From Ulota crispa (lineage: Eukaryota > Streptophyta > Bryopsida > Orthotrichales > Orthotrichaceae), in assembly GCA_963920765.1 (NCBI GenBank), contig OY987244.1:12464501-12528500 (forward strand): DNA of 64,000 nucleotides, written 5' to 3'. The translations under genes were made by a program, and so were the position numbers. The notes under the pieces are model-generated. The model worked only from the letters and a program-made list of their open reading frames with translations. It had not been told where the DNA came from and ran no database searches. Positions 1 through 64,000 of the stretch are shown in pieces (the first letter of the stretch is position 1; the number at the start of each line of letters is the position of its first letter).

Positions 1-12
1 AATGTACTAATA

Positions 13-264
13 GTGACCTTGGCCATTAAAGTCCTTCCTAAAACTTGTGGAATAAAGTCCTGCCCATACGAGTGGATCCCTCACTCGGAAATGGGGATAT
101 TATCTGAGATAGGCGGTAGAGCTTCAGCTAATGCCATTTTAAAATCCTGGTTTAAAACTGATGTAAACTTTGGAGTAAGCTACAATGGACATCTTGAAAT
201 TCAAACATCACCAAAACAGATAAACAAAATGCAAAAAACAGATGAAGGAGAAAACACATTCTAG
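13..264 (+). pseudogene. C-terminal end of the LINE first ORF (gag-like), partial
   Basis: An open frame comes in from the window edge and ends at a stop at 262-264. The endonuclease frame begins about 45 bases later. The position just before the endonuclease is where plant LINEs carry their ORF1, a nucleic-acid-binding gag-like protein. The visible 80 or so residues show no zinc knuckle, so the assignment rests on position only. The true start lies outside the window. Confidence 0.5.
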
Positions 265-304
265 GAGCTGGCAAACTCCCAAATACCTTATACACCTGAT
301 GTTT

Positions 305-1467
305 GAGTCCTTTTCAATTGCTACCTTCAATGTGAGTGGAATTGGGTTTGGTTCTATGGGAGCCAGAAAACAGATTCATATCAGAAGAATTTTTGAATGA
401 TTAGATAACATTCCACAGATAATTCTAGTTCAAAAACATTGGTTATCACCCAGCAATTGTATCAGCTGCACCAAAAGCCTTCCTTTCAAAAGAGAAACAA
501 AATTTTGGAATCCAAGAAGCATAGCAGACAAAGGATCTCACTGTCGTGGTGGCATTGCTATTCTAATATCCTCAAATCTAGCACCTAGAGTCATTAAAAA
601 TGACATTATAATTAATGGTAGAGCCTAATACATCATTCTTCAACAAAAAAATGATAAAACCCTTGCCATTATAAACATATATGCCTTTTTTGATAGCTTG
701 GACTGTTAGAACTTATGGCGATAGATTCATACCCTTAATCTTGAGGCTAATGCTTTTATCTTGGAGGGAGAGACTTTAATATGGTTGAGAAGGAGGAAGA
801 CCGACAGGGAAGTAGTTCCAGTAGATCTGGCATAAATAAAAAGGAGAAGATGGACTGGATATAGCTTCTAAATACATATGGTTTACAAGATGCATCATAC
901 TGTGAGGGGATTCAAAATAGAAATGATAAGAAATATACCTGGGATAATGCAAGACAAGGAAGAGACAATTGAAAGGCAAAATTAGATAGGTTCCTAATTA
1001 GTGCAATAGTAGAAGATCACGGTGGTTTTCATTTAATCCTCTTTCATGTGAAAGGATTATCGGATCATTGCCTAGTCATTTTATCAACATTCACTTCACG
1101 ATCAAAAGGAAAAAAATGTAGCTCACGTTTTAATCCCAAATTACTACAAAACCTGAATTACAAACTAAAATTTATTGAAGTATGGAATAGTGGAAGAGAC
1201 CCGAAAGAAGATGGTCTATGGCTGGACTAGATCAATTGAGCTCTATCAAGGGTATACACCATAGCCTCCACCATTAGTAGACAGCTTAAATGGGATAGAT
1301 TTAAAAAAGAAAGAGAATTACTCAAAAAAATAGAAATCTCAGAGAAGTTCCTAAGTTGATATCTAGGGGATGAAATTGTACTAGAGGAGATCTCAAGATG
1401 TCAATCTGAACTAGAATCTATTACTTTTGATGCGCTGGACTAGCATTATCAAGAAATATCTGCCCGC
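305..1467 (+). pseudogene. LINE ORF2 endonuclease region, with stops
   Basis: The reading begins with SIATFNVSGIGF and continues with IILVQKHWL, matching the N-terminal AP-endonuclease motifs of LINE ORF2 (the N of the first strand and the LQE-type motif, here degenerate as VQKH). Further on come a FILEG-D/FN-like segment near 757-785 and GLSDHCLV at about 1051-1074, the SDH motif with the catalytic histidine. Several in-frame stops (for example in the codons after RRIFE and after YAFFDSLDC) and at least one frameshift show that it is dead. The domain normally nicks genomic DNA to prime reverse transcription. Confidence 0.8.
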
Positions 1468-3202
1468 TGTCATGATGGAGATCTCTCCATCATGTAGATA
1501 CTTATTATTTATTTATATTTGTGTTGATTTCAATAAATCAATAATTGTGGCAAAATGGGTGATTGTGATAAGAACCACGGTTTGGTGATAATGCAACGGC
1601 CATAAATTCTAGTGCACTGCGCCGTCTTATCACATGCACAGCTCAGAGGAATAGGTAGCGGGGTGGCTGGGCCAATTTCTTGCCTCACTAGCTGCCAAGC
1701 TGTGGGCCGCCATCACCGCTCAATGAGTCCAATGGAGTTCAAACCCAGATCGGCGGACGGCCAGAGACGGCCGCTTTTCCAGCCAATCAAGTTCACGACT
1801 TGGCAACTGAAGACAAGCGTTTGACGCTATTCTATGCCCGCAAGGGCACGTGGCTACTTTATGATAGTATTTATTTTGTAATTTAATCATTTTTATATGA
1901 TTATTTAGATGTTTTAGAAGGCTTATATATTTTGCTTTTGTTTGAATAAAAAATACTAAGGATTTAGAAGTGAATGGGAAAAATGTGAAAAAAAAAAGAG
2001 TTTGGCATCTATGGTGGGGTTAAGATAGAAAGGGGCATGGGCTGATGTGTCCCACTTCCCTACTTTAGATAGGGTCAAAATTATGGAGGAGAGATTCCTT
2101 AGTTGTTGGAAGTTAGTAGATGAGTGTTAGTGGGAAGAATGAAGAAATCTCAAAACTTTGATGTGAGAGAACTTTTTGCATATATATGATTTTAAATTGA
2201 AATTTAAAGAGGTTATTTTTTATATGATTATCTTTCCAAAATGAATTTGTAAGTTTGATTTTGAATTGTAATGTAAAAGTTATGACTGTTTGAATTTTAG
2301 AGTCAAAATGCCAAACTATGAAGAAAGGCTGAAACTTTGACAAGCCATAACTTATGGTCTATATATCATTTTGCAACAATATATGGAGGGAGTATTCATC
2401 TTAGTCTTAGCTCTTTAGAAAGTTTTTAAACTTAAGATTTGGAGCTTAGAGAAGAAAGTTATGAGGTGTGAAGGATTGGAGGTGGCTGCCTTTTTGTTAT
2501 GAGAAAGCCAAAACTTTGAAGAGCTACAATTTTTGGATATTATGAAACTTTCTTTTCAAACTTTTAGAAGTGATAGTTAATTGTCATTCCTTTTTGTATT
2601 GTCTTCAATCAATTCATTTGGAGTTTTATTGAAGAAGTTATAGAGTGTAAAAGTTGAAGGTTTGGATGCTCTCTAAAAAATTGAGACTCACACTTTGATT
2701 GATTTGAACTTTCAGACAGAGTTTTATTTTGAAGTGAAAATTTTAAGAGTTGAAGCCAGTGATATCATCATTTCAAATTGATATTATATTTCTATGGGTG
2801 ATGTGTAGAACAAAAATAAATAGATGTTTATAGAGGCTGTGTTTAGTTTGCAAGGAGGAAGAAGAGCCTCTACTATAAACCTGCATAACTTTTGGAAAAT
2901 AGCTTAGATTGAATTGAAATTTGGAGGGATGTTAGAAGATTAGAAGAGCTTTTTAAATTGCTATTACATTTAGCATTTGGATCTTTGAATCATCTGTGGC
3001 ACTAGAAAAAAAATTGCAGCTTTTCTAGGACTTGTTATTTGTGATTTTCTTCATTGTTTTTATTAAAACATGAAGACTCAAAGACACGAAGACTGAAGAT
3101 TTGAAGAGTGAAGATCAAAACCAAAGATAATTTTAGTCAGCAACGCACGACTGCAGCGAGATACTCTGCATGTTCCCAAAGCGCACTCCTCTCAACCTAA
3201 CA
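1468..3202 (+). mobile_element. Solo LTR, copy 1, inserted in the LINE
   Basis: The block starts TGTCATGATGGAG and ends ...CTCAACCTAACA. It has the TG...CA ends of an LTR and no terminal inverted repeat. A second copy of the same block in the same orientation is at 33114-35336. Flanks are CCGC(T) on the left and CCAC(T) on the right, a short target duplication with one mismatch. The first 25 bases hold a palindrome around ATGATGGAGAT. No internal gag-pol region follows, so this is a solo LTR left by LTR-LTR recombination. It lacks about 480 bp of the GAAGACT-rich 3' part found in copy 2. Small ORFs inside it match no protein. Confidence 0.75.
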
Positions 3203-6200
3203 CCACTGGACAAGATATGGAGATATACGTAGTAAGGAGTTTTTTGATTACCACAAACATCAACAAAGAAGAACATTCATCCCAACGCTCCTAATAAACA
3301 ACGTTCCAATCACTGAGCAAGCAGGAAAACTTGCTGCAGCTACTAACATCTACTCCGCATTATATGAATAAAATGTAGAAATTGAAACTACAAACTCGGC
3401 CCTTAGAGATGTCTGCGCTAATGTTCGTAATATTGTAACTCAAAGTATGAACAAAAATCTGTCCAAAGACATAGATCTCTTTGAACTACATGAGGCTGTA
3501 CTTGATCTGGCAAATAGAAAAACACTAGGTCCTGACGGAGTACCTACGGAGTTCTTTCGAGAATGCATATAGAAAATTGATAGACAGCTCTTTCTAGTAG
3601 TCAACAAAGCCTTACATTTTGGAAAACTATCTCCGGATTTGAATTGTGGGCTCATAACTCTGATTTCAAATGGAGGAGATTCAACTCAATTGACAAATTA
3701 TAGGCCTATATCTTTACTTGGATCATTTTACAAAATTTTGTCCAAAATTTTGGCACAAAGACTTAAACCCTTACTTCCGATTTTCATACGGCCAAATCAA
3801 ACTGGCTTCATGCAAGGACGTTGTATAACAGATTATGTTGTGTTAGCCCAAGAGGCAATCAAATATGCACAAGAGAGCAATCAAGATATTATCCTCGTAC
3901 TCTTGGATTTCAAAAAGGCCTTTGATAAAATTAGTTGGAAACTTATGAGAGCTATTCTAATTAAACTTGGATTCTGCTCAGAGTTTATCAAACACATCAT
4001 GACTCTCTATTCTAATGCCTCATCTGCCATCATATTGAATGGAGATATCGGCCCTTTATTTCCACTCTCTCGATCTGTGAGACAAGGACGTCTGATAGCT
4101 CCATTTTTATTTATCCTAGTCTTGTATTCTCTTGGATATATGTTGCAAGACGTAGCTTACGGAATTTAGGATCTGAAAATGCCAGGAGGTTTGTACTTAC
4201 TGATGCCTCATATGCTGATGACTCTGCTCTTTACTTACTGGGAACAGAAGAAAATATGAGGAAAATAGAGTTGGAATTACAAATGTATTGTAGAGTTTCT
4301 GGCTCTCTGATAAACTGGAAAAAAACTTATGCTCTATGGGCCTCATGACGCCTACGAGACGTCCAATGGGGAGACTCTTTTGGGTTGAATTGGGTCACAC
4401 AAAGAGAGGCCGTAAAGTACCTTGGGATGAAAATTGGAGTAAAACTTGGCCCATACGCTAACAGCTTACCACTCCTTCAAACTCTTGAAACCAAACTCAA
4501 AAGGTGGACTCTACAACACTTATCTTTAGTTGGAAGAATCATTGTTTGTAATCAAGTACTATTATCTACTTGTTGGTTCACAGCAAGAAGCGTAGGTATC
4601 AACAAAAATCAATGCAACCTAATAAGAAGATTGATCAGGAACTTTATTTGGTCTCGGAAAGAAAACGTCCAACGTACAGCTAGAGTCAAATGGTCCTCAT
4701 GCATTCAAACTTTCACGGAAGCTGGTATCAAAATAATAGACCCTTATCTCTAAACCAAAGCCCTCTTTGCTAAACTTATAGTTAGAGGATTAAGTCTAGG
4801 GGGCAAACCATGGAAGGTTTTAATCCAGCATTGAATAAATGGACTCAAGCCTACATGTATGAACAAGTGGCTAGCCAATAACAATTGGCTTTTTTACTCC
4901 CACGCAGTCACCAAAAGTAAAAATTCTAAACTCATCAATATGGCACTTAGTTCCTTTATATCCATCAGAGCCAAATTGCAAAAACATGAACCAAAATCTA
5001 CACCTGAAATCCTTAGACAACCAATCTTTGGAAATCCCCAAATATTGGACAACCTAGGCCAACCACTTGGATTTGGTACAAGAAATGACTTCCACAAATG
5101 GTCCTTGGTGGAATTAAATCACATCCATGACTTATGGAATGCGGACTCAGAAGACTGGTACTCACAAGAGGAGCTTATCTCCCAATTTACTCAACAGAAA
5201 GATAAATCTAAATGAGAGGAAAATCGGATCTCAATTCTCTCAAAAGTACCTTGGAAACCCAGAACTAGAACAGGAGTAAAAGAATGTGACTGGGTGGGAG
5301 GCAGCTCAGAATCTAGCATATAGAACGTCTTCTTTATTGTTAAGATTAATTTGGAGACAGATGACATGACTACTGTTAAATTCAATATTTGAGCTTCCTC
5401 AGGACTCCTCACCAAAGTAGAAGGACACTATAAACTACAGAAGAAACTGTACTTTCTAGTCAGAGTAGTCACTTGGTCTGCAGTGAACCGTAACTACTCA
5501 TCTTGTAACCCTCCTATCATACCTACAACCGGTAACTGTATTTACTTAGTAGGAAAGGATTTACTAGTTAACCTTCCATGGGATCCAGGTGAATGGTTTT
5601 AGGGAAAATGTTGTTCTCATAAGGAAGCACCTTTCTACAAGTATACCGTGAAAAGGGGATATCAAATAGGCCTCTTACACTCCATAGAAAAATCTATAGC
5701 CTCCTTTATACTCAGTGATTGTGGGTATAACCAAAAGAACCAGAAAACATTCTACAAATTTTTGTGGCATCAAGCAAGGCCAAGGAAAATTGCCACTTTT
5801 CTATGGTTATTAGCGAACAAAGGAATAGCCATAGGATCATGGCTATGGAAAATAGGTATGAATAATGTCCCAAATTGCGAGATGTGCACTAAAGACCAAG
5901 AAGAGACAATGGGACATCTTTTCTGGAATTGCAAGATGGCCAAAGAAATATGGCGAAGGTATCACCTAATTTCAAGAAAGCATAATGGCCCTTCCTTTCA
6001 AACGTGGGAAGAGGCATTACTAGGAAAATTCAAAGTCCCGTTAATTGGATCTAGAGGATTAAAGTATGTTTACAAACATCAATCATGGGGCTTCTTGAGG
6101 AATTTTCTAATTTGGTTCCTATGGCTTGAACGTTGTAGCAAACGCTTCAATAATGATACTCCTAGTATAGAAAGAGTGATTAGTAGAGCATGGAAAGCTA

Positions 6201-6382
6201 CTATAGACGCAGGCCTCTCTACATGGAGGTACATCCATAAATTCCCACGTGATGATCAAGCTCTCTTAGAATTAGAATCTACCTTTAAAGCTCAATGGAT
6301 ATCATCTATCCCTATATTTTGTGGAACTGTAGAAAACAAACCACGATGGTTGTATACACCCCCCATGTACTTCATTCAGTGA
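3203..6382 (+). pseudogene. LINE ORF2 reverse transcriptase and zf-RVT region, broken
   Basis: After the solo LTR the ORF resumes with a linker, then reverse transcriptase. Visible RT motifs are LGPDGVPTEFF (about 3522), NYRPISLLGSFYKILSKILA (about 3696), QTGFMQGRCITDYV (about 3798), the DFKKAFDKISW motif A (about 3906), a QG motif at the end of the first frame (about 4083) and YADD motif B/C at 4211-4222. A stop at 4167-4169 and further stops and frameshifts at about 5213 and 5600 break the frame. The last open stretch (5648-6382) carries the zinc-knuckle region (W-A/R-P-RKIATFLW, then CEMC...GHLFWNC), typical of plant LINE ORF2 C-termini. Confidence 0.85.
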
Positions 6383-6554
6383 TAATGTAAAAAAACTCAC
6401 GTGACAATCTCTAGATGTTCCAGTGTTTTTCTCCCGTAAGGGGGGTTTTTTCATAAATGGATTAGATATTACTAATGAGTGCATATTATGATATCACTGT
6501 AACAATGTACAACACCCAAAGAGTCAAAGGCTTTTTATAATTTTCATAACAATC

Positions 6555-6927
6555 TTAATCCTTGAACGTTTGGCTAGTCACCGTGATTACCCCTCTATAA
6601 TGCTCTACAATGGTGTGGCAAGTGCTTACACATTATAATATTGTTTCTAAGAGTTGCACAAGTTAACAATGCATGTTGACCTCATGAAAATTGCAAGAAA
6701 GAAAGCATGGGACCTAACACTATGTTCCTAGATCTTCTCACAATTTGGGTTACCTAAGAATATGAGTGCACTTGGTGAGGTTGTTTTTTGGCCTTTAATG
6801 ATGAACCATGTATATATGATCCCTTATAAAAAAAAAACAAATGAAAAACAACTATTTTCTGTCATTCAAAGTGTTTTATTTATAATCGGGGGACAAAAAA
6901 ACGTTCATCTTGTAGTTTAGGGGTTAA
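6555..6927 (-). mobile_element. TTAA-flanked nonautonomous element, ~375-bp subfamily
   Basis: TTAA at 6555-6558 is followed by TCCTTGAACG. The right end reads TTTAGGGGTTAA, ending at 6927. The interior matches, in inverse orientation, the element at 15801-16171: a segment with a GGTGTGGCAAGTGCTTACAC stretch, CTCATGAAAATTGCAAGAA, and a dinucleotide-rich centre. Similar copies are at 31318-31638 and 62634-63020. It has no coding capacity. Confidence 0.7.
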
Positions 6928-6990
6928 ATGGTCTCCTTACAAAAATGAGCTAGCAACAAATGAACCTTGCAACTATCAAATCCTTAATTT

Positions 6991-7401
6991 TTAACCCATT
7001 AAGGACCGGTTGACAAGTTCCTGGTCAATTTTGACTCTTTTCACTTTGTAGAGAGAGCCTATCAAGGAATTTGATGACGTGGCAAAGGGGATGAGTCTGG
7101 GGAATTGGAAAGTGAAGAGTTTAGGACAATAACCAAGCCAATCTAAGGTGGCATGTGACTAGAGGGTTGAAAAAACTAAAAAAGTACTGACTGAAAATAC
7201 ACCAACAAATGCAAAAAGATGACCATAACAACTAAAAAGTGAGCATAGTTCATGATGCATAACACTAAACCCTACAAGATACATCCATCTGTACGGTCAC
7301 ATCTGTGATAGACATCTGTATTCAATAACCTTAAAATTTCCCCCAAATGGCAATACAAAGATTGCCCACCCCAGAATCGACCACGGTCGTTAAAGGGTTA
7401 A
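6991..7401. mobile_element. TTAA-flanked nonautonomous element, 411 bp
   Basis: TTAA at 6991-6994 precedes CCCATTAAGGACCGGTTGAC. The right end, reverse-complemented, reads CCCTTTAACGACCGTGGTCG next to TTAA at 7398-7401. The two ends are therefore imperfect inverted repeats of the same CCC(C)TAAA type as the other copies. The interior does not resemble the other subfamilies. Confidence 0.6.
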
Positions 7402-7752
7402 GAAAAAACTTACTAGCAAGCTACAGTTCACTAACTAACGTTGCTCACCAAAGACACCCAGCTTGCATTGGCTACATTAAAGAAAGCTTCCTTCCTCTCC
7501 CCATGAGTAGAACTTCAAATATTTGTCACTTACCGTATTCATATGATAATCAACCAACATGACTTTTTAGTATGCTGGGATATTCTAAGAAATCCCAAAA
7601 TCGTAAGAGAAAACAGCTGAAAACCACAAAAAGAATTCCCCAAGCTTGTGTACCAGAATCAAACCAATAATTTGAAACTACTGTCGTAAACAGAAGTGAT
7701 GCATCTCTTGAAAGCCCAACACGGTAACACCGTAACAGACCAAAGAACCTGA
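7402..7752. other. Intergenic, nothing recognised
   Basis: No gene, RNA gene or clear repeat is seen between the TTAA element and the tandem duplication. Confidence 0.5.
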
Positions 7753-8128
7753 CATGACTGGCACATACAAGTGAATCATAGGGCACTAGGTCAACAACCC
7801 AGTACTTTACATGATATAGAGAGGCAAAAAAATCCACCAAGGGCCTTATGGCGTCATGAATGCTTGTTTTATAAAAAAGAATTACAGTGAGTATCCAAAG
7901 CTCGAAATCAATATCAGACTCAGCTCTAAATCGGAATTTTTCATGACTGGCACATACAAGTAATCATAGGGCACTGTATCAACAACCCAGCGCTTTACAT
8001 GAAGAGAGGCAAAAAAACTTCACCAAGGCCTTCTGGCTTCATGAATGCTTGTTTTATAAAAAGAATTACAGTGAGTACTCAAAGCTCGACATCAATATCA
8101 GAACTCGAACTCTAAATCAGATTTTTTT
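7753..8128. repeat. Tandem duplication of a ~189-bp unit downstream of the minus-strand gene
   Basis: Unit 1 (7753-7941) and unit 2 (7942-8128) both start CATGACTGGCACATACAAG. They run in parallel through AATCATAGGGCACT, CATGAATGCTTGTTTTATAA and GAATTACAGTGAGTA, with scattered substitutions and small indels. The unit contains no long ORF. It lies just 3' of the stop codon of the minus-strand gene, so it probably overlaps that gene's 3' UTR or immediate downstream region. Confidence 0.85.
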
Positions 8129-8212
8129 AAAATTCAATTAAGAAATTAGAGCTCTATGTACCATGACTATCTTATATTACAAACCTGCAGCATTGGCAGA
8201 GTTTAGGCCCTG

Positions 8213-11200
8213 TCAATACTGGTCAGGATGGCGGAGCACATCCTCTCGGTGATGTGCTTCTTGCAGCGAGGGTGGCTCCTCCTGGTATCCCTTACGAGCG
8301 TTCAGCTGCCGGGCTCCTCCGTAGACAGGATCGGAGAACACACTGGCGTATATCATGTGTGCATTTTCGGAGCTGATTGGAGCTGGTGGAGGTGCCCCAT
8401 ACTCATTTTCTTGTTCCATATCCAGCCTCTCGGGTAGCTGAAATCCACCATAGACGTACCTCCCATCTCCCATGCCCGTGCCTCTTCCCATGCCTGTGCC
8501 TCCTCCCATGCCCATGCCTCCTCCCATGCCCATGCCTCCTCCCATGCCCCTGCCCCCTCCTGCTGCTCTTGCATAGCCAGAGTCTTTATCTCCATACGTT
8601 GGCCTTTTTCCACTAGAAGGGTCTCCATAGCCACCACCACCACCGCGTCCTGTTCCTGAAACACCTGCAATGAAATTCTCTTTTAGAAAGATAACAGTGC
8701 AAATTTGGTACTTGAGAGTTGCATTCAGTTCCCAAGTAGTTGACCATAACCGGTTATTGACTTTTCTATGCTAATGTGGCATTGCCCCATTGGCAACCTG
8801 TCACCATTGCCACTACAAGTTGCAACTCATAACCTTTTTTCCTTTCAACTTGATTCCTACACTCTTGAATCATGACGATCAAAGGTTGTGATTGAAAAAT
8901 GTACAACTAATTATGTACGATAATAGCTGCTAGCACGGCTCACCGGTTATCTAATACATAACTGGTTTCTTCAACAATATCGCTAACGTGTTGCTCAAGA
9001 TTAGCTCATGGAAGAGAGCAATAATCAGCAGAGAAAAACAAATATGAACAATTCAAAAACAGAAACCAATTATGAGATGCGAACTAGGTAATGATGTGAC
9101 TATCCCAAAGATGAATCTTATCTATAAGCAAAGTCTTCTTGATGTGTCAGTAATGGTTAGCTTCTATTAATTAAACTCGGTTAAGTCCGGTACTCGTTTT
9201 CTTAGAACCGGTCATTAGTGCACTGATAACCGGTTCTAAGAAAACGATTACCTAATACATCCACGCACTTATGAAGATTCAAAGTCGTTGCTAGTACGGT
9301 ACTTATTTTAAATCTAGATTAAGTATTGCATGTGGTACTCTACACTCTACCTGCTTGTAGCAGGTTAATGTCACACTCAGTTGCAGAGCAACAAGGTGTT
9401 GTCCGCCACCAGCCATAGTGGATCACATGCAATACTCAATTTAGCACATCTGCCAATAAAAACTGCAACACACGCAAATAAGTGTTACTACGGGTTGTAT
9501 TCACAAGGTCTGTTGAGAATTAGGTCACGTTCCAGCAAAAGTGTCCACCCAAGTTGACTAGAATTGCTCATTCGCGACCAGTTCGAATAAAGTTGGGTGG
9601 GGTGGAGACTCCGTGGCAAGAGCAAGACATGGTTCCCCATTAGTTGGAATCAGCGACCTTTAAATTGGCTAAAGTACGAAGGATTTCTATCAAAAAAAAC
9701 TATACAGCTAAAAAACATGTGAACTATACAGTGTTAAATTTGAAACTTTTAGCTTTTTAGCAGTGTTTAGAGCCACACGAGCTGAAAGTGAAAAGCACAT
9801 TTGGGATCACTGGTTGGAACATGAGTAGATCACGCTAGAAGAAAACGTGCAATAAACAACTGATCTTAAACAACTGCAAATGTCCTAAACGACTAAAATT
9901 GAGTCATTGTACAGTCGTTTAGGACACTCGCAGTTGTTGTAAACCAATGGTTTAGGACAATTTTTTCTTCTAGTTAGAAAGACAGGATGTAACAAATATA
10001 GGCAGCTGAGAGTCTTAAGAACCAATCGACCATGGACTCTTCTTCTAATAGGGTTGGATTAAGGGAGGGTGAGAGCAGTACCACTTCCGGCATAGCCAGG
10101 CTCTTGAGCTCCTCGAGCATAGCTGCTATTTGACGGAGCTCCCTGAGGCATAGACAAATGGTCAAACGAGTCTGATTTATCATAAGGAGAAGGAGGAGCG
10201 CCCCTTCCAAGGCCCCTGCTGCTGCTGTCCAGCTCATTAGGACGTGGTTGAGAGGCACCGTAGTATCCCGGCTCCCCATCCAAAGGCCGAGCAAGAGGGC
10301 CCCTTCCTTGTCTCGGGCTTTCTCGTTCATCCACCTCTGGGTCGAAATGCCCAAATGGTCGCTCTCGTGGAGAACCTGGCGGTCCTGACCTGCAATATCC
10401 GCAAAAAACCTACCTGTTAGGGTAAGAGAAACTAGATAAAATGCCCGAAATTCTCAGAAAAATCATATCAAACTTAAGAAAACAGTGTAATAGTGGCTTG
10501 CGTGCAATGTACAGCTTAGGAAGTGACAAGGCTCACCACAGGTTGCAGTGCATTGCAGATAGCACACAATTTCAACAAAGCCACCAATGAAAATAGCAAC
10601 ACGGGTTGTATCTGTTGAATACTCCCTTTGTCCCTCTAAAAACGTCCAAATCAGACACATTCTTGTACCACTAAATAAACTTCCTTTTTTGCTGATTTCA
10701 AACGTTGAGAAAGCGTTTGCCATGTTCATTGATCACATGGGGCAAGTTAAGCGATTAGAGAGCATTCCTCTCTTAGCAAGCTTGGCCTTGCCCATATGAG
10801 GTACCATTGTTGCTACCAATCTTTAAATCATCAATAATGAGGAACTGGCAACATGCACAAAGATAATATTTTTTGCATGGAATTTGGGTGCCGAAGCGGC
10901 AACATCAAAGCTGAAGATTTTGCATACATTTGGTAGATGGTATATCAATTCTAGAATGCATGTGTCACTAGCACAAAGACTAAAAACACAGTTAATCCTT
11001 TGCAAGGAAGCTTTTTGAACGTTTTTAGAGGGATAGACAAAGGGAGTACAAAGTACATGAGGTTCTACTACACACATCCCGAAAAAGTGGATGTGAGTAT
11101 TTGCATTTACAAAAGGATAGGGTAATATAGAAAAACTAGTATGACCCGCAGTAGCCATTGACTTGGGCTCTCGAATTTAGGACTTGGGCTCTCAAATTTA

Positions 11201-11319
11201 GGACTTGAGCTCTCAATTTCACAACTTGAGCTCTTGATCCATGCTTAAACATGCTCATAACTTAAATTGCTTTGCTTGACGGACAGACACAACTAGTGCA
11301 GATCGACAAACACTTAATC

Positions 11320-11357
<38 letters not shown>

Positions 11358-11676
11358 TATATATATAATATATATATAGATATATAGATATATAGATATA
11401 GACTAATGAAACACATGAAAACTATGGGTAATACACTATTTTCAAGTGTTTCCTGGACGCTGCTGACCTGTTGTTGTTGTACCCGTAGTCTGGCTCGGGT
11501 GGGTAGAGCCCAGGTGGTTGAGCTCGTGGTGAAATGGGAGCTCGGGATGAAATAGGAGCACGGGGAGACACTGGGGCAGATCTGTGGCGCGGAGGGGCTG
11601 CTGGTCTCTGACTCTCCCAGTCTTCCTCTGGATCAAAAAATGCAAATGGCTTCTCTTCCCTGTATCTGTTTCCCAT
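8213..11676 (-). CDS. Uncharacterised Gly/Pro/Arg-rich 322-aa protein, three coding exons
   Basis: Coding exons on the minus strand are 11676-11468, 10389-10082 and 8664-8213. All junctions are GT-AG and the phases fit (209+308+452 nt = 323 codons including stop). The protein starts MGNRYREEKPFAFFDPEEDW. It has a Pro/Arg/Ser-rich stretch with repeated SPRAP-like units, then RERPFGHFDPEVDE, a GRG/PP-rich middle, and a C-terminal Gly-Met block of (M)GGGMGMGGG repeats before ending HPDQY. Exons 1 and 2 each carry one copy of the motif E-[KR]-P-F-x-x-F-D-P-E-x-D. There is no signal peptide or membrane segment. I do not recognise the family. The composition resembles disordered RNA-binding or condensate-type proteins, but no RRM or RGG array is complete, so no function is assigned. 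Confidence 0.75.
9193..9248. repeat. Perfect short hairpin with AACCGGT arms
   Basis: GTTTTCTTAGAACCGGT at about 9198 is followed about 15 bases later by AACCGGTTCTAAGAAAAC. This forms a 17-bp-arm hairpin in the last intron of the minus-strand gene. More AACCGGTTA-type words are scattered between 8745 and 8980, suggesting the remains of a larger foldback element. Confidence 0.65.
9835..9973. mobile_element. Small MITE-like foldback in an intron
   Basis: The ends read CTAGAAGAAAA (9835) and TTTTTTCTTCTAG (to 9973). The interior has a second inverted pair, GTCCTAAACGACT versus AGTCGTTTAGGAC. It is about 139 bp with no coding capacity. The target duplication is not clear, so the superfamily is not assigned. 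It lies in the second intron of the minus-strand gene. Confidence 0.6.
10620..11048. mobile_element. Stowaway-like (Tc1/mariner) MITE in the first coding intron
   Basis: The left end TA-CTCCCTTTGTCCCTCTAA (10620) and the right end ...TAGACAAAGGGAG-TA (to 11048) are inverted repeats flanked by the dinucleotide TA. Plant Stowaway MITEs start CTCCCTCCGTCCC and duplicate TA, so both end sequence and target site fit. The interior (about 400 bp) holds a second inverted segment with AAACGTTT ends. It sits between coding exons 1 and 2 of the minus-strand gene. Confidence 0.75.
11322..11401. repeat. (TA)n / (TATAGA)n microsatellite
   Basis: About 80 bases of alternating TA with some GATATA variants, in an intron close to the donor of the first coding exon of the minus-strand gene. 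Confidence 0.9.
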
Positions 11677-11724
11677 GGTTGATGATGGTCCTTATAAGTG
11701 CCGTGGGTTTCAGCTTCCCTGTAC
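11677..11724 (-). other. Probable 5' UTR part of the exon carrying the start codon
   Basis: On the minus strand a good acceptor (GTACGTACAG) ends at about 11725. It is followed by 48 bases leading to ATGGGAAACAG at 11676. This suggests a spliced leader whose first exon lies upstream, probably near 13825-14000. Confidence 0.45.
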
Positions 11725-12842
11725 GTACAAGGCCAATTTGCGCAAATCAACTCACAAGGATGATACAAGAGCTGATGGAATTCTCTACTGTATATGCAAA
11801 CTGAAAAAAGTAGATGCACACAATGGCAATTCAAGTGTTCAAGGCAGCAACAGTTGCTCTCACATTGGCTAAATAGAAGAGGATTATAATTCTTGATCCT
11901 TATCTTTGTTCTTAGCCCGAAGATCAGTCAAAAATTATATAAATTTGGATGTCTGAGATTGAGTAAACATCTGAAAGTTATGTCTACCATTGCTATGGAG
12001 GATAGTTTAGTTCATAATAACAAATTCCAAAGAAAATCTTGCCACTCTCATGTTGGTTGAAGTTATGATCCATTACCCCTCTACTCAAAGTGAGTCATTT
12101 AATCAATAAAAAAGGAGTAATTTGAGAGTTCAAAACTCCTTATTACATTAAGACATTGCGTCCAATATTATAATCCCATTACATTGTCCATATTTATAAA
12201 AAAACGGGAGGACAACAGATTACTAGCATCATATCTATGTACCCTACCTAGTCAAGACCTTGAGAACACAAGAGAAGCTTTGGTAAGGTCGGTTTTTGGA
12301 GAATCAAGAGGTTGAAGTATGACTAATTGAATGCATGTGTCCCACAAGGTACTAAAATGATTTCAGTGATGAACACATGGGAATGACAAGAGGAAGGTGG
12401 ATACAAAGAACATTTACAGAGATTAAAATACCTAACTACTAGATATTACCAACAAACAAACTAGGATGGGAGAAACATACGTCAATTGTCTTAGCATTAT
12501 TCAGACCAAGCTAAGAGGCTCACAAAGCATCCATTTAAGCATTCCAGCACACATGAGAAAGAAATTTTACATGAGCACAGATCTAATCAAGCTTGTAGTT
12601 TTTGGAGTGATAATGAATATGTCAAATAGACTCTTGATTCAGTTGGAGTGCATACTGATTGCACGCTAAAATCTCCCCTCTTTAGTAGCCGTACTGTACA
12701 TTGGAAAATTCAAATATCAACCCTAGAACTTGCCCAGAGATGCTTTCACAACAATGACAATTACTAAAGCCACTATGTATTAAAGAATTATCTTGTACAT
12801 CGTAGTGGAGTTATACATATAGACTCTTTTCAATACTCTAAC

Positions 12843-13097
12843 TAAGGTAGGAGGAGGCTTGAATTACGCTCGGGGTTCTAATTGCGTTCACGTTTAGGAA
12901 CGGCTGACATGTTTCTTCAAATATCTATTACTGTTATTGATGAGTTAGGTAGGCTTAGCAAGTTAAACCTAATTTGTTAAGCCTACCTAACTCATCAATA
13001 ACAATAATAGGTAATACATATTTGAAGAAACTTGTTCAGCCGTTCCTAAATGTGAACGCAATTAGAATCCCGAGCGTAATTCAAGCCTCCTACTTTA
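12843..13097. mobile_element. Foldback element with TAAGGTAGGAGG termini (copy i)
   Basis: A nearly perfect palindrome of about 255 bp. The left arm starts TAAGGTAGGAGG and includes AATTACGCTCGGGGTTCTAA. The right arm mirrors it through GAATCCCGAGCGTAATTC to CCTCCTACTTTA. The loop is only a few bases near 12970. Two other elements (30806-31208 and 48974-49303) share the terminal TAAGGTAGGAGGC/GCCTCCTA(C/A) sequence but are not fully palindromic. There is no coding capacity. The superfamily is uncertain. Confidence 0.8.
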
Positions 13098-13824
13098 GAC
13101 GAGTTCTACGCAAAAAAACCAATTTGCTATTGTAATCAATTAAATGATCAGCTTGTTAGAATAAATTCATCAGTGATTACTACCAGCATTTGCAATCCTC
13201 AAAACTTTCCCTCAATCCACTACAAGGAAACAATGTCCAAACTGACAAGTTCAAATTGACTAAAATGTCTGAATTGACAAAACTTTGACAAAACATATCC
13301 AAATTAAAGACAAATATCCAAATCAGGATGACCTAATTGACAAAAAAAAAAATGTCCGAATTGACACTGCTCCCTTGCAATGATGATCCATTGTCACATC
13401 GCTCGTGTTTGGCCTACCAGATCATAAAATCCGTACGTCTCACCAACCACTCCGCACACAATTTCTAACTCAAAATACAGCACTACAACAGAATAACAAA
13501 ACCTGAACAAGTACAATTGTTTCTCGCGCCAAGCTCTTTTCTTAAAGAATTCCACCAAGATTTGCAAAGATTCACATCAGAAAATCATACGAACACTGTA
13601 AGAGAATAACAAAATAAACAAATCAACAAAAGAAACTCCTCAAACAGATAACTGAGGTTTCTCGCGCCAAGCTCTTCCCTTTAAAGAATTCCATTAAGAT
13701 TTGCAAGATTCACAACTCATACGAAAACTGTAAAAGAATGAAAGAGTAACAAATCAACAAAAGAAACTCCGCAAACAGATAACTGAACGCGTAATGACAA
13801 TTACTTAATGCCAAACTCACCAGT

Positions 13825-14000
13825 GTAAGATCGATCCGTCTCTAATCTGCCGCTGTTTTAGCGATTTACTGTCGCCGTCGTCTACTAAAAACTCTCAAAA
13901 GAATTTCTTCATCGGCATCCGTAGCTGGAGAATTTTGGAAGGTTTTTGAGGTTGTGAGCTTCAGCAATTCTTGAGAGAGAGGAGATTGGAAATGGAGAGT
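13825..14000 (-). other. Candidate non-coding first exon of the minus-strand gene
   Basis: On the minus strand a CGACGGCGACAG-containing, relatively GC-rich stretch ends in CTTACACTG followed by GTGAGTT, a strong donor. Its position upstream of the acceptor at 11725 and its composition fit a 5' UTR exon. The transcription start is not identifiable. Confidence 0.35.
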
Positions 14001-14261
14001 GTTTTGCTTTTCTTGTTTCTGGTTGTGGTAGAAGGCGGAGGAGTATTCTTCATGGTTGGTGCAGAATCTAGGTACGTTGTAGATTTCGGTTTTTGAGCTT
14101 TATGTCGAGTTGGTGAGGGTGTAGGTGACGCGTGGGGGAAGGAGATAGATGTGGCCTGCGGGGAGAGGGTGGTAGCCCGTGGTGGATTGACACGTTGCGG
14201 AGGTCGTGCCATGTCAGCTAACAGGAACAATCAGAATTTGAGGTTACGCACTTTGGGCTTA

Positions 14262-15420
14262 TTAGAGCATCTCCACAGGTCCGGGCTCTGGTCGGCCCTC
14301 AAGCCCCTTGATCTCCAAAAAGTGGCCTCACACTTCAACACGTTCTATAAATAAGCAGGTTAACCACTTATCAAGGAAAGTGGAGGATAAAATTCATTGA
14401 ATTTAGCTCCTAACTATCAAGGCCATTTTCTGTCAAAATTTACTCAAAACTGCCCTTATTGTTGCGTTCATTAAATTTTTTAACAAAATGTTGTTCTTGA
14501 AAATCTAACTTGTAATGCACTTGTAGAAGAAGTGGTAAAATTTTTGTGACATTTGGTTATATGGATTGAAAGTTATGAGCATTTGAAGGGAAAAGTTTTT
14601 TTTTCCTTTTGTGCCCAAAAATTTAAGATGGCTTTGACTGACACTTGCTGATTTTTTTTTGCACTACAGACCTTGAAGTTGTAATTTTGTCTTATAGTTA
14701 ATCAAGTGAGACCTTTGTACACCAATTTTCAAGGCAATCAAAGACACAGAACACATCCTAAAAAATATGACAATGCCACTATATGACAAGTTTTGCAAAT
14801 ACACTATGACATTTTTGAGTGAAGATTCTCACCACATGTTTTTAGATATGGAAAATCCAAACGGTGTGTTTGAAGATGAACATGTACTTCAAATGTCAAA
14901 AAAAAAAGTTAAAAAACTCAAAATCTCTAAAATTTAGAAGCTCCCAAAGCCCAATATGACCTCCTAATTGGAAATGAAAGGGGAAATAATGGGGACCACC
15001 AGAGCAACATGTGGCAACCCCTCCTTGCTCCCCCCCTTCAAAGTCAATATTTTCTCCCTTGTCCAATGCAAGCTGCCCCTTGAAACTGCTTTTGGCCAAA
15101 AAAAACCCATAACTTGTGAACCGTGTGACATAATCACATGATTTTTTGCATCCCACAAACCTTATACATTCCTACACACTCTTTAAAAGTTTTAAAAAAC
15201 CATGTAAGAAATTGAGGTCACACGAGCCTACCCAAAATCCCAAAAGCCCCCCGAGGGGACTTTGGGGCTTTAGGGGTTAAGGTAAATAGTGAATGAATAG
15301 TGGCTTGAAGGGCCCTTGCTAGACACAATAGGACAAAGTGTCTTGAGAGGGTTTTGAGAGGGGCCTCAAAGCTTTTCATCCACTTTGAGTGTGTTGGAGT
15401 CACCGGTGGAGATGCTCTTA
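14262..15420 (+). mobile_element. Tourist-like MITE 'A', interrupted by a TTAA element
   Basis: The left end TTA-GAGCATCTCCAC (14262) and right end GTGGAGATGCTC-TTA (15418-15420) give terminal inverted repeats and a TTA direct repeat, the target type of PIF/Harbinger (Tourist) MITEs. GAGCATCTCCA termini are common in plant MITEs. Without the insert at 14403-15276 the element is about 285 bp. Its sister copy B (15421-15723) lies immediately next to it in inverse orientation and shares the TTA. Confidence 0.75.
14403..15280 (+). mobile_element. TTAA-flanked nonautonomous element (~880 bp) nested in MITE A
   Basis: The left flank TTAG (14403-14406) precedes CTCCTAACTATCAAGGCC. The right end is GGCTTTAGGGG followed by TTAA (15277-15280). 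Near the left end it carries GTCAAAATTTACTCAAAACTGCC, the same signature as the copies at 29855 and 43001. Near the right end a CC-rich hairpin (CCCCGAGGGG) precedes the terminus. The uninterrupted sister MITE has a single TTAG at this site. No ORF is meaningful. Confidence 0.8.
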
Positions 15421-15723
15421 GGGCGTCTCCATCGGTGGCTCAAACATGCTCAAAGTAGATGAAAAGTGTTGAGGCCCCTCTCAAAACCCTCTCAAGACAC
15501 TTTGTCTTATTGTGTCTAGCAAGGGTCCTTCAAGACACTATTGATCCTAAGTTTAATGCACTTTATCCTCTACTTTCCTTGATAAGTGGTCAACTGGTTA
15601 TTTATGGGACGTGTTCGAGTGCAAGGCCACCTTTCTGAAGAGCATGGGTGAAGATCAAGGGGCTTGAGGGCTGGCCAAAACATATGCAAAACTTTGAAAG
15701 TGTCCAAATTGGTGGAGATGATC
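15421..15723 (-). mobile_element. Tourist-like MITE 'B', intact inverse copy of A
   Basis: The ends are GGGCGTCTCCATCGG (15421) and CCAATTTGGTGGAGATGATC-type (to 15723), flanked by TTA at 15418-15420 and TTA at 15724-15726. Read on the minus strand, the interior follows MITE A base by base (AAGGAAAGTRGAGGATAAA, TTGAAGG, CCCTTGCTAGACACAATA), apart from substitutions, small indels and an 11-bp AATAGTGAATG repeat present only in A. It serves as the empty-site control for the nested element in A. Confidence 0.75.
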
Positions 15724-15804
15724 TTAACCCCTCAACGCCCCAGGTATCTCAAAACACATTAGAAATGGGGCAACATTTTTACCTTTGGGGTGTTGAGAGG
15801 TTAA
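15724..15804. mobile_element. 80-bp TTAA mini-element
   Basis: TTAACCCCTCAACGCCCC at 15724 mirrors GGGGTGTTGAGAGGTTAA ending at 15804. Both ends are bounded by TTAA, and the right TTAA is shared with the next element. This is the smallest member of the TTAA/CCCC family in the window. It overlaps the TTA of MITE B on its left. Confidence 0.7.
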
Positions 15805-16171
15805 TCCCTGAACGACAAGGCAGACGTTTTATGTTTGTTGGGCATGAAAAAAAACACTTTGCTTGTAGGAAAATTGCCATTTTCCATTTGAATTATTTTA
15901 CAAGTGATCATACATACATGGTGCATCATGGAAGGCAATAAACAACCTCACATAATATATTCGTATTTTTAGGTAGCCCAAATTGTGAGAAGATTCACAC
16001 ACTCAGTCTTAGGTTTCATGCTGCCCTTCTTGCAAATGTCATGAGGTCAGCGTGTATTATTGACTTTTGTAGTTGCTTAGGCATTTGCCACACCAATGGT
16101 AGCACTAAATAACATTGTAGAACACTATAGCTGGGCTTGTCGTTGTGACCAGCCCCTCGTTTAAGGATTAA
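15801..16171 (+). mobile_element. TTAA-flanked nonautonomous element, ~375-bp subfamily
   Basis: TTAA at 15801-15804 is followed by TCCCTGAACGACAAGGC. The right end CCCTCGTTTAAGGA precedes TTAA at 16168-16171. Internal landmarks are a CATGGTGCATCATGGAAGGC segment, GCTGCCCTTCTTGCAAATGT and TCATGAGGTCAGCG. They recur in the copies at 6555 (inverse), 31318 and 62634 (inverse). It is non-coding. Confidence 0.8.
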
Positions 16172-18941
16172 CATCACCTTGTGGAAGATCACATCTATTG
16201 CTCTATGGAGAACTGAGAAAAGAGAACTGAGAAAAGCCACTTTGTTAGACTTTGTTACTCTCATTGAGTTGTTTACAAAGTTGATGACAAAGAATTTGAG
16301 AAAATTGGAAAGAATTTTAGAACTTGTTGGTTCTGGTTTGCAAGTTCAAGTTTTATTTTTCAAATCCTTGAGGACTTTGGAGCACGGTTTTTTTCTTAAC
16401 AACTTACTGCTAAAAGGCATTTCAATCTTTTTTTTGATTGAATATATGGTAACAAATTTTTCCTTTTTAGATGACAGAATTGCTAATTTGTTTCACAATC
16501 TTGAGATGATATTACTCTATTTGGATAGTGCTAACTATTTTTGATGAATAAATAATTTTCATCTATATTTTTCATATGGCATCCCTCTCATGGGTGCAAA
16601 TTATTTTGTCATTGTACCAAGGATTGCTATTGGCACTATTCAAATTAAATGAAAAAATGTATCCATAATTTGGAGTCCATATTGTGGATGATAAGTAAAG
16701 CCCTTATACTAATGATATGTTTTGTTACTTTCCTTGAAGCTCCTTAGATAATTTGTATTGATTCCAATCAACACAAGAGAAGCACTTTCCAAAAGAAGGC
16801 TTTTATATTTTTACATAGGCATCCATGTTAAATTTTTAACCATAGCCAACTATTATTTTAGAGGACTAAATGAAAAGTAATTGAGGACAACCCTTTCAAT
16901 TTACAATGAATAACTTTGCTTGAATTTTGTAATATGGTTGAAACTTGAAATTGTATTTCAACTTCAAGGCTTGACTAAATAGATGTGAATCAATTTTGAT
17001 TAAATATCAATGTGTTTGGGGATGATCAATAATTAAAATCACAGATGTTGAGGTAAAGAAGTTATTCATACCATTTGCAATTGTGATTATAATGGTTTTG
17101 TCATGTATTCAAAATTGGATATTTATAGGTTTTACATTAATAATGGAAAAGGCTCCAAAATATTAACTTATTTGTTGTTTTCAATATCATGAGAATAATA
17201 ATTACATTTTCAAATTAATCTCATTGGATACATTGAATTGTGATTAGATTTTATTCTTTGATTTGTACACACTTATATGTTTGTTATATCTTTGATATGT
17301 ACTTGCTAGCTACATAGGAGTTTTTTCTTTTGGCATATTTTTACAAACAAATTGTTGCATTTAAGAAATGATCACTTTTGTGTTTACCATGTTATGAAGA
17401 TTATTTTATTTCATTTTTGGCAACACCACAAAAGAATTTATAATATTATTGGATGAAAAAATAGTCTTCTCATTTATTAATATATTGTTGCCCTAGCAAT
17501 GGACATCCAAAAGTGCTTTTGCTCGGCAATATAAGGAAAATTAGATCAATGAGAGCCAAATCAAAATTCCAATGTTGTAAATGCAAACAATTTAGTTAAC
17601 AAAATTGTTATCTTGTTACAATTTTTTGCTGACTTTGTTTAATGTAAAGTTTCATACTCATATCATATTAAGTTTAATGAGAAGGATATATATATAGAAA
17701 TTTGTATTGAAGATTTTGTTATTTTAGAGCATTAGCAATCCATTTATCTCCAATTTGGTTTTTTTATCTGAAAAAAATAGTCATTTGATTAAAGTAAAAT
17801 ATGTTTATTTTTGTAGTTATAATGGTTTAATTCTAGGAACAAATCAGCCATTTATTTTTATGAGAACACAATAATATGAACTCGGTTTTCTATTATTTAA
17901 CATCTTATGTTGTGTTTGATTCAATTTGAAATTCACAAATAATGTTATGTTTCATGATGGTTCTCAAACTTGAAATCATAAAATGGAGGTATTCTAAAGC
18001 TAATGTTGTAGTGTAATTGAAGTTATTTTATCATCATTTTTGGAATAATTTCTGATAATATGGACGTTTTGAAAACCTTTGAACATCAATCACAAGAAAA
18101 TGAGCTATAGAAGTAAATAAGCATGTAATTATCAAGAACATGATGTAAATCAACAAATGAAACTTCATAAATAATTGTACATGTCTTTCCTTTTTATAAT
18201 CAACTTCTCTAAAAATGTTGTGTAAATTTCTTTAGAATTTCAGAATTAAATAAAAGAACAAAATTTTCAATTACATATTTATGTTTAGATTTGATGAACT
18301 CTTGTTTTGTCATTTATTAAAACCATATTTAAATGTATAACTCATTAATGATTCAAATTAATGAGTCAAATTTTGAAATAGTTGTAAAATTTGATATTCA
18401 AGTTCTTCATGTAATACAAAATCCAAAAAATGTGATCATGAATTGATGTAAAAATACATAATCACAATTCTAGTAATAAAACACTTACGCCATGGATAAA
18501 TGTGGCTTAAAACTAAAAACCCTTCATTAAGCATTCTTGTTCTTAGATTAATCAGTAAAACAAACACATGGTTTTACGTTAGTACAAGAAAATCAATATT
18601 TATTGGGATTTAATTGAATTGAATTCCAAAAGATGCCCAATTTGTAATCAATTACTCCAGTGATCATTTTATGAACATGTATAACTTTATGGTATTTGAA
18701 TACAATGTTTCTATCATTGACTTTCATGTTTATTTATGTTGTATTTTGCACATTTTAATGTTCAACCTTATGTATAAAATCTAATAAGCTAATCTATTGC
18801 AATTTTGTATGTTTGGGAAAACATACACAATGTGATAGGTGAAGTAATATGCACATAATTTTCATCACAAAATAAAATGCACAAAGAATTTTTTTGAAGA
18901 TGAGGATTTGCAATATGCATATCAATTAAAATTTACATAAT
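16172..18941. other. AT-rich intergenic stretch, no gene recognised
   Basis: The sequence is AT-rich with short frames only. A 121-codon plus-strand frame at 16179-16544 has hydrophobic, low-complexity content and no recognisable domain. No inverted or tandem repeat of note is seen. Confidence 0.5.
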
Positions 18942-19505
18942 TTATGCAAGTTTTTGAGTGAAAGTACATAGGCGCATTTGTAATTTTTTTACCAAATCAA
19001 ATGAAAACATCTCTCTAGAGTCTTCTTTGTCTAATCCATTAGTCTTTGTACCATCCATTTTTAAAAATAAATGTCCTTTCAAAAAACTTGAATTTATATT
19101 ACAAGAAGGATCTTTGAATAGTTGTGTAGGTTTATTTTGATGATGCATAGTGAACACGTTTGGATTTATGAATGATGGGGGTTGTACCTTTGTACTTATT
19201 GAATCTTTGTTCAAAATTGTCTTAATCATTGGATTTTTCTCAAAGTTTTTATAAACTTGATTATCATGTTGAGGATTAAAAAATGGAGTAGGCTTATGCT
19301 GATAGTTCATTGGGGTAGATGTATTAACTATTATTGATTTTTCATCATTCTTTGCATTCATTTCATTGTCATATTTGGAATTATTAGAATTTTTAAATGT
19401 TTTTGATTTTTTGCCAAAAGTTGCACCACCAATCCAACAAATTGGTTTTGATTGATGCAGCATCCAATCATTGGGTCCTTCGATTTTTACATGTTTACCT
19501 TTCAT
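18942..19505 (-). CDS. Unrecognised 187-codon ORF, Asn/Lys-rich
   Basis: This is the longest open frame in the AT-rich stretch. It starts MKGKHVKIEGPNDW and ends TFTQKLA. It is rich in Asn, Lys, Ser and Phe. A loosely repeated MxxxHKPTPFF / MHHQNKPTQLF motif occurs about 40 residues apart. No signal peptide, membrane segment or known domain is visible. AT-rich intergenic DNA rarely keeps 187 codons open by chance, so it may be an exon or a transposon-derived fragment. It lies about 2.8 kb beyond the end of the broken dioxygenase gene on the same strand, but no link is demonstrated. I cannot name a function. Confidence 0.35.
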   Translation of the reverse strand: MKGKHVKIEGPNDWMLHQSKPICWIGGATFGKKSKTFKNSNNSKYDNEMNAKNDEKSIIVNTSTPMNYQHKPTPFFNPQHDNQVYKNFEKNPMIKTILNKDSISTKVQPPSFINPNVFTMHHQNKPTQLFKDPSCNINSSFLKGHLFLKMDGTKTNGLDKEDSREMFSFDLVKKLQMRLCTFTQKLA

Positions 19506-22059
19506 AATAAAATCAAGTCAAATATTTCTTTGAAAATTTGCACCAAAAAACATGTTGATCAAAGATCATTGTTATGGTAATTTAAATAATTTATCAAACA
19601 ATTCCAATTTGATTGTGTTGTATTGAATTTGAATCATTTATTTCAAAAACAAGAAAGTTTACAATCTTTGAAATTTAATAACCAATATAGAAACCAATGC
19701 TAGAAGTTTTATTAAAAAAATGTTTACAAAACTTATTACTAATCAATATGCAGTATTTAACTTAATTCAAACATATATCAATCAAATGCATTAATTGTTA
19801 CGGATTTTTGAAATTAATAAAAAAAACTGGTCACTTTGAAATTGAAAACAAAAATTGGTCATAAAAACAAGTTGGTCAGTCAATCATAAAAGTTTTTAAT
19901 CTTGTTTATGAATTTAAAAAAGGAGGCATTAAAAAACATCACAGATTATTTCATCAATTGTTGTACATACATGTGTGTGCGTGTGAATACATGTATTTCT
20001 TCTTCTTACAAAAACTCAAGAGACTTAAGAGGTTATTTTGGATACATTTTTAGAGTGAAAAGATATGAAAAGATGTTTACAATTATAAGTGGAAGCATTG
20101 AAAAGAATGAATATGAAAATATAATGAGCTTTGCGTGTAGCAAAGAAAACAAATTATACTCAACAAATTCTTTATTCAACATTTTTTTTCATTCAATCAT
20201 AGGTGTAAATATTTTGGGCCAATATTGAGATGCATTTGTGCTTTCAAATCCATTTTAATCATTTTTTCACAATATTATACATTTTTTTCCATTACCATTT
20301 TGAAACATGATGCACCAAATTTATTTTTGATTTTTATCTTGGCTACTTTTTGCAATTTGTTTGAAAAAATATTAAAACAGCGTGTAACATATATTTTTGC
20401 TTTTCAATAATAAACCTCCACATTTTAAAAAACTAACTAAAACTTCAAGTTGTATCAAATTTCATACAATACTTTTAAAACTTATGTATAATGTATTGGA
20501 TTGCACCAAAGTTGAAGGCAGATTTGTGTAATTTTGCAAGACCTACATTCTCCCCCACACAAAAAAACCAAATTTTGGGATACTTTGTGGTATACAATTT
20601 GAACTTATTAAAGTGGCAATTTGTTTTGGTCAATTTTGATCATTAGAAGCTTAAGATTGCATAATAACATTGGATCTTAATGAAGCTAGAAAAACAATGC
20701 ATAATCTAGTTACTTTCAAGTTCTTATATCTTACTCTTTTAATTTGTAATATGTAAACCCTCAACCTTTTTGTCATTTATCTTCACCAACTCAAAGCAAA
20801 ATTTTGGTGCCTCAAATCAAAAGACCTAAGCACAACCTTTGTCAAGTCCTTAAGTTCTTTAAACCCTTCAACTTTGATTTCATTGACTTGCAATTCTAAT
20901 GTAGGTTGACGCATTTCCAAGCAAAGTTTAGCCATGGTAGCATGGACTTTGATTTTTTGCATATGTAGCTTACTAATTCTGTGCATAGTTTTTGTGAATA
21001 AGTGCTTACATGATGATCTAAAGAGATGCTATTTTGGACTCGGCCAAGTGCGGTTTGCAGTAGATCAAGTTTCATCGCAACAGGTTATTTTGAATCATAT
21101 TTAAAAAATAAAGAAGTATTTTTTGTCATGTTTGTATCATACACCATTTTGTTTTAGTCTTTCAAGCCTGTGACTTCTATTGAAAAATGTCTTTTCAATT
21201 GTACAGCTGCCAAATGCATGATCAAGATCCTGAGTGCAAAGTTACCAAAGTTGGTAAAACTCTTCTTTGTTTTGAACTTGTAGGCTGGTCCAACTTCAAC
21301 ATAGCCTTGGCTCTCTAAGCAAAGGAAATATGTGCTTCCTTTACATAATTTGCAATAATCCAACGAATATTGGCATTCCTCTTTTTCCAATTGGTTTTTC
21401 ATAGATACATTCTGGTAGTTTTGTGTATTTTTACCTTAATTAAATAATTAGTTGGAAGAATTATTTGGGAAAATGAACGCGGCATCGTCGTTCATTGCTT
21501 TAGCATCTTAAGGTACTAAATAAAAGGACAACTAAAACCAAAATTTAAGGTGCTCGGCCTAATTTTGTCATTATATCTAAACCTGCGGTGATCCAAAAAA
21601 CTGACTTTGCCATTGTTTGGATATGAATCCTACTTTCTTGTGGGCCAACGGGGTTGTCTAAAGTACACTCTTGACTAAGCCTATATAAATTAAGAATATT
21701 TTCATTTTTCTCTAAGTTTGAAAAAAACAAATGAAAGTTTTGATATGAAATTTTCAATAACAAACACACAAAATACAACTTCATATATATCAAATGAATC
21801 ATTAAAATATGCATGAAATTTCAAATAAAAGGAAACAAACTATTGAACCTTACATAATTTGTCAAAATATAGGTACCAAAAATTTGTTATGACCATTATG
21901 AGTCCATCTAAACTTCTTTGCGTTATATCCCATCAAGTATAAAAGATGCTACACCAATTAATATCTTCAATTTCTTTTTCACATTAAAAAAATTAAAAAG
22001 TACATATAATGGTCCAAGATAAAACTAAAGGTACCATTGTAAAGCAAGTTCCTCTAAGC
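19506..22059. other. AT-rich intergenic stretch with minor minus-strand open segments
   Basis: There are short minus-strand frames at 20783-20986, 21154-21402 and 21545-21814. The second contains CQYSLDYCKLCKG and YVEVGPAYKFKTKKSF. They read more like eroded coding DNA than random sequence, but no family is recognisable and no splice model joins them convincingly. Confidence 0.35.
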
Positions 22060-22165
22060 GCAATATGTATATGTATGTATATATATAGATACATATATCT
22101 ATATATATACATATCTATATATATATATATATATATCTACATATATATCTATATATATATAAAAC
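22060..22165. repeat. (TA)n/(TATC)n microsatellite
   Basis: About 100 bases of TATA interspersed with TATCTA and TACATA units. Confidence 0.9.
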
Positions 22166-22282
22166 CAAAGCCATTTATCATTTGCAATTTTTTAATTTTT
22201 GCTTATTCTGCTCCACGATTTCTTGAACTCCACGTACAATGGGATTGATATATTCTCCAACTCTTTGACAGGTAGTTAATGA

Positions 22283-23225
22283 TCATATTTTGTCCACCAA
22301 ACATTTGGATATTTGCGCGGAGGTTCCAACACAAGTAAACCTTTTTGTTGTTCTTGAATGTGAGGTGGCATGGAAGTCCGACTTTCCTTGCCAAATTATT
22401 TTGACTACGCCATCACATTTTCCAAAATCAACATATAATTTGTAACTCGGAACAATAAAATGTCCTCCATCACATATAGACCCATCGTTTGCTTTAGCTA
22501 ATCCTCCATTACTTGTTGCCATAGGTAACCAAAATTCCATAAGAATAAGAACCATGATCCCAATCCTTATGAAAAGTTTTACTAAAATCATCAAGTGTAT
22601 ACTTTAGGTTACTACAAAATCCGATGGTGTTTTGATGTAGATCCACGAACTTCGTTTGGCTTAACAATGGAAAACCTGCTTCTAATACCTCGGTAACAGT
22701 TTTCACATTAAAAGATGGTCCTAATGCCAAATATTTGGATTCATAGAAATCCGCAATCCACTTGACCAAATGCGCTTGCTCTTTTTCTCATTCCTATATA
22801 GAAGCATCTACCTTTTTTACACCTTGTCTCATAACGTAGTGACCCAATGTGTATCCTTCATCGTTGGCACCTCTCCACCCTAACCCAAACATCTTTCCAC
22901 TAACCATTGTGCGATTAATTTTTTTGTAACCAGAATTTCCTCTCTTCAATTTTGACAAAGCCATTGTTAATTTATTAAAATTTTCATATTCTCCAGATAC
23001 CATGTCTTTGAATTTTTGAAAAGAGACAACTAGCACTATTTCTTTACTACTCTTATCTTGGACAATGATTTTGTTCTTATGTAGGACCAAATAATCATGT
23101 GGAATGTTTTCTAGAAATTTCCTTTCTAATGCACCGTCCAAATTACAATATTGTTCAATGACCCTATAATCATTTATATTAGCTGAATCTATGATTTGTT
23201 TAGTTTCTCTATTTTCTATCCACAT
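22283..23225 (-). pseudogene. Broken gene resembling a TET/JBP-type 2-oxoglutarate/Fe(II) dioxygenase
   Basis: Minus-strand reading: open from ATG at 23225 to a TAG at 22794-22796, with a second in-frame stop (TGA, 22788-22790). The same frame then continues to about 22531, where one extra base in a short A-run (plus strand) shifts the frame. Reading resumes to a stop at 22283, giving about 314 codons. Key features, N to C: KIIVQDKSSKEIV; KRGNSGY; GLGWRG; FVDLHQNTIGFCSN; TFHKDWDHGSYSYG, with an H-x-D pair (H codon 22569-22571, D codon 22563-22565); GGHFIVPSYKLYVDFG; DFHATSHS, with a second H (22370-22372); and an R (22340-22342) in KRFTCVGTSAQ. The order HxD...H...R and the GG-x-F-x-x-P strand match the double-stranded beta-helix of TET/JBP-like enzymes, best known in fungi and algae, which oxidise 5-methyl pyrimidines. 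The family assignment is by eye. Another 2OG-Fe(II) dioxygenase family is possible. Confidence 0.55.
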
Positions 23226-23550
23226 TTCCTTTCCCTCTACCTTTTGTCATTTGAATTATTTTTAGATTTATAGAAGCCAAGAAGCAATAAATGAAATTGA
23301 AACTTACTGACTGTATACAAAAATAAACAATGGAAACATATAATCAAAGAAATTTATTCAAATTATATATTTTATTACTCTTTCTTGCTCTTTTATACTA
23401 TGAAAACCTTTTACTTTAGAATTATTTATTTTTAAATTTATAAAAGAACCCTTTATAAATAAGGATCTTTACTTTTGTCAAAATTTTACTTTAGTTAATC
23501 CACTTTGGTTACCAAACTAATACTTTATTTTTCCTTTACTTTGTCTATAC
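23226..23550. other. AT-rich spacer, nothing recognised
   Basis: About 325 bases upstream of the broken dioxygenase gene with no clear promoter element. A short minus-strand ATG-ACA-AAA-GGT-AGA-GGG stretch near 23250 could belong to an earlier exon or N-terminus in another frame. Confidence 0.4.
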
Positions 23551-24475
23551 TATCCCCTAAAGCACTAAGCTCAATTTTTCACCAAAACCGCTCCAAAACT
23601 GTCATTTCTAGTATGAGTACCAAATTTTAAAAAAAAACTTTTTTTGATAAATGTACCCACAAGATCTTGTAGTACACTAGTATCAAAAGATGTGATAAAA
23701 AACCCAAGAGTTTCACCATGAGGATTGTTAGATATTTGAGTTTGAATTAACAAAAAGCCTTTCTTGGTCTATGCAAAAATCCAGGCAGCTGCACTTCGGA
23801 AGGTCATATTTGTATGAAAAAAATTCCAAAATGATTGTGGTTTTTTGGATTTGTTCTTCCAAGCAAGTTCACTAAACACTTGAAACTTTTCAAATCATTT
23901 GGAATTGTCAAACACACTGAAAAACAGTACTAAGTAAAAAGAAGTAGAGAATGATTCAAATCACTAAATTGTTAAGAACCTAAATATGAAAATGAAAAAT
24001 TCCAATCCCAATGGTTATAATGTTTTGATAAAAAATCTACATTTTTTGGTTTTCTTTTTCTAAAACATTAAATATGAGTAAGTTAACGGACATTAAAGTT
24101 TATTTTAGAGTAGAAAATCTATAACTGCTTGTAAACAAAATCTCCTCATAACTTTCATCTCATTGATCAAAATGGAAAAATTCAAAGCTCCCCAAGTATA
24201 CATAAATCTAAAGAACCAATGGGGAAAAACAAAATTCAAAAAATATAATTTCTAAAGAAGTTTTTTGACTCCCTACCAAGCAAAGAAAACTACATATAAT
24301 GCAATAACTTTTGAACCATGAAGTTAAAAGTTATGAAATTTGTTGGGCCTTAAAGCTACTCCTTGGACACATCATGTGTGAAAATTTCAAAGAAAAAGAT
24401 GAAAATCCCAGTGATAGTGAGCTGTCCAAAATTATTATGCTGCCAAAAAAAGGTGTTCGGTGCTTTAGGGGTTAA
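23551..24475 (+). mobile_element. TTAA-flanked nonautonomous element, ~930-bp subfamily
   Basis: CCCCTAAAGCACTAAGCTC begins at 23554, after a degraded left flank (CTAT). The right end TGCTTTAGGGG is followed by TTAA (24472-24475). The interior follows the order of the copy at 29855: an ACCAAAACCGCTCCAAAACT left signature, GAAAAACAGT...AAGTAAAAAGAAGTAGA in the middle, and the right subterminal segment. Confidence 0.7.
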
Positions 24476-24599
24476 ACTCAATATTTATCATTATATCTGT
24501 TTTACTTCATTTAAACTTGAACTCTATTTTTGTGTGTGTTTTACTTTGTTTAAACTTTACTTAAACTTGAACTATGTCCATATGTTTGTATTACTTTGT

Positions 24600-25534
24600 T
24601 TAACCCCTAAAGGACCAACCGTCTCCTTGGAGGACAAATGGACCTCGGGCATGCACCTATGATTAAACCAGTTTTTATAAATTTTTGAATTTTTGAGGTT
24701 GGTGGGGAATTCAAAAATGTATGTGCACATCTAACTTTTTCTTCATTCTGACATTTATTGAAGAAGTTATGCATGAATTTCTGAAAAACGGGGGAGGGCG
24801 AGCAATCTGGGCATCCCAAAAAACTTCTTTAAAATTTGTATTTAAAATAAATAAAAATCTGAAATTGATTCTTTAAATTTTTACATATGTGGAAAGCTTT
24901 GAATAATTCAATTTTGATTGATGAGTGAGAAGTTTTAGTTTGCAGGTAGGTATGGGACTCTCAAACCTTCATTCCTTTTGCCCCTTGTAAAATTTGATGA
25001 TTTAATTTTTTTTTACTTTTCTTTTTTCCAATTTTAGTAGACTAAGATTTCTTGATTTACACATTTGGATTAGAGTAATTTATATTTCTCAATTTTCTAT
25101 AAATCCTCCAAATCTTGCCTAGTGCATATGCAAATTTCATGTCCTTACGGCATTGCAAGATTTTACAAAGTATGATACACACCTCCAATTCATTTGAAAA
25201 TTCTCCCACACATACCTAACTTGGTCTTCTACAAGAAAAAAATAAACCTCAACTTTGTGTAGAACAATTTTTTTGATATTGGAGTGATCAAAGGCTTCTA
25301 AAATTTCCAAGCAGTAGGGAAAAACACTTTTTGTTTCACTTCAGATGTCAATATCTCACTCTTTTACATCTAGAATGAGCTGATTTTTTCCACAAGTACC
25401 TCCCATAGTATAGGGTAAGATCCTCCAGTTGAATTTTCAAAAAACTTTTTTTCCAACTTTTATACTCATTCCCACAAAAGTGACAATTTTCAGTAATTTT
25501 CACAGAAAAATGGGCTTGGTCTTTTAGGGGTTAA
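24600..25534 (-). mobile_element. TTAA-flanked nonautonomous element, ~930-bp subfamily (inverse)
   Basis: TTAA (24600-24603) is followed by CCCCTAAAGGACCAACCGTC. The right end CTTGGTCTTTTAGGGG is followed by TTAA (25531-25534). The interior matches the copy at 29855 in inverse orientation. It includes ATTGAAGAAGTTATGCATGA near the left end, and reads AAAAAACTTTTTTTCC and CACAAAAGTGACAATTTTCA near the right. Both TTAA copies are intact. Confidence 0.85.
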
Positions 25535-27314
25535 AGCCAACTCTTTTTAATTCCTAATTATTTGCAAGATGTTCCTCGCAATAAATATTTGATACAGAGA
25601 AGTGTAATTAAGAGAAAATCCATAGCAAAATAATGCAATTGGGGGTCCAATGAAAAAGAAGAAAAACCGGTTACAAGAGGCTTTGAATGTGTTCTTCCAC
25701 ACGGTTTAATTAAACTCAAAGACTATTTTTCCTTTTTTATGAACTTTATTCAAATTTTCTTTAATTAAAATTAACCTCTTTTCTATTTTTAGCTTACTTT
25801 AGTCAAGCCAGCTTTACTTAAACTTGAACTCTTTTTATTTATGTATTTTACTTTATATAAACTTAGTTTAGTTAAATTTGAACCGTGTTTTTATTTTTCT
25901 TTACTTTAGCTCGATTTAATTGAACTTGAACTCTATTTTTATTTTCATTTTTCTTTGTTCGAACTACATTTTTAACGTAACACTTTATTTAATATTATTA
26001 TACATTTATACATAATAACGGAAATCTAGTACATAAACATGTACATAATAATATTTATGGAATTTTTGATCTTGATTTCTTATAAATTATTGTATAAACT
26101 TAAAAGTCTTATAATTATATCTACTACATAGACTAGTTCTTATTTATAAAAAAATATTTTTATTTCTAATCAAATTATTATGTAAACTCATATTTTAATA
26201 TACATTCTTTTATTTCTTACAAGTTTACGCACCCATTGTACCAATGGATTTAACAAAAATATCCTTGCACTTACAAATTGTTGTAATAGCAATATTATTT
26301 TTGTGCCTTCTATCCCCGTGCTCCCTATCCCCGTGTTTTTTTTTTGCTGAGAAAAAGTTGTGGTGCAATTGTGAGTGACAGTGCAACTGCCTGTGACATG
26401 TTGTTAACATCCAATAAAGAATTGTAGGTGATTTTACTTTATACCATTATAACTTTGTTAAACTTGTACTCTACTCTATTTTTTAGGTGGAACTAAAGAT
26501 GGACTTTGCAAAATTGTCCTCCTCCCCTATGGAATCGTCGAATTTGACCGCGTGATATTCTGATATTATATAGATGTGTTTATACTTCTCTCTTCAAGAG
26601 TACTAGTATACAGGCACACGTTTTGCATGAGTTGGACATATATGGGTAATGCAACATTCAATTTTACAAAAAAATCAATATCTTCCAAATCAATTGGTCT
26701 AGAATATAATCATCATGTACTTCATAGAAAATCAAAATCTCATAGTTGGTTCAAAATCTAACCTTGATGCATTGTAATTTTGGTCCTTTTTTGAAACCAA
26801 AAATAGTGATTGCCTTCATCACAATGCTATTCTTAAGTATTTTGTTAGGAGGCAGTTGATCTTTTGTTGATTTTTTGGCACATGGTTGGAGGGCATTTGG
26901 TGTTTTATATTTGGTGCATCTTTTTTTATTTCAACTTCCACCAAGAAGTTCTAGAAGGTTTTGGAGGACATGATTAGAGGGTGCTTGGTGTTTTGTATTT
27001 AGGGCTTTTTTATTGCTTCAACTTACTCTAAAAAGTTCTAGAAGGTTCTGAAAAAGGGCACAAAGTCAGTGAGGGTTAGGCTCCCACTTAGTAGTATAGA
27101 TATGTTATGTGCATTGTGAACAATTGGTTCCAAAGTGTCCCTATGTATATACTTGAAGGTTTAGTATCAATTTATTTTTTTATTTTTTAAAACTTTATTA
27201 TTATGTGTTTAGAAATCTCTTATTTAAATATCTTTTATTTATGGTGTGAGCATTGTGAACAATTGGTTCCAAAGCGTCCCCATAAATATTTGAGGGTTCA
27301 ATATTAAGTCTTTT

Positions 27315-27358
<44 letters not shown>

Positions 27359-28283
27359 CCAACTACATAATTACATGTTTAGATTTTTTTCTTAAAGTGT
27401 TTAGTATTATGACTTTTATTTATTTATTTGATATTATGTTTTTAGAAATCTCTATTCATTAGTATTAAAACAAATTTTTATAAGCATGAACTTTAGATAA
27501 GTTCGTGTTTAAAAAAAATTTCATTAGTACATGTTTATTTTAAAGGGGTCCAAGGATATTAGGTATAGGCTTCCTTTTGAGGATTAAAGTGAATATTTCT
27601 TAAACTTCATTCCAGCCCATAGTAGGCATATATATGTGAACTCTAAAAATTCATGTTTCATTCATTGAGGCACAAAGTCACAAACTAATACAAGGTAGTT
27701 CATTTTGAGAATACTCAAATTATATTTAAAAATTAAAAAAAAATAATAATATAAAATAAAAGATAGAATATTCTTTCTTTCTAGCGGCTTAGCCAAAAAT
27801 ATACCATACAAAACTAGTTGGTCCAAAAGAATGTAGGATATTGATCAATTAAGCTAAATAAACTCTTGAGGCTATGTTGTCCACATGAGGTACCCCTACT
27901 TTACATTGCTTTCTTGGATCCTATTGCTACTTTGTATTATTCTTCATATTTCTATTAAGTCATTTATATATTACATAGATATTTGTTCTTTGTCTTTTCT
28001 ATGAATTAATATACCTTAGTTTATTCACCTACTTTGTAAGGTTGAGAACACATGTTTTTGCTTGATTGTGCAGGGCCCAAGTAAAAAACTAGAAAGACCT
28101 AGGCTTATTTGGGGGAGGCAAAGTGTGGCTTGTGCGGCTTGCTTTGGATGGAGTCTGACATTGCTATTTAGTTCAAAAACCTAAGATAGCCATGGCTTGT
28201 TGCAATTTTTCTAAAACTCTCCTCCTTCTTTTGAACTCCCTTTGCTACAACAAGATGGTGACATGTCACACAACACCTTTTTA
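25535..28283. other. AT-rich intergenic stretch with local tandem duplications
   Basis: No gene is recognised. Two local duplications are visible. GCATTGTGAACAATTGGTTC followed by CAAAG(T/C)GTCCC occurs near 27112 and again near 27249. A segment with GGGTGCTTGGTGTTTT and AGTTCTAGAAGGTT occurs at about 26895-26960 and 26980-27050. Confidence 0.55.
27317..27358. repeat. Poly-T run of 42 bases
   Basis: An uninterrupted T homopolymer follows the second copy of the local duplication. It could be the reverse-strand poly-A tail of a retroposed sequence, but no source gene is recognisable on its left. Confidence 0.9.
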
Positions 28284-29221
28284 TTTACCCCTAAAGGATT
28301 GAGCCATTTTTTCAGTGAAAATCACTCAAAACTGCCACTTTTGGGGGATTAGTAAGAAGGTAGTTTTTTTTAAAAAAATTTGGGAAATCCAACCGTAGGA
28401 TCTTGTCCTATAGAGGATTAGGTACTTGTGGGAAAAAAATGAGCTCTTTCCAAAAGGAGATGAGTGAGATATTACATCTAAAATGAAAAGAAAAGTTTTT
28501 TTCATGCTGCCCCAAATTTTTAGAAGCCTTTGACCACTTTTATAACAAAAAAGTTGCTCTATCCAAAGTTGTGCTTTTTTTTTTCCATGTAGGAGATCAA
28601 GTTAGGTATGTGTGGGAGAATTTTCAAATCAATTGGAACTACACGATACATGGGAAAAATTAGTAAGTAAAAAGAAGTAGAGAATGAGCCAAATCAATAA
28701 ATTGTTAAGAATTTAATCATTAAAATGAAAATTGCAAATCCTAATGGTCAAAATGTTGTGATGAACAATCTACTTCCTTTTGTTTAAATTTATTCCAAAA
28801 TAATGAAAATTGAGTAAAATAAAGGACTTCAAAGTTTATTTTAGAGTAGAGAATCCATAACTTGCCCGCAAACAAAAACTCCTTATAACTTTGATCTCAT
28901 TGATTGAAATTGAATGATTCAAAGCTTCTCACCTATAAGAAAAATTCTACAGAACCAATTTCAAATTTTAAATTAAAAATTAAATAAATTTAAAGAAGTT
29001 TTTGGGCTGCCCAAGCGGGCAGTCCTCAACAAATTTTCAGAAATTCTTGCATGACTTCTTCAATAATTATCAGAATGAGGAAAAATTAGATGCCCACGTA
29101 GATCTTTGAATTCCCCACCTTCAATAAAAGTTTCAGAAAATCACACAAAGTAATTTATCCCAAGGTACATGCGCAAACTCCCACCTGTCCCCCGAAGGGA
29201 CAACATTCCTTTAGGGGTTAA
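28284..29221 (+). mobile_element. TTAA-flanked nonautonomous element, ~930-bp subfamily
   Basis: The left flank TTTA (28284-28287) precedes CCCCTAAAGGATTGAGCC. The right end ATTCCTTTAGGGG is followed by TTAA (29218-29221). Near the right end a hairpin TTGTCCC...GGGACAA stem (CCTGTCCCCCGAAGGGACAA region, about 29184-29203) precedes the terminus. Confidence 0.85.
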
Positions 29222-29286
29222 ATGTTAGTACAATTAATCATTGAGTGCCATGTAATTTTTTTTCAAATTGAAGGCCTTCGCTGAAA

Positions 29287-29392
29287 CCATGGTCAAATCT
29301 ACAAAAAGTTAACAAAGATTGTGACCTAATCTACAGGATACTATTGATTACATCACAATCTTTGTTAACTTTTTGTGGATTTGACCATAGTT
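29287..29392. repeat. Perfect inverted repeat with ~38-bp arms
   Basis: AACCATGGTCAAATCTAC...AACAAAGATTGTGA (29287-29323) is mirrored by TCACAATCTTTGTTAAC...GATTTGACCATAGTTT (29352-29392) with one or two mismatches. The spacer is about 28 bases. It lies between two TTAA elements and looks like a short foldback. No target repeat is evident. Confidence 0.8.
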
Positions 29393-29854
29393 TCCTTGTT
29401 GTGAGGTTAGTCCCAACATTTCCCTCCTCAAAGAAGAAAATACCATGGTTGAGTGTTGCTTCTCCACATGGCATTGCTGGTGTCAAATGGAGAAGTTGTT
29501 TAGTGCCCAACTTAGGTTTCTTCTTTTTGACAAATTTTTGCCTAAATCTTACCTCAACTTGTTACAGTAAAAAAAATTGAGTCAAAAAGCGGATAAAATT
29601 GCCAAATCCCTCCTTGAACAAAAACCCAATTTTCTAGATTTTGAGTGAAAGTAGCTTATATTGGTAAAATTTTGAATGAACTCAAACACATCGTTCATTC
29701 TTACCAATTTTAGTAAAATTGTGGATGAACTCAAATACATCAATCATTGTTACCAATTTAAGCCAAAATTTGGATGAACTTTAACACATCATTCATCCTT
29801 ACCAATTTAAGCCAAATTTCCCTTACCATCATGCATTTTGGGGTACAGGTCTCT

Positions 29855-30808
29855 CTAACCCCTAAAGGCCCAAGCCTTTTTTTTGTGTGAAAATCACTCA
29901 AAAGTGCCACTTTTGGAGGAGTGAGGAGAAATGTTTTATTTTTTATTTTCTTTGGAAATCCAACCAAGAGATCTTGCCCTAGACTATGAGAGGTACTTGT
30001 GGGAAAAAAAACTAGCTCATTCTAGTTGTAGAGGAGTGAGATATTCACATCTAAAGTGAAAACAAAAGTTTTTTCCCCTGCTGCTCGGAAATTTTAGAAG
30101 CCTTTAACAACTCTTATATCAAAAAAATTGCTCTATGCAAAGTTGAGGTTTATTTTTCCCATGTAGAAGACCAAGTTAGGTAAATGAGGGAGAATTTTCA
30201 AATGAAACGGAGGTGTGGATCATACTTTGTAAAATCTTGCAATGCCGTAAGTTCATGAAATTTGCATATACACTAAGCAAAATTGGAGGATTTATGTAAA
30301 TTCAAAAACCCAAATTACTTTGATCCAAATGGTGAAAACCAAGGAATCTTAATCTACTACAACTTGCAAAAAAAAAGTAAAAAAAAAAATACACAAAGAG
30401 CTCAAAAAAGTAAAGCAACAAGTTTTACAAGGGGGAAAAGGAATGGAGGTTTGGGAGTCCCATACCTACCCACAAACTAAAACTTCTCATAACTTTCATC
30501 TCATCTATCAGAATTGAATGATTCAAAGCTTCCCAAATACATAAAAATTTAAAGAACCAATTTCAAAATTTTATTTAAAAAAGTTGCAATTTTTTTTTTG
30601 CGGCCCAGTTCTCCCCTGTTTTTCAGTCATTCATGCATAACTTCTTCAATAATTGTCAGAATGAAGGAAAAATTAGATTCCCACGCAGATCTTATAATTT
30701 CCCATCTTCAATAAAAGTTTCAGAAAATCACACAAAGTAGTTTAGCCATAGGTACCAGCCCAAAATCCCATTTGTGCCTAGAGGGGACAATGGGCCTTTA
30801 GGGGCTAA
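29855..30808 (+). mobile_element. TTAA-family element with CTAA on both sides, ~950 bp
   Basis: The left flank CTAA (29855-29858) precedes CCCCTAAAGGCCCAAGCC. The right end GGGCCTTTAGGGG is followed by CTAA (30805-30808). The flank is the same in direct orientation on both sides, as expected for a target duplication at a variant TTAA site. The right CTAA is also the start of an adjacent TAAGGTAGGAGG element, so an alternative reading is possible. The interior carries the AAAATCACTCAAAAGTGCC left signature and the GTTATGCATGAA-type segment (inverse) near the right. Confidence 0.8.
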
Positions 30809-31208
30809 GGTAGGAGGCTTGAAAAGCGACCTTTGTCAGATAATGAGCCCCATAGGTAGCCCAAAAATGGATAAGATGTGGTTCTTGAATAGAACCTCCT
30901 TAGTCTTAAAAGGAAAATTGTCTTTTATTGCAAGAGCCAATCACATTCCTTGATTTCACCTAATCTCTTTAAAAAATACAGGAGGATGGTTTATGGGAGA
31001 TCTAGAATCATAAATAGATACCTACTACATAAAACTTTGAAAATTCATCAACAATTCAATAATGCCTCAAAAAATATGAAAAGAATTGGGTTACATTTAG
31101 CATCCATTTCTCTTTGTCTGAAAACTACACAAAAATCTTCTTGTTGCGGGAACACCACAAAAAATAGATCAGCCCTTAATAGGGTTGCTTTTCGAGCCTC
31201 CTAACTTA
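30806..31208. mobile_element. TAAGGTAGGAGG-ended element (copy ii)
   Basis: The left end TAAGGTAGGAGGCTTGAAAA (30806) is mirrored by GTTGCTTTTCGAGCCTCCTA at the right (to 31208). The interior is about 370 bp with no inverted structure and no coding capacity. It abuts the TTAA-family element on its left without a gap. Confidence 0.7.
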
Positions 31209-31317
31209 TCGTACCATGACCAAAACAAAGGAAACCCTAGCCAGACCCTGCTGGCCGGTGTTACTTTGTGGGCTGCATGGAGAAACTCTAATGTTTGGCG
31301 ATGAGGTATTTTGTCCA

Positions 31318-31638
31318 TTAACCCCTAAACGTCGGCATAGATGAAAAACGTCCTTTGCCTAAAAAAAACAACTATGTATCCCAAAAAAAGATTGGTTTTG
31401 ATTTGATTTTTTTAGAAGTGATCATAAATGCGTAGTGCATCATGAAAGGCAAAATATTACCTCTTGAGATACATTCATTTTGTTTTAAAACCCAAATTGT
31501 GATTCATGGTATTAGCTCCCAAGCTGCCCTTCTTGCAATTTTCATGAGGACAGCATGCACTATTGGCTTTTCCAACTTTTCTATAGAATGCTATAAGCAA
31601 GGCAAGCCATGGTGATCCATCCGTCCTTTAAGGGTTAA
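31318..31638 (+). mobile_element. TTAA-flanked nonautonomous element, ~375-bp subfamily
   Basis: TTAA (31318-31321) is followed by CCCCTAAACGTCGGCATAG. The right end CCGTCCTTTAAGGG is followed by TTAA (31635-31638). It shares GCTGCCCTTCTTGCAATTTT and TCATGAGGACAGCATGC with the copy at 15801. Confidence 0.85.
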
Positions 31639-32756
31639 TTATACCGACGTTGCATGCCTGGTGTCAACGAGTGGTGAGGGAGGTGAAGTTGATGTACCAA
31701 TTTCTTCTTCGCACATTTTTAATGCATGCAAGGAGCTTGCGTGGTGCCGGTCTGTATAGTATTGGCCTAAGTTAATTATATGTGATCTTTTTCTCCCCGT
31801 TTTTGTTTGGAAGGATTCCAATAAGCTTAACATCGGCCATAGATTGCCTGCTCTGGAGTCCAGAAGACCACAACTGAGGTCAAGTTCCATGGATAGCTGG
31901 CAGAGAACTCGAGGTTTGATCGCTGGTTCGGTTTTTTGATCAACTGATGGAGCGATATTGTATTCAGGTCAGTGTTTAAATTGGAATTTTGTGTTTGGTG
32001 CTAGTTTGGCATTTGTCTTTTTTTTGGGTGCAAATTTGGCTTCTTTCATTTACTTTTTGGTGAAATTCACAGGTGATTTCCACCTTTTTAGTGCAAAAAG
32101 ACATCTAAAGCAAATGATTGTGGCATGACATGTGGGAAAAGGGGGACAAAAGCAGTCCCTTCATTGGTGAATTTTGGCAAATTACACTTAATGTTTTCAA
32201 TGGTTCTAGTGCTAATTTCATGCTTTTAAAAAAAAAATAGCTTTCTCGCAATTTATAGCCCCAAACAAAAACACTGATTCAGGTGTGTTTCACTAAGAAT
32301 GGAGTAAGTTAATTGTTAGTTAAATATAAGGTTAGTGAGTTTTAGAGAAGCCATTTCCATTTGTTTCATAATTAGTTGGACACAACCTGCCGTGTATTGT
32401 TCATTGGCATTATTAGTGTATATTAAAGTTAAAAATTCTGCCCCCTAGAGTAGGAATTTCTGTTCAACATACTTCGATGAAGTTTGTTGAATAGAAATTG
32501 TATGAAACCTGTTATTTCTTATTTCAAAGTTGTTGTTACCAGTGTCTTGCCTAACGAGTGTTATAATTACTGAGAACTGATCAGCATGAAGTTGTGCATT
32601 TTGATGTGCCCATTCTTACATTGGTTGAGCATTTTACCGCTAGACTAGTTCCCGCAAATGGTTTAAATTTAGAATTTTTCCTTTTCTTTTTATAGTAGTT
32701 GGACATAGGGTTAGAATTTGGAAACATGCTAGTTGTTTGAGAGGCCATAGTAGTGA
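31639..32756. other. Upstream flank of the F-box/LRR gene, no gene recognised
   Basis: About 1.1 kb with no ORF of note and no recognised repeat. It would contain the promoter of the F-box/LRR gene before that gene was broken. Confidence 0.45.
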
Positions 32757-32980
32757 TAGGGCAATGAACGGCCCGAAAGCCCTTTGCGCTCGTATGTACG
32801 GTCAAACATATTTGAACTGTTCTGAAGGCTTTCCAAATTTTTTTATGCACCCACCATCATACAACATTTTAATATGTATGGTTGTAACACTTAAATTCTA
32901 ACTAATTCAAATTTCTAAATATTAGTTACGATTGTATTTGGTACCGTAGCTCCAGAGCCCAATGGCCCTTCAGAGGTTAA
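32757..32980 (-). mobile_element. TTAA-family element, ~220-bp subfamily, left end eroded
   Basis: The right end GGCCCTTCAGAGG is followed by TTAA (32977-32980). The interior matches, inverted, the copy at 61367-61586: a GCATGTACA/CGTATGTACGG stretch, GGCTTTCC, ACCATCATACAAC, TATGGTTGTAACACTTAA and GTATTTGGTACCGTA. The left end is degraded (GGGCAATGAACGGCCC). It lies 78 bases upstream of the F-box gene start. Confidence 0.65.
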
Positions 32981-33113
32981 GCTTGGATTAGGAGGTTTGC
33001 ATTCGGTATTCATGTTGTGTTGTGGCGGTAGGGTTTTATATAGGAAAACTCTCCAGCCATGACAAAAGAGCAGGAGTCCGGAGCACTGATATTGACTCTT
33101 CCTAATGAGACGT

Positions 33114-35336
33114 TGTCATGATGGAGATATCTCCATCATGTAGATACTTGTTATTTATTTATGTTTGTATTGATTTCAATAAATCAACAGTTGAGGCAAA
33201 AGGGGTGGTCGTGGTGAAGATCATGGTTTGGTGACAGCGCAGCAGCCATAGATTCCAGTTCGCTGCGCCGTCCCTTCACATGTACAGCTCAGGGGCTGTA
33301 GGTAGCGGGTTGGCTGGGCCAATTTCTTGCCTCACTAGCTGCCAAGCCGTGAGCTGCCATCACCGCTCGACGAGTTCGATGGGATGCAAACCCGGACCGG
33401 CGGGCGGCCAGAGACGACTGCTTCTCCAACCAACCAAGTTCACGACTTGGCGACTGAAGACAAACATTTGACGCTATTATATGCTCGCAAGGGCACGTGG
33501 CCACTTTACGATGGTGTTTATTTTGTAATTTAATCATTTTTATATGTTTATCTAGATGTTTTGGAAGACTCATATATTTTGCCTTTGTTTGAATAAAAAT
33601 ACTAAGGATTTAGAAATTAATGGGAAAGGTGTGAAAGGAAAAAGGGTTTGGCATTTATGGTGGAATTAGGATAGGAAAGAGCATGAGCTGATGTGCCCCA
33701 CCTCCCTACCTTAGATAGGGTCGAAATTATGGAGGAAAGATCCTTTAGTAGTTAGAAGTTAGTATATGAGTATTGATGAGAAGAAGGAGAAAATCCCGAA
33801 ACTTTGATGTGAGAGATTTTTTTGTGTATACATGATTTTGAAATGAAATTTGAGGAGATTGTTCCTTGTGTGATTACCTTTTCAAAATGAATTTGCAAAT
33901 TTGATTTGAAGTTGTGATGCAAAAGTTATGAGTGTTTGAACTTTGGAGTCAAAAAGCCAAACTATGAAGAAAGGCTGAGACTTTGACAAGCCATAACTTA
34001 TGATTTGTGTATCATTTTGCAACAAAATTTGAAGGGAGTGTTTATCTTAGTCTTGGCTTTTTAGAAAGTCCTTAAACTTGAGATTTGAAACTTGAACGAG
34101 AAAGTTATGGAAGTGTGAAGGTTTGGAGGTGGCTGCCCTTTTGTTATGAGAAAGCCGAAACTTTGAAGAGCTACAACTTTTGGACAATATAAAATTTTCT
34201 TTTCAGATTTTTAGGAGTGATAGTTTGTTGTCATAGATTTTTGAATTGTCTTCAATCATTTCATTTGGAGTTTTATTGAAGAAGTTATAGTGGGTAAAAG
34301 TTGGGGGTTTGGGTGCTCTCTAAAGAATTGAGACCCACACTTTGATTGACTAGAGCTTTCGGACAAAGTTTTATTTTGAAGTGAAAATTTTATGGATTAT
34401 AGCCAATGATATCATCTTTTTAAATTGATATCACATTTCTATGAGTGACATATAGAACAAAAGTTATAAAAGTTTATAGAGGCAGTGTTTAGTTTGTAAG
34501 GAGGAAGAAGAGCCTTTACTTTGAACCCGCATAACTTTTGGAAAGTAGCTTAGATTGAGTTGAAATTTGAAGAGATGTTAAAAAGTTAAAAGAGTTTTTC
34601 AAATTACTATTACACTTAGCATTTGGATCCTTGAGCTATCTGTGGCACTAGATAGAAAGTCGCAGCTTTTCTAGGACTTGTTATTTGTGATTATCTTCAT
34701 TGTTTTTATTAAAACATGAAGACTTGAAGATTTGAAGACATGAAGACTTGAAGACTTGAAGACATGAAGACTTGAAGACATGAAGACATGAAGACTTGAA
34801 GACATGAAGATTTGAAGATCTGAAGATATGAAGATTTCAAGAGGAATGTTTTGGGTTTATTTTTTATGTATGTGTGGGATGTGGCTTTGCTATTCTTAAC
34901 CGGTTTTGGAGGCTCGTTTGTCAATTTATTTCCATTCTGTTTTATAAACCTTATTGCGGGCAGTTTGGATTAAACCAAACTTAACCCTATTTATTGTCGT
35001 AGTGACGAAGTAGGATTAATCACCTACATGGTCGAGACTTGCTCTATTCTCACGATTTGGAGTTTTGGCCAGCAAATCGTGAATTTGATTTTAAGATCCC
35101 GTCATACGGACGGCAGCTTGTGTTTGCTGTCCCGATCTACTCGTCCCGTATCCAGTGGACTCTTATCCCTACCTTGACCCTTATACTCTTAGAGCCAGCC
35201 ATAGGATAGGCCAATGGAAGACTGAAGACTGAAGATTTGAAGAGAAGATCAAGATTGACGACGATTTTAGTCGGCAACGCACGATTGCAGCAAGACACCT
35301 TGCGTGTTCCCAAGGCGCGCTCTTCTCAACCCAACA
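33114..35336 (+). mobile_element. Solo LTR, copy 2, inserted in the F-box exon
   Basis: It starts TGTCATGATGGAG and ends TCTTCTCAACCCAACA. ACGT immediately precedes it (33110-33113) and follows it (35337-35340). The base T next to each flank allows a 5-bp reading, ACGTT/ACGTT. It is the same family and orientation as 1468-3202 but about 490 bp longer. The extra part lies around 34740-35230. No internal retrotransposon region exists. The insertion point is inside the F-box codons, between ACG and TTG. Confidence 0.82.
34717..34840. repeat. GAAGACTTGAAGACAT tandem repeat inside solo LTR copy 2
   Basis: About 124 bases of imperfect 8- and 16-base units of the GAAGA(C/T)(T/A)T kind. Copy 1 of the LTR has only a few of these units at the same place, and the roughly 480 bp that follows is missing there. 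Recombination between GAAGACT units would explain the length difference. Confidence 0.85.
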
Positions 35337-37136
35337 ACGTTGCTGGCGGTGTTGGAGAACTTGAAGGCCTAGTGGGATCGGCAGTCATAGTACGTGGTGT
35401 GCAAGAAGTTCCGGGACTTGGAGGCCGTGAGTCGGAAGTACGTTGGTTTGATACGAGCTGAGATTCTGGAGCCCGTGCTGCAACGCTACCACCACGTGGA
35501 GCATTTGGATCTGTCCTTGTGCGTGGAAGTGAAGGACGTGTGCTTGGCGACCGTGACCAAGTTCACAAGCCAACGGCTCCTGTCTATCATGCTCACCGGG
35601 GCGACGGGGTTTGGAACTAAAGGAGTGAGGAGTCTAGTAGAATGCACGTCTCTCCAAGAGGTGGACGTGTTCTATTGTGAGCAAGTGAGAGACAAGGAAG
35701 TGATTGCCTGAGTGAGCTCCAGCATTTGCAGAAGCTGAAGCTCAACGGATGCAAATATGTCACAGATGTGGGCTTGTCGGCTTTGAGCAAATGTAAAGAG
35801 CTTCAATCTTTAGAGCTAAGGTCCTATTCCCGTATCGGTGATGTTGGCATTCAGAATGTTGCAACCGGCTGCTTGCAGCTTTGCACTATTGACTTTTTGG
35901 ATACCGGGGTAGTTTGTGTTGCCTGTGCCTTGGTCATGAATTTTAATATCCTTCATTTTGGAATTGGAATGTGGTATGTTGTATTGGCACATACGGTCAT
36001 TTCTAGACTAAGATTCAGGTTTTACTCAAAGTGGCCAGAAAATCTCCTTTTGGAATTAATAGTCCAAAAATGAATGCCCATTGTGCCCAAATGAACTGCT
36101 TCCTTATCTATCCAAGTTGAAATACGCTCTCTAGGATGTCTTTGGGAAGTTGGTCAAAATATAGTGATAGGAGTTGCAAATAAAGTTATGTTTTTATTTT
36201 TATTTTTTATCATAAGAAGTATGTTTTGGAAGTCACTAAAATTGATTGATAGCTTTTAGAAGGGATACTCTATTTGTAGTTTGGCATTGGCTTGTTTCAG
36301 ATGCTGGTGCACAAAAATTTGTTCTTGACTTGTTTTGTGTTTTGTGTTGTAAGACTGATTGTGTTTCTGTTTCTAAAATAGGTTTCAGACAAAGGATTGG
36401 CCTTCCTTGGCCTTTTGCAAAATCTGGAGAATCTTTCTTTCAATGGACGCAGCAATATGATTAGGGAGGGCCTTAAACTTTTTGTGAGCGAATGCACAAC
36501 TTTACAGGTGCAGCACCCCTCTCATTTTCATAAGTCCCAAATCCCTAATTTGTTACACGTCTTGGGATGTATACTAATTATTTCACTTCATAGTAGGATT
36601 CAGCCTCATGGATTTTTGTAATAGAATTTGTGTGAAAATACGTCAGAATTCAGTTAAATACTTGTTTATTTGTTGATTCATATATGCTATTATGAAATTT
36701 TTCACATCTTGTATGATGTTAATTATACTAATTCAGGCAACAAACAATTTGCAGTTTGTTGATTTTAGTTTTTCTTCAATAGTGTGACTTCTTCATGTCA
36801 GTTTGCGCCATGAAAATTCACGCAATTCCGAATTGAGTGATAGCTTTTGTTATTATTGTAAAATGGAAATAAACATTGTAGCATTTGCCACAAATGAACT
36901 ATGATATTTTCTATGTAAATTTTTTGATTCTTCAAACTTGTTATATGAAATTACTATAGCCAATCGATCCACATGCCATGCGCAGATTTTGACCATTATC
37001 TTTTTTAAGGAAAGCATTAATTGCTAAGTCTAGTTCATTGATCCAATGTATAGGGCTTATGTAGACTTACGCAACTATACCCACTTAATTCTGTGCACAA
37101 TTATCACGTACTTTAAAGGTTAAGTAGATTCCAAAA

Positions 37137-37190
37137 CTGCTACTAGTAAGACACGAATCAAATTTAAAAACTGCTACTAGTAAGACATGA
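37137..37190. repeat. Short direct repeat
   Basis: AACTGCTACTAGTAAGACA occurs twice about 32 bases apart, in the long third intron of the broken F-box gene. Confidence 0.85.
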
Positions 37191-39660
37191 AGTGATGTTA
37201 ATCCATGAGGGTGTCCAAGAGTATTGTAGAAAAGATGTTTCTAATGCAAATATATTGCAAAAGTGTTACAATCATTGCAAGCCAATGACAAGTAATACAA
37301 AAAACATCTCAATCTATACATATACATATATGTTCATATATATGAATGAGTTGTACAAACAAAATCCATTTAATAGAATGCACTTAATATTTTGAAACTA
37401 TCTATTGCATAGTGGATGTTAATTGTTTTCAAAGAGAGATGTAGATTAGAAAATTTGAAAAGTGAACAACAAGGTAAGTCTATTGGGTAGGTCTTGATTT
37501 TAATGGAGAATTGGTTTAGTGATGCTTTTCAAAGTTGCACAAAATATTTCCAAACAAATTAAAAACGGCACTTCTTAGGTTGTAAAGCGGATCTACTTAC
37601 TTTCTTTCGACTTCCGTAGTGCATGTGACTATGGGCTTTGTTGACCCTTGAGTTGGCTTTACACCCTTGTCTGTTATAGAAGCTAGATGTGACACGGTGG
37701 CCAACTGTGAGTAGCCACAGTCTAATTGCCTTGATTGAGAGGTCGCTGCAGCTTCAAGAGCTTAAACTCTTGTACTGCAAGCTGGTATGTGGTTTTTTGA
37801 TTATATGAAATGGGCAAAAAAATTGCAACTTTACAAATGATTTCTAGAGGTTTTCAAAGCATATTAAAAAGTTGTCTGTGTCATATTTTCTTGGAGAAAG
37901 TGTATAACACTTAACACCTGTGGTTTTTTCCTATTTGGTGATTAGCAGACTAGTAGCATGCTATTTAATAGTCTCCAAGAACTAAAGATGCTGCAAGTGA
38001 TCAAACTAGATGGCTGTTTTCTTGACGAGGCCAATTTGAGCTTGATTGGCAGAGGATGTAGAGGGTTGAAGGATCTCAGCTTAATGTGATGCAAGGGTGT
38101 GACAAATGTTGGTATTGTTGACATTGCAACAGCCCACACTGATCTGCAAAGACTAGCTCTTATATGTTGCTGCAATATTACAGATGTAGCTGTAGAAGCT
38201 GTTGCAGCAAATTGCAAGGGCTTGCTAAGCTTGGAAATGGAGAATTGTATCTCGGTTACAATTGAGGGTCTAGTTTTGATAGGAAAGTTTTGTCTTTCTT
38301 TGGAGGATCTTTATCTTACAAATTGCAGGTTAAACGATGATGGTAAGAGTTTGCCTTTGTTTTTCATAACTCTTGCTAAAGCATTTGTGACATAATTGTG
38401 TTGTTTGATGGAGGGGCAGATAAGGAAAGTGGACTGTGCTTGGTTTTCACAAAGGGATCTTGTGTAATTGAAGCTCTCCTCATTTTTGAATTTAAAATTT
38501 AAAATTCTTTGTATGTTTTCTTTATTGTATTGTACTCAAAACAATTTTTGGAGAACTATGTACCCAGTGATTGGAATTGGCTAGTTTTGTGGCAAGGCTA
38601 AAGTCCATTGCTAGGTGCACTAAGTTGAGATTCTTGACTATTGGCTCTTGCATGGATATCACAAATGCCGGACTTGTGCATATTAGTGCAACTTGCAAGA
38701 ACCTATTGGAATTTGAGTGTTTCAGGTTTGTCCTACAGTGGAGTTGGGAGGATCTACAATTGTAGGATCCTTGCAGCTAAAGTGTAGTGCGTGTTGTATG
38801 AATATATGGTGATTTTATTTGCAATGAGATCTTAAATTGAGGAATGTGCACTAGTCATTTCTCTCTCTAGGAATTGAAACTTTGTACATCACCTTTTTGG
38901 AATCTTATAATGAGTATTGTAGCTTAGCTAGAGAAGCCTGAGCAAGGTGTAGGAATCGTGTGCTACTTAGGTCATTGGGAGTTGGTGATGAAGGCGTTAC
39001 AGCAATGGCTAGTGGTTGTAGGTGTTTGAAGAAAGTGGTTTTGTCATATTGCGAATCTGTCACTGATGCAAGTTTGCAATCCCTTGCATCTCTAAGAGAT
39101 CTCGTGGAGCTAGATTTAAAAGCTTGCAAGCAGGTGACTTCAATTGGATTATTCCACATTGCTGTGTTGTGCAGATACCTGCGAGAGTTGGATGTTGGTA
39201 ACTGCAGCTTGGTTGGAGACCCTGGTGTATTTGCTATATCTTACGGATGCCAAAACTTGCAGGAGGTATACTGAAGCATTTTCATGAGATTGTCTTTTGT
39301 AAATTAGCTAGTCTTTCAAATTATTGACACTTGGAATACTACCATTCTTTAGCTAGATTTTTTATTAATGAATAGAGGATTGTGCACCAAAGTCTAGTTG
39401 GCAAAGGGAATGGCAAGAGTTGTAATTATACTTGCTGAAGCCTTGCAGATCAACCTTTCGTATACGAAAGTGATAGACGTGGGGATGATGGCAGTGGCAA
39501 GTATGCCGTGTCTACAAGATATGGAGTTGGATTGTACAAAGGTCTCAATTGATTGTCTTGCCAAGGCTCTCCTAACATGCGGGAGCTTGAAATATTTGAC
39601 ACTAGGAAGCACTTGGATTTACCTTCCGATGTGATTTTGCAAGTGATGAATTGTAGAACC

Positions 39661-42136
39661 AAATTTTGCTAACTGAATGAGCTAATCTAAATGTTGGTTA
39701 GCTAAATCCAAAGTGTAGTCATATGAAAAAGTACAAAGCTGTGGAGGTGTATCATTTATGCAAACAGTTGAACATGGTTTGATTCTTTGCAACACCTTTT
39801 TTCTGGTATCAAAATCATGAAGTTCAGAGGTATCTAGAAAAGATCAAATATCGTTGATCTTCTTTCAAATCATCTATTTGCAATATACTATTTTTGTGCT
39901 ATATATTCATTAATATTACGGCATGTAGTGTTGTAATTTGTACTAATAATTTCATTGTAGCATTGTAAAAAAGCTGCATGTCCTTTATTTATTTTTTGGG
40001 TTTTTATAACATACCGTTGTTCAATAAGGTAGGTAAAGAAATTTTAAAACATCAAAATCCAAAAGATGAAGAGTGTTTGTTGTTAAATCGTTAAACTTCC
40101 ACAGAGACTTCTAGGGCCACCAAGTGCAAATTCTGGAGTATATTCTGTTTAGGTAAAAATTGATTTTGCAACTCCAAATGGTTTCTAACTTGTTTTTCAA
40201 GGCGTATCCATTGCTTCATTTGTAAATTGTTCAATCAAATGTTGTCATTGTGTGTTGTGGATATTATCTTTTGATCATGCCTAAACTTCTCCAAAAGTGT
40301 CAGCATTGACCTTGGAGGTGGTACCATTGAAAGATTCACTTGTTTTTCTAACAAAAAGGGGAGGTTCATATTCTTCCTCATGTTAGTTTTTGCTACTTGC
40401 TTTAGTTTGTGTTGGCCTATGGCAATGATGGCAACCTATTAGAATTGTCACTTATAGTTTGACGCTGAAAGTGGCCGCTTTCTTGCATGAAGATTTTTGT
40501 TGCATACATGGGCACATGCATTGTAGCAAAGTAAGATTAGTGGAGATCATTTTGACTGATGCTTAGCAATTCTTATGGTGTTTTTAGTGCATGCTAGACG
40601 TGAGTAAAGAAGTGCGACCAATACACAAGCAAGGAGACTTACAATCTTAGTAGTGTGGGATGCAAGCTCTTGCAAGAAAGGTCAATTTGAGAAATGCTAT
40701 CCAATATTCAAGATCGTGAAAGTGGAAATTTCAAAAAAGTGTCAATACTTCTCCAAGACTTTGTGTTGAGCAAATCATCCACTTTATAATTGAAGAATGA
40801 GGAAAACATTTAGTGCCACAGTGGCTCTATTGGTTTGTATTCAAAGTGGACAAAGAAAAGATAGAGAAGATGTCTCTGCAAAGAAAGCCGTTGAAAACCA
40901 AGTCAGCTGTTGCAGATTCAACACCCTAGTTTGCCGCTCTCTAAGCTCTTTGACATACCAAATGCTGCTAGTCCATATCCCTCCAACAACACCCATCAAG
41001 ATTATTATGCAATTTGGTGAGTAAATGTGCAAAACTTTGATGGTTTTGTATTGAAAAGACTAATGAATGCAAGTTGTTTCTCTATTGTTGTTGATACAAG
41101 GCAAATAACAATTCTTTGCACCCAAAAAATACCATCAACTTTTCTAATTCCTTGGAGTTGACTGTGTGAAAAATGGTGTAGTAATTCGTTTATTTGTTTT
41201 CCGCAACCTGAGAGTGTGTGATTGGCAAGCAAGTCCAAATACTAATAAAAATTTGGCTTTAAAAAAGAAACTGACTATGGTTTGCTACAATATAAATAGA
41301 AAATATTAGGTGCATGTTTGTGAAACTCTAGTTCAAAATAGGTAATGCTGAATTTTAGCTACTGAAACTAAAATTTCTTCTCAAATGCTGATTCATATAT
41401 ACTTTGTCCAAAGCACCAAGTTCCATTGACATCTCAAATTTTGGTGGTTTAAGAAGTTGAAATTCAAGACATATAGCTTCACAATTCATACTATGTTCCA
41501 AGTCCCAAATCCCGATTTACTAAATAAACATGTAAACTCTTCAAAAATCATGGTGCCAAAAACTAAGGTTTTACTTCAAAAGTTGATTAAATAGGAACGG
41601 AAAGTTCATGGAAGTGCCAAGTTGCAATAATAAACTTGTGGAAAACATGCAAATATTTAAGAAAACAAAATCTTACCTCTTTACATTGCAACAAATTTAG
41701 ACTTCTAACATCAAAATAGGACTTACAAAGTTGGAATGCAGGACAGTATGTGAACAATGGAAGCTGAAGCTTTTATCAGTGATAAGTGATTGATTACATT
41801 GATTTGAATTTTGGAATAATAAGACGATAATAATGATCCCAAATGTGAATTTCATAGCCCTCTCTAGCCATTGCTTTTCACTTTCATTACCACGCTGCAA
41901 AAGACAAAATGGAAATGACAGTGGTAAAGAGTCATAATTCTTTTGTCTCTCTTAGAGGGAGCTATGCTAATATGAGCTTGCACTTTCTCCACATGAGCAT
42001 AAAGAGAGTACCAGTCCTTTGAAATGTCTTTGAGGTTGAGTGACGTTGGTTTCAAAGCTGCAAAGTCAGATGTTATGTCTTTTGTTGGTTTATTCATGTG
42101 AAGTCAACTAACTTTGGTTTTTGAGATTTGGTGAGC
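39661..42136. other. AT-rich stretch downstream of the F-box pseudogene, no gene recognised
   Basis: Only short frames are present. The 40797-41024 plus-strand segment has no recognised domain. Confidence 0.5.
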
Positions 42137-42263
42137 TTAGGGTATGTTCACACTTGGTATTAGGAGGGGTATTAGTAATATGAATGCAATTTAAAGGTGT
42201 ATTTCATTGCATTTAATTTTCTTTTGCTATTACCATTCTTAACACCAATTGTGAACATATTCT
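42137..42263. mobile_element. Tourist-like MITE, TTA-flanked, ~127 bp (copy 1)
   Basis: TTA (42137-42139) is followed by GGGTATGTTCACACTTGGTA. The right end ACCAATTGTGAACATATTC is followed by TTA. The ends are inverted repeats of about 30 bases. The TTA direct repeat and size fit PIF/Harbinger (Tourist) MITEs. A second copy is at 62340-62466. Confidence 0.8.
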
Positions 42264-43000
42264 TATGTAGTTCAAACTCGAGAGAGTTATGAGTGATAGT
42301 GTGGTTGCACAAATGCCAGTGTACAGTAGTGTAGTTTTGTAGATCTAACGTTTTTTTCACTGAGCAATTTTCATACATAGGCAAAGTACAGCGGCAAAGT
42401 TAGTTGAATTAATAGAGTTCTTAGTTTTAATGTGTTAGGCATGAAGATTTTGGAGTAACTTAAGTATGAAGTTATACTTTGGGTTTAACAAGGCATACTT
42501 TTAGATACTAGCTCAAAATAAGCTTAAACTTTAGCGATAATCCTTTTTTTTACCCGTTGCTTTTCCATTATGCACTTCCAAAAACACTTGAATATTTACT
42601 ATATTTTCATTATTGTTGAAATTGTATATCCACTTGTATATATAAACAACATATCATATTCTATATGTACATTGAAGTTTTACTCATGTGGCGTACGCAT
42701 TCATCATTAGAATTGTTGTGAAATCAAAAATTGATTAAATATGTTATATTACAAAGGCCTAGGCGTGATATTACAAAGAAAGTTTTTACATCACAAATTT
42801 ACAAATTTCAAAGACTCCTTGAATACTTGATTGAAGTGAAATCCAAAATTGTTTCAATGTAACAAATGTTTTAAATCATTTGGTAATAGCAATTAGCAAT
42901 AGAAAAGTGAAATCATGAAAGTTCAAAACTCCTCAAAATCACAAAACTTTGAAAAGCAATGAAGAGTAAAGCAAAGAGAAGTAATAAAATTAGGACCTCT
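42264..43000. other. AT-rich intergenic stretch, nothing recognised
   Basis: No ORF, RNA gene or clear repeat is seen. Confidence 0.5.
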
Positions 43001-43925
43001 TCAACCCCTAAAGGACCACGGCCTTTATTTTGTCAAAATACACTCAAAAATGCCACCTCTGGCAAAGAGTAAAAAAGTTTGAAAATCAAGCAGTTTGCAT
43101 ATTTGACCATAGGATCTTGTGCTAGATTACTATAAGAATGTGTCATACAAAACTCAAGAATTTTGACCGCACAAATTGGAAGATATATGCATTTAAAGTG
43201 TAAGAAAAACCTTTTTTTGCACCTTGCTTGATTAGGTTTTTTATCTTTGAACATTTTTAACTTAAAATTTTTGCACCATAGAGTTTGGAATTCTATTTTT
43301 GCATGGTGGGAAGTTGAGTTGGGAATCTTGGGAATTTTAAAAAAAAAAATACTTAATTTCATTCTTTAAAAAAACATTAGGTAGAAGAAGGTATGAGATT
43401 GAAATAAAACTTAAATTGCTAATAACCTTGCAATGGAATTGAAACTCAATAATCCCAATGGTGAGATTGTTCTAGAAAGAAAACTTCACTCTCTCCAACA
43501 ACTTTTTTTGAAAAAATGTTAAGCTTCCATTCCAAAATGAACTGTATAAGTTATTTTTTCAAGAGGATGCTTGAATTACCCAAAAACAAGATTGTCCATG
43601 ACTTTCTCATAACTAGTCCAAATGGAATGAATCAAAGCTTCAAATGTAGATAAAGATATAATCTATAAGAGAAAAAAAATTAAATATTTTTTTCAAGTTT
43701 TTATAAGAATTTTTTTTGCTGCCCCTAGCCCCCAAATTTGTGCTTATTTGTGTATAACTTTTGCTCCCTGGCATCAGTTGGAATAAAAATTATATTCACC
43801 AAAAGCTAATGTGTTTTTCTATCTTCAAAAAAAGTTTAAAAAAATTAAGACAAAATTTGAGGCCGTAGGTACCTGCCCAAAATCCCAATTGTCCCTCGTT
43901 GGGACAATGGTCCTTTAGGGATTAA
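43001..43925 (+). mobile_element. TTAA-family element, ~930-bp subfamily
   Basis: The left flank TCAA (43001-43004) precedes CCCCTAAAGGACCACGGCC. The right end GGTCCTTTAGGGA is followed by TTAA (43922-43925). The left signature AAAATACACTCAAAAATGCC and the right subterminal hairpin GTCCCTCGTTGGGAC match the other long copies. Confidence 0.82.
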
Positions 43926-46900
43926 TATCAAATTGTGCACCCTCTTGAATATCACCTCAACTTCAACGGCTATCTCCTTGTTTTTAATAATATCATAGGG
44001 ATTGGCAATGTGATATTATGTAGGTCATTGTGATTTTAGTAGTATGACTAGCGGTTGACGATTGCTACACTATGCATTCACCATTAGAATTTTATTAGGA
44101 TTTTCATATGTTACATAGAATGTAAAATAAAAAAATTAGCATGCTTTCAAATTGTATTTATGTGATAAAATCACAAAGATTAAAGATGTGATATCAAAAA
44201 GGATATTGTGATTGTAGTAGTATGATAGATGTGGAAACAATTGTGTAATTAACCCTCTCCCTATATTGTTTAAGATTTCTTTCTACAAATCAACTTTTTA
44301 AACACAACCCTCATAAAAAAGAGTTGTCATGGGCCATAGAATCTACTTGACCTCTAGAACTTAGTGAAAGACTTCAAGTCAATCCTTAGATAGTTTGACT
44401 TATGCTTAAAACATTACTTTTGCTAACTTTGTGCCTTGGAGAGTGTTTACTTGATGAAAATGGTCCAAAACAATTAGAGTATATATGTGTATTCATTCTA
44501 AATGAACACATCAAAGAAAGCTTAAATATAAACTCTACAAGCGTATCAAGTAAAATAGAACATTGTCAACAAAATCCAAGATAATAATTCTTTGACTTAA
44601 AATTCAAAAGCTAATAAGGGATTGTGTTCTCATATGATTTACACAAAGTTTATCATTATATGTACAATTTTATTTAATACTACATAGATCCAAATAGTGC
44701 ACTTTACTTCTTTAAATTTTGAGTGAAAACTATAGTAATACAACACAAATATAACAATTTAAACTTATTGAAAATAACAAAATTGAAGTTTCAAAAATAT
44801 AAAACAATATCTCTAAACAAGATTTTATGTTATTATTGACCTAACTGTATTAGGCCTTAAAAAATAGCAAATTTTTGACTCAAATGAATAAGTGATTGGA
44901 ATGATGCTTGAAGGTTCATTTGAATTCAAAAGGCTACAAATATATTTGATGCCAACATGTTTGTTTAGATAGAAGGATCAACACTTTTAATATGAAATAA
45001 TTTATTCAAACAATATTAATAGGACATGTAATATGTGTACAAAGAATTATGTGTTTTAGATTTTGTTCAATACAAATTGAAATAAATACTTTGAAACAAT
45101 TCTAATTTAAGAGATTTTTTAAAATAATTACTATACAATAATTCTAACAACAAATTTTATCACAAAATGACCTATGGTAAAAGATATTTAAAAAAATATC
45201 TAGTATTATTCTTTGTAACGTTGTTGAGCTTGTAGATTGTATTAGACAATAATAGTAAATACTTTTTAAAGGATACTTTGATAAACTTTTGAGAGATTTT
45301 ATTTCCTATCAAACAAAACAATGAAAAATCTAAAATACAAACTATGTGTTTTAGAGATTGTTTATAGCTCTAAATTCAAAAATTGTTTAAAAGTGTATAC
45401 ATTGATGTATCCCATACTATGAAGTTCTTATAAACATTCTTAGATTATCCTTCAAGTTGTTTCTAGGGAGTATAGAGATGGGGACACAAAGATTCATTCC
45501 TCAATCACACCCCTCCTACGCAACCAATATTTCACTAAATCTAAAATTTAAAACTACATATCTTAAAAGCTCTAATAATAAATTGAGAATTTATTGGTTT
45601 GAGATTGATGGTGGACTTAAAGGGATTATAAAAGCAATTTAATCATAATTTGATATTTTTTCCAAAAAAGAAATTAACACTTCTCCTAATTTGATTATTT
45701 CAAATTTTACAGCATTATGTCCCTCTTTCTATCTACAAGAGGCTTGCTTGAGTTGAGGCAATTTCAAGCTCTAAAAGGTGGTTAAAAGTTTAAAAAATTG
45801 TTGGTGGAAGACTATAAATTGATGAAAATAGCATATTTGATAGTGCAAAACTGCACTTGGCATGTGTTAAAGGCATGGACTTGGAATAATCTACTCTTCA
45901 AATTTAATGCATATTTCCTCCTTTATAGGCTTTTAAGCATATAATGAGTTTTAAATTTGGTGAAGAATTGATTACAGAGGAAAGGTTGGAGTGAGGAATG
46001 GATCTTTTTGTCCACATCTTTATTAAGATTACATTTGCATACAATAACCAAACTAAATAATGAGCCATTGCAAAACATGTTTTTTGCTTGTTTTATATCA
46101 TTTTAATATTTTTATTATGTGTTTTATGCACAAAAAAGTACAAACCTTTTGTTGTTAAAATTTTAAAGCTTTTTGCAATTGAGACATTTCAAGAATTTTA
46201 AATTGAGTTTCATAAACATCATGGGTGTTTTAGTCTAGTTGTGATAGTGTCAAATTGCAACATTCCCATAATAATGGTGCAAAAAGTCATGAACACTTTG
46301 CTATAGAGATATTGATGTATATTTTATGTAAACCTTATACAATTCTAGGAAATAAAAACTCTCAAAGCTTGTAGAAGAATGATTCACAATTATGGCGGAC
46401 AACTTTTTTTTTTATAGTTTATAAGTCTTGAGGATACAAAGAAGTAGTTTGTGAGTTGTATTTACGTAGGAAGAGCTAGTTACAACATGTGCATTGAATA
46501 AATCTTGCAAACTAAACCTACTTCATATACTAAGAGGTAATAACATGTGTACTCAACATAAAAATAAGAAAAACCGTATCCAAGTACGCAATATGTTTGA
46601 ACACCATTGATAACCTCTATAATATTTATTAAAAGAGTTTTTGTTATTAATAATTGAATTGAATTTGCTAAACACTTAAACTTTTATTTTATAATTAATA
46701 AGATGAAAAGAGGCAAGTTAGGTCAAAGGTGCTTGACATTGATGGAATTATGTTATGACCTTTGCATCAAAAAATTGCTCAAAACTTTTTAGTGGAAGCC
46801 TTAACATTTTTAGATTCCTCCAACACAAGCTTAACAATTGCTCAAATTTCTGAAAATGCAATATTACAAATTTTGTTAAAAATCTCACATTTTCGCTATC

Positions 46901-47170
46901 AATGGTTTTATGCCACATTTAATTAACTTTGAATTGTTCATGTAATTCTTAACTTTAGCCTCTAAAATAGAAGAAGATCTCCCATTGTTAAATTGCATAC
47001 ATCTTCCAATATATAGTACACATTATATGCAAACATAAAGAGATTTCTTAATGTTTTGCATATGTATTTAATTTCTAAACTTTGCATAATCTAAAATTAG
47101 TTAAACACATCATTTTTTTCAAGTTTATAAATACATACACACATGTACACATATACATACACTTGCGTGT
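43926..47170. other. AT-rich intergenic stretch, no gene recognised
   Basis: About 3.2 kb, very AT-rich. The 44402-44584 and 45457-45642 frames are short and unrecognised. No repeat structure stands out. Confidence 0.5.
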
Positions 47171-47174
47171 ATAT

Positions 47175-47253
<79 letters not shown>
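47175..47253. repeat. (TA)n microsatellite
   Basis: About 75-80 bases of alternating TA. It is preceded by TACATACA/CACACATG variant units (47139-47180). Confidence 0.92.
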
Positions 47254-47256
<3 letters not shown>

Positions 47257-48973
47257 CTTGATGTATAGTACATTTCTTCAAGATCTTTTGTATCCTTTAA
47301 ATTTATTTTGCTACATATGTTTTAAATTGATATTTCTTTATAATCCAAAAAATAACACCTCACTAAGTGTATTTTAATTGTAATAACTTCTAACTATTTT
47401 TGGAAAGTTTATTCCAATGATTTGAGATAAATTTAATCATTAAATTCTTAACCTCTAAACACCCAAGGGGTAAAGGCAAAACATAGATGTACTATAAAAT
47501 AATACTTATGTAACTTTGATGAAGTTTGCTTCAAAAGAGAAAACAAGAATCATGATTTGTAGTAATTATTCATATAGTCTAACATTCAAAAAAAAAATTG
47601 GATTTTTATTCAATGAATTTAGAAGCATTTACCATTTAATATTCACCAAAATTACAAATTTTATTTTTAGATTTTAAATTTTGGTATGATTGATTAAAAA
47701 TAAATATTCTATCATAAACTTCAAAAATGCAATCTTTTCAAAAGAGAGAACATCATTATTTTCCCGAAATAGTAAATTTTACAACACTAGCAAATATTGA
47801 AGTGTTTGTCTTTGAAAAATTCTCCTTGATGGAGTTTAACTTGGATTGACATGATTCAAGTTGGGTTGGAAAGTAGACTTGATTTTCTATTACAAAAAAA
47901 AATTTTAAAAAAAAATTATTATTATTTTTTCATTTTGGGCAACTTGCAAAAAGTGGGCAACGACCAGAAAATGGTTGCTTGAGAGCCTAGGGATTAAGAT
48001 TGCACACATGAGAACCTCTCCAAGTTGCCCTCCCAAAGTTTGACACACTTCAAGCATGGGTGCTTTGGCCTATCAAATTTCAAAGAAAAAAAAGTCATGT
48101 TGGCCTGGCCTCTTGAGAAAACCTACAAAGATTTGAATTCAAGTAAGGCCGTGACAAAAAAAATGGAGTTCAATTTGAACTCTAAATGAAAACCCCCATT
48201 ATTTTAAACTCAATAATAACCATGAATGAAAGTCCACAAAATTTTGGACACAATGAACCTTGATCAAATGTTCACAAAAAGTTGAAATAAAATTGAGGCC
48301 TCTAAATGAAATTTGTGTAGGTCATTATCAATTTGAGAAGAATTTTAGAATGTTCCATACAAGTTACCTAAATTGGTTAAAACTATCTTTTGAGATTTAT
48401 TCTTAAAATAATTTTTGTTAAATTTAGTTTTGAACTTAAATCTCTAAGTTTTGATCATTATCAATTTCTTTTAATCTTACAAAGCTACAATTATCTTCCA
48501 TGTCCTAAGCTTGCAAGCCTAGTTTGACGCAAGATCCCAAATTAAATGAGTTATAAAACCAAAATTGTATTTTTGTCCAAAAAAACTTGTGGGGATATGG
48601 CTACCAAGTCATACTTCCGTATGTATTTCATCCAGCTCTTGAAATAAAATTCCAATTTTCTAGGCAGTGATCCCAAATATGATTTTCACCTTTAGCTCAA
48701 GTGGCTAAAAGCACTCCTAAAAAGCTAAAATTCTTAAATGTAACCTTGTAGAGTTCACATCTTTTTTAGCTGTGTGAAAATTTTGGTAACAATCTTGCAA
48801 AATTTAGCCACTTTAAAGCTTAATGTTTCTAGGTGTTGCAAATTTTCAAACAATGTTGTTGTCATGTAAGCACTGAGACATAACCTTAGTCTAATTGTTT
48901 CTAAAACAACTCATTTGAAATCCCATATAAATACGGAAATGGACAATTTTGGACCAAAAAGACAATTAGGGGT
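47254..48973. other. AT-rich intergenic stretch ending in a TTAA-family right end
   Basis: No gene is seen. The last bases (AATTAGGGG followed by TTAA at 48973-48976) look like the right end of a TTAA-family element. A possible left end, TTAACCTCTAAACACCC, is at 47448, which would make a 1.5-kb copy, but the interior does not resemble the others. The word AAATACGGAAATGGACAATT near 48932 recurs at 49312. Confidence 0.4.
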
Positions 48974-49303
48974 TAAGGTAGGAGGCTCATGAATGGACCA
49001 TCTAAGGGCTAAAACTAAATTTTGTGGAGGTGAGACTTCTTGAAAAAATTTCAGTAAATTTTCCTTGAAAGACAAGAAGACTTGGCATCTAACTCAAGTT
49101 GTTTCATATTTTTTGGAACTTTGTGGAATTACTTACAAAATTTTGAAGTGGAAAGGCCATATGACTCTAAAATGAAGCACCTCCTCAAATGTACATGACA
49201 TGTACATTGTTGAAGGGCTATGAAGAATAACATATACAAACATAGTACATTTGAGGAGGTGCTCCATTTTGAAGCTTGCTCCAAATTAGAACCTCCTACC
49301 TTA
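48974..49303. mobile_element. TAAGGTAGGAGG-ended element (copy iii) with internal hairpin
   Basis: The left end TAAGGTAGGAGGCTC (48974) is mirrored by GAACCTCCTACCTTA (to 49303). Inside, AAAATGAAGCACCTCCTCAA (about 49171) pairs with TTGAGGAGGTGCTCCATTTT (about 49252), an extra hairpin. It directly abuts a TTAA-family right end on its left, as copy ii does. Confidence 0.7.
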
Positions 49304-49875
49304 TATAACTTAAATACGGAAATGGACAATTTTGGACCAAAAAGACAATTACGGATTACCTATCAAACGACCACAAACAAGACGAACGACCACAACCCAA
49401 ACAAGCTATACGTTAGTACCACAACCAAGACAAACAAACAAACGCAAAGAGCAAGAAAAATGAATACTGTAGGTGGGAAGCAGATTTGGCTGCTCACTGC
49501 TGAATTGATTATTTTTTCAGAAAAAATCAATTTGGCATCAGATTTTATAATTAAACAAGATTAGGCACTTTCAAAAAAAATTATTATTTGACATTCAATC
49601 AAAAAAACTAAAACTAGTAGAATTAAGCCTTTTTTTAAGCATCTTCCACTTTCTAAAATTGATCCTTGATAAGAAATTTGTAGTAGATTGAGCCCTCTTG
49701 GAATCAACCTTGACCTTCCATTGTTAGTTAAGTTTAATGACTTTTATAATACTAGGCATTTCAATTTTTGATTTATTTGACATTGAGCATTTTTGGAGAA
49801 TATTTTATAGAATAACAAGGCAAAATTTTGGAGAATTATTTTATGCCGAATCTGCTACCAACCTACAATACTGTA
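49304..49875. other. Spacer with a repeated 45-base segment
   Basis: The segment AAATACGGAAATGGACAATT, continuing through TTGGACCAAAAAGACAATTA, is present at 48932-48969 and again at 49312-49350. It flanks element copy iii in direct orientation. The rest is AT-rich without a recognised gene. Confidence 0.6.
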
Positions 49876-50075
49876 GAACACGAAACGAACAGAACGAACA
49901 GAACAGCACAGTACAAACAGAACAGAACGAACAGAACAGAACGAACAGAACGAACAGAACGAACAGAACGAACAGAACGAACAGAACAGAACGAACAGAA
50001 CAGAACGAACAGAACAGAACAGAACACGACGAACAGAAAAGAGTAAGAACGAACAGAACTAGGACTAGAACTAGA
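49876..50075. repeat. GAACA-type minisatellite upstream of the coatomer gene
   Basis: About 190 bases built of GAACA and GAAC units (AACAGAACGAACAGAACGAA and the like), followed by CTAGGACTAGAACTAGAAC variants. The plus strand stays open over it in more than one frame, which is a by-product of the repeat, not evidence of a gene. Confidence 0.9.
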
Positions 50076-51754
50076 ACGAATAATAGCGATCAGCCCGGGC
50101 AGTACCGACGACTCCCACCCACCCTCGATGACGACCAGCTAGCACACCTTGTGCACCTTTGCTTGTGCACCTTGCGGACTACGTGCGTGCGAGCGAGCGC
50201 TCATAGTCGCAGACCCCGACCTCGATCGCATCAAGCTCTCTCTCACACACACACAGATCCATCGCCACAACGATTGCGCACACCTCCGCCACTCCGCTGC
50301 AACTCCGCATTCAACCATGGCACGCTCCTCACTCTTTTTTCTCACCTTCAATCCCTTTCTTCTTCTTTTATCTTCAAAACGTTGTGATCCTCCTCCTAAA
50401 CTCGTACATTGACCAAACAGATCTCGTTCTCAGTTTCACGTTGTTCGATCTAATGCTCACAGTTTGTGAAACAAGCCCTTGTGGTAGGTAGAATAGAGGA
50501 GTTCATTTTAGGATCGTCGGATCCAGAAAATGCCATGAGTTGGAGTGACGTGAGCCTGTCATTGGAAATAGTATGTTACTGGTGTAGTGGTTTGTTAATG
50601 TGGTACTGAAGGAGAGGATGGCAATGCCAGCTGATCTCGTCTCTGTAGTGGTTTGGGAGTGGTGCATTATTGACTTCTCTCGATGCTGCTGCATTTCGAG
50701 TTGACTTTATTAGGGTTTAGTAGTACTAGTATGGCTTGTGCCTGTAGTGCTCAAATTTCTCTTTCGTGCCGTTTTTCTTTTTAGGGTTTTTGTGATTTTG
50801 AGATGAGAGTATGTCGAAATCCAATGTTAAATTGATCTCGTAGGTTTAAATTGTGTGTGATTAGTAATTGGTGCACAAGCATACCCTCTGTTTCTAGGCT
50901 AGGTGAAGGCTGCATTGGCCCTTCTGGTCTTGGAGATCCATGGCTTGACAATGGAGTGATGAATAAGCAAACAAATCACTTACTTTGATGTACAAACTAA
51001 AGACGGAAGAGACGGTAGAGAATGCTTGCATTGATTGCCTTGATCTTTGTTATTTGTTTTGTTTATGAACCATACTCTAGAGGAATCTTTTCTGTACAGA
51101 CTAATAGTTGTTTGTTTTGTGACACACGTTTTCTCATACTTACTAGCCTTTTGGTTGAGTCACCATCTTTCTCGCACCATGCTCTCCATCATTTTTATGG
51201 CTCCACGTGATCGTACAGTCGATTTCTTCCCCGGGGACGTTTTCCCAACTGGCTCAAGAATATCTCGTTGGTGCATGTGAAGCTCTTTGAACTTGGGAAT
51301 ACTGTTTATTTTAATTGGACTGTTTCATTGTTTTGGGAAATATCGAGCAAGTATTTGTGCATGAAACTGAAGTGATTTCGATGTTTTAGACCAGCATTTT
51401 GTGAAAGAGAAGACTACTAAACCCGAAAAGAACTGACAGGCTCACCTTGAGCCTCGTGTTTTGTTTTTTCATCAGTTTTGAGTAGATTGTTGGGAAACTT
51501 TGTTTTTCCAAAATTTATTTCTATTTTTGACCGACAACATGAAACATCGTTGAGTGACTCTGGTGATGTATAACATGGCTTCCTCTTGATAAAATGTTTT
51601 CAAACATGATCAGTCAAAATTCGATGTTTTCAAACCTTTATCTTTCAGGGGTTAATAGTTTATGTGTATTCTTTGATCTCATGCTCTAGTGTTTCATATT
51701 ATTACCCATGGAATTGATTTTTGACAATTTTTGTTGCCTTGGATTGTGCCACAG
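50076..51754 (+). promoter_or_regulatory. Probable promoter/5' leader and first intron of the coatomer gene
   Basis: Between the minisatellite and the first recognised coding exon, composition rises in GC (50080-50330) with pyrimidine-rich stretches (TCTCTCTCACACACACAC). This is typical of a plant 5' UTR. A donor-like GTAGGTAG follows CAAGCCCTTGTG at about 50481. The initiator codon must lie here, because the first coding exon begins with PLRLEIK and has no ATG. No ATG directly followed by GT occurs in this stretch, so the initiator exon is unresolved. Confidence 0.5.
51416..51655. mobile_element. Possible TTAA-family element in the coatomer 5' intron
   Basis: The right end TTTCAGGGG is followed by TTAA (51652-51655). 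The preceding GATCAGTCAAAATTCGATG resembles the copy at 59166-59395. A degenerate left end (CTAAACCCGAAAAG) may lie near 51416. Confidence 0.4.
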
Positions 51755-54700
51755 CCGCTCCGCCTGGAGATCAAGGTACTTCTCAACTTCTCTTTCCATC
51801 TCTTTTATCTCGTTCTGTCTGCAATGTTTGATACTCAGATGTCACGTACTTGCATATATATAGAGTCTAGTACATTTCAATGAAAATTCTTCGACCGTGC
51901 AGCTCATGACACATATAGAAAAACTCAGGTGTTCAAGAACGACTACCTTTGTTTAATTATGTGCATTTCAACTTCATTTAGAGCTATTTTTACATACGCT
52001 TTTTCAAATTTCTTGTGACCTAGTTTTCCAGAACAGCATCTGGGGTGGGACTTCTACTTTAGCCTCATGTCAGTGTGCGTAATTTTGCACTTCAGTACAA
52101 GAAAGAGAATCAAAATCGTTAATCATGTCACAATATATCCAGTGAATTGGATTTCTCTTTCTCTCTAACATTCTCGTTGTGCTCTTGACAGCGGAAGCTT
52201 GCGCAAAGGTCTGATCGGGTGAAGTGCGTAGACCTTCATCCTACAGAACCATGGTACCTCCTAGTCTCTTTTTGCATGTGCATTTCGTAATATTCATGGG
52301 ATTCGAAATGAAAATTTCAAATCCATAGAGCGACTGCATTTTGTAAGGCACTTCGTGAGCGTTGCTGAGACTGACTCGTTTTCATTTCTATTTGCTTTCA
52401 ATGCAAGATAAGTGCTCGCATGGTCAGGGTGTTTGTGCAAATCTATGGTAGTCTTCACCATTTGAATTAGTTGCTGAAACATTCTTTTCTTCTAAAATAC
52501 CCTTTCGAGTCTTTGTCTTCAGTATTGCTTGCTTTTTTTGTCAACGTTTTGGACCTAGACATGCTTTCGATTCAACTGTGTTTTTGAAATGGCAGGGGTT
52601 ATAAATTGTAACTTTTTACAGTAGTTCGAAACGTTTTGTGCAACTGCTCCCTGTGCCGACAGTGCATGTATTTTCATGTTTGAGCTCGAACAAGTGCAAG
52701 AATCTTTCGTAGTAACTTTTATTTGGATTCTGTTGCTGCAGGATACTTGTTGCTTTATATACAGGCACTGTATGCATCTGGAATCATCAAAACCAGGTGC
52801 GAAAGAAAGCGGCTACTTACACTCGTTTGGTTTTCAATTCCAGTAATAAACCTACTGAAGTACCAGACTTTAGTGAGTAGTTAAAGCAACGATCAGCCTT
52901 AGTATGTTCGTTTCACTTGTTTCAGGTCTTGACATAACTTTCCTGTTTGCTGCAGAGTCTTGTGAAGTCTTTCGAAGTTACAGAGTTGCCAGGTACATAA
53001 TATAAAGCATTTTGAGCGTTGTATTCATACTAGAGTAGCTGCGGGCTAGAGTGTGGCTCCGGAGTTTTGGAGAGGCTGCGTCGTTGGTGCTAGTATTCAT
53101 AGATAGTCAGTCGTTGGTTGCTCGGACTGATGATTTTGTACCGAAAGTAGCTAAATGCAAGTGCTGTTACATGCTATCTTAGCTGGGGCAGGGTGCTTGA
53201 GAACCTTGCTATGTTTTGTTCACCAAATTTGTTTTGTAGCCTCTGCAACGCTGCTGATGCTTGCCAACCTCTCTTTTATCCAACGCAAGAATTGTATGCT
53301 GAAGTTGCATATTGTTGTTCCTACATGGCAGTGCGAGCGGCGAAGTTCATATCTCGCAAGCAGTGGATAGTCGCTGGTGCAGATGATATGGTCATTCGAG
53401 TCTACGATTACAACACTATGGACAAAGTGACACAATTTGAGGCTCACTCTGATTATATTCGCAGCGTGGTGGTTCATCCTACCTTGCCTTATGTACTGTC
53501 TTCGTCTGACGACATGCTGATCAAGCTATGGGACTGGGATAAGGCTTGGACTTGCACTCAGATTTTCGAAGGGCATTCGCATTACGTCATGCAAGTGACC
53601 ATCAACCCCAAGGACAGCAACACTTTTGCAAGTGCTTCTTTGGATCGCACAATCAAGGTAAACGCGTCTTGGAAATTCAGTCTAAAGTTTGCATTCTCAG
53701 ATACGTTCAATCTTAGCCTATTCTGAAATCTTGTTGGTGAAAGATAAACATGCTTGTATTTTCATGATTTTAGTTTCTGATACCAAGGATCCTTATTTCT
53801 CATTGTGATCTAGCCAGGAGACATTTTTAACGTTTAGTTTTGAATCGTAAACAGATTTGGAGTTTGGGTTCCCCTGATCCCAACTTCACTCTAGAAGCTC
53901 ATCAGAAAGGTGTGAATTGTGTGGAGTACTTCAGTGGTGGTGATCGACCTTACCTTATAACTGGTTCGGATGATCAAAGTGCCAAGGTAACTTTCACTCG
54001 GTTTTCTATTGTGCTCGATTCTGCAGCTCACTGTCAGATCGAAGGTCTCAGATCTTTCCATACCTGAGCAAATCACTGTCCAACGTGTACAAGTATGCCC
54101 GTTTTCAAACAATATAGAGTTCTGTTTCATGCTTTACAAGAAACCTGGAAACCAACTGCGTGCTTTATCGTTGTGGAACAGGTTTGGGATTACCAGACTA
54201 AAACCTGCGTTCAAACTCTCGAGGGACATACACACAACGTAACAGCTGTGGCATTCCACCCAGAGCTGCCAATTATCCTCACAGGGTCAGAAGATGGGAC
54301 AGTCCGTATTTGGCATTCAACCACTTACAGGTGAGTATTTCATGCTCTTTTTTCCAGAATTCTGGTGTTCCTTGGTGTCATCCATATATGTTCTAGAACA
54401 AGTTCATTTAAATGGTGGTGCCAAGTTGTACAAAAGACAAACTTCCACAGTCAGTGCCATGTATCGGTAACAGATTACTTGCATTACCTCAGTGAGAACG
54501 TGTCACTGTATTAACAGCTGGTGGTATTGTTTGAACTTGCATTATAGATTGGAAAATACTCTAAACTACGGTTTGGAGCGAGTATGGGCAATCGGTTATA
54601 TCAAGGGCTCAAACAGGTACGAGGGAAAAAAATATCGCAGTGACGCATTGCCTTCCTGTTTACACGTTACGTGTTACCTTTCTCTTTCGAGGCTTTGTAT

Positions 54701-57700
54701 TGATCCTGCTCGAGGGTTTGAGTTTCTTATGTCTCGATGTGTGTTTGTCCGTTTCAGTGCAATTCCAATTGTGTTGTCACCGCGTTTCCCTACCTAACCT
54801 CTTTTTGTATGGAGCAGGGTGGCTATTGGCTACGATGAAGGTACCGTTATGATAAAACTTGGACGCGAGGAGCCTGTTGCAAGCATGGACAGCAGTGGCA
54901 AGATCATCTGGGCGAAACATAACGAGATTCAGACTGTGAACATCAAAGCGGTTCCAGCAGATTTTGAGGTGTGCAGAAATGGCATTGAAATTTGACCCTC
55001 TCGTGACGGGTTGGTCGATGTGTACAAAATTTTCTTTTCGTTAAGAACTTGGATTGTGAATATTTCTAAAAGTTTGCATTGCACTTAACAGATCACAGAT
55101 GGAGAACGACTGCCTTTAGCAGTCAAAGAGCTTGGAAGCTGCGACCTCTATCCCCAGGTGAGCCTCGAGCCGTGCGTGCACTTAACTGAACTCGTGGCAT
55201 GATAATGTAGATGTTATCAGGATTCTTGAGCTTCAACCTTAACCACAACCCTGCACTTGCAAGGTTCACTATAACTCCCACCCTAGTTTTGTAGATTGCT
55301 GACTAGACCAAATTATAAGCTGAAAAGAATAGCTATTCTGGTGAATACCTTAAACATATCGTGAGCTGTAGATTGTGCACAATGAGAACCATGATCCCTT
55401 ACTGTTGATTGATTATAAGGGTGTTGTGGCAGCTCCTCGAGACTTTTATGGCTGGTAGTCTGGAGTGCTTCAGGTCTTTGCAGGTCCCGTTTCTTTTGCC
55501 TTGTTGTAGGTTTAATTTGCAGTCCCTATAAATGACATTTTTGTACCTTGCGTTTGCAGACCTTGAAGCACAACCCAAATGGCAGATTCGTGGTTGTATG
55601 CGGTGATGGGGAGTACATCATCTACACCGCACTTGCTTGGAGAAACAGGTCCTTTGGCACTGCCCTAGAGTTTGCTTGGTCAAACGATGGTGAATGTGCC
55701 GTGCGAGAAAGTACTTCAAAGATCAAGATCTTCAACAAGTCATTCCAGGTGTTCTATCACAACTAGGGAATAAGCCTGTTGTTTTAATTGTTGCTAGTTA
55801 TGGCTTTTTGGTCATGTTGTTTCTCACAGTGTTTTTACTGAGCACTTTTGACTCTTCCGTTGATTGATGAGTATTTACTTATGTCGAGCACGTTTCTTTT
55901 TGCAGGAGAGAAAAAGCATCCGGCCCACGTTCTCTGCCGAAGCCATTTATGGCGGAACTCTGCTGGCAGCTCGAACAAATGAATTTATCTGTTTTTACGA
56001 TTGGGCAGAATGCAGAGTGGTTCGGAGGATCGATGCTGTTGTTAAGGTGATTACAGACTCACAAATTTAAGTACTCTTAATTTAGCTCGTTACGCTTTTT
56101 TCCAGCCTGCAATGACGAGTTTTTTCTGACCTCTTTCTGGTTGCAGAACGTCTACTGGTCTGATGGTGGAGATCTGGTTGTTATTGCCAGTGACAACTCG
56201 TTCTATATCCTCAAGTATAATGTAAGTATCAGGTCTAATCTCAGATTTTTCTTTGAGAAGAGTACGACGAGTTTTTTTGTTCAGGCATGTCTTGAGGGGT
56301 TTGGTACATATTACACAACAATTGAATTATGCAGTCACTATACTTGATTTCATATGGTATCACCAAAAGTATTCCTAAACAAAAATTTGCATTTAGCTTC
56401 ATCATTGTCATGGTCGTTGAAGCACGGTGTACCAACGGAATGTGTTCTGTTATTGCAGAGGGATGTCGTAACATCATGTTGGGAGAGTGGCAAACCTGTG
56501 GACGAGCAAGAAGGTGTGGAGGATGCATTCGAGCTGATCCATGAGATCCCGGAGCGTGTCAGGAGCGGCGTTTGGGTGGGCGATTGTTTCATCTACAACA
56601 ACTCAGCCTGGCGCTTAAATTACTGTGTTGGTGGAGAGGTAAGACGTGACTTACGTGAGCAAGCTAACGTTTTACGTCGACTGGTCTTGCTTGGTGAGCA
56701 GAGATTTTCGATGGTCAGAGAAAATATGAGAGATTTCGGACCTGGAGTAGTTCCCTAGTTCATGTGATAGTGGTACCAGTTGGTACATAAGATAATCTTC
56801 GAAAATTGGACCTTCCATCTCATATTTGGTCTTGCCTCAATAGGTGACCACAATGTTTCATCTGGACCGTCCAATGTACCTGCTTGGATACTTGGCAAAT
56901 CAAAGTCGAGTGTACCTCATCGACAAGGAGTTTAAGTAAGTATTACATGCTAAACTAACCCTGCTGAACCGATGAGAGAGCGCTGCTTATGTAATTATGT
57001 AAGGAATCTAGTTGGTTTCATTCTGATGGTATCACTTGTTTTCTTCTTCTGTTTTTATGTTTAGATCCTATTCTAAACGTGCAGCGTATGCTTAATGCTC
57101 TTTGGCCTTTGAGGGAGTAATGAGCAAGGATTTTTAAATCGTTGTAGTTGCTAAACAATACGTGTTTTTGGTACTTGTAGTATCATGAGCTACACCCTGC
57201 TTCTCAGTTTGATCGAGTACAAGACCCTGATATTGCGAGAGGATTATGAAAGAGCAGAGGAAGTGCTTCCAACCATTCCAAAGGAGCACATGAACAGGTA
57301 CGCACTTCTTTCTAGTGGAAGGTTTCACCGGTCTAGCGAGGCTGTGTAAAAATTAGCAATTGATTAAGCCAAAGAGCAAATTTTTCTTTCAGGCATTTGA
57401 TTAGAGTTTAGAGTTTTATATTTCAGGTTACTTTATCTTCCTCTTTTTTAATCACAAAATGGATTAGAGAAACCTCTAATCACTTTGGAGAGGTTACTGG
57501 TTGAATGTATATTTGGATTTGTAAAGTTGCAATTATTCAAATGGGATATGTATCCCTGTATTTTCTACACAACTTCAAAAGCGAGATGGACTTGTTATCA
57601 ACTTTCAACCTATGTATCTCCAACGTTGAGCTGCTTGATAATTCAATTATTGTACAAGGATAGGATCAACTTTACTGAATTATCTTGTGTATTTGTTTTT

Positions 57701-60354
57701 AAGTGATCAAAGTAAAAACACAAGATGGAAGTTGAGGATGGACCTATTAGCTGTTCTTACATTCGTGATGACTCTTGTAACAAAACTCTAAGTGAAACAA
57801 GTTGCATGGCAGTGTTGCACGCTTTTTGGAGACACGTGGAATGCTCGAGGACGCCCTTAACGTTGCTACAGACCCTGATTATAAGTTTGACCTCGCTGTG
57901 CAGCTTGGCAAGCTTGACTTGGCAAAGGTTGTGCTTCTTGTATGATCTATTATTTCCATGCATGCCATTAGCATTATTGAAGGATTTTGCTTGAAGAGTG
58001 TGGGAGGTTAGCTTGGGGCTGAAACTCATCAGATCATGTTAACTATCGGATTTGTACTGTGTGGAATTTCATCTCATATCCCATGAAATTTTACAAATTT
58101 GAATCTCTTTAGGCTCATGGTGTTTTGCCATTTTGGTTTGGATTCCAGCTGAGTTACCACTTACATGCGTTGCTTGACGCAGGCTATTGCTGAGGAATCT
58201 CACAGTGAGTCTAAGTGGAAGCAGTTGGGAGAGTTGGCAATGTCTGCTGGGAAGGTACGAGCCTGCTAGAAGTAGGTGAATGGTTATGTTTAAAGTCGCT
58301 TGCCAAGGTCTACATGTTGAATCTGCTTGCGTTCCTCGTGTGTTCCGTCCAGATTCAAGTATGATATGGAAACCTATTTGATTTGTTTTGTTTGTTTGGT
58401 TTGTCATGTTGAGATATCACAAATTGGAGGCCTACATGAGCACACGGGGTGTAATTTGAAAGCCCTCACCAAGGAATGATGTATTAATTCTGCTTTTTAA
58501 TCTTAAAATTGAACTTAGAGACTGGCAGTCATTGAAGGCAAGTTTTAGAAAAATGCATTGCTTCTTATTATAAAAGAGCTGTATTTCTGCAAGGTTGGCC
58601 TTTCTCACATCAGTGGTTGCTGAAAGTGTGCTCAACACATGCTATGTTTGAAATTAATTCCAATGTTTGGCATGTCTTTCTGCAGTTGGATGTTGCAGAC
58701 GAGTGTCTACGGCATGCCAAGGACCTAAGTGGTTTGCTGCTACTCTATTCAGCTGTAGGCAATGCCCGAGGTCTAGAAAAACTTTCTGTATCAGCACGGG
58801 AGAAGGGCAAGAATAATGTTACTTTTATAGCGTTGTTCCTGCTTGGAAAGCTGGAAGATTGTGTTGAATTGCTCATAGAAAGGTAAGTGAATTGCCCTCA
58901 TGCAATATAACAACATTTTAAATAACTGTCTGAAGTTATAAAATATATCATTGAGTTCAAAACTTGTACTGCAAGAAAAGAGACCATCAGTGACATGGTT
59001 GAGTACACGGTGCAAATAAATCCGTATATCTGTTTTCAGTTTCTGAGTTTTCTGTTGTGCAGCAATCGAATTCCTGAAGCTGCATTCTTGGCACGTACTT
59101 ACTTACCAAGCCAAGTGTCCAGAATAATTGCTCTCTGGCGCAATGATTTGAAGAAGGTATATTATTTATACCTCTAAACGACCACGAGGCCCAAATGTTT
59201 GTTTAGCCTGTTTCTAAGTAGGCCATACGTGGACTTTCTGTTGTTTAGTTTTGTTTATTTTCTTGTCAACCCATGCAACGTTCTTTACCAATTCTGGTCC
59301 TAAATTTGTTGGTCTCATCCATGTTACGTTTTTCACAATGTGGTCAATCAAATGGGTCATTTCAAACTATGAATCTTTGATCTTTTAGGGGTTAATTTTA
59401 ATCATCCTTCTTTTCCTATATCGTTCTTCAATCTTGGCTCCTGCCTCAATAGTGACAGTTGGAAGTTCTATCTGAAAGGACAGTATTTTCTTGGATGAAT
59501 GAGCATTACTATGATTTTACCATGCAGTATAATTGTGTTATTTACTAAACTTTAGCTTGAATTGCTAATATTTTGTTTGGTGCATGATACCAGATTAATC
59601 CAAAGGCTGCAGAGTCTTTAGCAGATCCCGAAGAATATCCCAATATGTTTCCAGAATGGGAATCTGCATTAGCTATGGAGCTCAAATCCAAGGACCAAAG
59701 GTGACAAAATTTTCAAATTGCTGCTGCTGCAAAGTTTACCTTTTGTTCCTATTTCTGTGTATTGAGACTACAGCTTACTTACTGTAATGCAATTTTGAAT
59801 GGGTTTCTGGTATTGCGATAAGTGTACAAGATCATAACGCCTATACATCTACTTATTTGATGTGCCAGGGGCAATTATATTCCTGCAGCAAATTATTTGA
59901 GCTACATCAACGGTGTTGATGAAGAGTTGACAGAAGATTTGCAACAGCTCTCCATCAATGGAGATGAGCCTACAGAAAATGGTCATGGTTCGCAGGTGGT
60001 ATAACAATACATGAGAAGCATCATAACTTCTTCATCAACCTAGATATAATCCTCCGTGGTTTCTTAGATTTTTTCAGGAATTCCTAGACATCATTGTAAA
60101 TAGAATCTATCTTATTGCAATTTTCCAAGTAAGCTTCTTTGTTTCAACTGTAGGGTTTCTGTGTTTTGTTTAAAGTATTATTTTTTGGTTGGTTTCAGAT
60201 TGAGGAGTTTGTTACGGAGGATGTAGAGGAGGAAGAAGTTCTCCATACTGATGAGGAAGGGTATGAGGATGCGGAACAAATTTTTGAAGGCGGGGGTGAG
60301 CATGCGCAAGCCGTGAGAGATGGAGAAGAACCGTCAGCACGTGCCGGGGTTTAA
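51755..60354 (+). CDS. COPB2: Coatomer subunit beta-prime (COPB2), 23 coding exons, intact
   Basis: WD40 subunit of the COPI coat, which sorts dilysine cargo from Golgi to ER. Coding exons: 51755-51775, 52192-52253, 52742-52796, 52956-52992, 53332-53657, 53855-53986, 54182-54330, 54548-54616, 54818-54968, 55092-55157, 55560-55748, 55906-56046, 56147-56221, 56459-56638, 56844-56935, 57181-57297, 57813-57927, 58183-58254, 58686-58882, 59063-59156, 59594-59700, 59869-59995, 60199-60354. All introns are GT-AG and phases agree. The total is 2730 nt, 909 residues plus Met, the usual family length. Landmarks are PLRLEIKRKLAQRS at the N-terminus, a first propeller with [14 protein letters not shown] and [11 protein letters not shown], a second propeller with [16 protein letters not shown], an alpha-solenoid with [12 protein letters not shown] and [10 protein letters not shown], and an acidic C-tail ([14 protein letters not shown]). 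The residues are strongly plant-like. No lesions are seen. Confidence 0.97.
59166..59395. mobile_element. TTAA-family element (~230 bp) in a coatomer intron
   Basis: The left end (TTTATA)CCTCTAAACGACCACG begins at about 59166-59171. The right end GATCTTTTAGGGG is followed by TTAA (59392-59395). It lies wholly in the intron between exons 59063-59156 and 59594-59700, so it does not disturb the gene. Confidence 0.6.
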
Positions 60355-60805
60355 ATTTTTGGAAATGTTTTGGAAATTTTCTCATTTTATTTTGGTTTGT
60401 AGTGAATTAGATACGTTGTTATCTGAATTCATGGCATGGGAAACGTTGTTATGGAAAATACCTATATTATTGGAGCATGTGCCCTTAGAAATTACCATGT
60501 AGAGATTATGCAGTATTGGTTCAGTATTGGTCTATGCCAGAGTTAGAGTCCTAGAGTATTAGTTTTCTAAGTTTTCAAGGGAATCAAATTTTATTGATAA
60601 ACGTCCTTCAGCCATACAAGGTGGTGCGTAATTTCAAATTTATTGGCTGTTCGATGCCCAATTGACTGAATTTGGTCAATTTCATCCAAGGTGTCATAGA
60701 TTAGGAACTATGATTCATCGTAAGCCAGCCTGCCTTGTGTTTTCATCTATCTAGGTTTTGTTGCACTTCATAACCTTCCTAAGCATGCTGGCCAAGATGT
60801 CGTTG

Positions 60806-61137
60806 ATTGCAACTCTACTCGTCATTGTTGCACTGCTATTCATCAAACAAATTTTGACTTGTCACTTGTTACACCCTCAACTTGTCAAGTTACATAAATT
60901 CTAGTCATACATTATTAGTGAATCTCAACAAGTTGCATAATTATTTGTCAAGTTGTAAAGCAACTTGTTGCTTACATTGGAGCCCGTTTTTTGCACTTGC
61001 GGAGTGATGAATAACTTTGCAACTTGTTGAGATTCACTAAGAGAATTTATGTAACTTGACGAGTTAGGGTGTAACAAGCAATGAGTCAAAATTTGTTTGA
61101 TGAATAGTAGTGCAATAGTGACAAGTAGAGTTGCAAT
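60806..61137. mobile_element. Foldback element just downstream of the coatomer gene
   Basis: The left arm (ATTGCAACTCTACT..., 60806 to about 60937) and right arm (about 61018 to ...AGTAGAGTTGCAAT, 61137) are near-perfect inverse copies. They share CAAATTTTGACT, TGTTACACCCT and GAATCTCAACAAGTTGCA. The loop is about 80 bases. It is non-coding. No clear target duplication is seen. Confidence 0.85.
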
Positions 61138-61366
61138 TAAGGATATAACAAGATTTGAAGTGGTGTACATGTAGTTTTCCCTATTATCACTTCTCTAGCT
61201 TCAAAATTGGGTTTTATAGGTATTGTAAGAAAGATTTTAGAGTCCTTTACTTAAAGTACAATTTTTATTTCATTTGACCAAAATTTGCAAAAGATAGAGC
61301 GTATTTGTTATGAAGACCTCAGTTAGGCATACAATTTATTCCCCCAACTCCTTAACTATAGCAATG

Positions 61367-61586
61367 TTAACCCTTGAAGGGCCCTTGGGCTCTAGAGATA
61401 CAGTACCAAATACGGTCGCAACCAATATTCAAAAGTTTAAATTAGTTAGAAATTAAGTGTTACAACCATACATATTGAAGGGTTGTACGATGGTGGATGC
61501 ATTATTTTTTTTGGAAAGCCCTCAAAACAGCTCAAATACAGATGTACATGCGGCCACAAATGGCTGATGGGCCGTTTAGGGGTTAA
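61367..61586 (+). mobile_element. TTAA-flanked nonautonomous element, ~220-bp subfamily
   Basis: TTAA (61367-61370) is followed by CCCTTGAAGGGCCCTTGGGC. The right end GGGCCGTTTAGGGG is followed by TTAA (61583-61586). Its interior matches 32757-32980 in inverse orientation. Confidence 0.85.
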
Positions 61587-62339
61587 CTATAAAATACCAA
61601 AAATAAATGAAATTTGTTGGCTAAGCTAGCACTTATGGATGACCATAAAGTCCAAGGAAAGGAAGAAGAAGTCCAAAGATGAAAATGATAAAATATGATC
61701 ATGTATGACTATAAAAACCTCTAAGGAAGTGATAATATGGCAATTTCAAATTTGAGCTTAACCTTACCCTTACCTCACTAAAACCTTGATAACTAACACA
61801 TATTTCACTCATTTAAGAATTTGAAACTTGATACAAAACCTTGACTTGATTATTTTTTGAATGATACCATAATCATGATATTTGATGTATTGTAGATTTT
61901 GTCATTAATATTTGAATTAAGGCCCAATGATAATAGGGTAAATTGCATGCAAGCTTTACTCGAAGTTTTGAAATGTTTGTAATTGTTGCTTGCTCTAAGT
62001 GTTCAAACTTGAGGTGCAAGGGTGTCCATCCAAAAATTGATTAATTATGGCATAGCTTGAAGGTGCGACAACCTCCTATTTGGGATTCTAAACCTCAGAA
62101 AAAATGAGTTTCTTCAAGGTGTTTTTCTTTGCTAAAATGGCATATTTTTCATACAATAACACGTTTTTCCGTGAGAAAATCCAAAAGTTATGCAGACCTA
62201 GCGAGGTGTGCAAAAGTGCACGCATGGGCTCTCGTGCTTGAGAAAATCAAGAAGTATAAAGAATCATAATTCTTGTTGTACTTGAAATCACTTCTAAAAA
62301 ATAAAAACAAATTCCTCCCAAACAAGAAAACAGATTGAT
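61587..62339. other. AT-rich intergenic stretch, nothing recognised
   Basis: No ORF, RNA gene or clear repeat is seen. Confidence 0.5.
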
Positions 62340-62466
62340 TTAAGGTATGTTCACACCTGGTGTTAAGAGGGGTAGTAGCAAGGGAAAATTAGATGTATTT
62401 GGATACACCTTTTGACTACATTCATATTGTTAATATCCCTCCTAACACCAAGTGAACATATTCTTA
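62340..62466. mobile_element. Tourist-like MITE, TTA-flanked (copy 2)
   Basis: TTA (62340-62342) is followed by AGGTATGTTCACACCTGGTG. The right end CACCAAGTGAACATATTC is followed by TTA (62464-62466). It is the same family as 42137-42263 and of the same length. Confidence 0.8.
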
Positions 62467-62633
62467 GTTGTGGAGTGTATTGAGGTTTAAAATTACCTTG
62501 TATTTAGTCAAACACTATGTGGACCTTTGAGCACAATGTTTTATGAAATGTACAGTAGTTATTGTCATAATGAGGTAAGTTTGCACCAAAAAATTATCTA
62601 CATCCCTATATTCTAGTATAGTACTCCAATATT

Positions 62634-63020
62634 TTAACCCTTGAATGCGCAGTTGGTCACCATGAGTGCCCCTCTATAGTAGCTCTACAATGCTTTATAG
62701 TGGTGTGGCAAGTGCCCACCCATAATAATGTTGTTTTTAAAAATTGCAAAAGTCAATAGTGCATGCTAACCTCATGAAAACTACAAGAAGGGCAGCATGC
62801 ATGGGACCTAACACTATGTTTTTTAACCTTCTCACAACATGGGTTACCCAAAAATATGTGCATTTGGTGAGGTTGTTTTTTGCCTTCCATGATGCACCAT
62901 GTACCTATGATCACATCTCAAAAAAATCCAAATGAAAGACAGCTTTTTTTTGTCATGCAGAGTTTTTTTTTTTTGATGACCAAGGGGCAAAAAACATCCC
63001 CATTGGCGTTTAAGGGTTAA
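62634..63020 (-). mobile_element. TTAA-flanked nonautonomous element, ~375-bp subfamily
   Basis: TTAA (62634-62637) is followed by CCCTTGAATGCGCAGTTGG. The right end GGCGTTTAAGGG is followed by TTAA (63017-63020). The interior (GGTGTGGCAAGTGCCCACCC, CTCATGAAAACTACAAGAAG, CCATGATGCACCATG) matches the copy at 6555 in the same orientation. Confidence 0.85.
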
Positions 63021-63457
63021 GAGCATCTGCAACCTTCTCCACTTAGAGCACACAAAGGAGGGTTTGAAGTGTGCTAATTTCCTTGACAATGATGGCTCCG
63101 AGCTGGAGAGCCAACCTTCCTCATCAACTACGCATGTCAAGAGATGCTGGTGGGACTGTTAATCCAGTGTTGTCAAAACCTCCTTTGCTTCAACAAAGCA
63201 ACAATTGAAAAAGCACAAAAAGCAGATCAACTCGTCCATGCTACGTGCCACAACAATCACGGACCATCTTACAAAAAAGACAAACTCACAAAATAGAAGC
63301 AACAATTGAGCACATTGATTTGGAAATGACACCAGAGTTTGATGTGTTGTAGGCAGAGTTTGGCAAGGCCTGTCAATTTTTCCCATTTGACGAGCTCCCA
63401 GTAAATTTCAATCTACAAGCCTGCCGAGGCAAAGACCCATGCTTGGCCATGTGGCGA
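63021..63457 (+). other. Eroded sequence, possibly once coding
   Basis: This stretch starts GAGCATCTGCAACC, which resembles the GAGCATCTCCA MITE terminus. It has higher GC than its surroundings and several medium frames on both strands, but none matches a family I know. It may be a captured gene fragment or the interior of another mobile element. Confidence 0.3.
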
Positions 63458-64000
63458 TTAACCCCTAAATGCCCAAGCCACCCAATTTGGATGTTTGCAA
63501 AACTTTGAAGATGAATAAAATCTTATCAAATCACTATTTTTGGTATTTTCTTTTGAACACAAGTTTGATTTGAAGTCTATTTTCAACATCAAAAATCTGA
63601 TTTTGAAAATGAATGTTCATGATTTTTCTATTCAAGATTTTGTACAAGGGTGTCCACTATAATCTTGAGTTTTCTAGTGTTGGAAGATCTTGAAAATGAG
63701 CCTCAAATACACTAGAGCTTGGAGAAAAATCCACATTAGAAATTCATTAAAAAAAATATAAAGAAATAGATTTTGAAAGCTGTAAATTGGTTGAGGTTAA
63801 ACATGTAATAACCTTAAACCTCATATTTTTTTGATGACCAATTTTTTAGATTTGACATGTGAAATGAGGATTAGAAAACTTCAAGTCATTTTTGCAGTTT
63901 TAACACCCTCATGTTCAAACGTTATAATCTTTCAAACTTTAAGTGATATTGTTGTGTTTCCTTTTACCATGTAATCTCTAAAATGTCAAGTTTAAATTTG
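63458..64000 (+). mobile_element. Left end of a TTAA-family element running off the window
   Basis: TTAA (63458-63461) is followed by CCCCTAAATGCCCAAGCCAC, the same terminus as the long subfamily copies. No right end is found before the window ends. The interior does not obviously match the roughly 930-bp copies, so it may be a different subfamily. Confidence 0.6.

Follow-up and report, generated by a model that had tools for sequence, protein, structure and literature searches.

Inverted-repeat elements of the window

The window, a 64,000-nt stretch of DNA, contains fifteen TTAA-flanked inverted-repeat copies covering 12.77% of its length, in line with the initial annotation (some fifteen copies, about 13%), and a sixteenth that starts at 63458 and runs out of the window (Table 1). 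Fourteen of the fifteen are dispersed repeats, as evidenced by blastn matches (E≤1e-5) to loci L001-L028 for 13 of them and by other genomic matches for the copy at 59166. The 15724 copy has no match in L001-L028 at this threshold. Ends of the TTAACCCCTAAAGG type with up to two mismatches occur 9 times as left and 14 times as right ends, versus averages of 0.2 (left) and 0.45 (right) across 20 first-order shuffled sequences. Alignments to relatives also respect the claimed boundaries: 112 of the 133 that reach a left end stop there, as do 137 of the 179 that reach a right end, a count omitting the right end of the 63458 copy because the window stops there. Alignments continue past the left end of the 14403 copy and both ends of the 15724 copy, leaving these boundaries without alignment-stop support.

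Table 1. Coordinates and relatives of the elements in the window
Element	Position	Strand	Ends and relatives
~373-bp element	6555..6927	.	TTAATCC../..GGGGTTAA; L015 relative, 87% of length, 74% identity
411-bp element, second end type	6991..7401	.	Right end read inwards CCCTTTAACGACCG
~880-bp relative of ~930-bp class	14403..15280	-	TTAG/TTAA; full-length relative in L016, 88%
81-bp candidate	15724..15804	.	Ends readable; TTAA at 15801-15804 common with neighbour; unconfirmed repeat
~371-bp element	15801..16171	.	TTAATCC../..GGATTAA; L015 relative, 80% of length, 71% identity
~925-bp relative of ~930-bp class	23550..24475	-	CTAT/TTAA; full-length relatives L016, L015, L020, 69-86%
~930-bp nonautonomous piggyBac element	24600..25534	+	TTAA/TTAA; left is transposase-5' end, right is transposase-3' end
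~930-bp nonautonomous piggyBac element	28284..29221	-	TTTA/TTAA; both ends match C3e and C8e
~930-bp nonautonomous piggyBac element	29855..30808	-	CTAA/CTAA target duplication; ends match transposase elements
321-bp element	31318..31638	.	TTAACCCCTAAACG../..CTTTAAGGGTTAA; L015 relative, 64% of length, 68% identity
224-bp element, 220-bp class	32757..32980	.	Left end decayed; full-length relatives L027 (two) and L015, 73-77%
~930-bp nonautonomous piggyBac element	43001..43925	-	TCAA/TTAA; ends match full elements over ~60 bp and 103 bp
230-bp element	59166..59395	.	11 other genomic matches, 69-86%; 7 end within 2 bases of right end
220-bp element	61367..61586	.	TTAACCCTTGAAGGGCC../..CGTTTAGGGGTTAA; relatives L005, L027, L015, 83-87%
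~387-bp element	62634..63020	.	L015 relative, 88% of length, 71% identity
Element cut by window edge	63458..64000	.	Starts TTAACCCCTAAATGCCCAAG; relatives L024, L007, L010 and others, 75-91%

The initial annotation treated these copies as one family. Their ends are indeed related, but the copies form several families rather than a single sequence. The bases following TTAA differ among copies (CCCCTAAAGG, CCCTTGAAGG, CCCTTTAACG, TCCTTGAACG), and the left end of the 32757 copy reads TAGGGCAATGAACGG. Ends of the main ~930-bp class start with CCCCT, those of other classes with CCCT or TCCT. PMC2872659 gives CC[C/T]T as the motif of the superfamily; the CCCC start of the ~930-bp ends departs from it, whereas other classes here start CCCT. 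The window was described as free of transposase ORFs, and the PF13843 matches listed (116 of 528 candidates scored) all fall outside it; its ORFs of at least 130 aa do not look like a transposase.

Target-site duplication

The 29855-30808 copy has CTAA on both sides. Five related sites were fetched: L055, L056 and L059 carry a single CTAA (L059 covering just 6 bases left of the junction), L058 reads ATAA, and L057 misses the junction. A duplicated CTAA in the filled site and a single one at related sites indicate a 4-bp duplication and argue against TA or TTA models. Among 52 joined flanks, alignments run through the junction to related unoccupied sequence for four elements, not counting an L005 match at 73% with two bases gapped, nor L020 and L028 matching themselves; an absence of duplication, which would have spoken against the initial assignment, was thus not found. 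The 61367 element has a related unoccupied site in L014 (164 bp, gapless), and the joined flanks of the 14403 copy align nearly gaplessly through the junction in L016:2995-2870, with two further matches gapped.

Tourist and Stowaway MITEs of plants belong to other transposase superfamilies, with 3- or 2-bp duplications; like the window copies they are short, abundant, TIR-bearing and nonautonomous. A Tourist-like (PIF/Harbinger) origin would have the copies duplicate TTA or TAA and start with A (ACCCCTAAA), and one side can be read that way, as TTA followed by ACCCC. The other side is GGGGT followed by TAA, which does not repeat TTA in direct orientation, the duplication at the CTAA/CTAA copy is 4 bp long, and both complete elements with these ends that were inspected carry a piggyBac transposase, so that this origin, also named in the initial annotation as a competing outcome, retains almost no probability. 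A Stowaway-like (Tc1/mariner) origin, in which TA is duplicated and ACCCCTAAA ends lie in a T-TA-A context, is harder to distinguish at TTAA targets, where filled and empty sites look alike under the TA and 4-bp models. At the 29855-30808 copy, however, the TA model expects GGGGTTAA on the right and GGGGCTAA is observed; sites related to this copy carry single CTAA, and the linked transposase is piggyBac. It is accordingly given hardly any weight.

Full-length elements and their transposase

The search for an autonomous copy with the same ends, proposed in the initial annotation, was successful. The genome has at least 120 matches to the piggyBac transposase domain PF13843 (DDE_Tnp_1_7; best E 1.3e-73), whereas none of 14 control genomes has one. 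Two elements holding such a match were read end to end: C3 (C3e; 27062805-27054300, minus strand, 8.5 kb) and C8 (C8e; 11097229-11105483, plus strand, 8.3 kb). The transposase sits in the 3' half of these long elements. No left ends were found in the first ~5 kb upstream of transposases; they lie further out, and that of the C7 element was not found within 6 kb. The transposase matches Trichoplusia ni (T. ni) piggyBac structures in the PDB (6x67/6x68; E 1.8e-17) as well as piggyBat (9c0f), has a C-terminal Cys/His-rich segment, and its TID, TLD and GVD motifs align with the three catalytic aspartates of T. ni piggyBac (D268/D346/D447). A transposase of another superfamily, which would have contradicted the initial assignment, is not what these elements encode.

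Changes between two elements at codon positions 1, 2 and 3 are 0.137, 0.155 and 0.275; the excess at third positions indicates past codon-level selection on the transposase, as judged from a single pair, C8e being the one further full element included in the codon comparison. Stops are present in 110 of the 120 PF13843 matches listed, so the family looks largely dead, and transposition has probably ceased or become rare. The 5' part of C3e contains ~338-bp tandem repeats. A second gene in the ~8.4-kb elements was considered and rejected upon comparing the 5' parts of C3e and C8e. The stretch at ~1063-1486 of C3 is conserved as protein in C8e and, on visual comparison, is similar to a sequence lying upstream of the C7 transposase; for these reasons it is probably an N-terminal exon with an intron after it.

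Several lines of evidence tie the window ends to this transposase. The C7 transposase was noticed through its downstream end, CCTTTAGGGGTTAA (L038). Eight of its relatives were then chosen by protein similarity alone, and the TTTAGGGGTTAA terminus of the window, of the same type as the C7 end, is present with at most one mismatch at seven of them (L040-L044, L046, L047). The eighth, L045, has no such end within 1.6 kb, a stretch occupied by another MITE, and the terminus is absent from all nine other transposases (L029-L037). Similarity extends well beyond the termini: window copies match the 3' ends of transposase elements over as much as 541 bp (69-79% identity) and the 5' ends of the two complete elements over ~190 bp at 69-85%. 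The ~930-bp copies retain, at 69-85% identity, ~190 bp from one end of the full elements and ~350-590 bp from the opposite end. In the 24600 copy, 1-189 match the C3e 5' end (75.7%) and 407-935 the 3' end (77.8%, E 1.8e-117), with ~160 bp in the middle matching neither full element. End matches of the 28284 copy to C3e and C8e span 354-363 bp and 187-221 bp, and loci L001-L028 hold seven matches spanning at least 60% of this copy. Ends of the 29855 copy match L046/C5e (79% over 534 bp) and C3e (85% over 186 bp). The 43001 copy lies in a five-copy subfamily with a mean divergence of 9.7% from its consensus. Among the larger relatives, the 14403 copy matches the C8e 5' end over its right 95 bp (75%) and C7e over an internal block (68%), and the 23550 copy has a weak 72-bp match to C3e only.

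Ends located downstream of the transposases in L033 (67 bp, 76%), L035 (72 bp, 72%) and L030 (27 bp, 89%) match the right end of the 6991 element. The sequence comparisons thus demonstrate the piggyBac link for the ~930-bp class and, via end similarity, for the 6991 element, while the ~80-, 220-, 320- and 375-bp classes are placed in piggyBac by ends and TTAA alone. The initial annotation, which named the superfamily from ends and target site, is borne out where the transposase is encoded in long elements that share these ends. Because the small classes have no transposase partner among L029-L037, C3e, C5e, C7e and C8e, they might derive from another TTAA-targeting lineage, such as Sola3-type elements, and resemble the ~930-bp class at their ends only. 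This is quite improbable: they have the same TTAA and CCYYTRAA-like ends, and the piggyBac loci examined themselves carry several end types (CCCCTAAAGG, CCCTTTAACGACC, CCCCTTGAGGGC, CCCTTCATTGCC), so that end diversity is expected inside piggyBac.

Abundance, mobilisation and significance

Genome-wide, TTAACCCCTAAAGG occurs 15,411 times (1 for its reversed control), CCCCTAAAGG 18,843 times (213) and TTAACCCCTAAA 30,972 times (77). Exact TTAA precedes CCCCTAAAGG at 15,411 of the 18,843 sites (82%) and is missing at 18%. A rough estimate gives about 28,000 elements with these ends, based on 26 pairs (52 ends, 29 exact) after removal of TTGT/TTAA-like pairs, which are partly chance pairings. Scaling by end density puts the elements at ~6% of the genome. 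They make up 12.8% of the window and 14.9% of 20 C1 samples; the last is not a genome value, because the exact-end density of the C1 samples exceeds the genome mean (260 versus 113 per Mb). The host is a land plant and probably a moss, judging by 14 DYW matches and 25 NAC-domain matches (about 13 genes) in the genome; mosses have around ten DYW proteins, hornworts and vascular plants have many, and Marchantia is not known to have any.

Taken together, these data make it nearly certain that the window repeats are MITEs of the piggyBac superfamily, most likely mobilised by the long transposase elements of the genome. Elements of ~8.3-8.5 kb would supply a DDD transposase from their 3' half, and internal deletion of ~7.7 kb, including the whole transposase, would yield short elements keeping both ends. 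Transposase acting in trans may then recognise these ends (CCCCTAAAGGACCA...) and cut out the short elements, which would reinsert mostly at TTAA with duplication of 4 bp. Mobilisation in trans and cut-and-paste chemistry are inferred by analogy with established piggyBac biology.

The elements resemble T. ni piggyBac (6x67/6x68) in TTAA target, 4-bp duplication, short CC-starting inverted ends and a DDD transposase with a C-terminal Cys/His-rich segment. They differ in having a land plant as host, a length of 8.3-8.5 kb that includes a long 5' part (with tandem repeats in C3e) and probably an intron, main-class ends that read CCCC rather than CCYT, and at least one insertion at CTAA. Coral CMITEs are described in PMC2872659 as piggyBac MITEs with a TTAA duplication whose ends match AmiPB1 of the same genome. 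The coral elements have identical terminal repeats and weak internal similarity, whereas the window copies and the transposase elements have as much as 541 bp of subterminal sequence in common (69-79%).

PiggyBac is well known from animals and rarely reported in land plants. Passages of a 2017 moss paper (PMC5505980) treat it solely as a tool derived from a moth and as yet untested in P. patens. On the other hand, PiggyBac figures in one review's list of plant class II superfamilies (PMC10794571), and the abstract of PMC10813416 names insects, fungi and plants as the sources from which piggyBac was isolated. A table for ferns gives 1,230 piggyBac copies totalling 122 kb (PMC6890710). The Niphotrichum paper (PMC10619864) was rejected as a piggyBac report; both of its "piggybac" text matches are "piggybacking".

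The broadest reading is rather doubtful: a native cut-and-paste transposon that leaves no footprint would have shaped a land plant, probably a moss, with several piggyBac clades each having a MITE swarm, some clade still active and targets relaxed from TTAA to, for example, CTAA, so that plants would own an endogenous seamless-excision system. The land-plant genome described here has 120 or more matches to the piggyBac transposase and, by the rough estimate above, some 28,000 copies bearing these ends. Should the finding hold for mosses generally, seamless excision native to plants would become testable, and the piggyBac class may belong in bryophyte repeat annotation.

Transposase-bearing elements and the window copies

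Searching the genome with PF13843, the piggyBac transposase domain profile, gives at least 120 matches (best E 1.3e-73; scoring covered 116 of 528 candidates), and none is found in 14 control genomes. By our count, the matched stretch is stop-free in 10 of the 120. A protein piece from contig C7 matches PF13843 at E 3.2e-44, piggyBat at E 1.2e-11 and the T. ni piggyBac protein in the PDB at E 1.8e-17; the T. ni alignment includes each of the three catalytic aspartates. The C7 transposase terminates in a Cys/His-rich segment; just behind it, the element contains a ~620-bp microsatellite with a 4-base unit (~4376-4996 of joined loci L039 and L038).

The transposase loci first read were L029 and L030, whole, plus 2 kb downstream of eight others. 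The C7 locus, one of those eight, ends ...AAATGGGCTTGGGCCTTTAGGGGTTAA, close to the window end at 25534. As a query, the C7 protein finds relatives at about 45-60% identity. Seven of eight relatives picked by protein similarity carry a CCTTTAGGGGTTAA end, with no more than a single mismatch, at a distance of 1.26-1.45 kb behind the protein match. In the remaining relative, L045, that end is lacking and another MITE occupies the place. The CCTTTAGGGGTTAA end occurs in none of nine other transposases read (L029-L037), which share 33-38% identity with the C7 protein or are absent from the matches listed. Here L036 and L037 end ...CCTCAAGGGGTTAA, L029 ends ...GGCAATGAAGGGTTAA, and L030, L033 and L035 are of the CCCTTTAACGACC end type; no end was found in the sequence read for L031, L032 and L034.

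The initial annotation proposed a search for an autonomous copy combining the window ends with a transposase, and two complete PF13843-linked elements, on C3 and C8, have now been found (see table). The initial ~190 bp of the C3 element align with window element 24600 at 75.7%, and the terminal ~535 bp at 77.8% (E 1.8e-117), the latter preceded by a short additional block. Elements 28284 and 29855 match likewise in the opposite orientation, as do 43001 and 14403 across shorter stretches; 23550 is tied to this 930-bp class mainly via relatives. The 930-bp window elements are therefore internal deletion derivatives in which the transposase has been lost. In the main transposase region, the C3 and C8 elements differ by 13.7, 15.5 and 27.5% at codon positions 1, 2 and 3, a contrast that, for this one pair, indicates that the protein was once under selection.

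Transposase matches are paired at C2:36765124/36779670, C7:18203169/18223004 and C10:676128/785346, on opposite strands and 15-109 kb apart; scores within each pair are identical or nearly so, a pattern resembling that of inverted duplications. Long-open copies in joined loci L053 and L032 (C1:1179496-1183995) and in L054 (C2:36764600-36766600) each show all three aspartate motifs by eye and, from their sequence, may be active, recent or domesticated.

Complete piggyBac elements, and related stretches aligned through the junction of joined element flanks
Feature	Position	Strand	Length	Flanks	Details
Complete element	C8 11097229-11105483		8,255 bp	TTAA/TTAA	both ends, by upstream extension
Complete element	C3 27062805-27054300	minus	8,506 bp	TCAA/TTAA	both ends, by upstream extension
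Junction match	61367		164 bp		gapless, 80%
Junction match	L010:2831		67 bp		gapless, 81%
Junction match	L026:8292		146 bp		one gap base, 84%
Junction match	14403		127 bp		two gap bases, 78%

Element ends and target-site duplication

The window (C3:12464501-12528500 of a 274.8-Mb genome) holds 9 left and 14 right ends with at most two mismatches to TTAACCCCTAAAGG; 20 shuffles average 0.2 and 0.45. Fourteen of the fifteen copies initially listed are dispersed repeats, and the 81-bp copy at 15724 is unconfirmed; the estimate that the fifteen make up ~13% of the window agrees with a measured 12.77%. A sixteenth element begins at 63458. Where relatives' alignments reach a claimed end, they stop there in 112 of 133 cases on the left and 137 of 179 on the right, with no such support for 15724 or for the left end of 14403.

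At a TTAA target, a 4-bp TTAA and a 2-bp TA duplication are indistinguishable. The copy at 29855-30808 is flanked by CTAA on both sides and therefore discriminates between the two. Its flanks are part of an older repeat, of which five related stretches were fetched: L055 and L056 have a single CTAA with both sides of the site aligned, L059 also has one with only 6 bases aligned on the left, L058 reads ATAA, and L057 does not span the junction. In a comparison of 52 joined flanks with the fetched sequence, four elements have a related stretch whose alignment crosses the junction and contains no more than two gap bases (see table); 14403 has two more with 12 gap bases.

Adjoining elements share one target tetranucleotide at L035:1631-1634 (TCAA) and window 15801-15804 (TTAA), as though the later element had landed in the earlier one's duplication. 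Among other window repeats, a separate inverted-repeat element at 12849-13094 (59-nt arms, 95% complementary) starts AGGAGGAGGCTTGAATTACGCTCG; its word AGGAGGCTTGAA recurs at 30812, in the repeat flanking 29855. A 126-nt near-perfect palindrome (15293-15545; 89%, 1-nt loop) begins 13 bases past the right end of 14403, and ORFs at 3573-6382 resemble, by eye, a decayed LINE-type reverse transcriptase.

Genome-wide abundance and age

Genome-wide counts are 30,972 for the 12-base end and 77 for the reversed pattern. TTAACCCCTAAAGG occurs 15,411 times (control, 1) and CCCCTAAAGG 18,843 times (control, 213), so exact TTAA directly precedes 82% of CCCCTAAAGG sites; in the window and the C1 samples, TTAA as a word has a frequency of 0.7% per position. 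In these samples, twenty regularly spaced 10-kb stretches of C1, the sixteen-element window library has 236 matches (reversed library, 0) covering 29,741 of 199,822 bases (14.9%). Exact ends number 52 in the samples, or 260 per Mb, compared with 113 per Mb for the genome on average; scaled by end density, the element share of the genome is therefore about 6.4%. After filtering, 26 end pairs remain, and 29 of their 52 ends are exact; scaling by this fraction gives a rough figure of 28,000 elements. Coverage is 0-18% in 6 samples with G+C of at least 0.39 and 17-43% in 7 with G+C of at most 0.343 (L009-L028).

Of the end pairs spanning 800-1000 bp, 25 in all, 20 match element 28284. They include three subfamilies, with 5, 6 and 3 copies, at mean distances of 9.7-10.9% from their own consensuses, which were built from small samples, the other six copies forming smaller clusters. 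The bursts are not recent.

Superfamily assignment and host

PF13843 elements with matching ends, together with the 4-bp CTAA duplication, bear out the earlier piggyBac superfamily reading of the window elements. For the 930-bp class this assignment is nearly certain; it is good for the 411-bp element 6991 and probable for the remaining classes. By homology, piggyBac transposase would mobilize such elements in trans by cut and paste.

The genome also has 14 DYW-deaminase and 25 NAC-domain matches, which identify the host as a land plant; with so few DYW matches, it is probably a moss. No paper on native bryophyte piggyBac elements is among the matches listed from open-access literature; earlier annotation of moss elements, e.g. 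in Repbase or subscription journals, is possible. For a fern, 1,230 piggyBac copies with 122 kb are tabulated (PMC6890710), and for a grass a single piggyBac of 75 bp (PMC8319324); passages of two reviews mention piggyBac for plants without details (PMC10794571, PMC10813416). The element is of a known kind; the host is unexpected and the numbers are striking.
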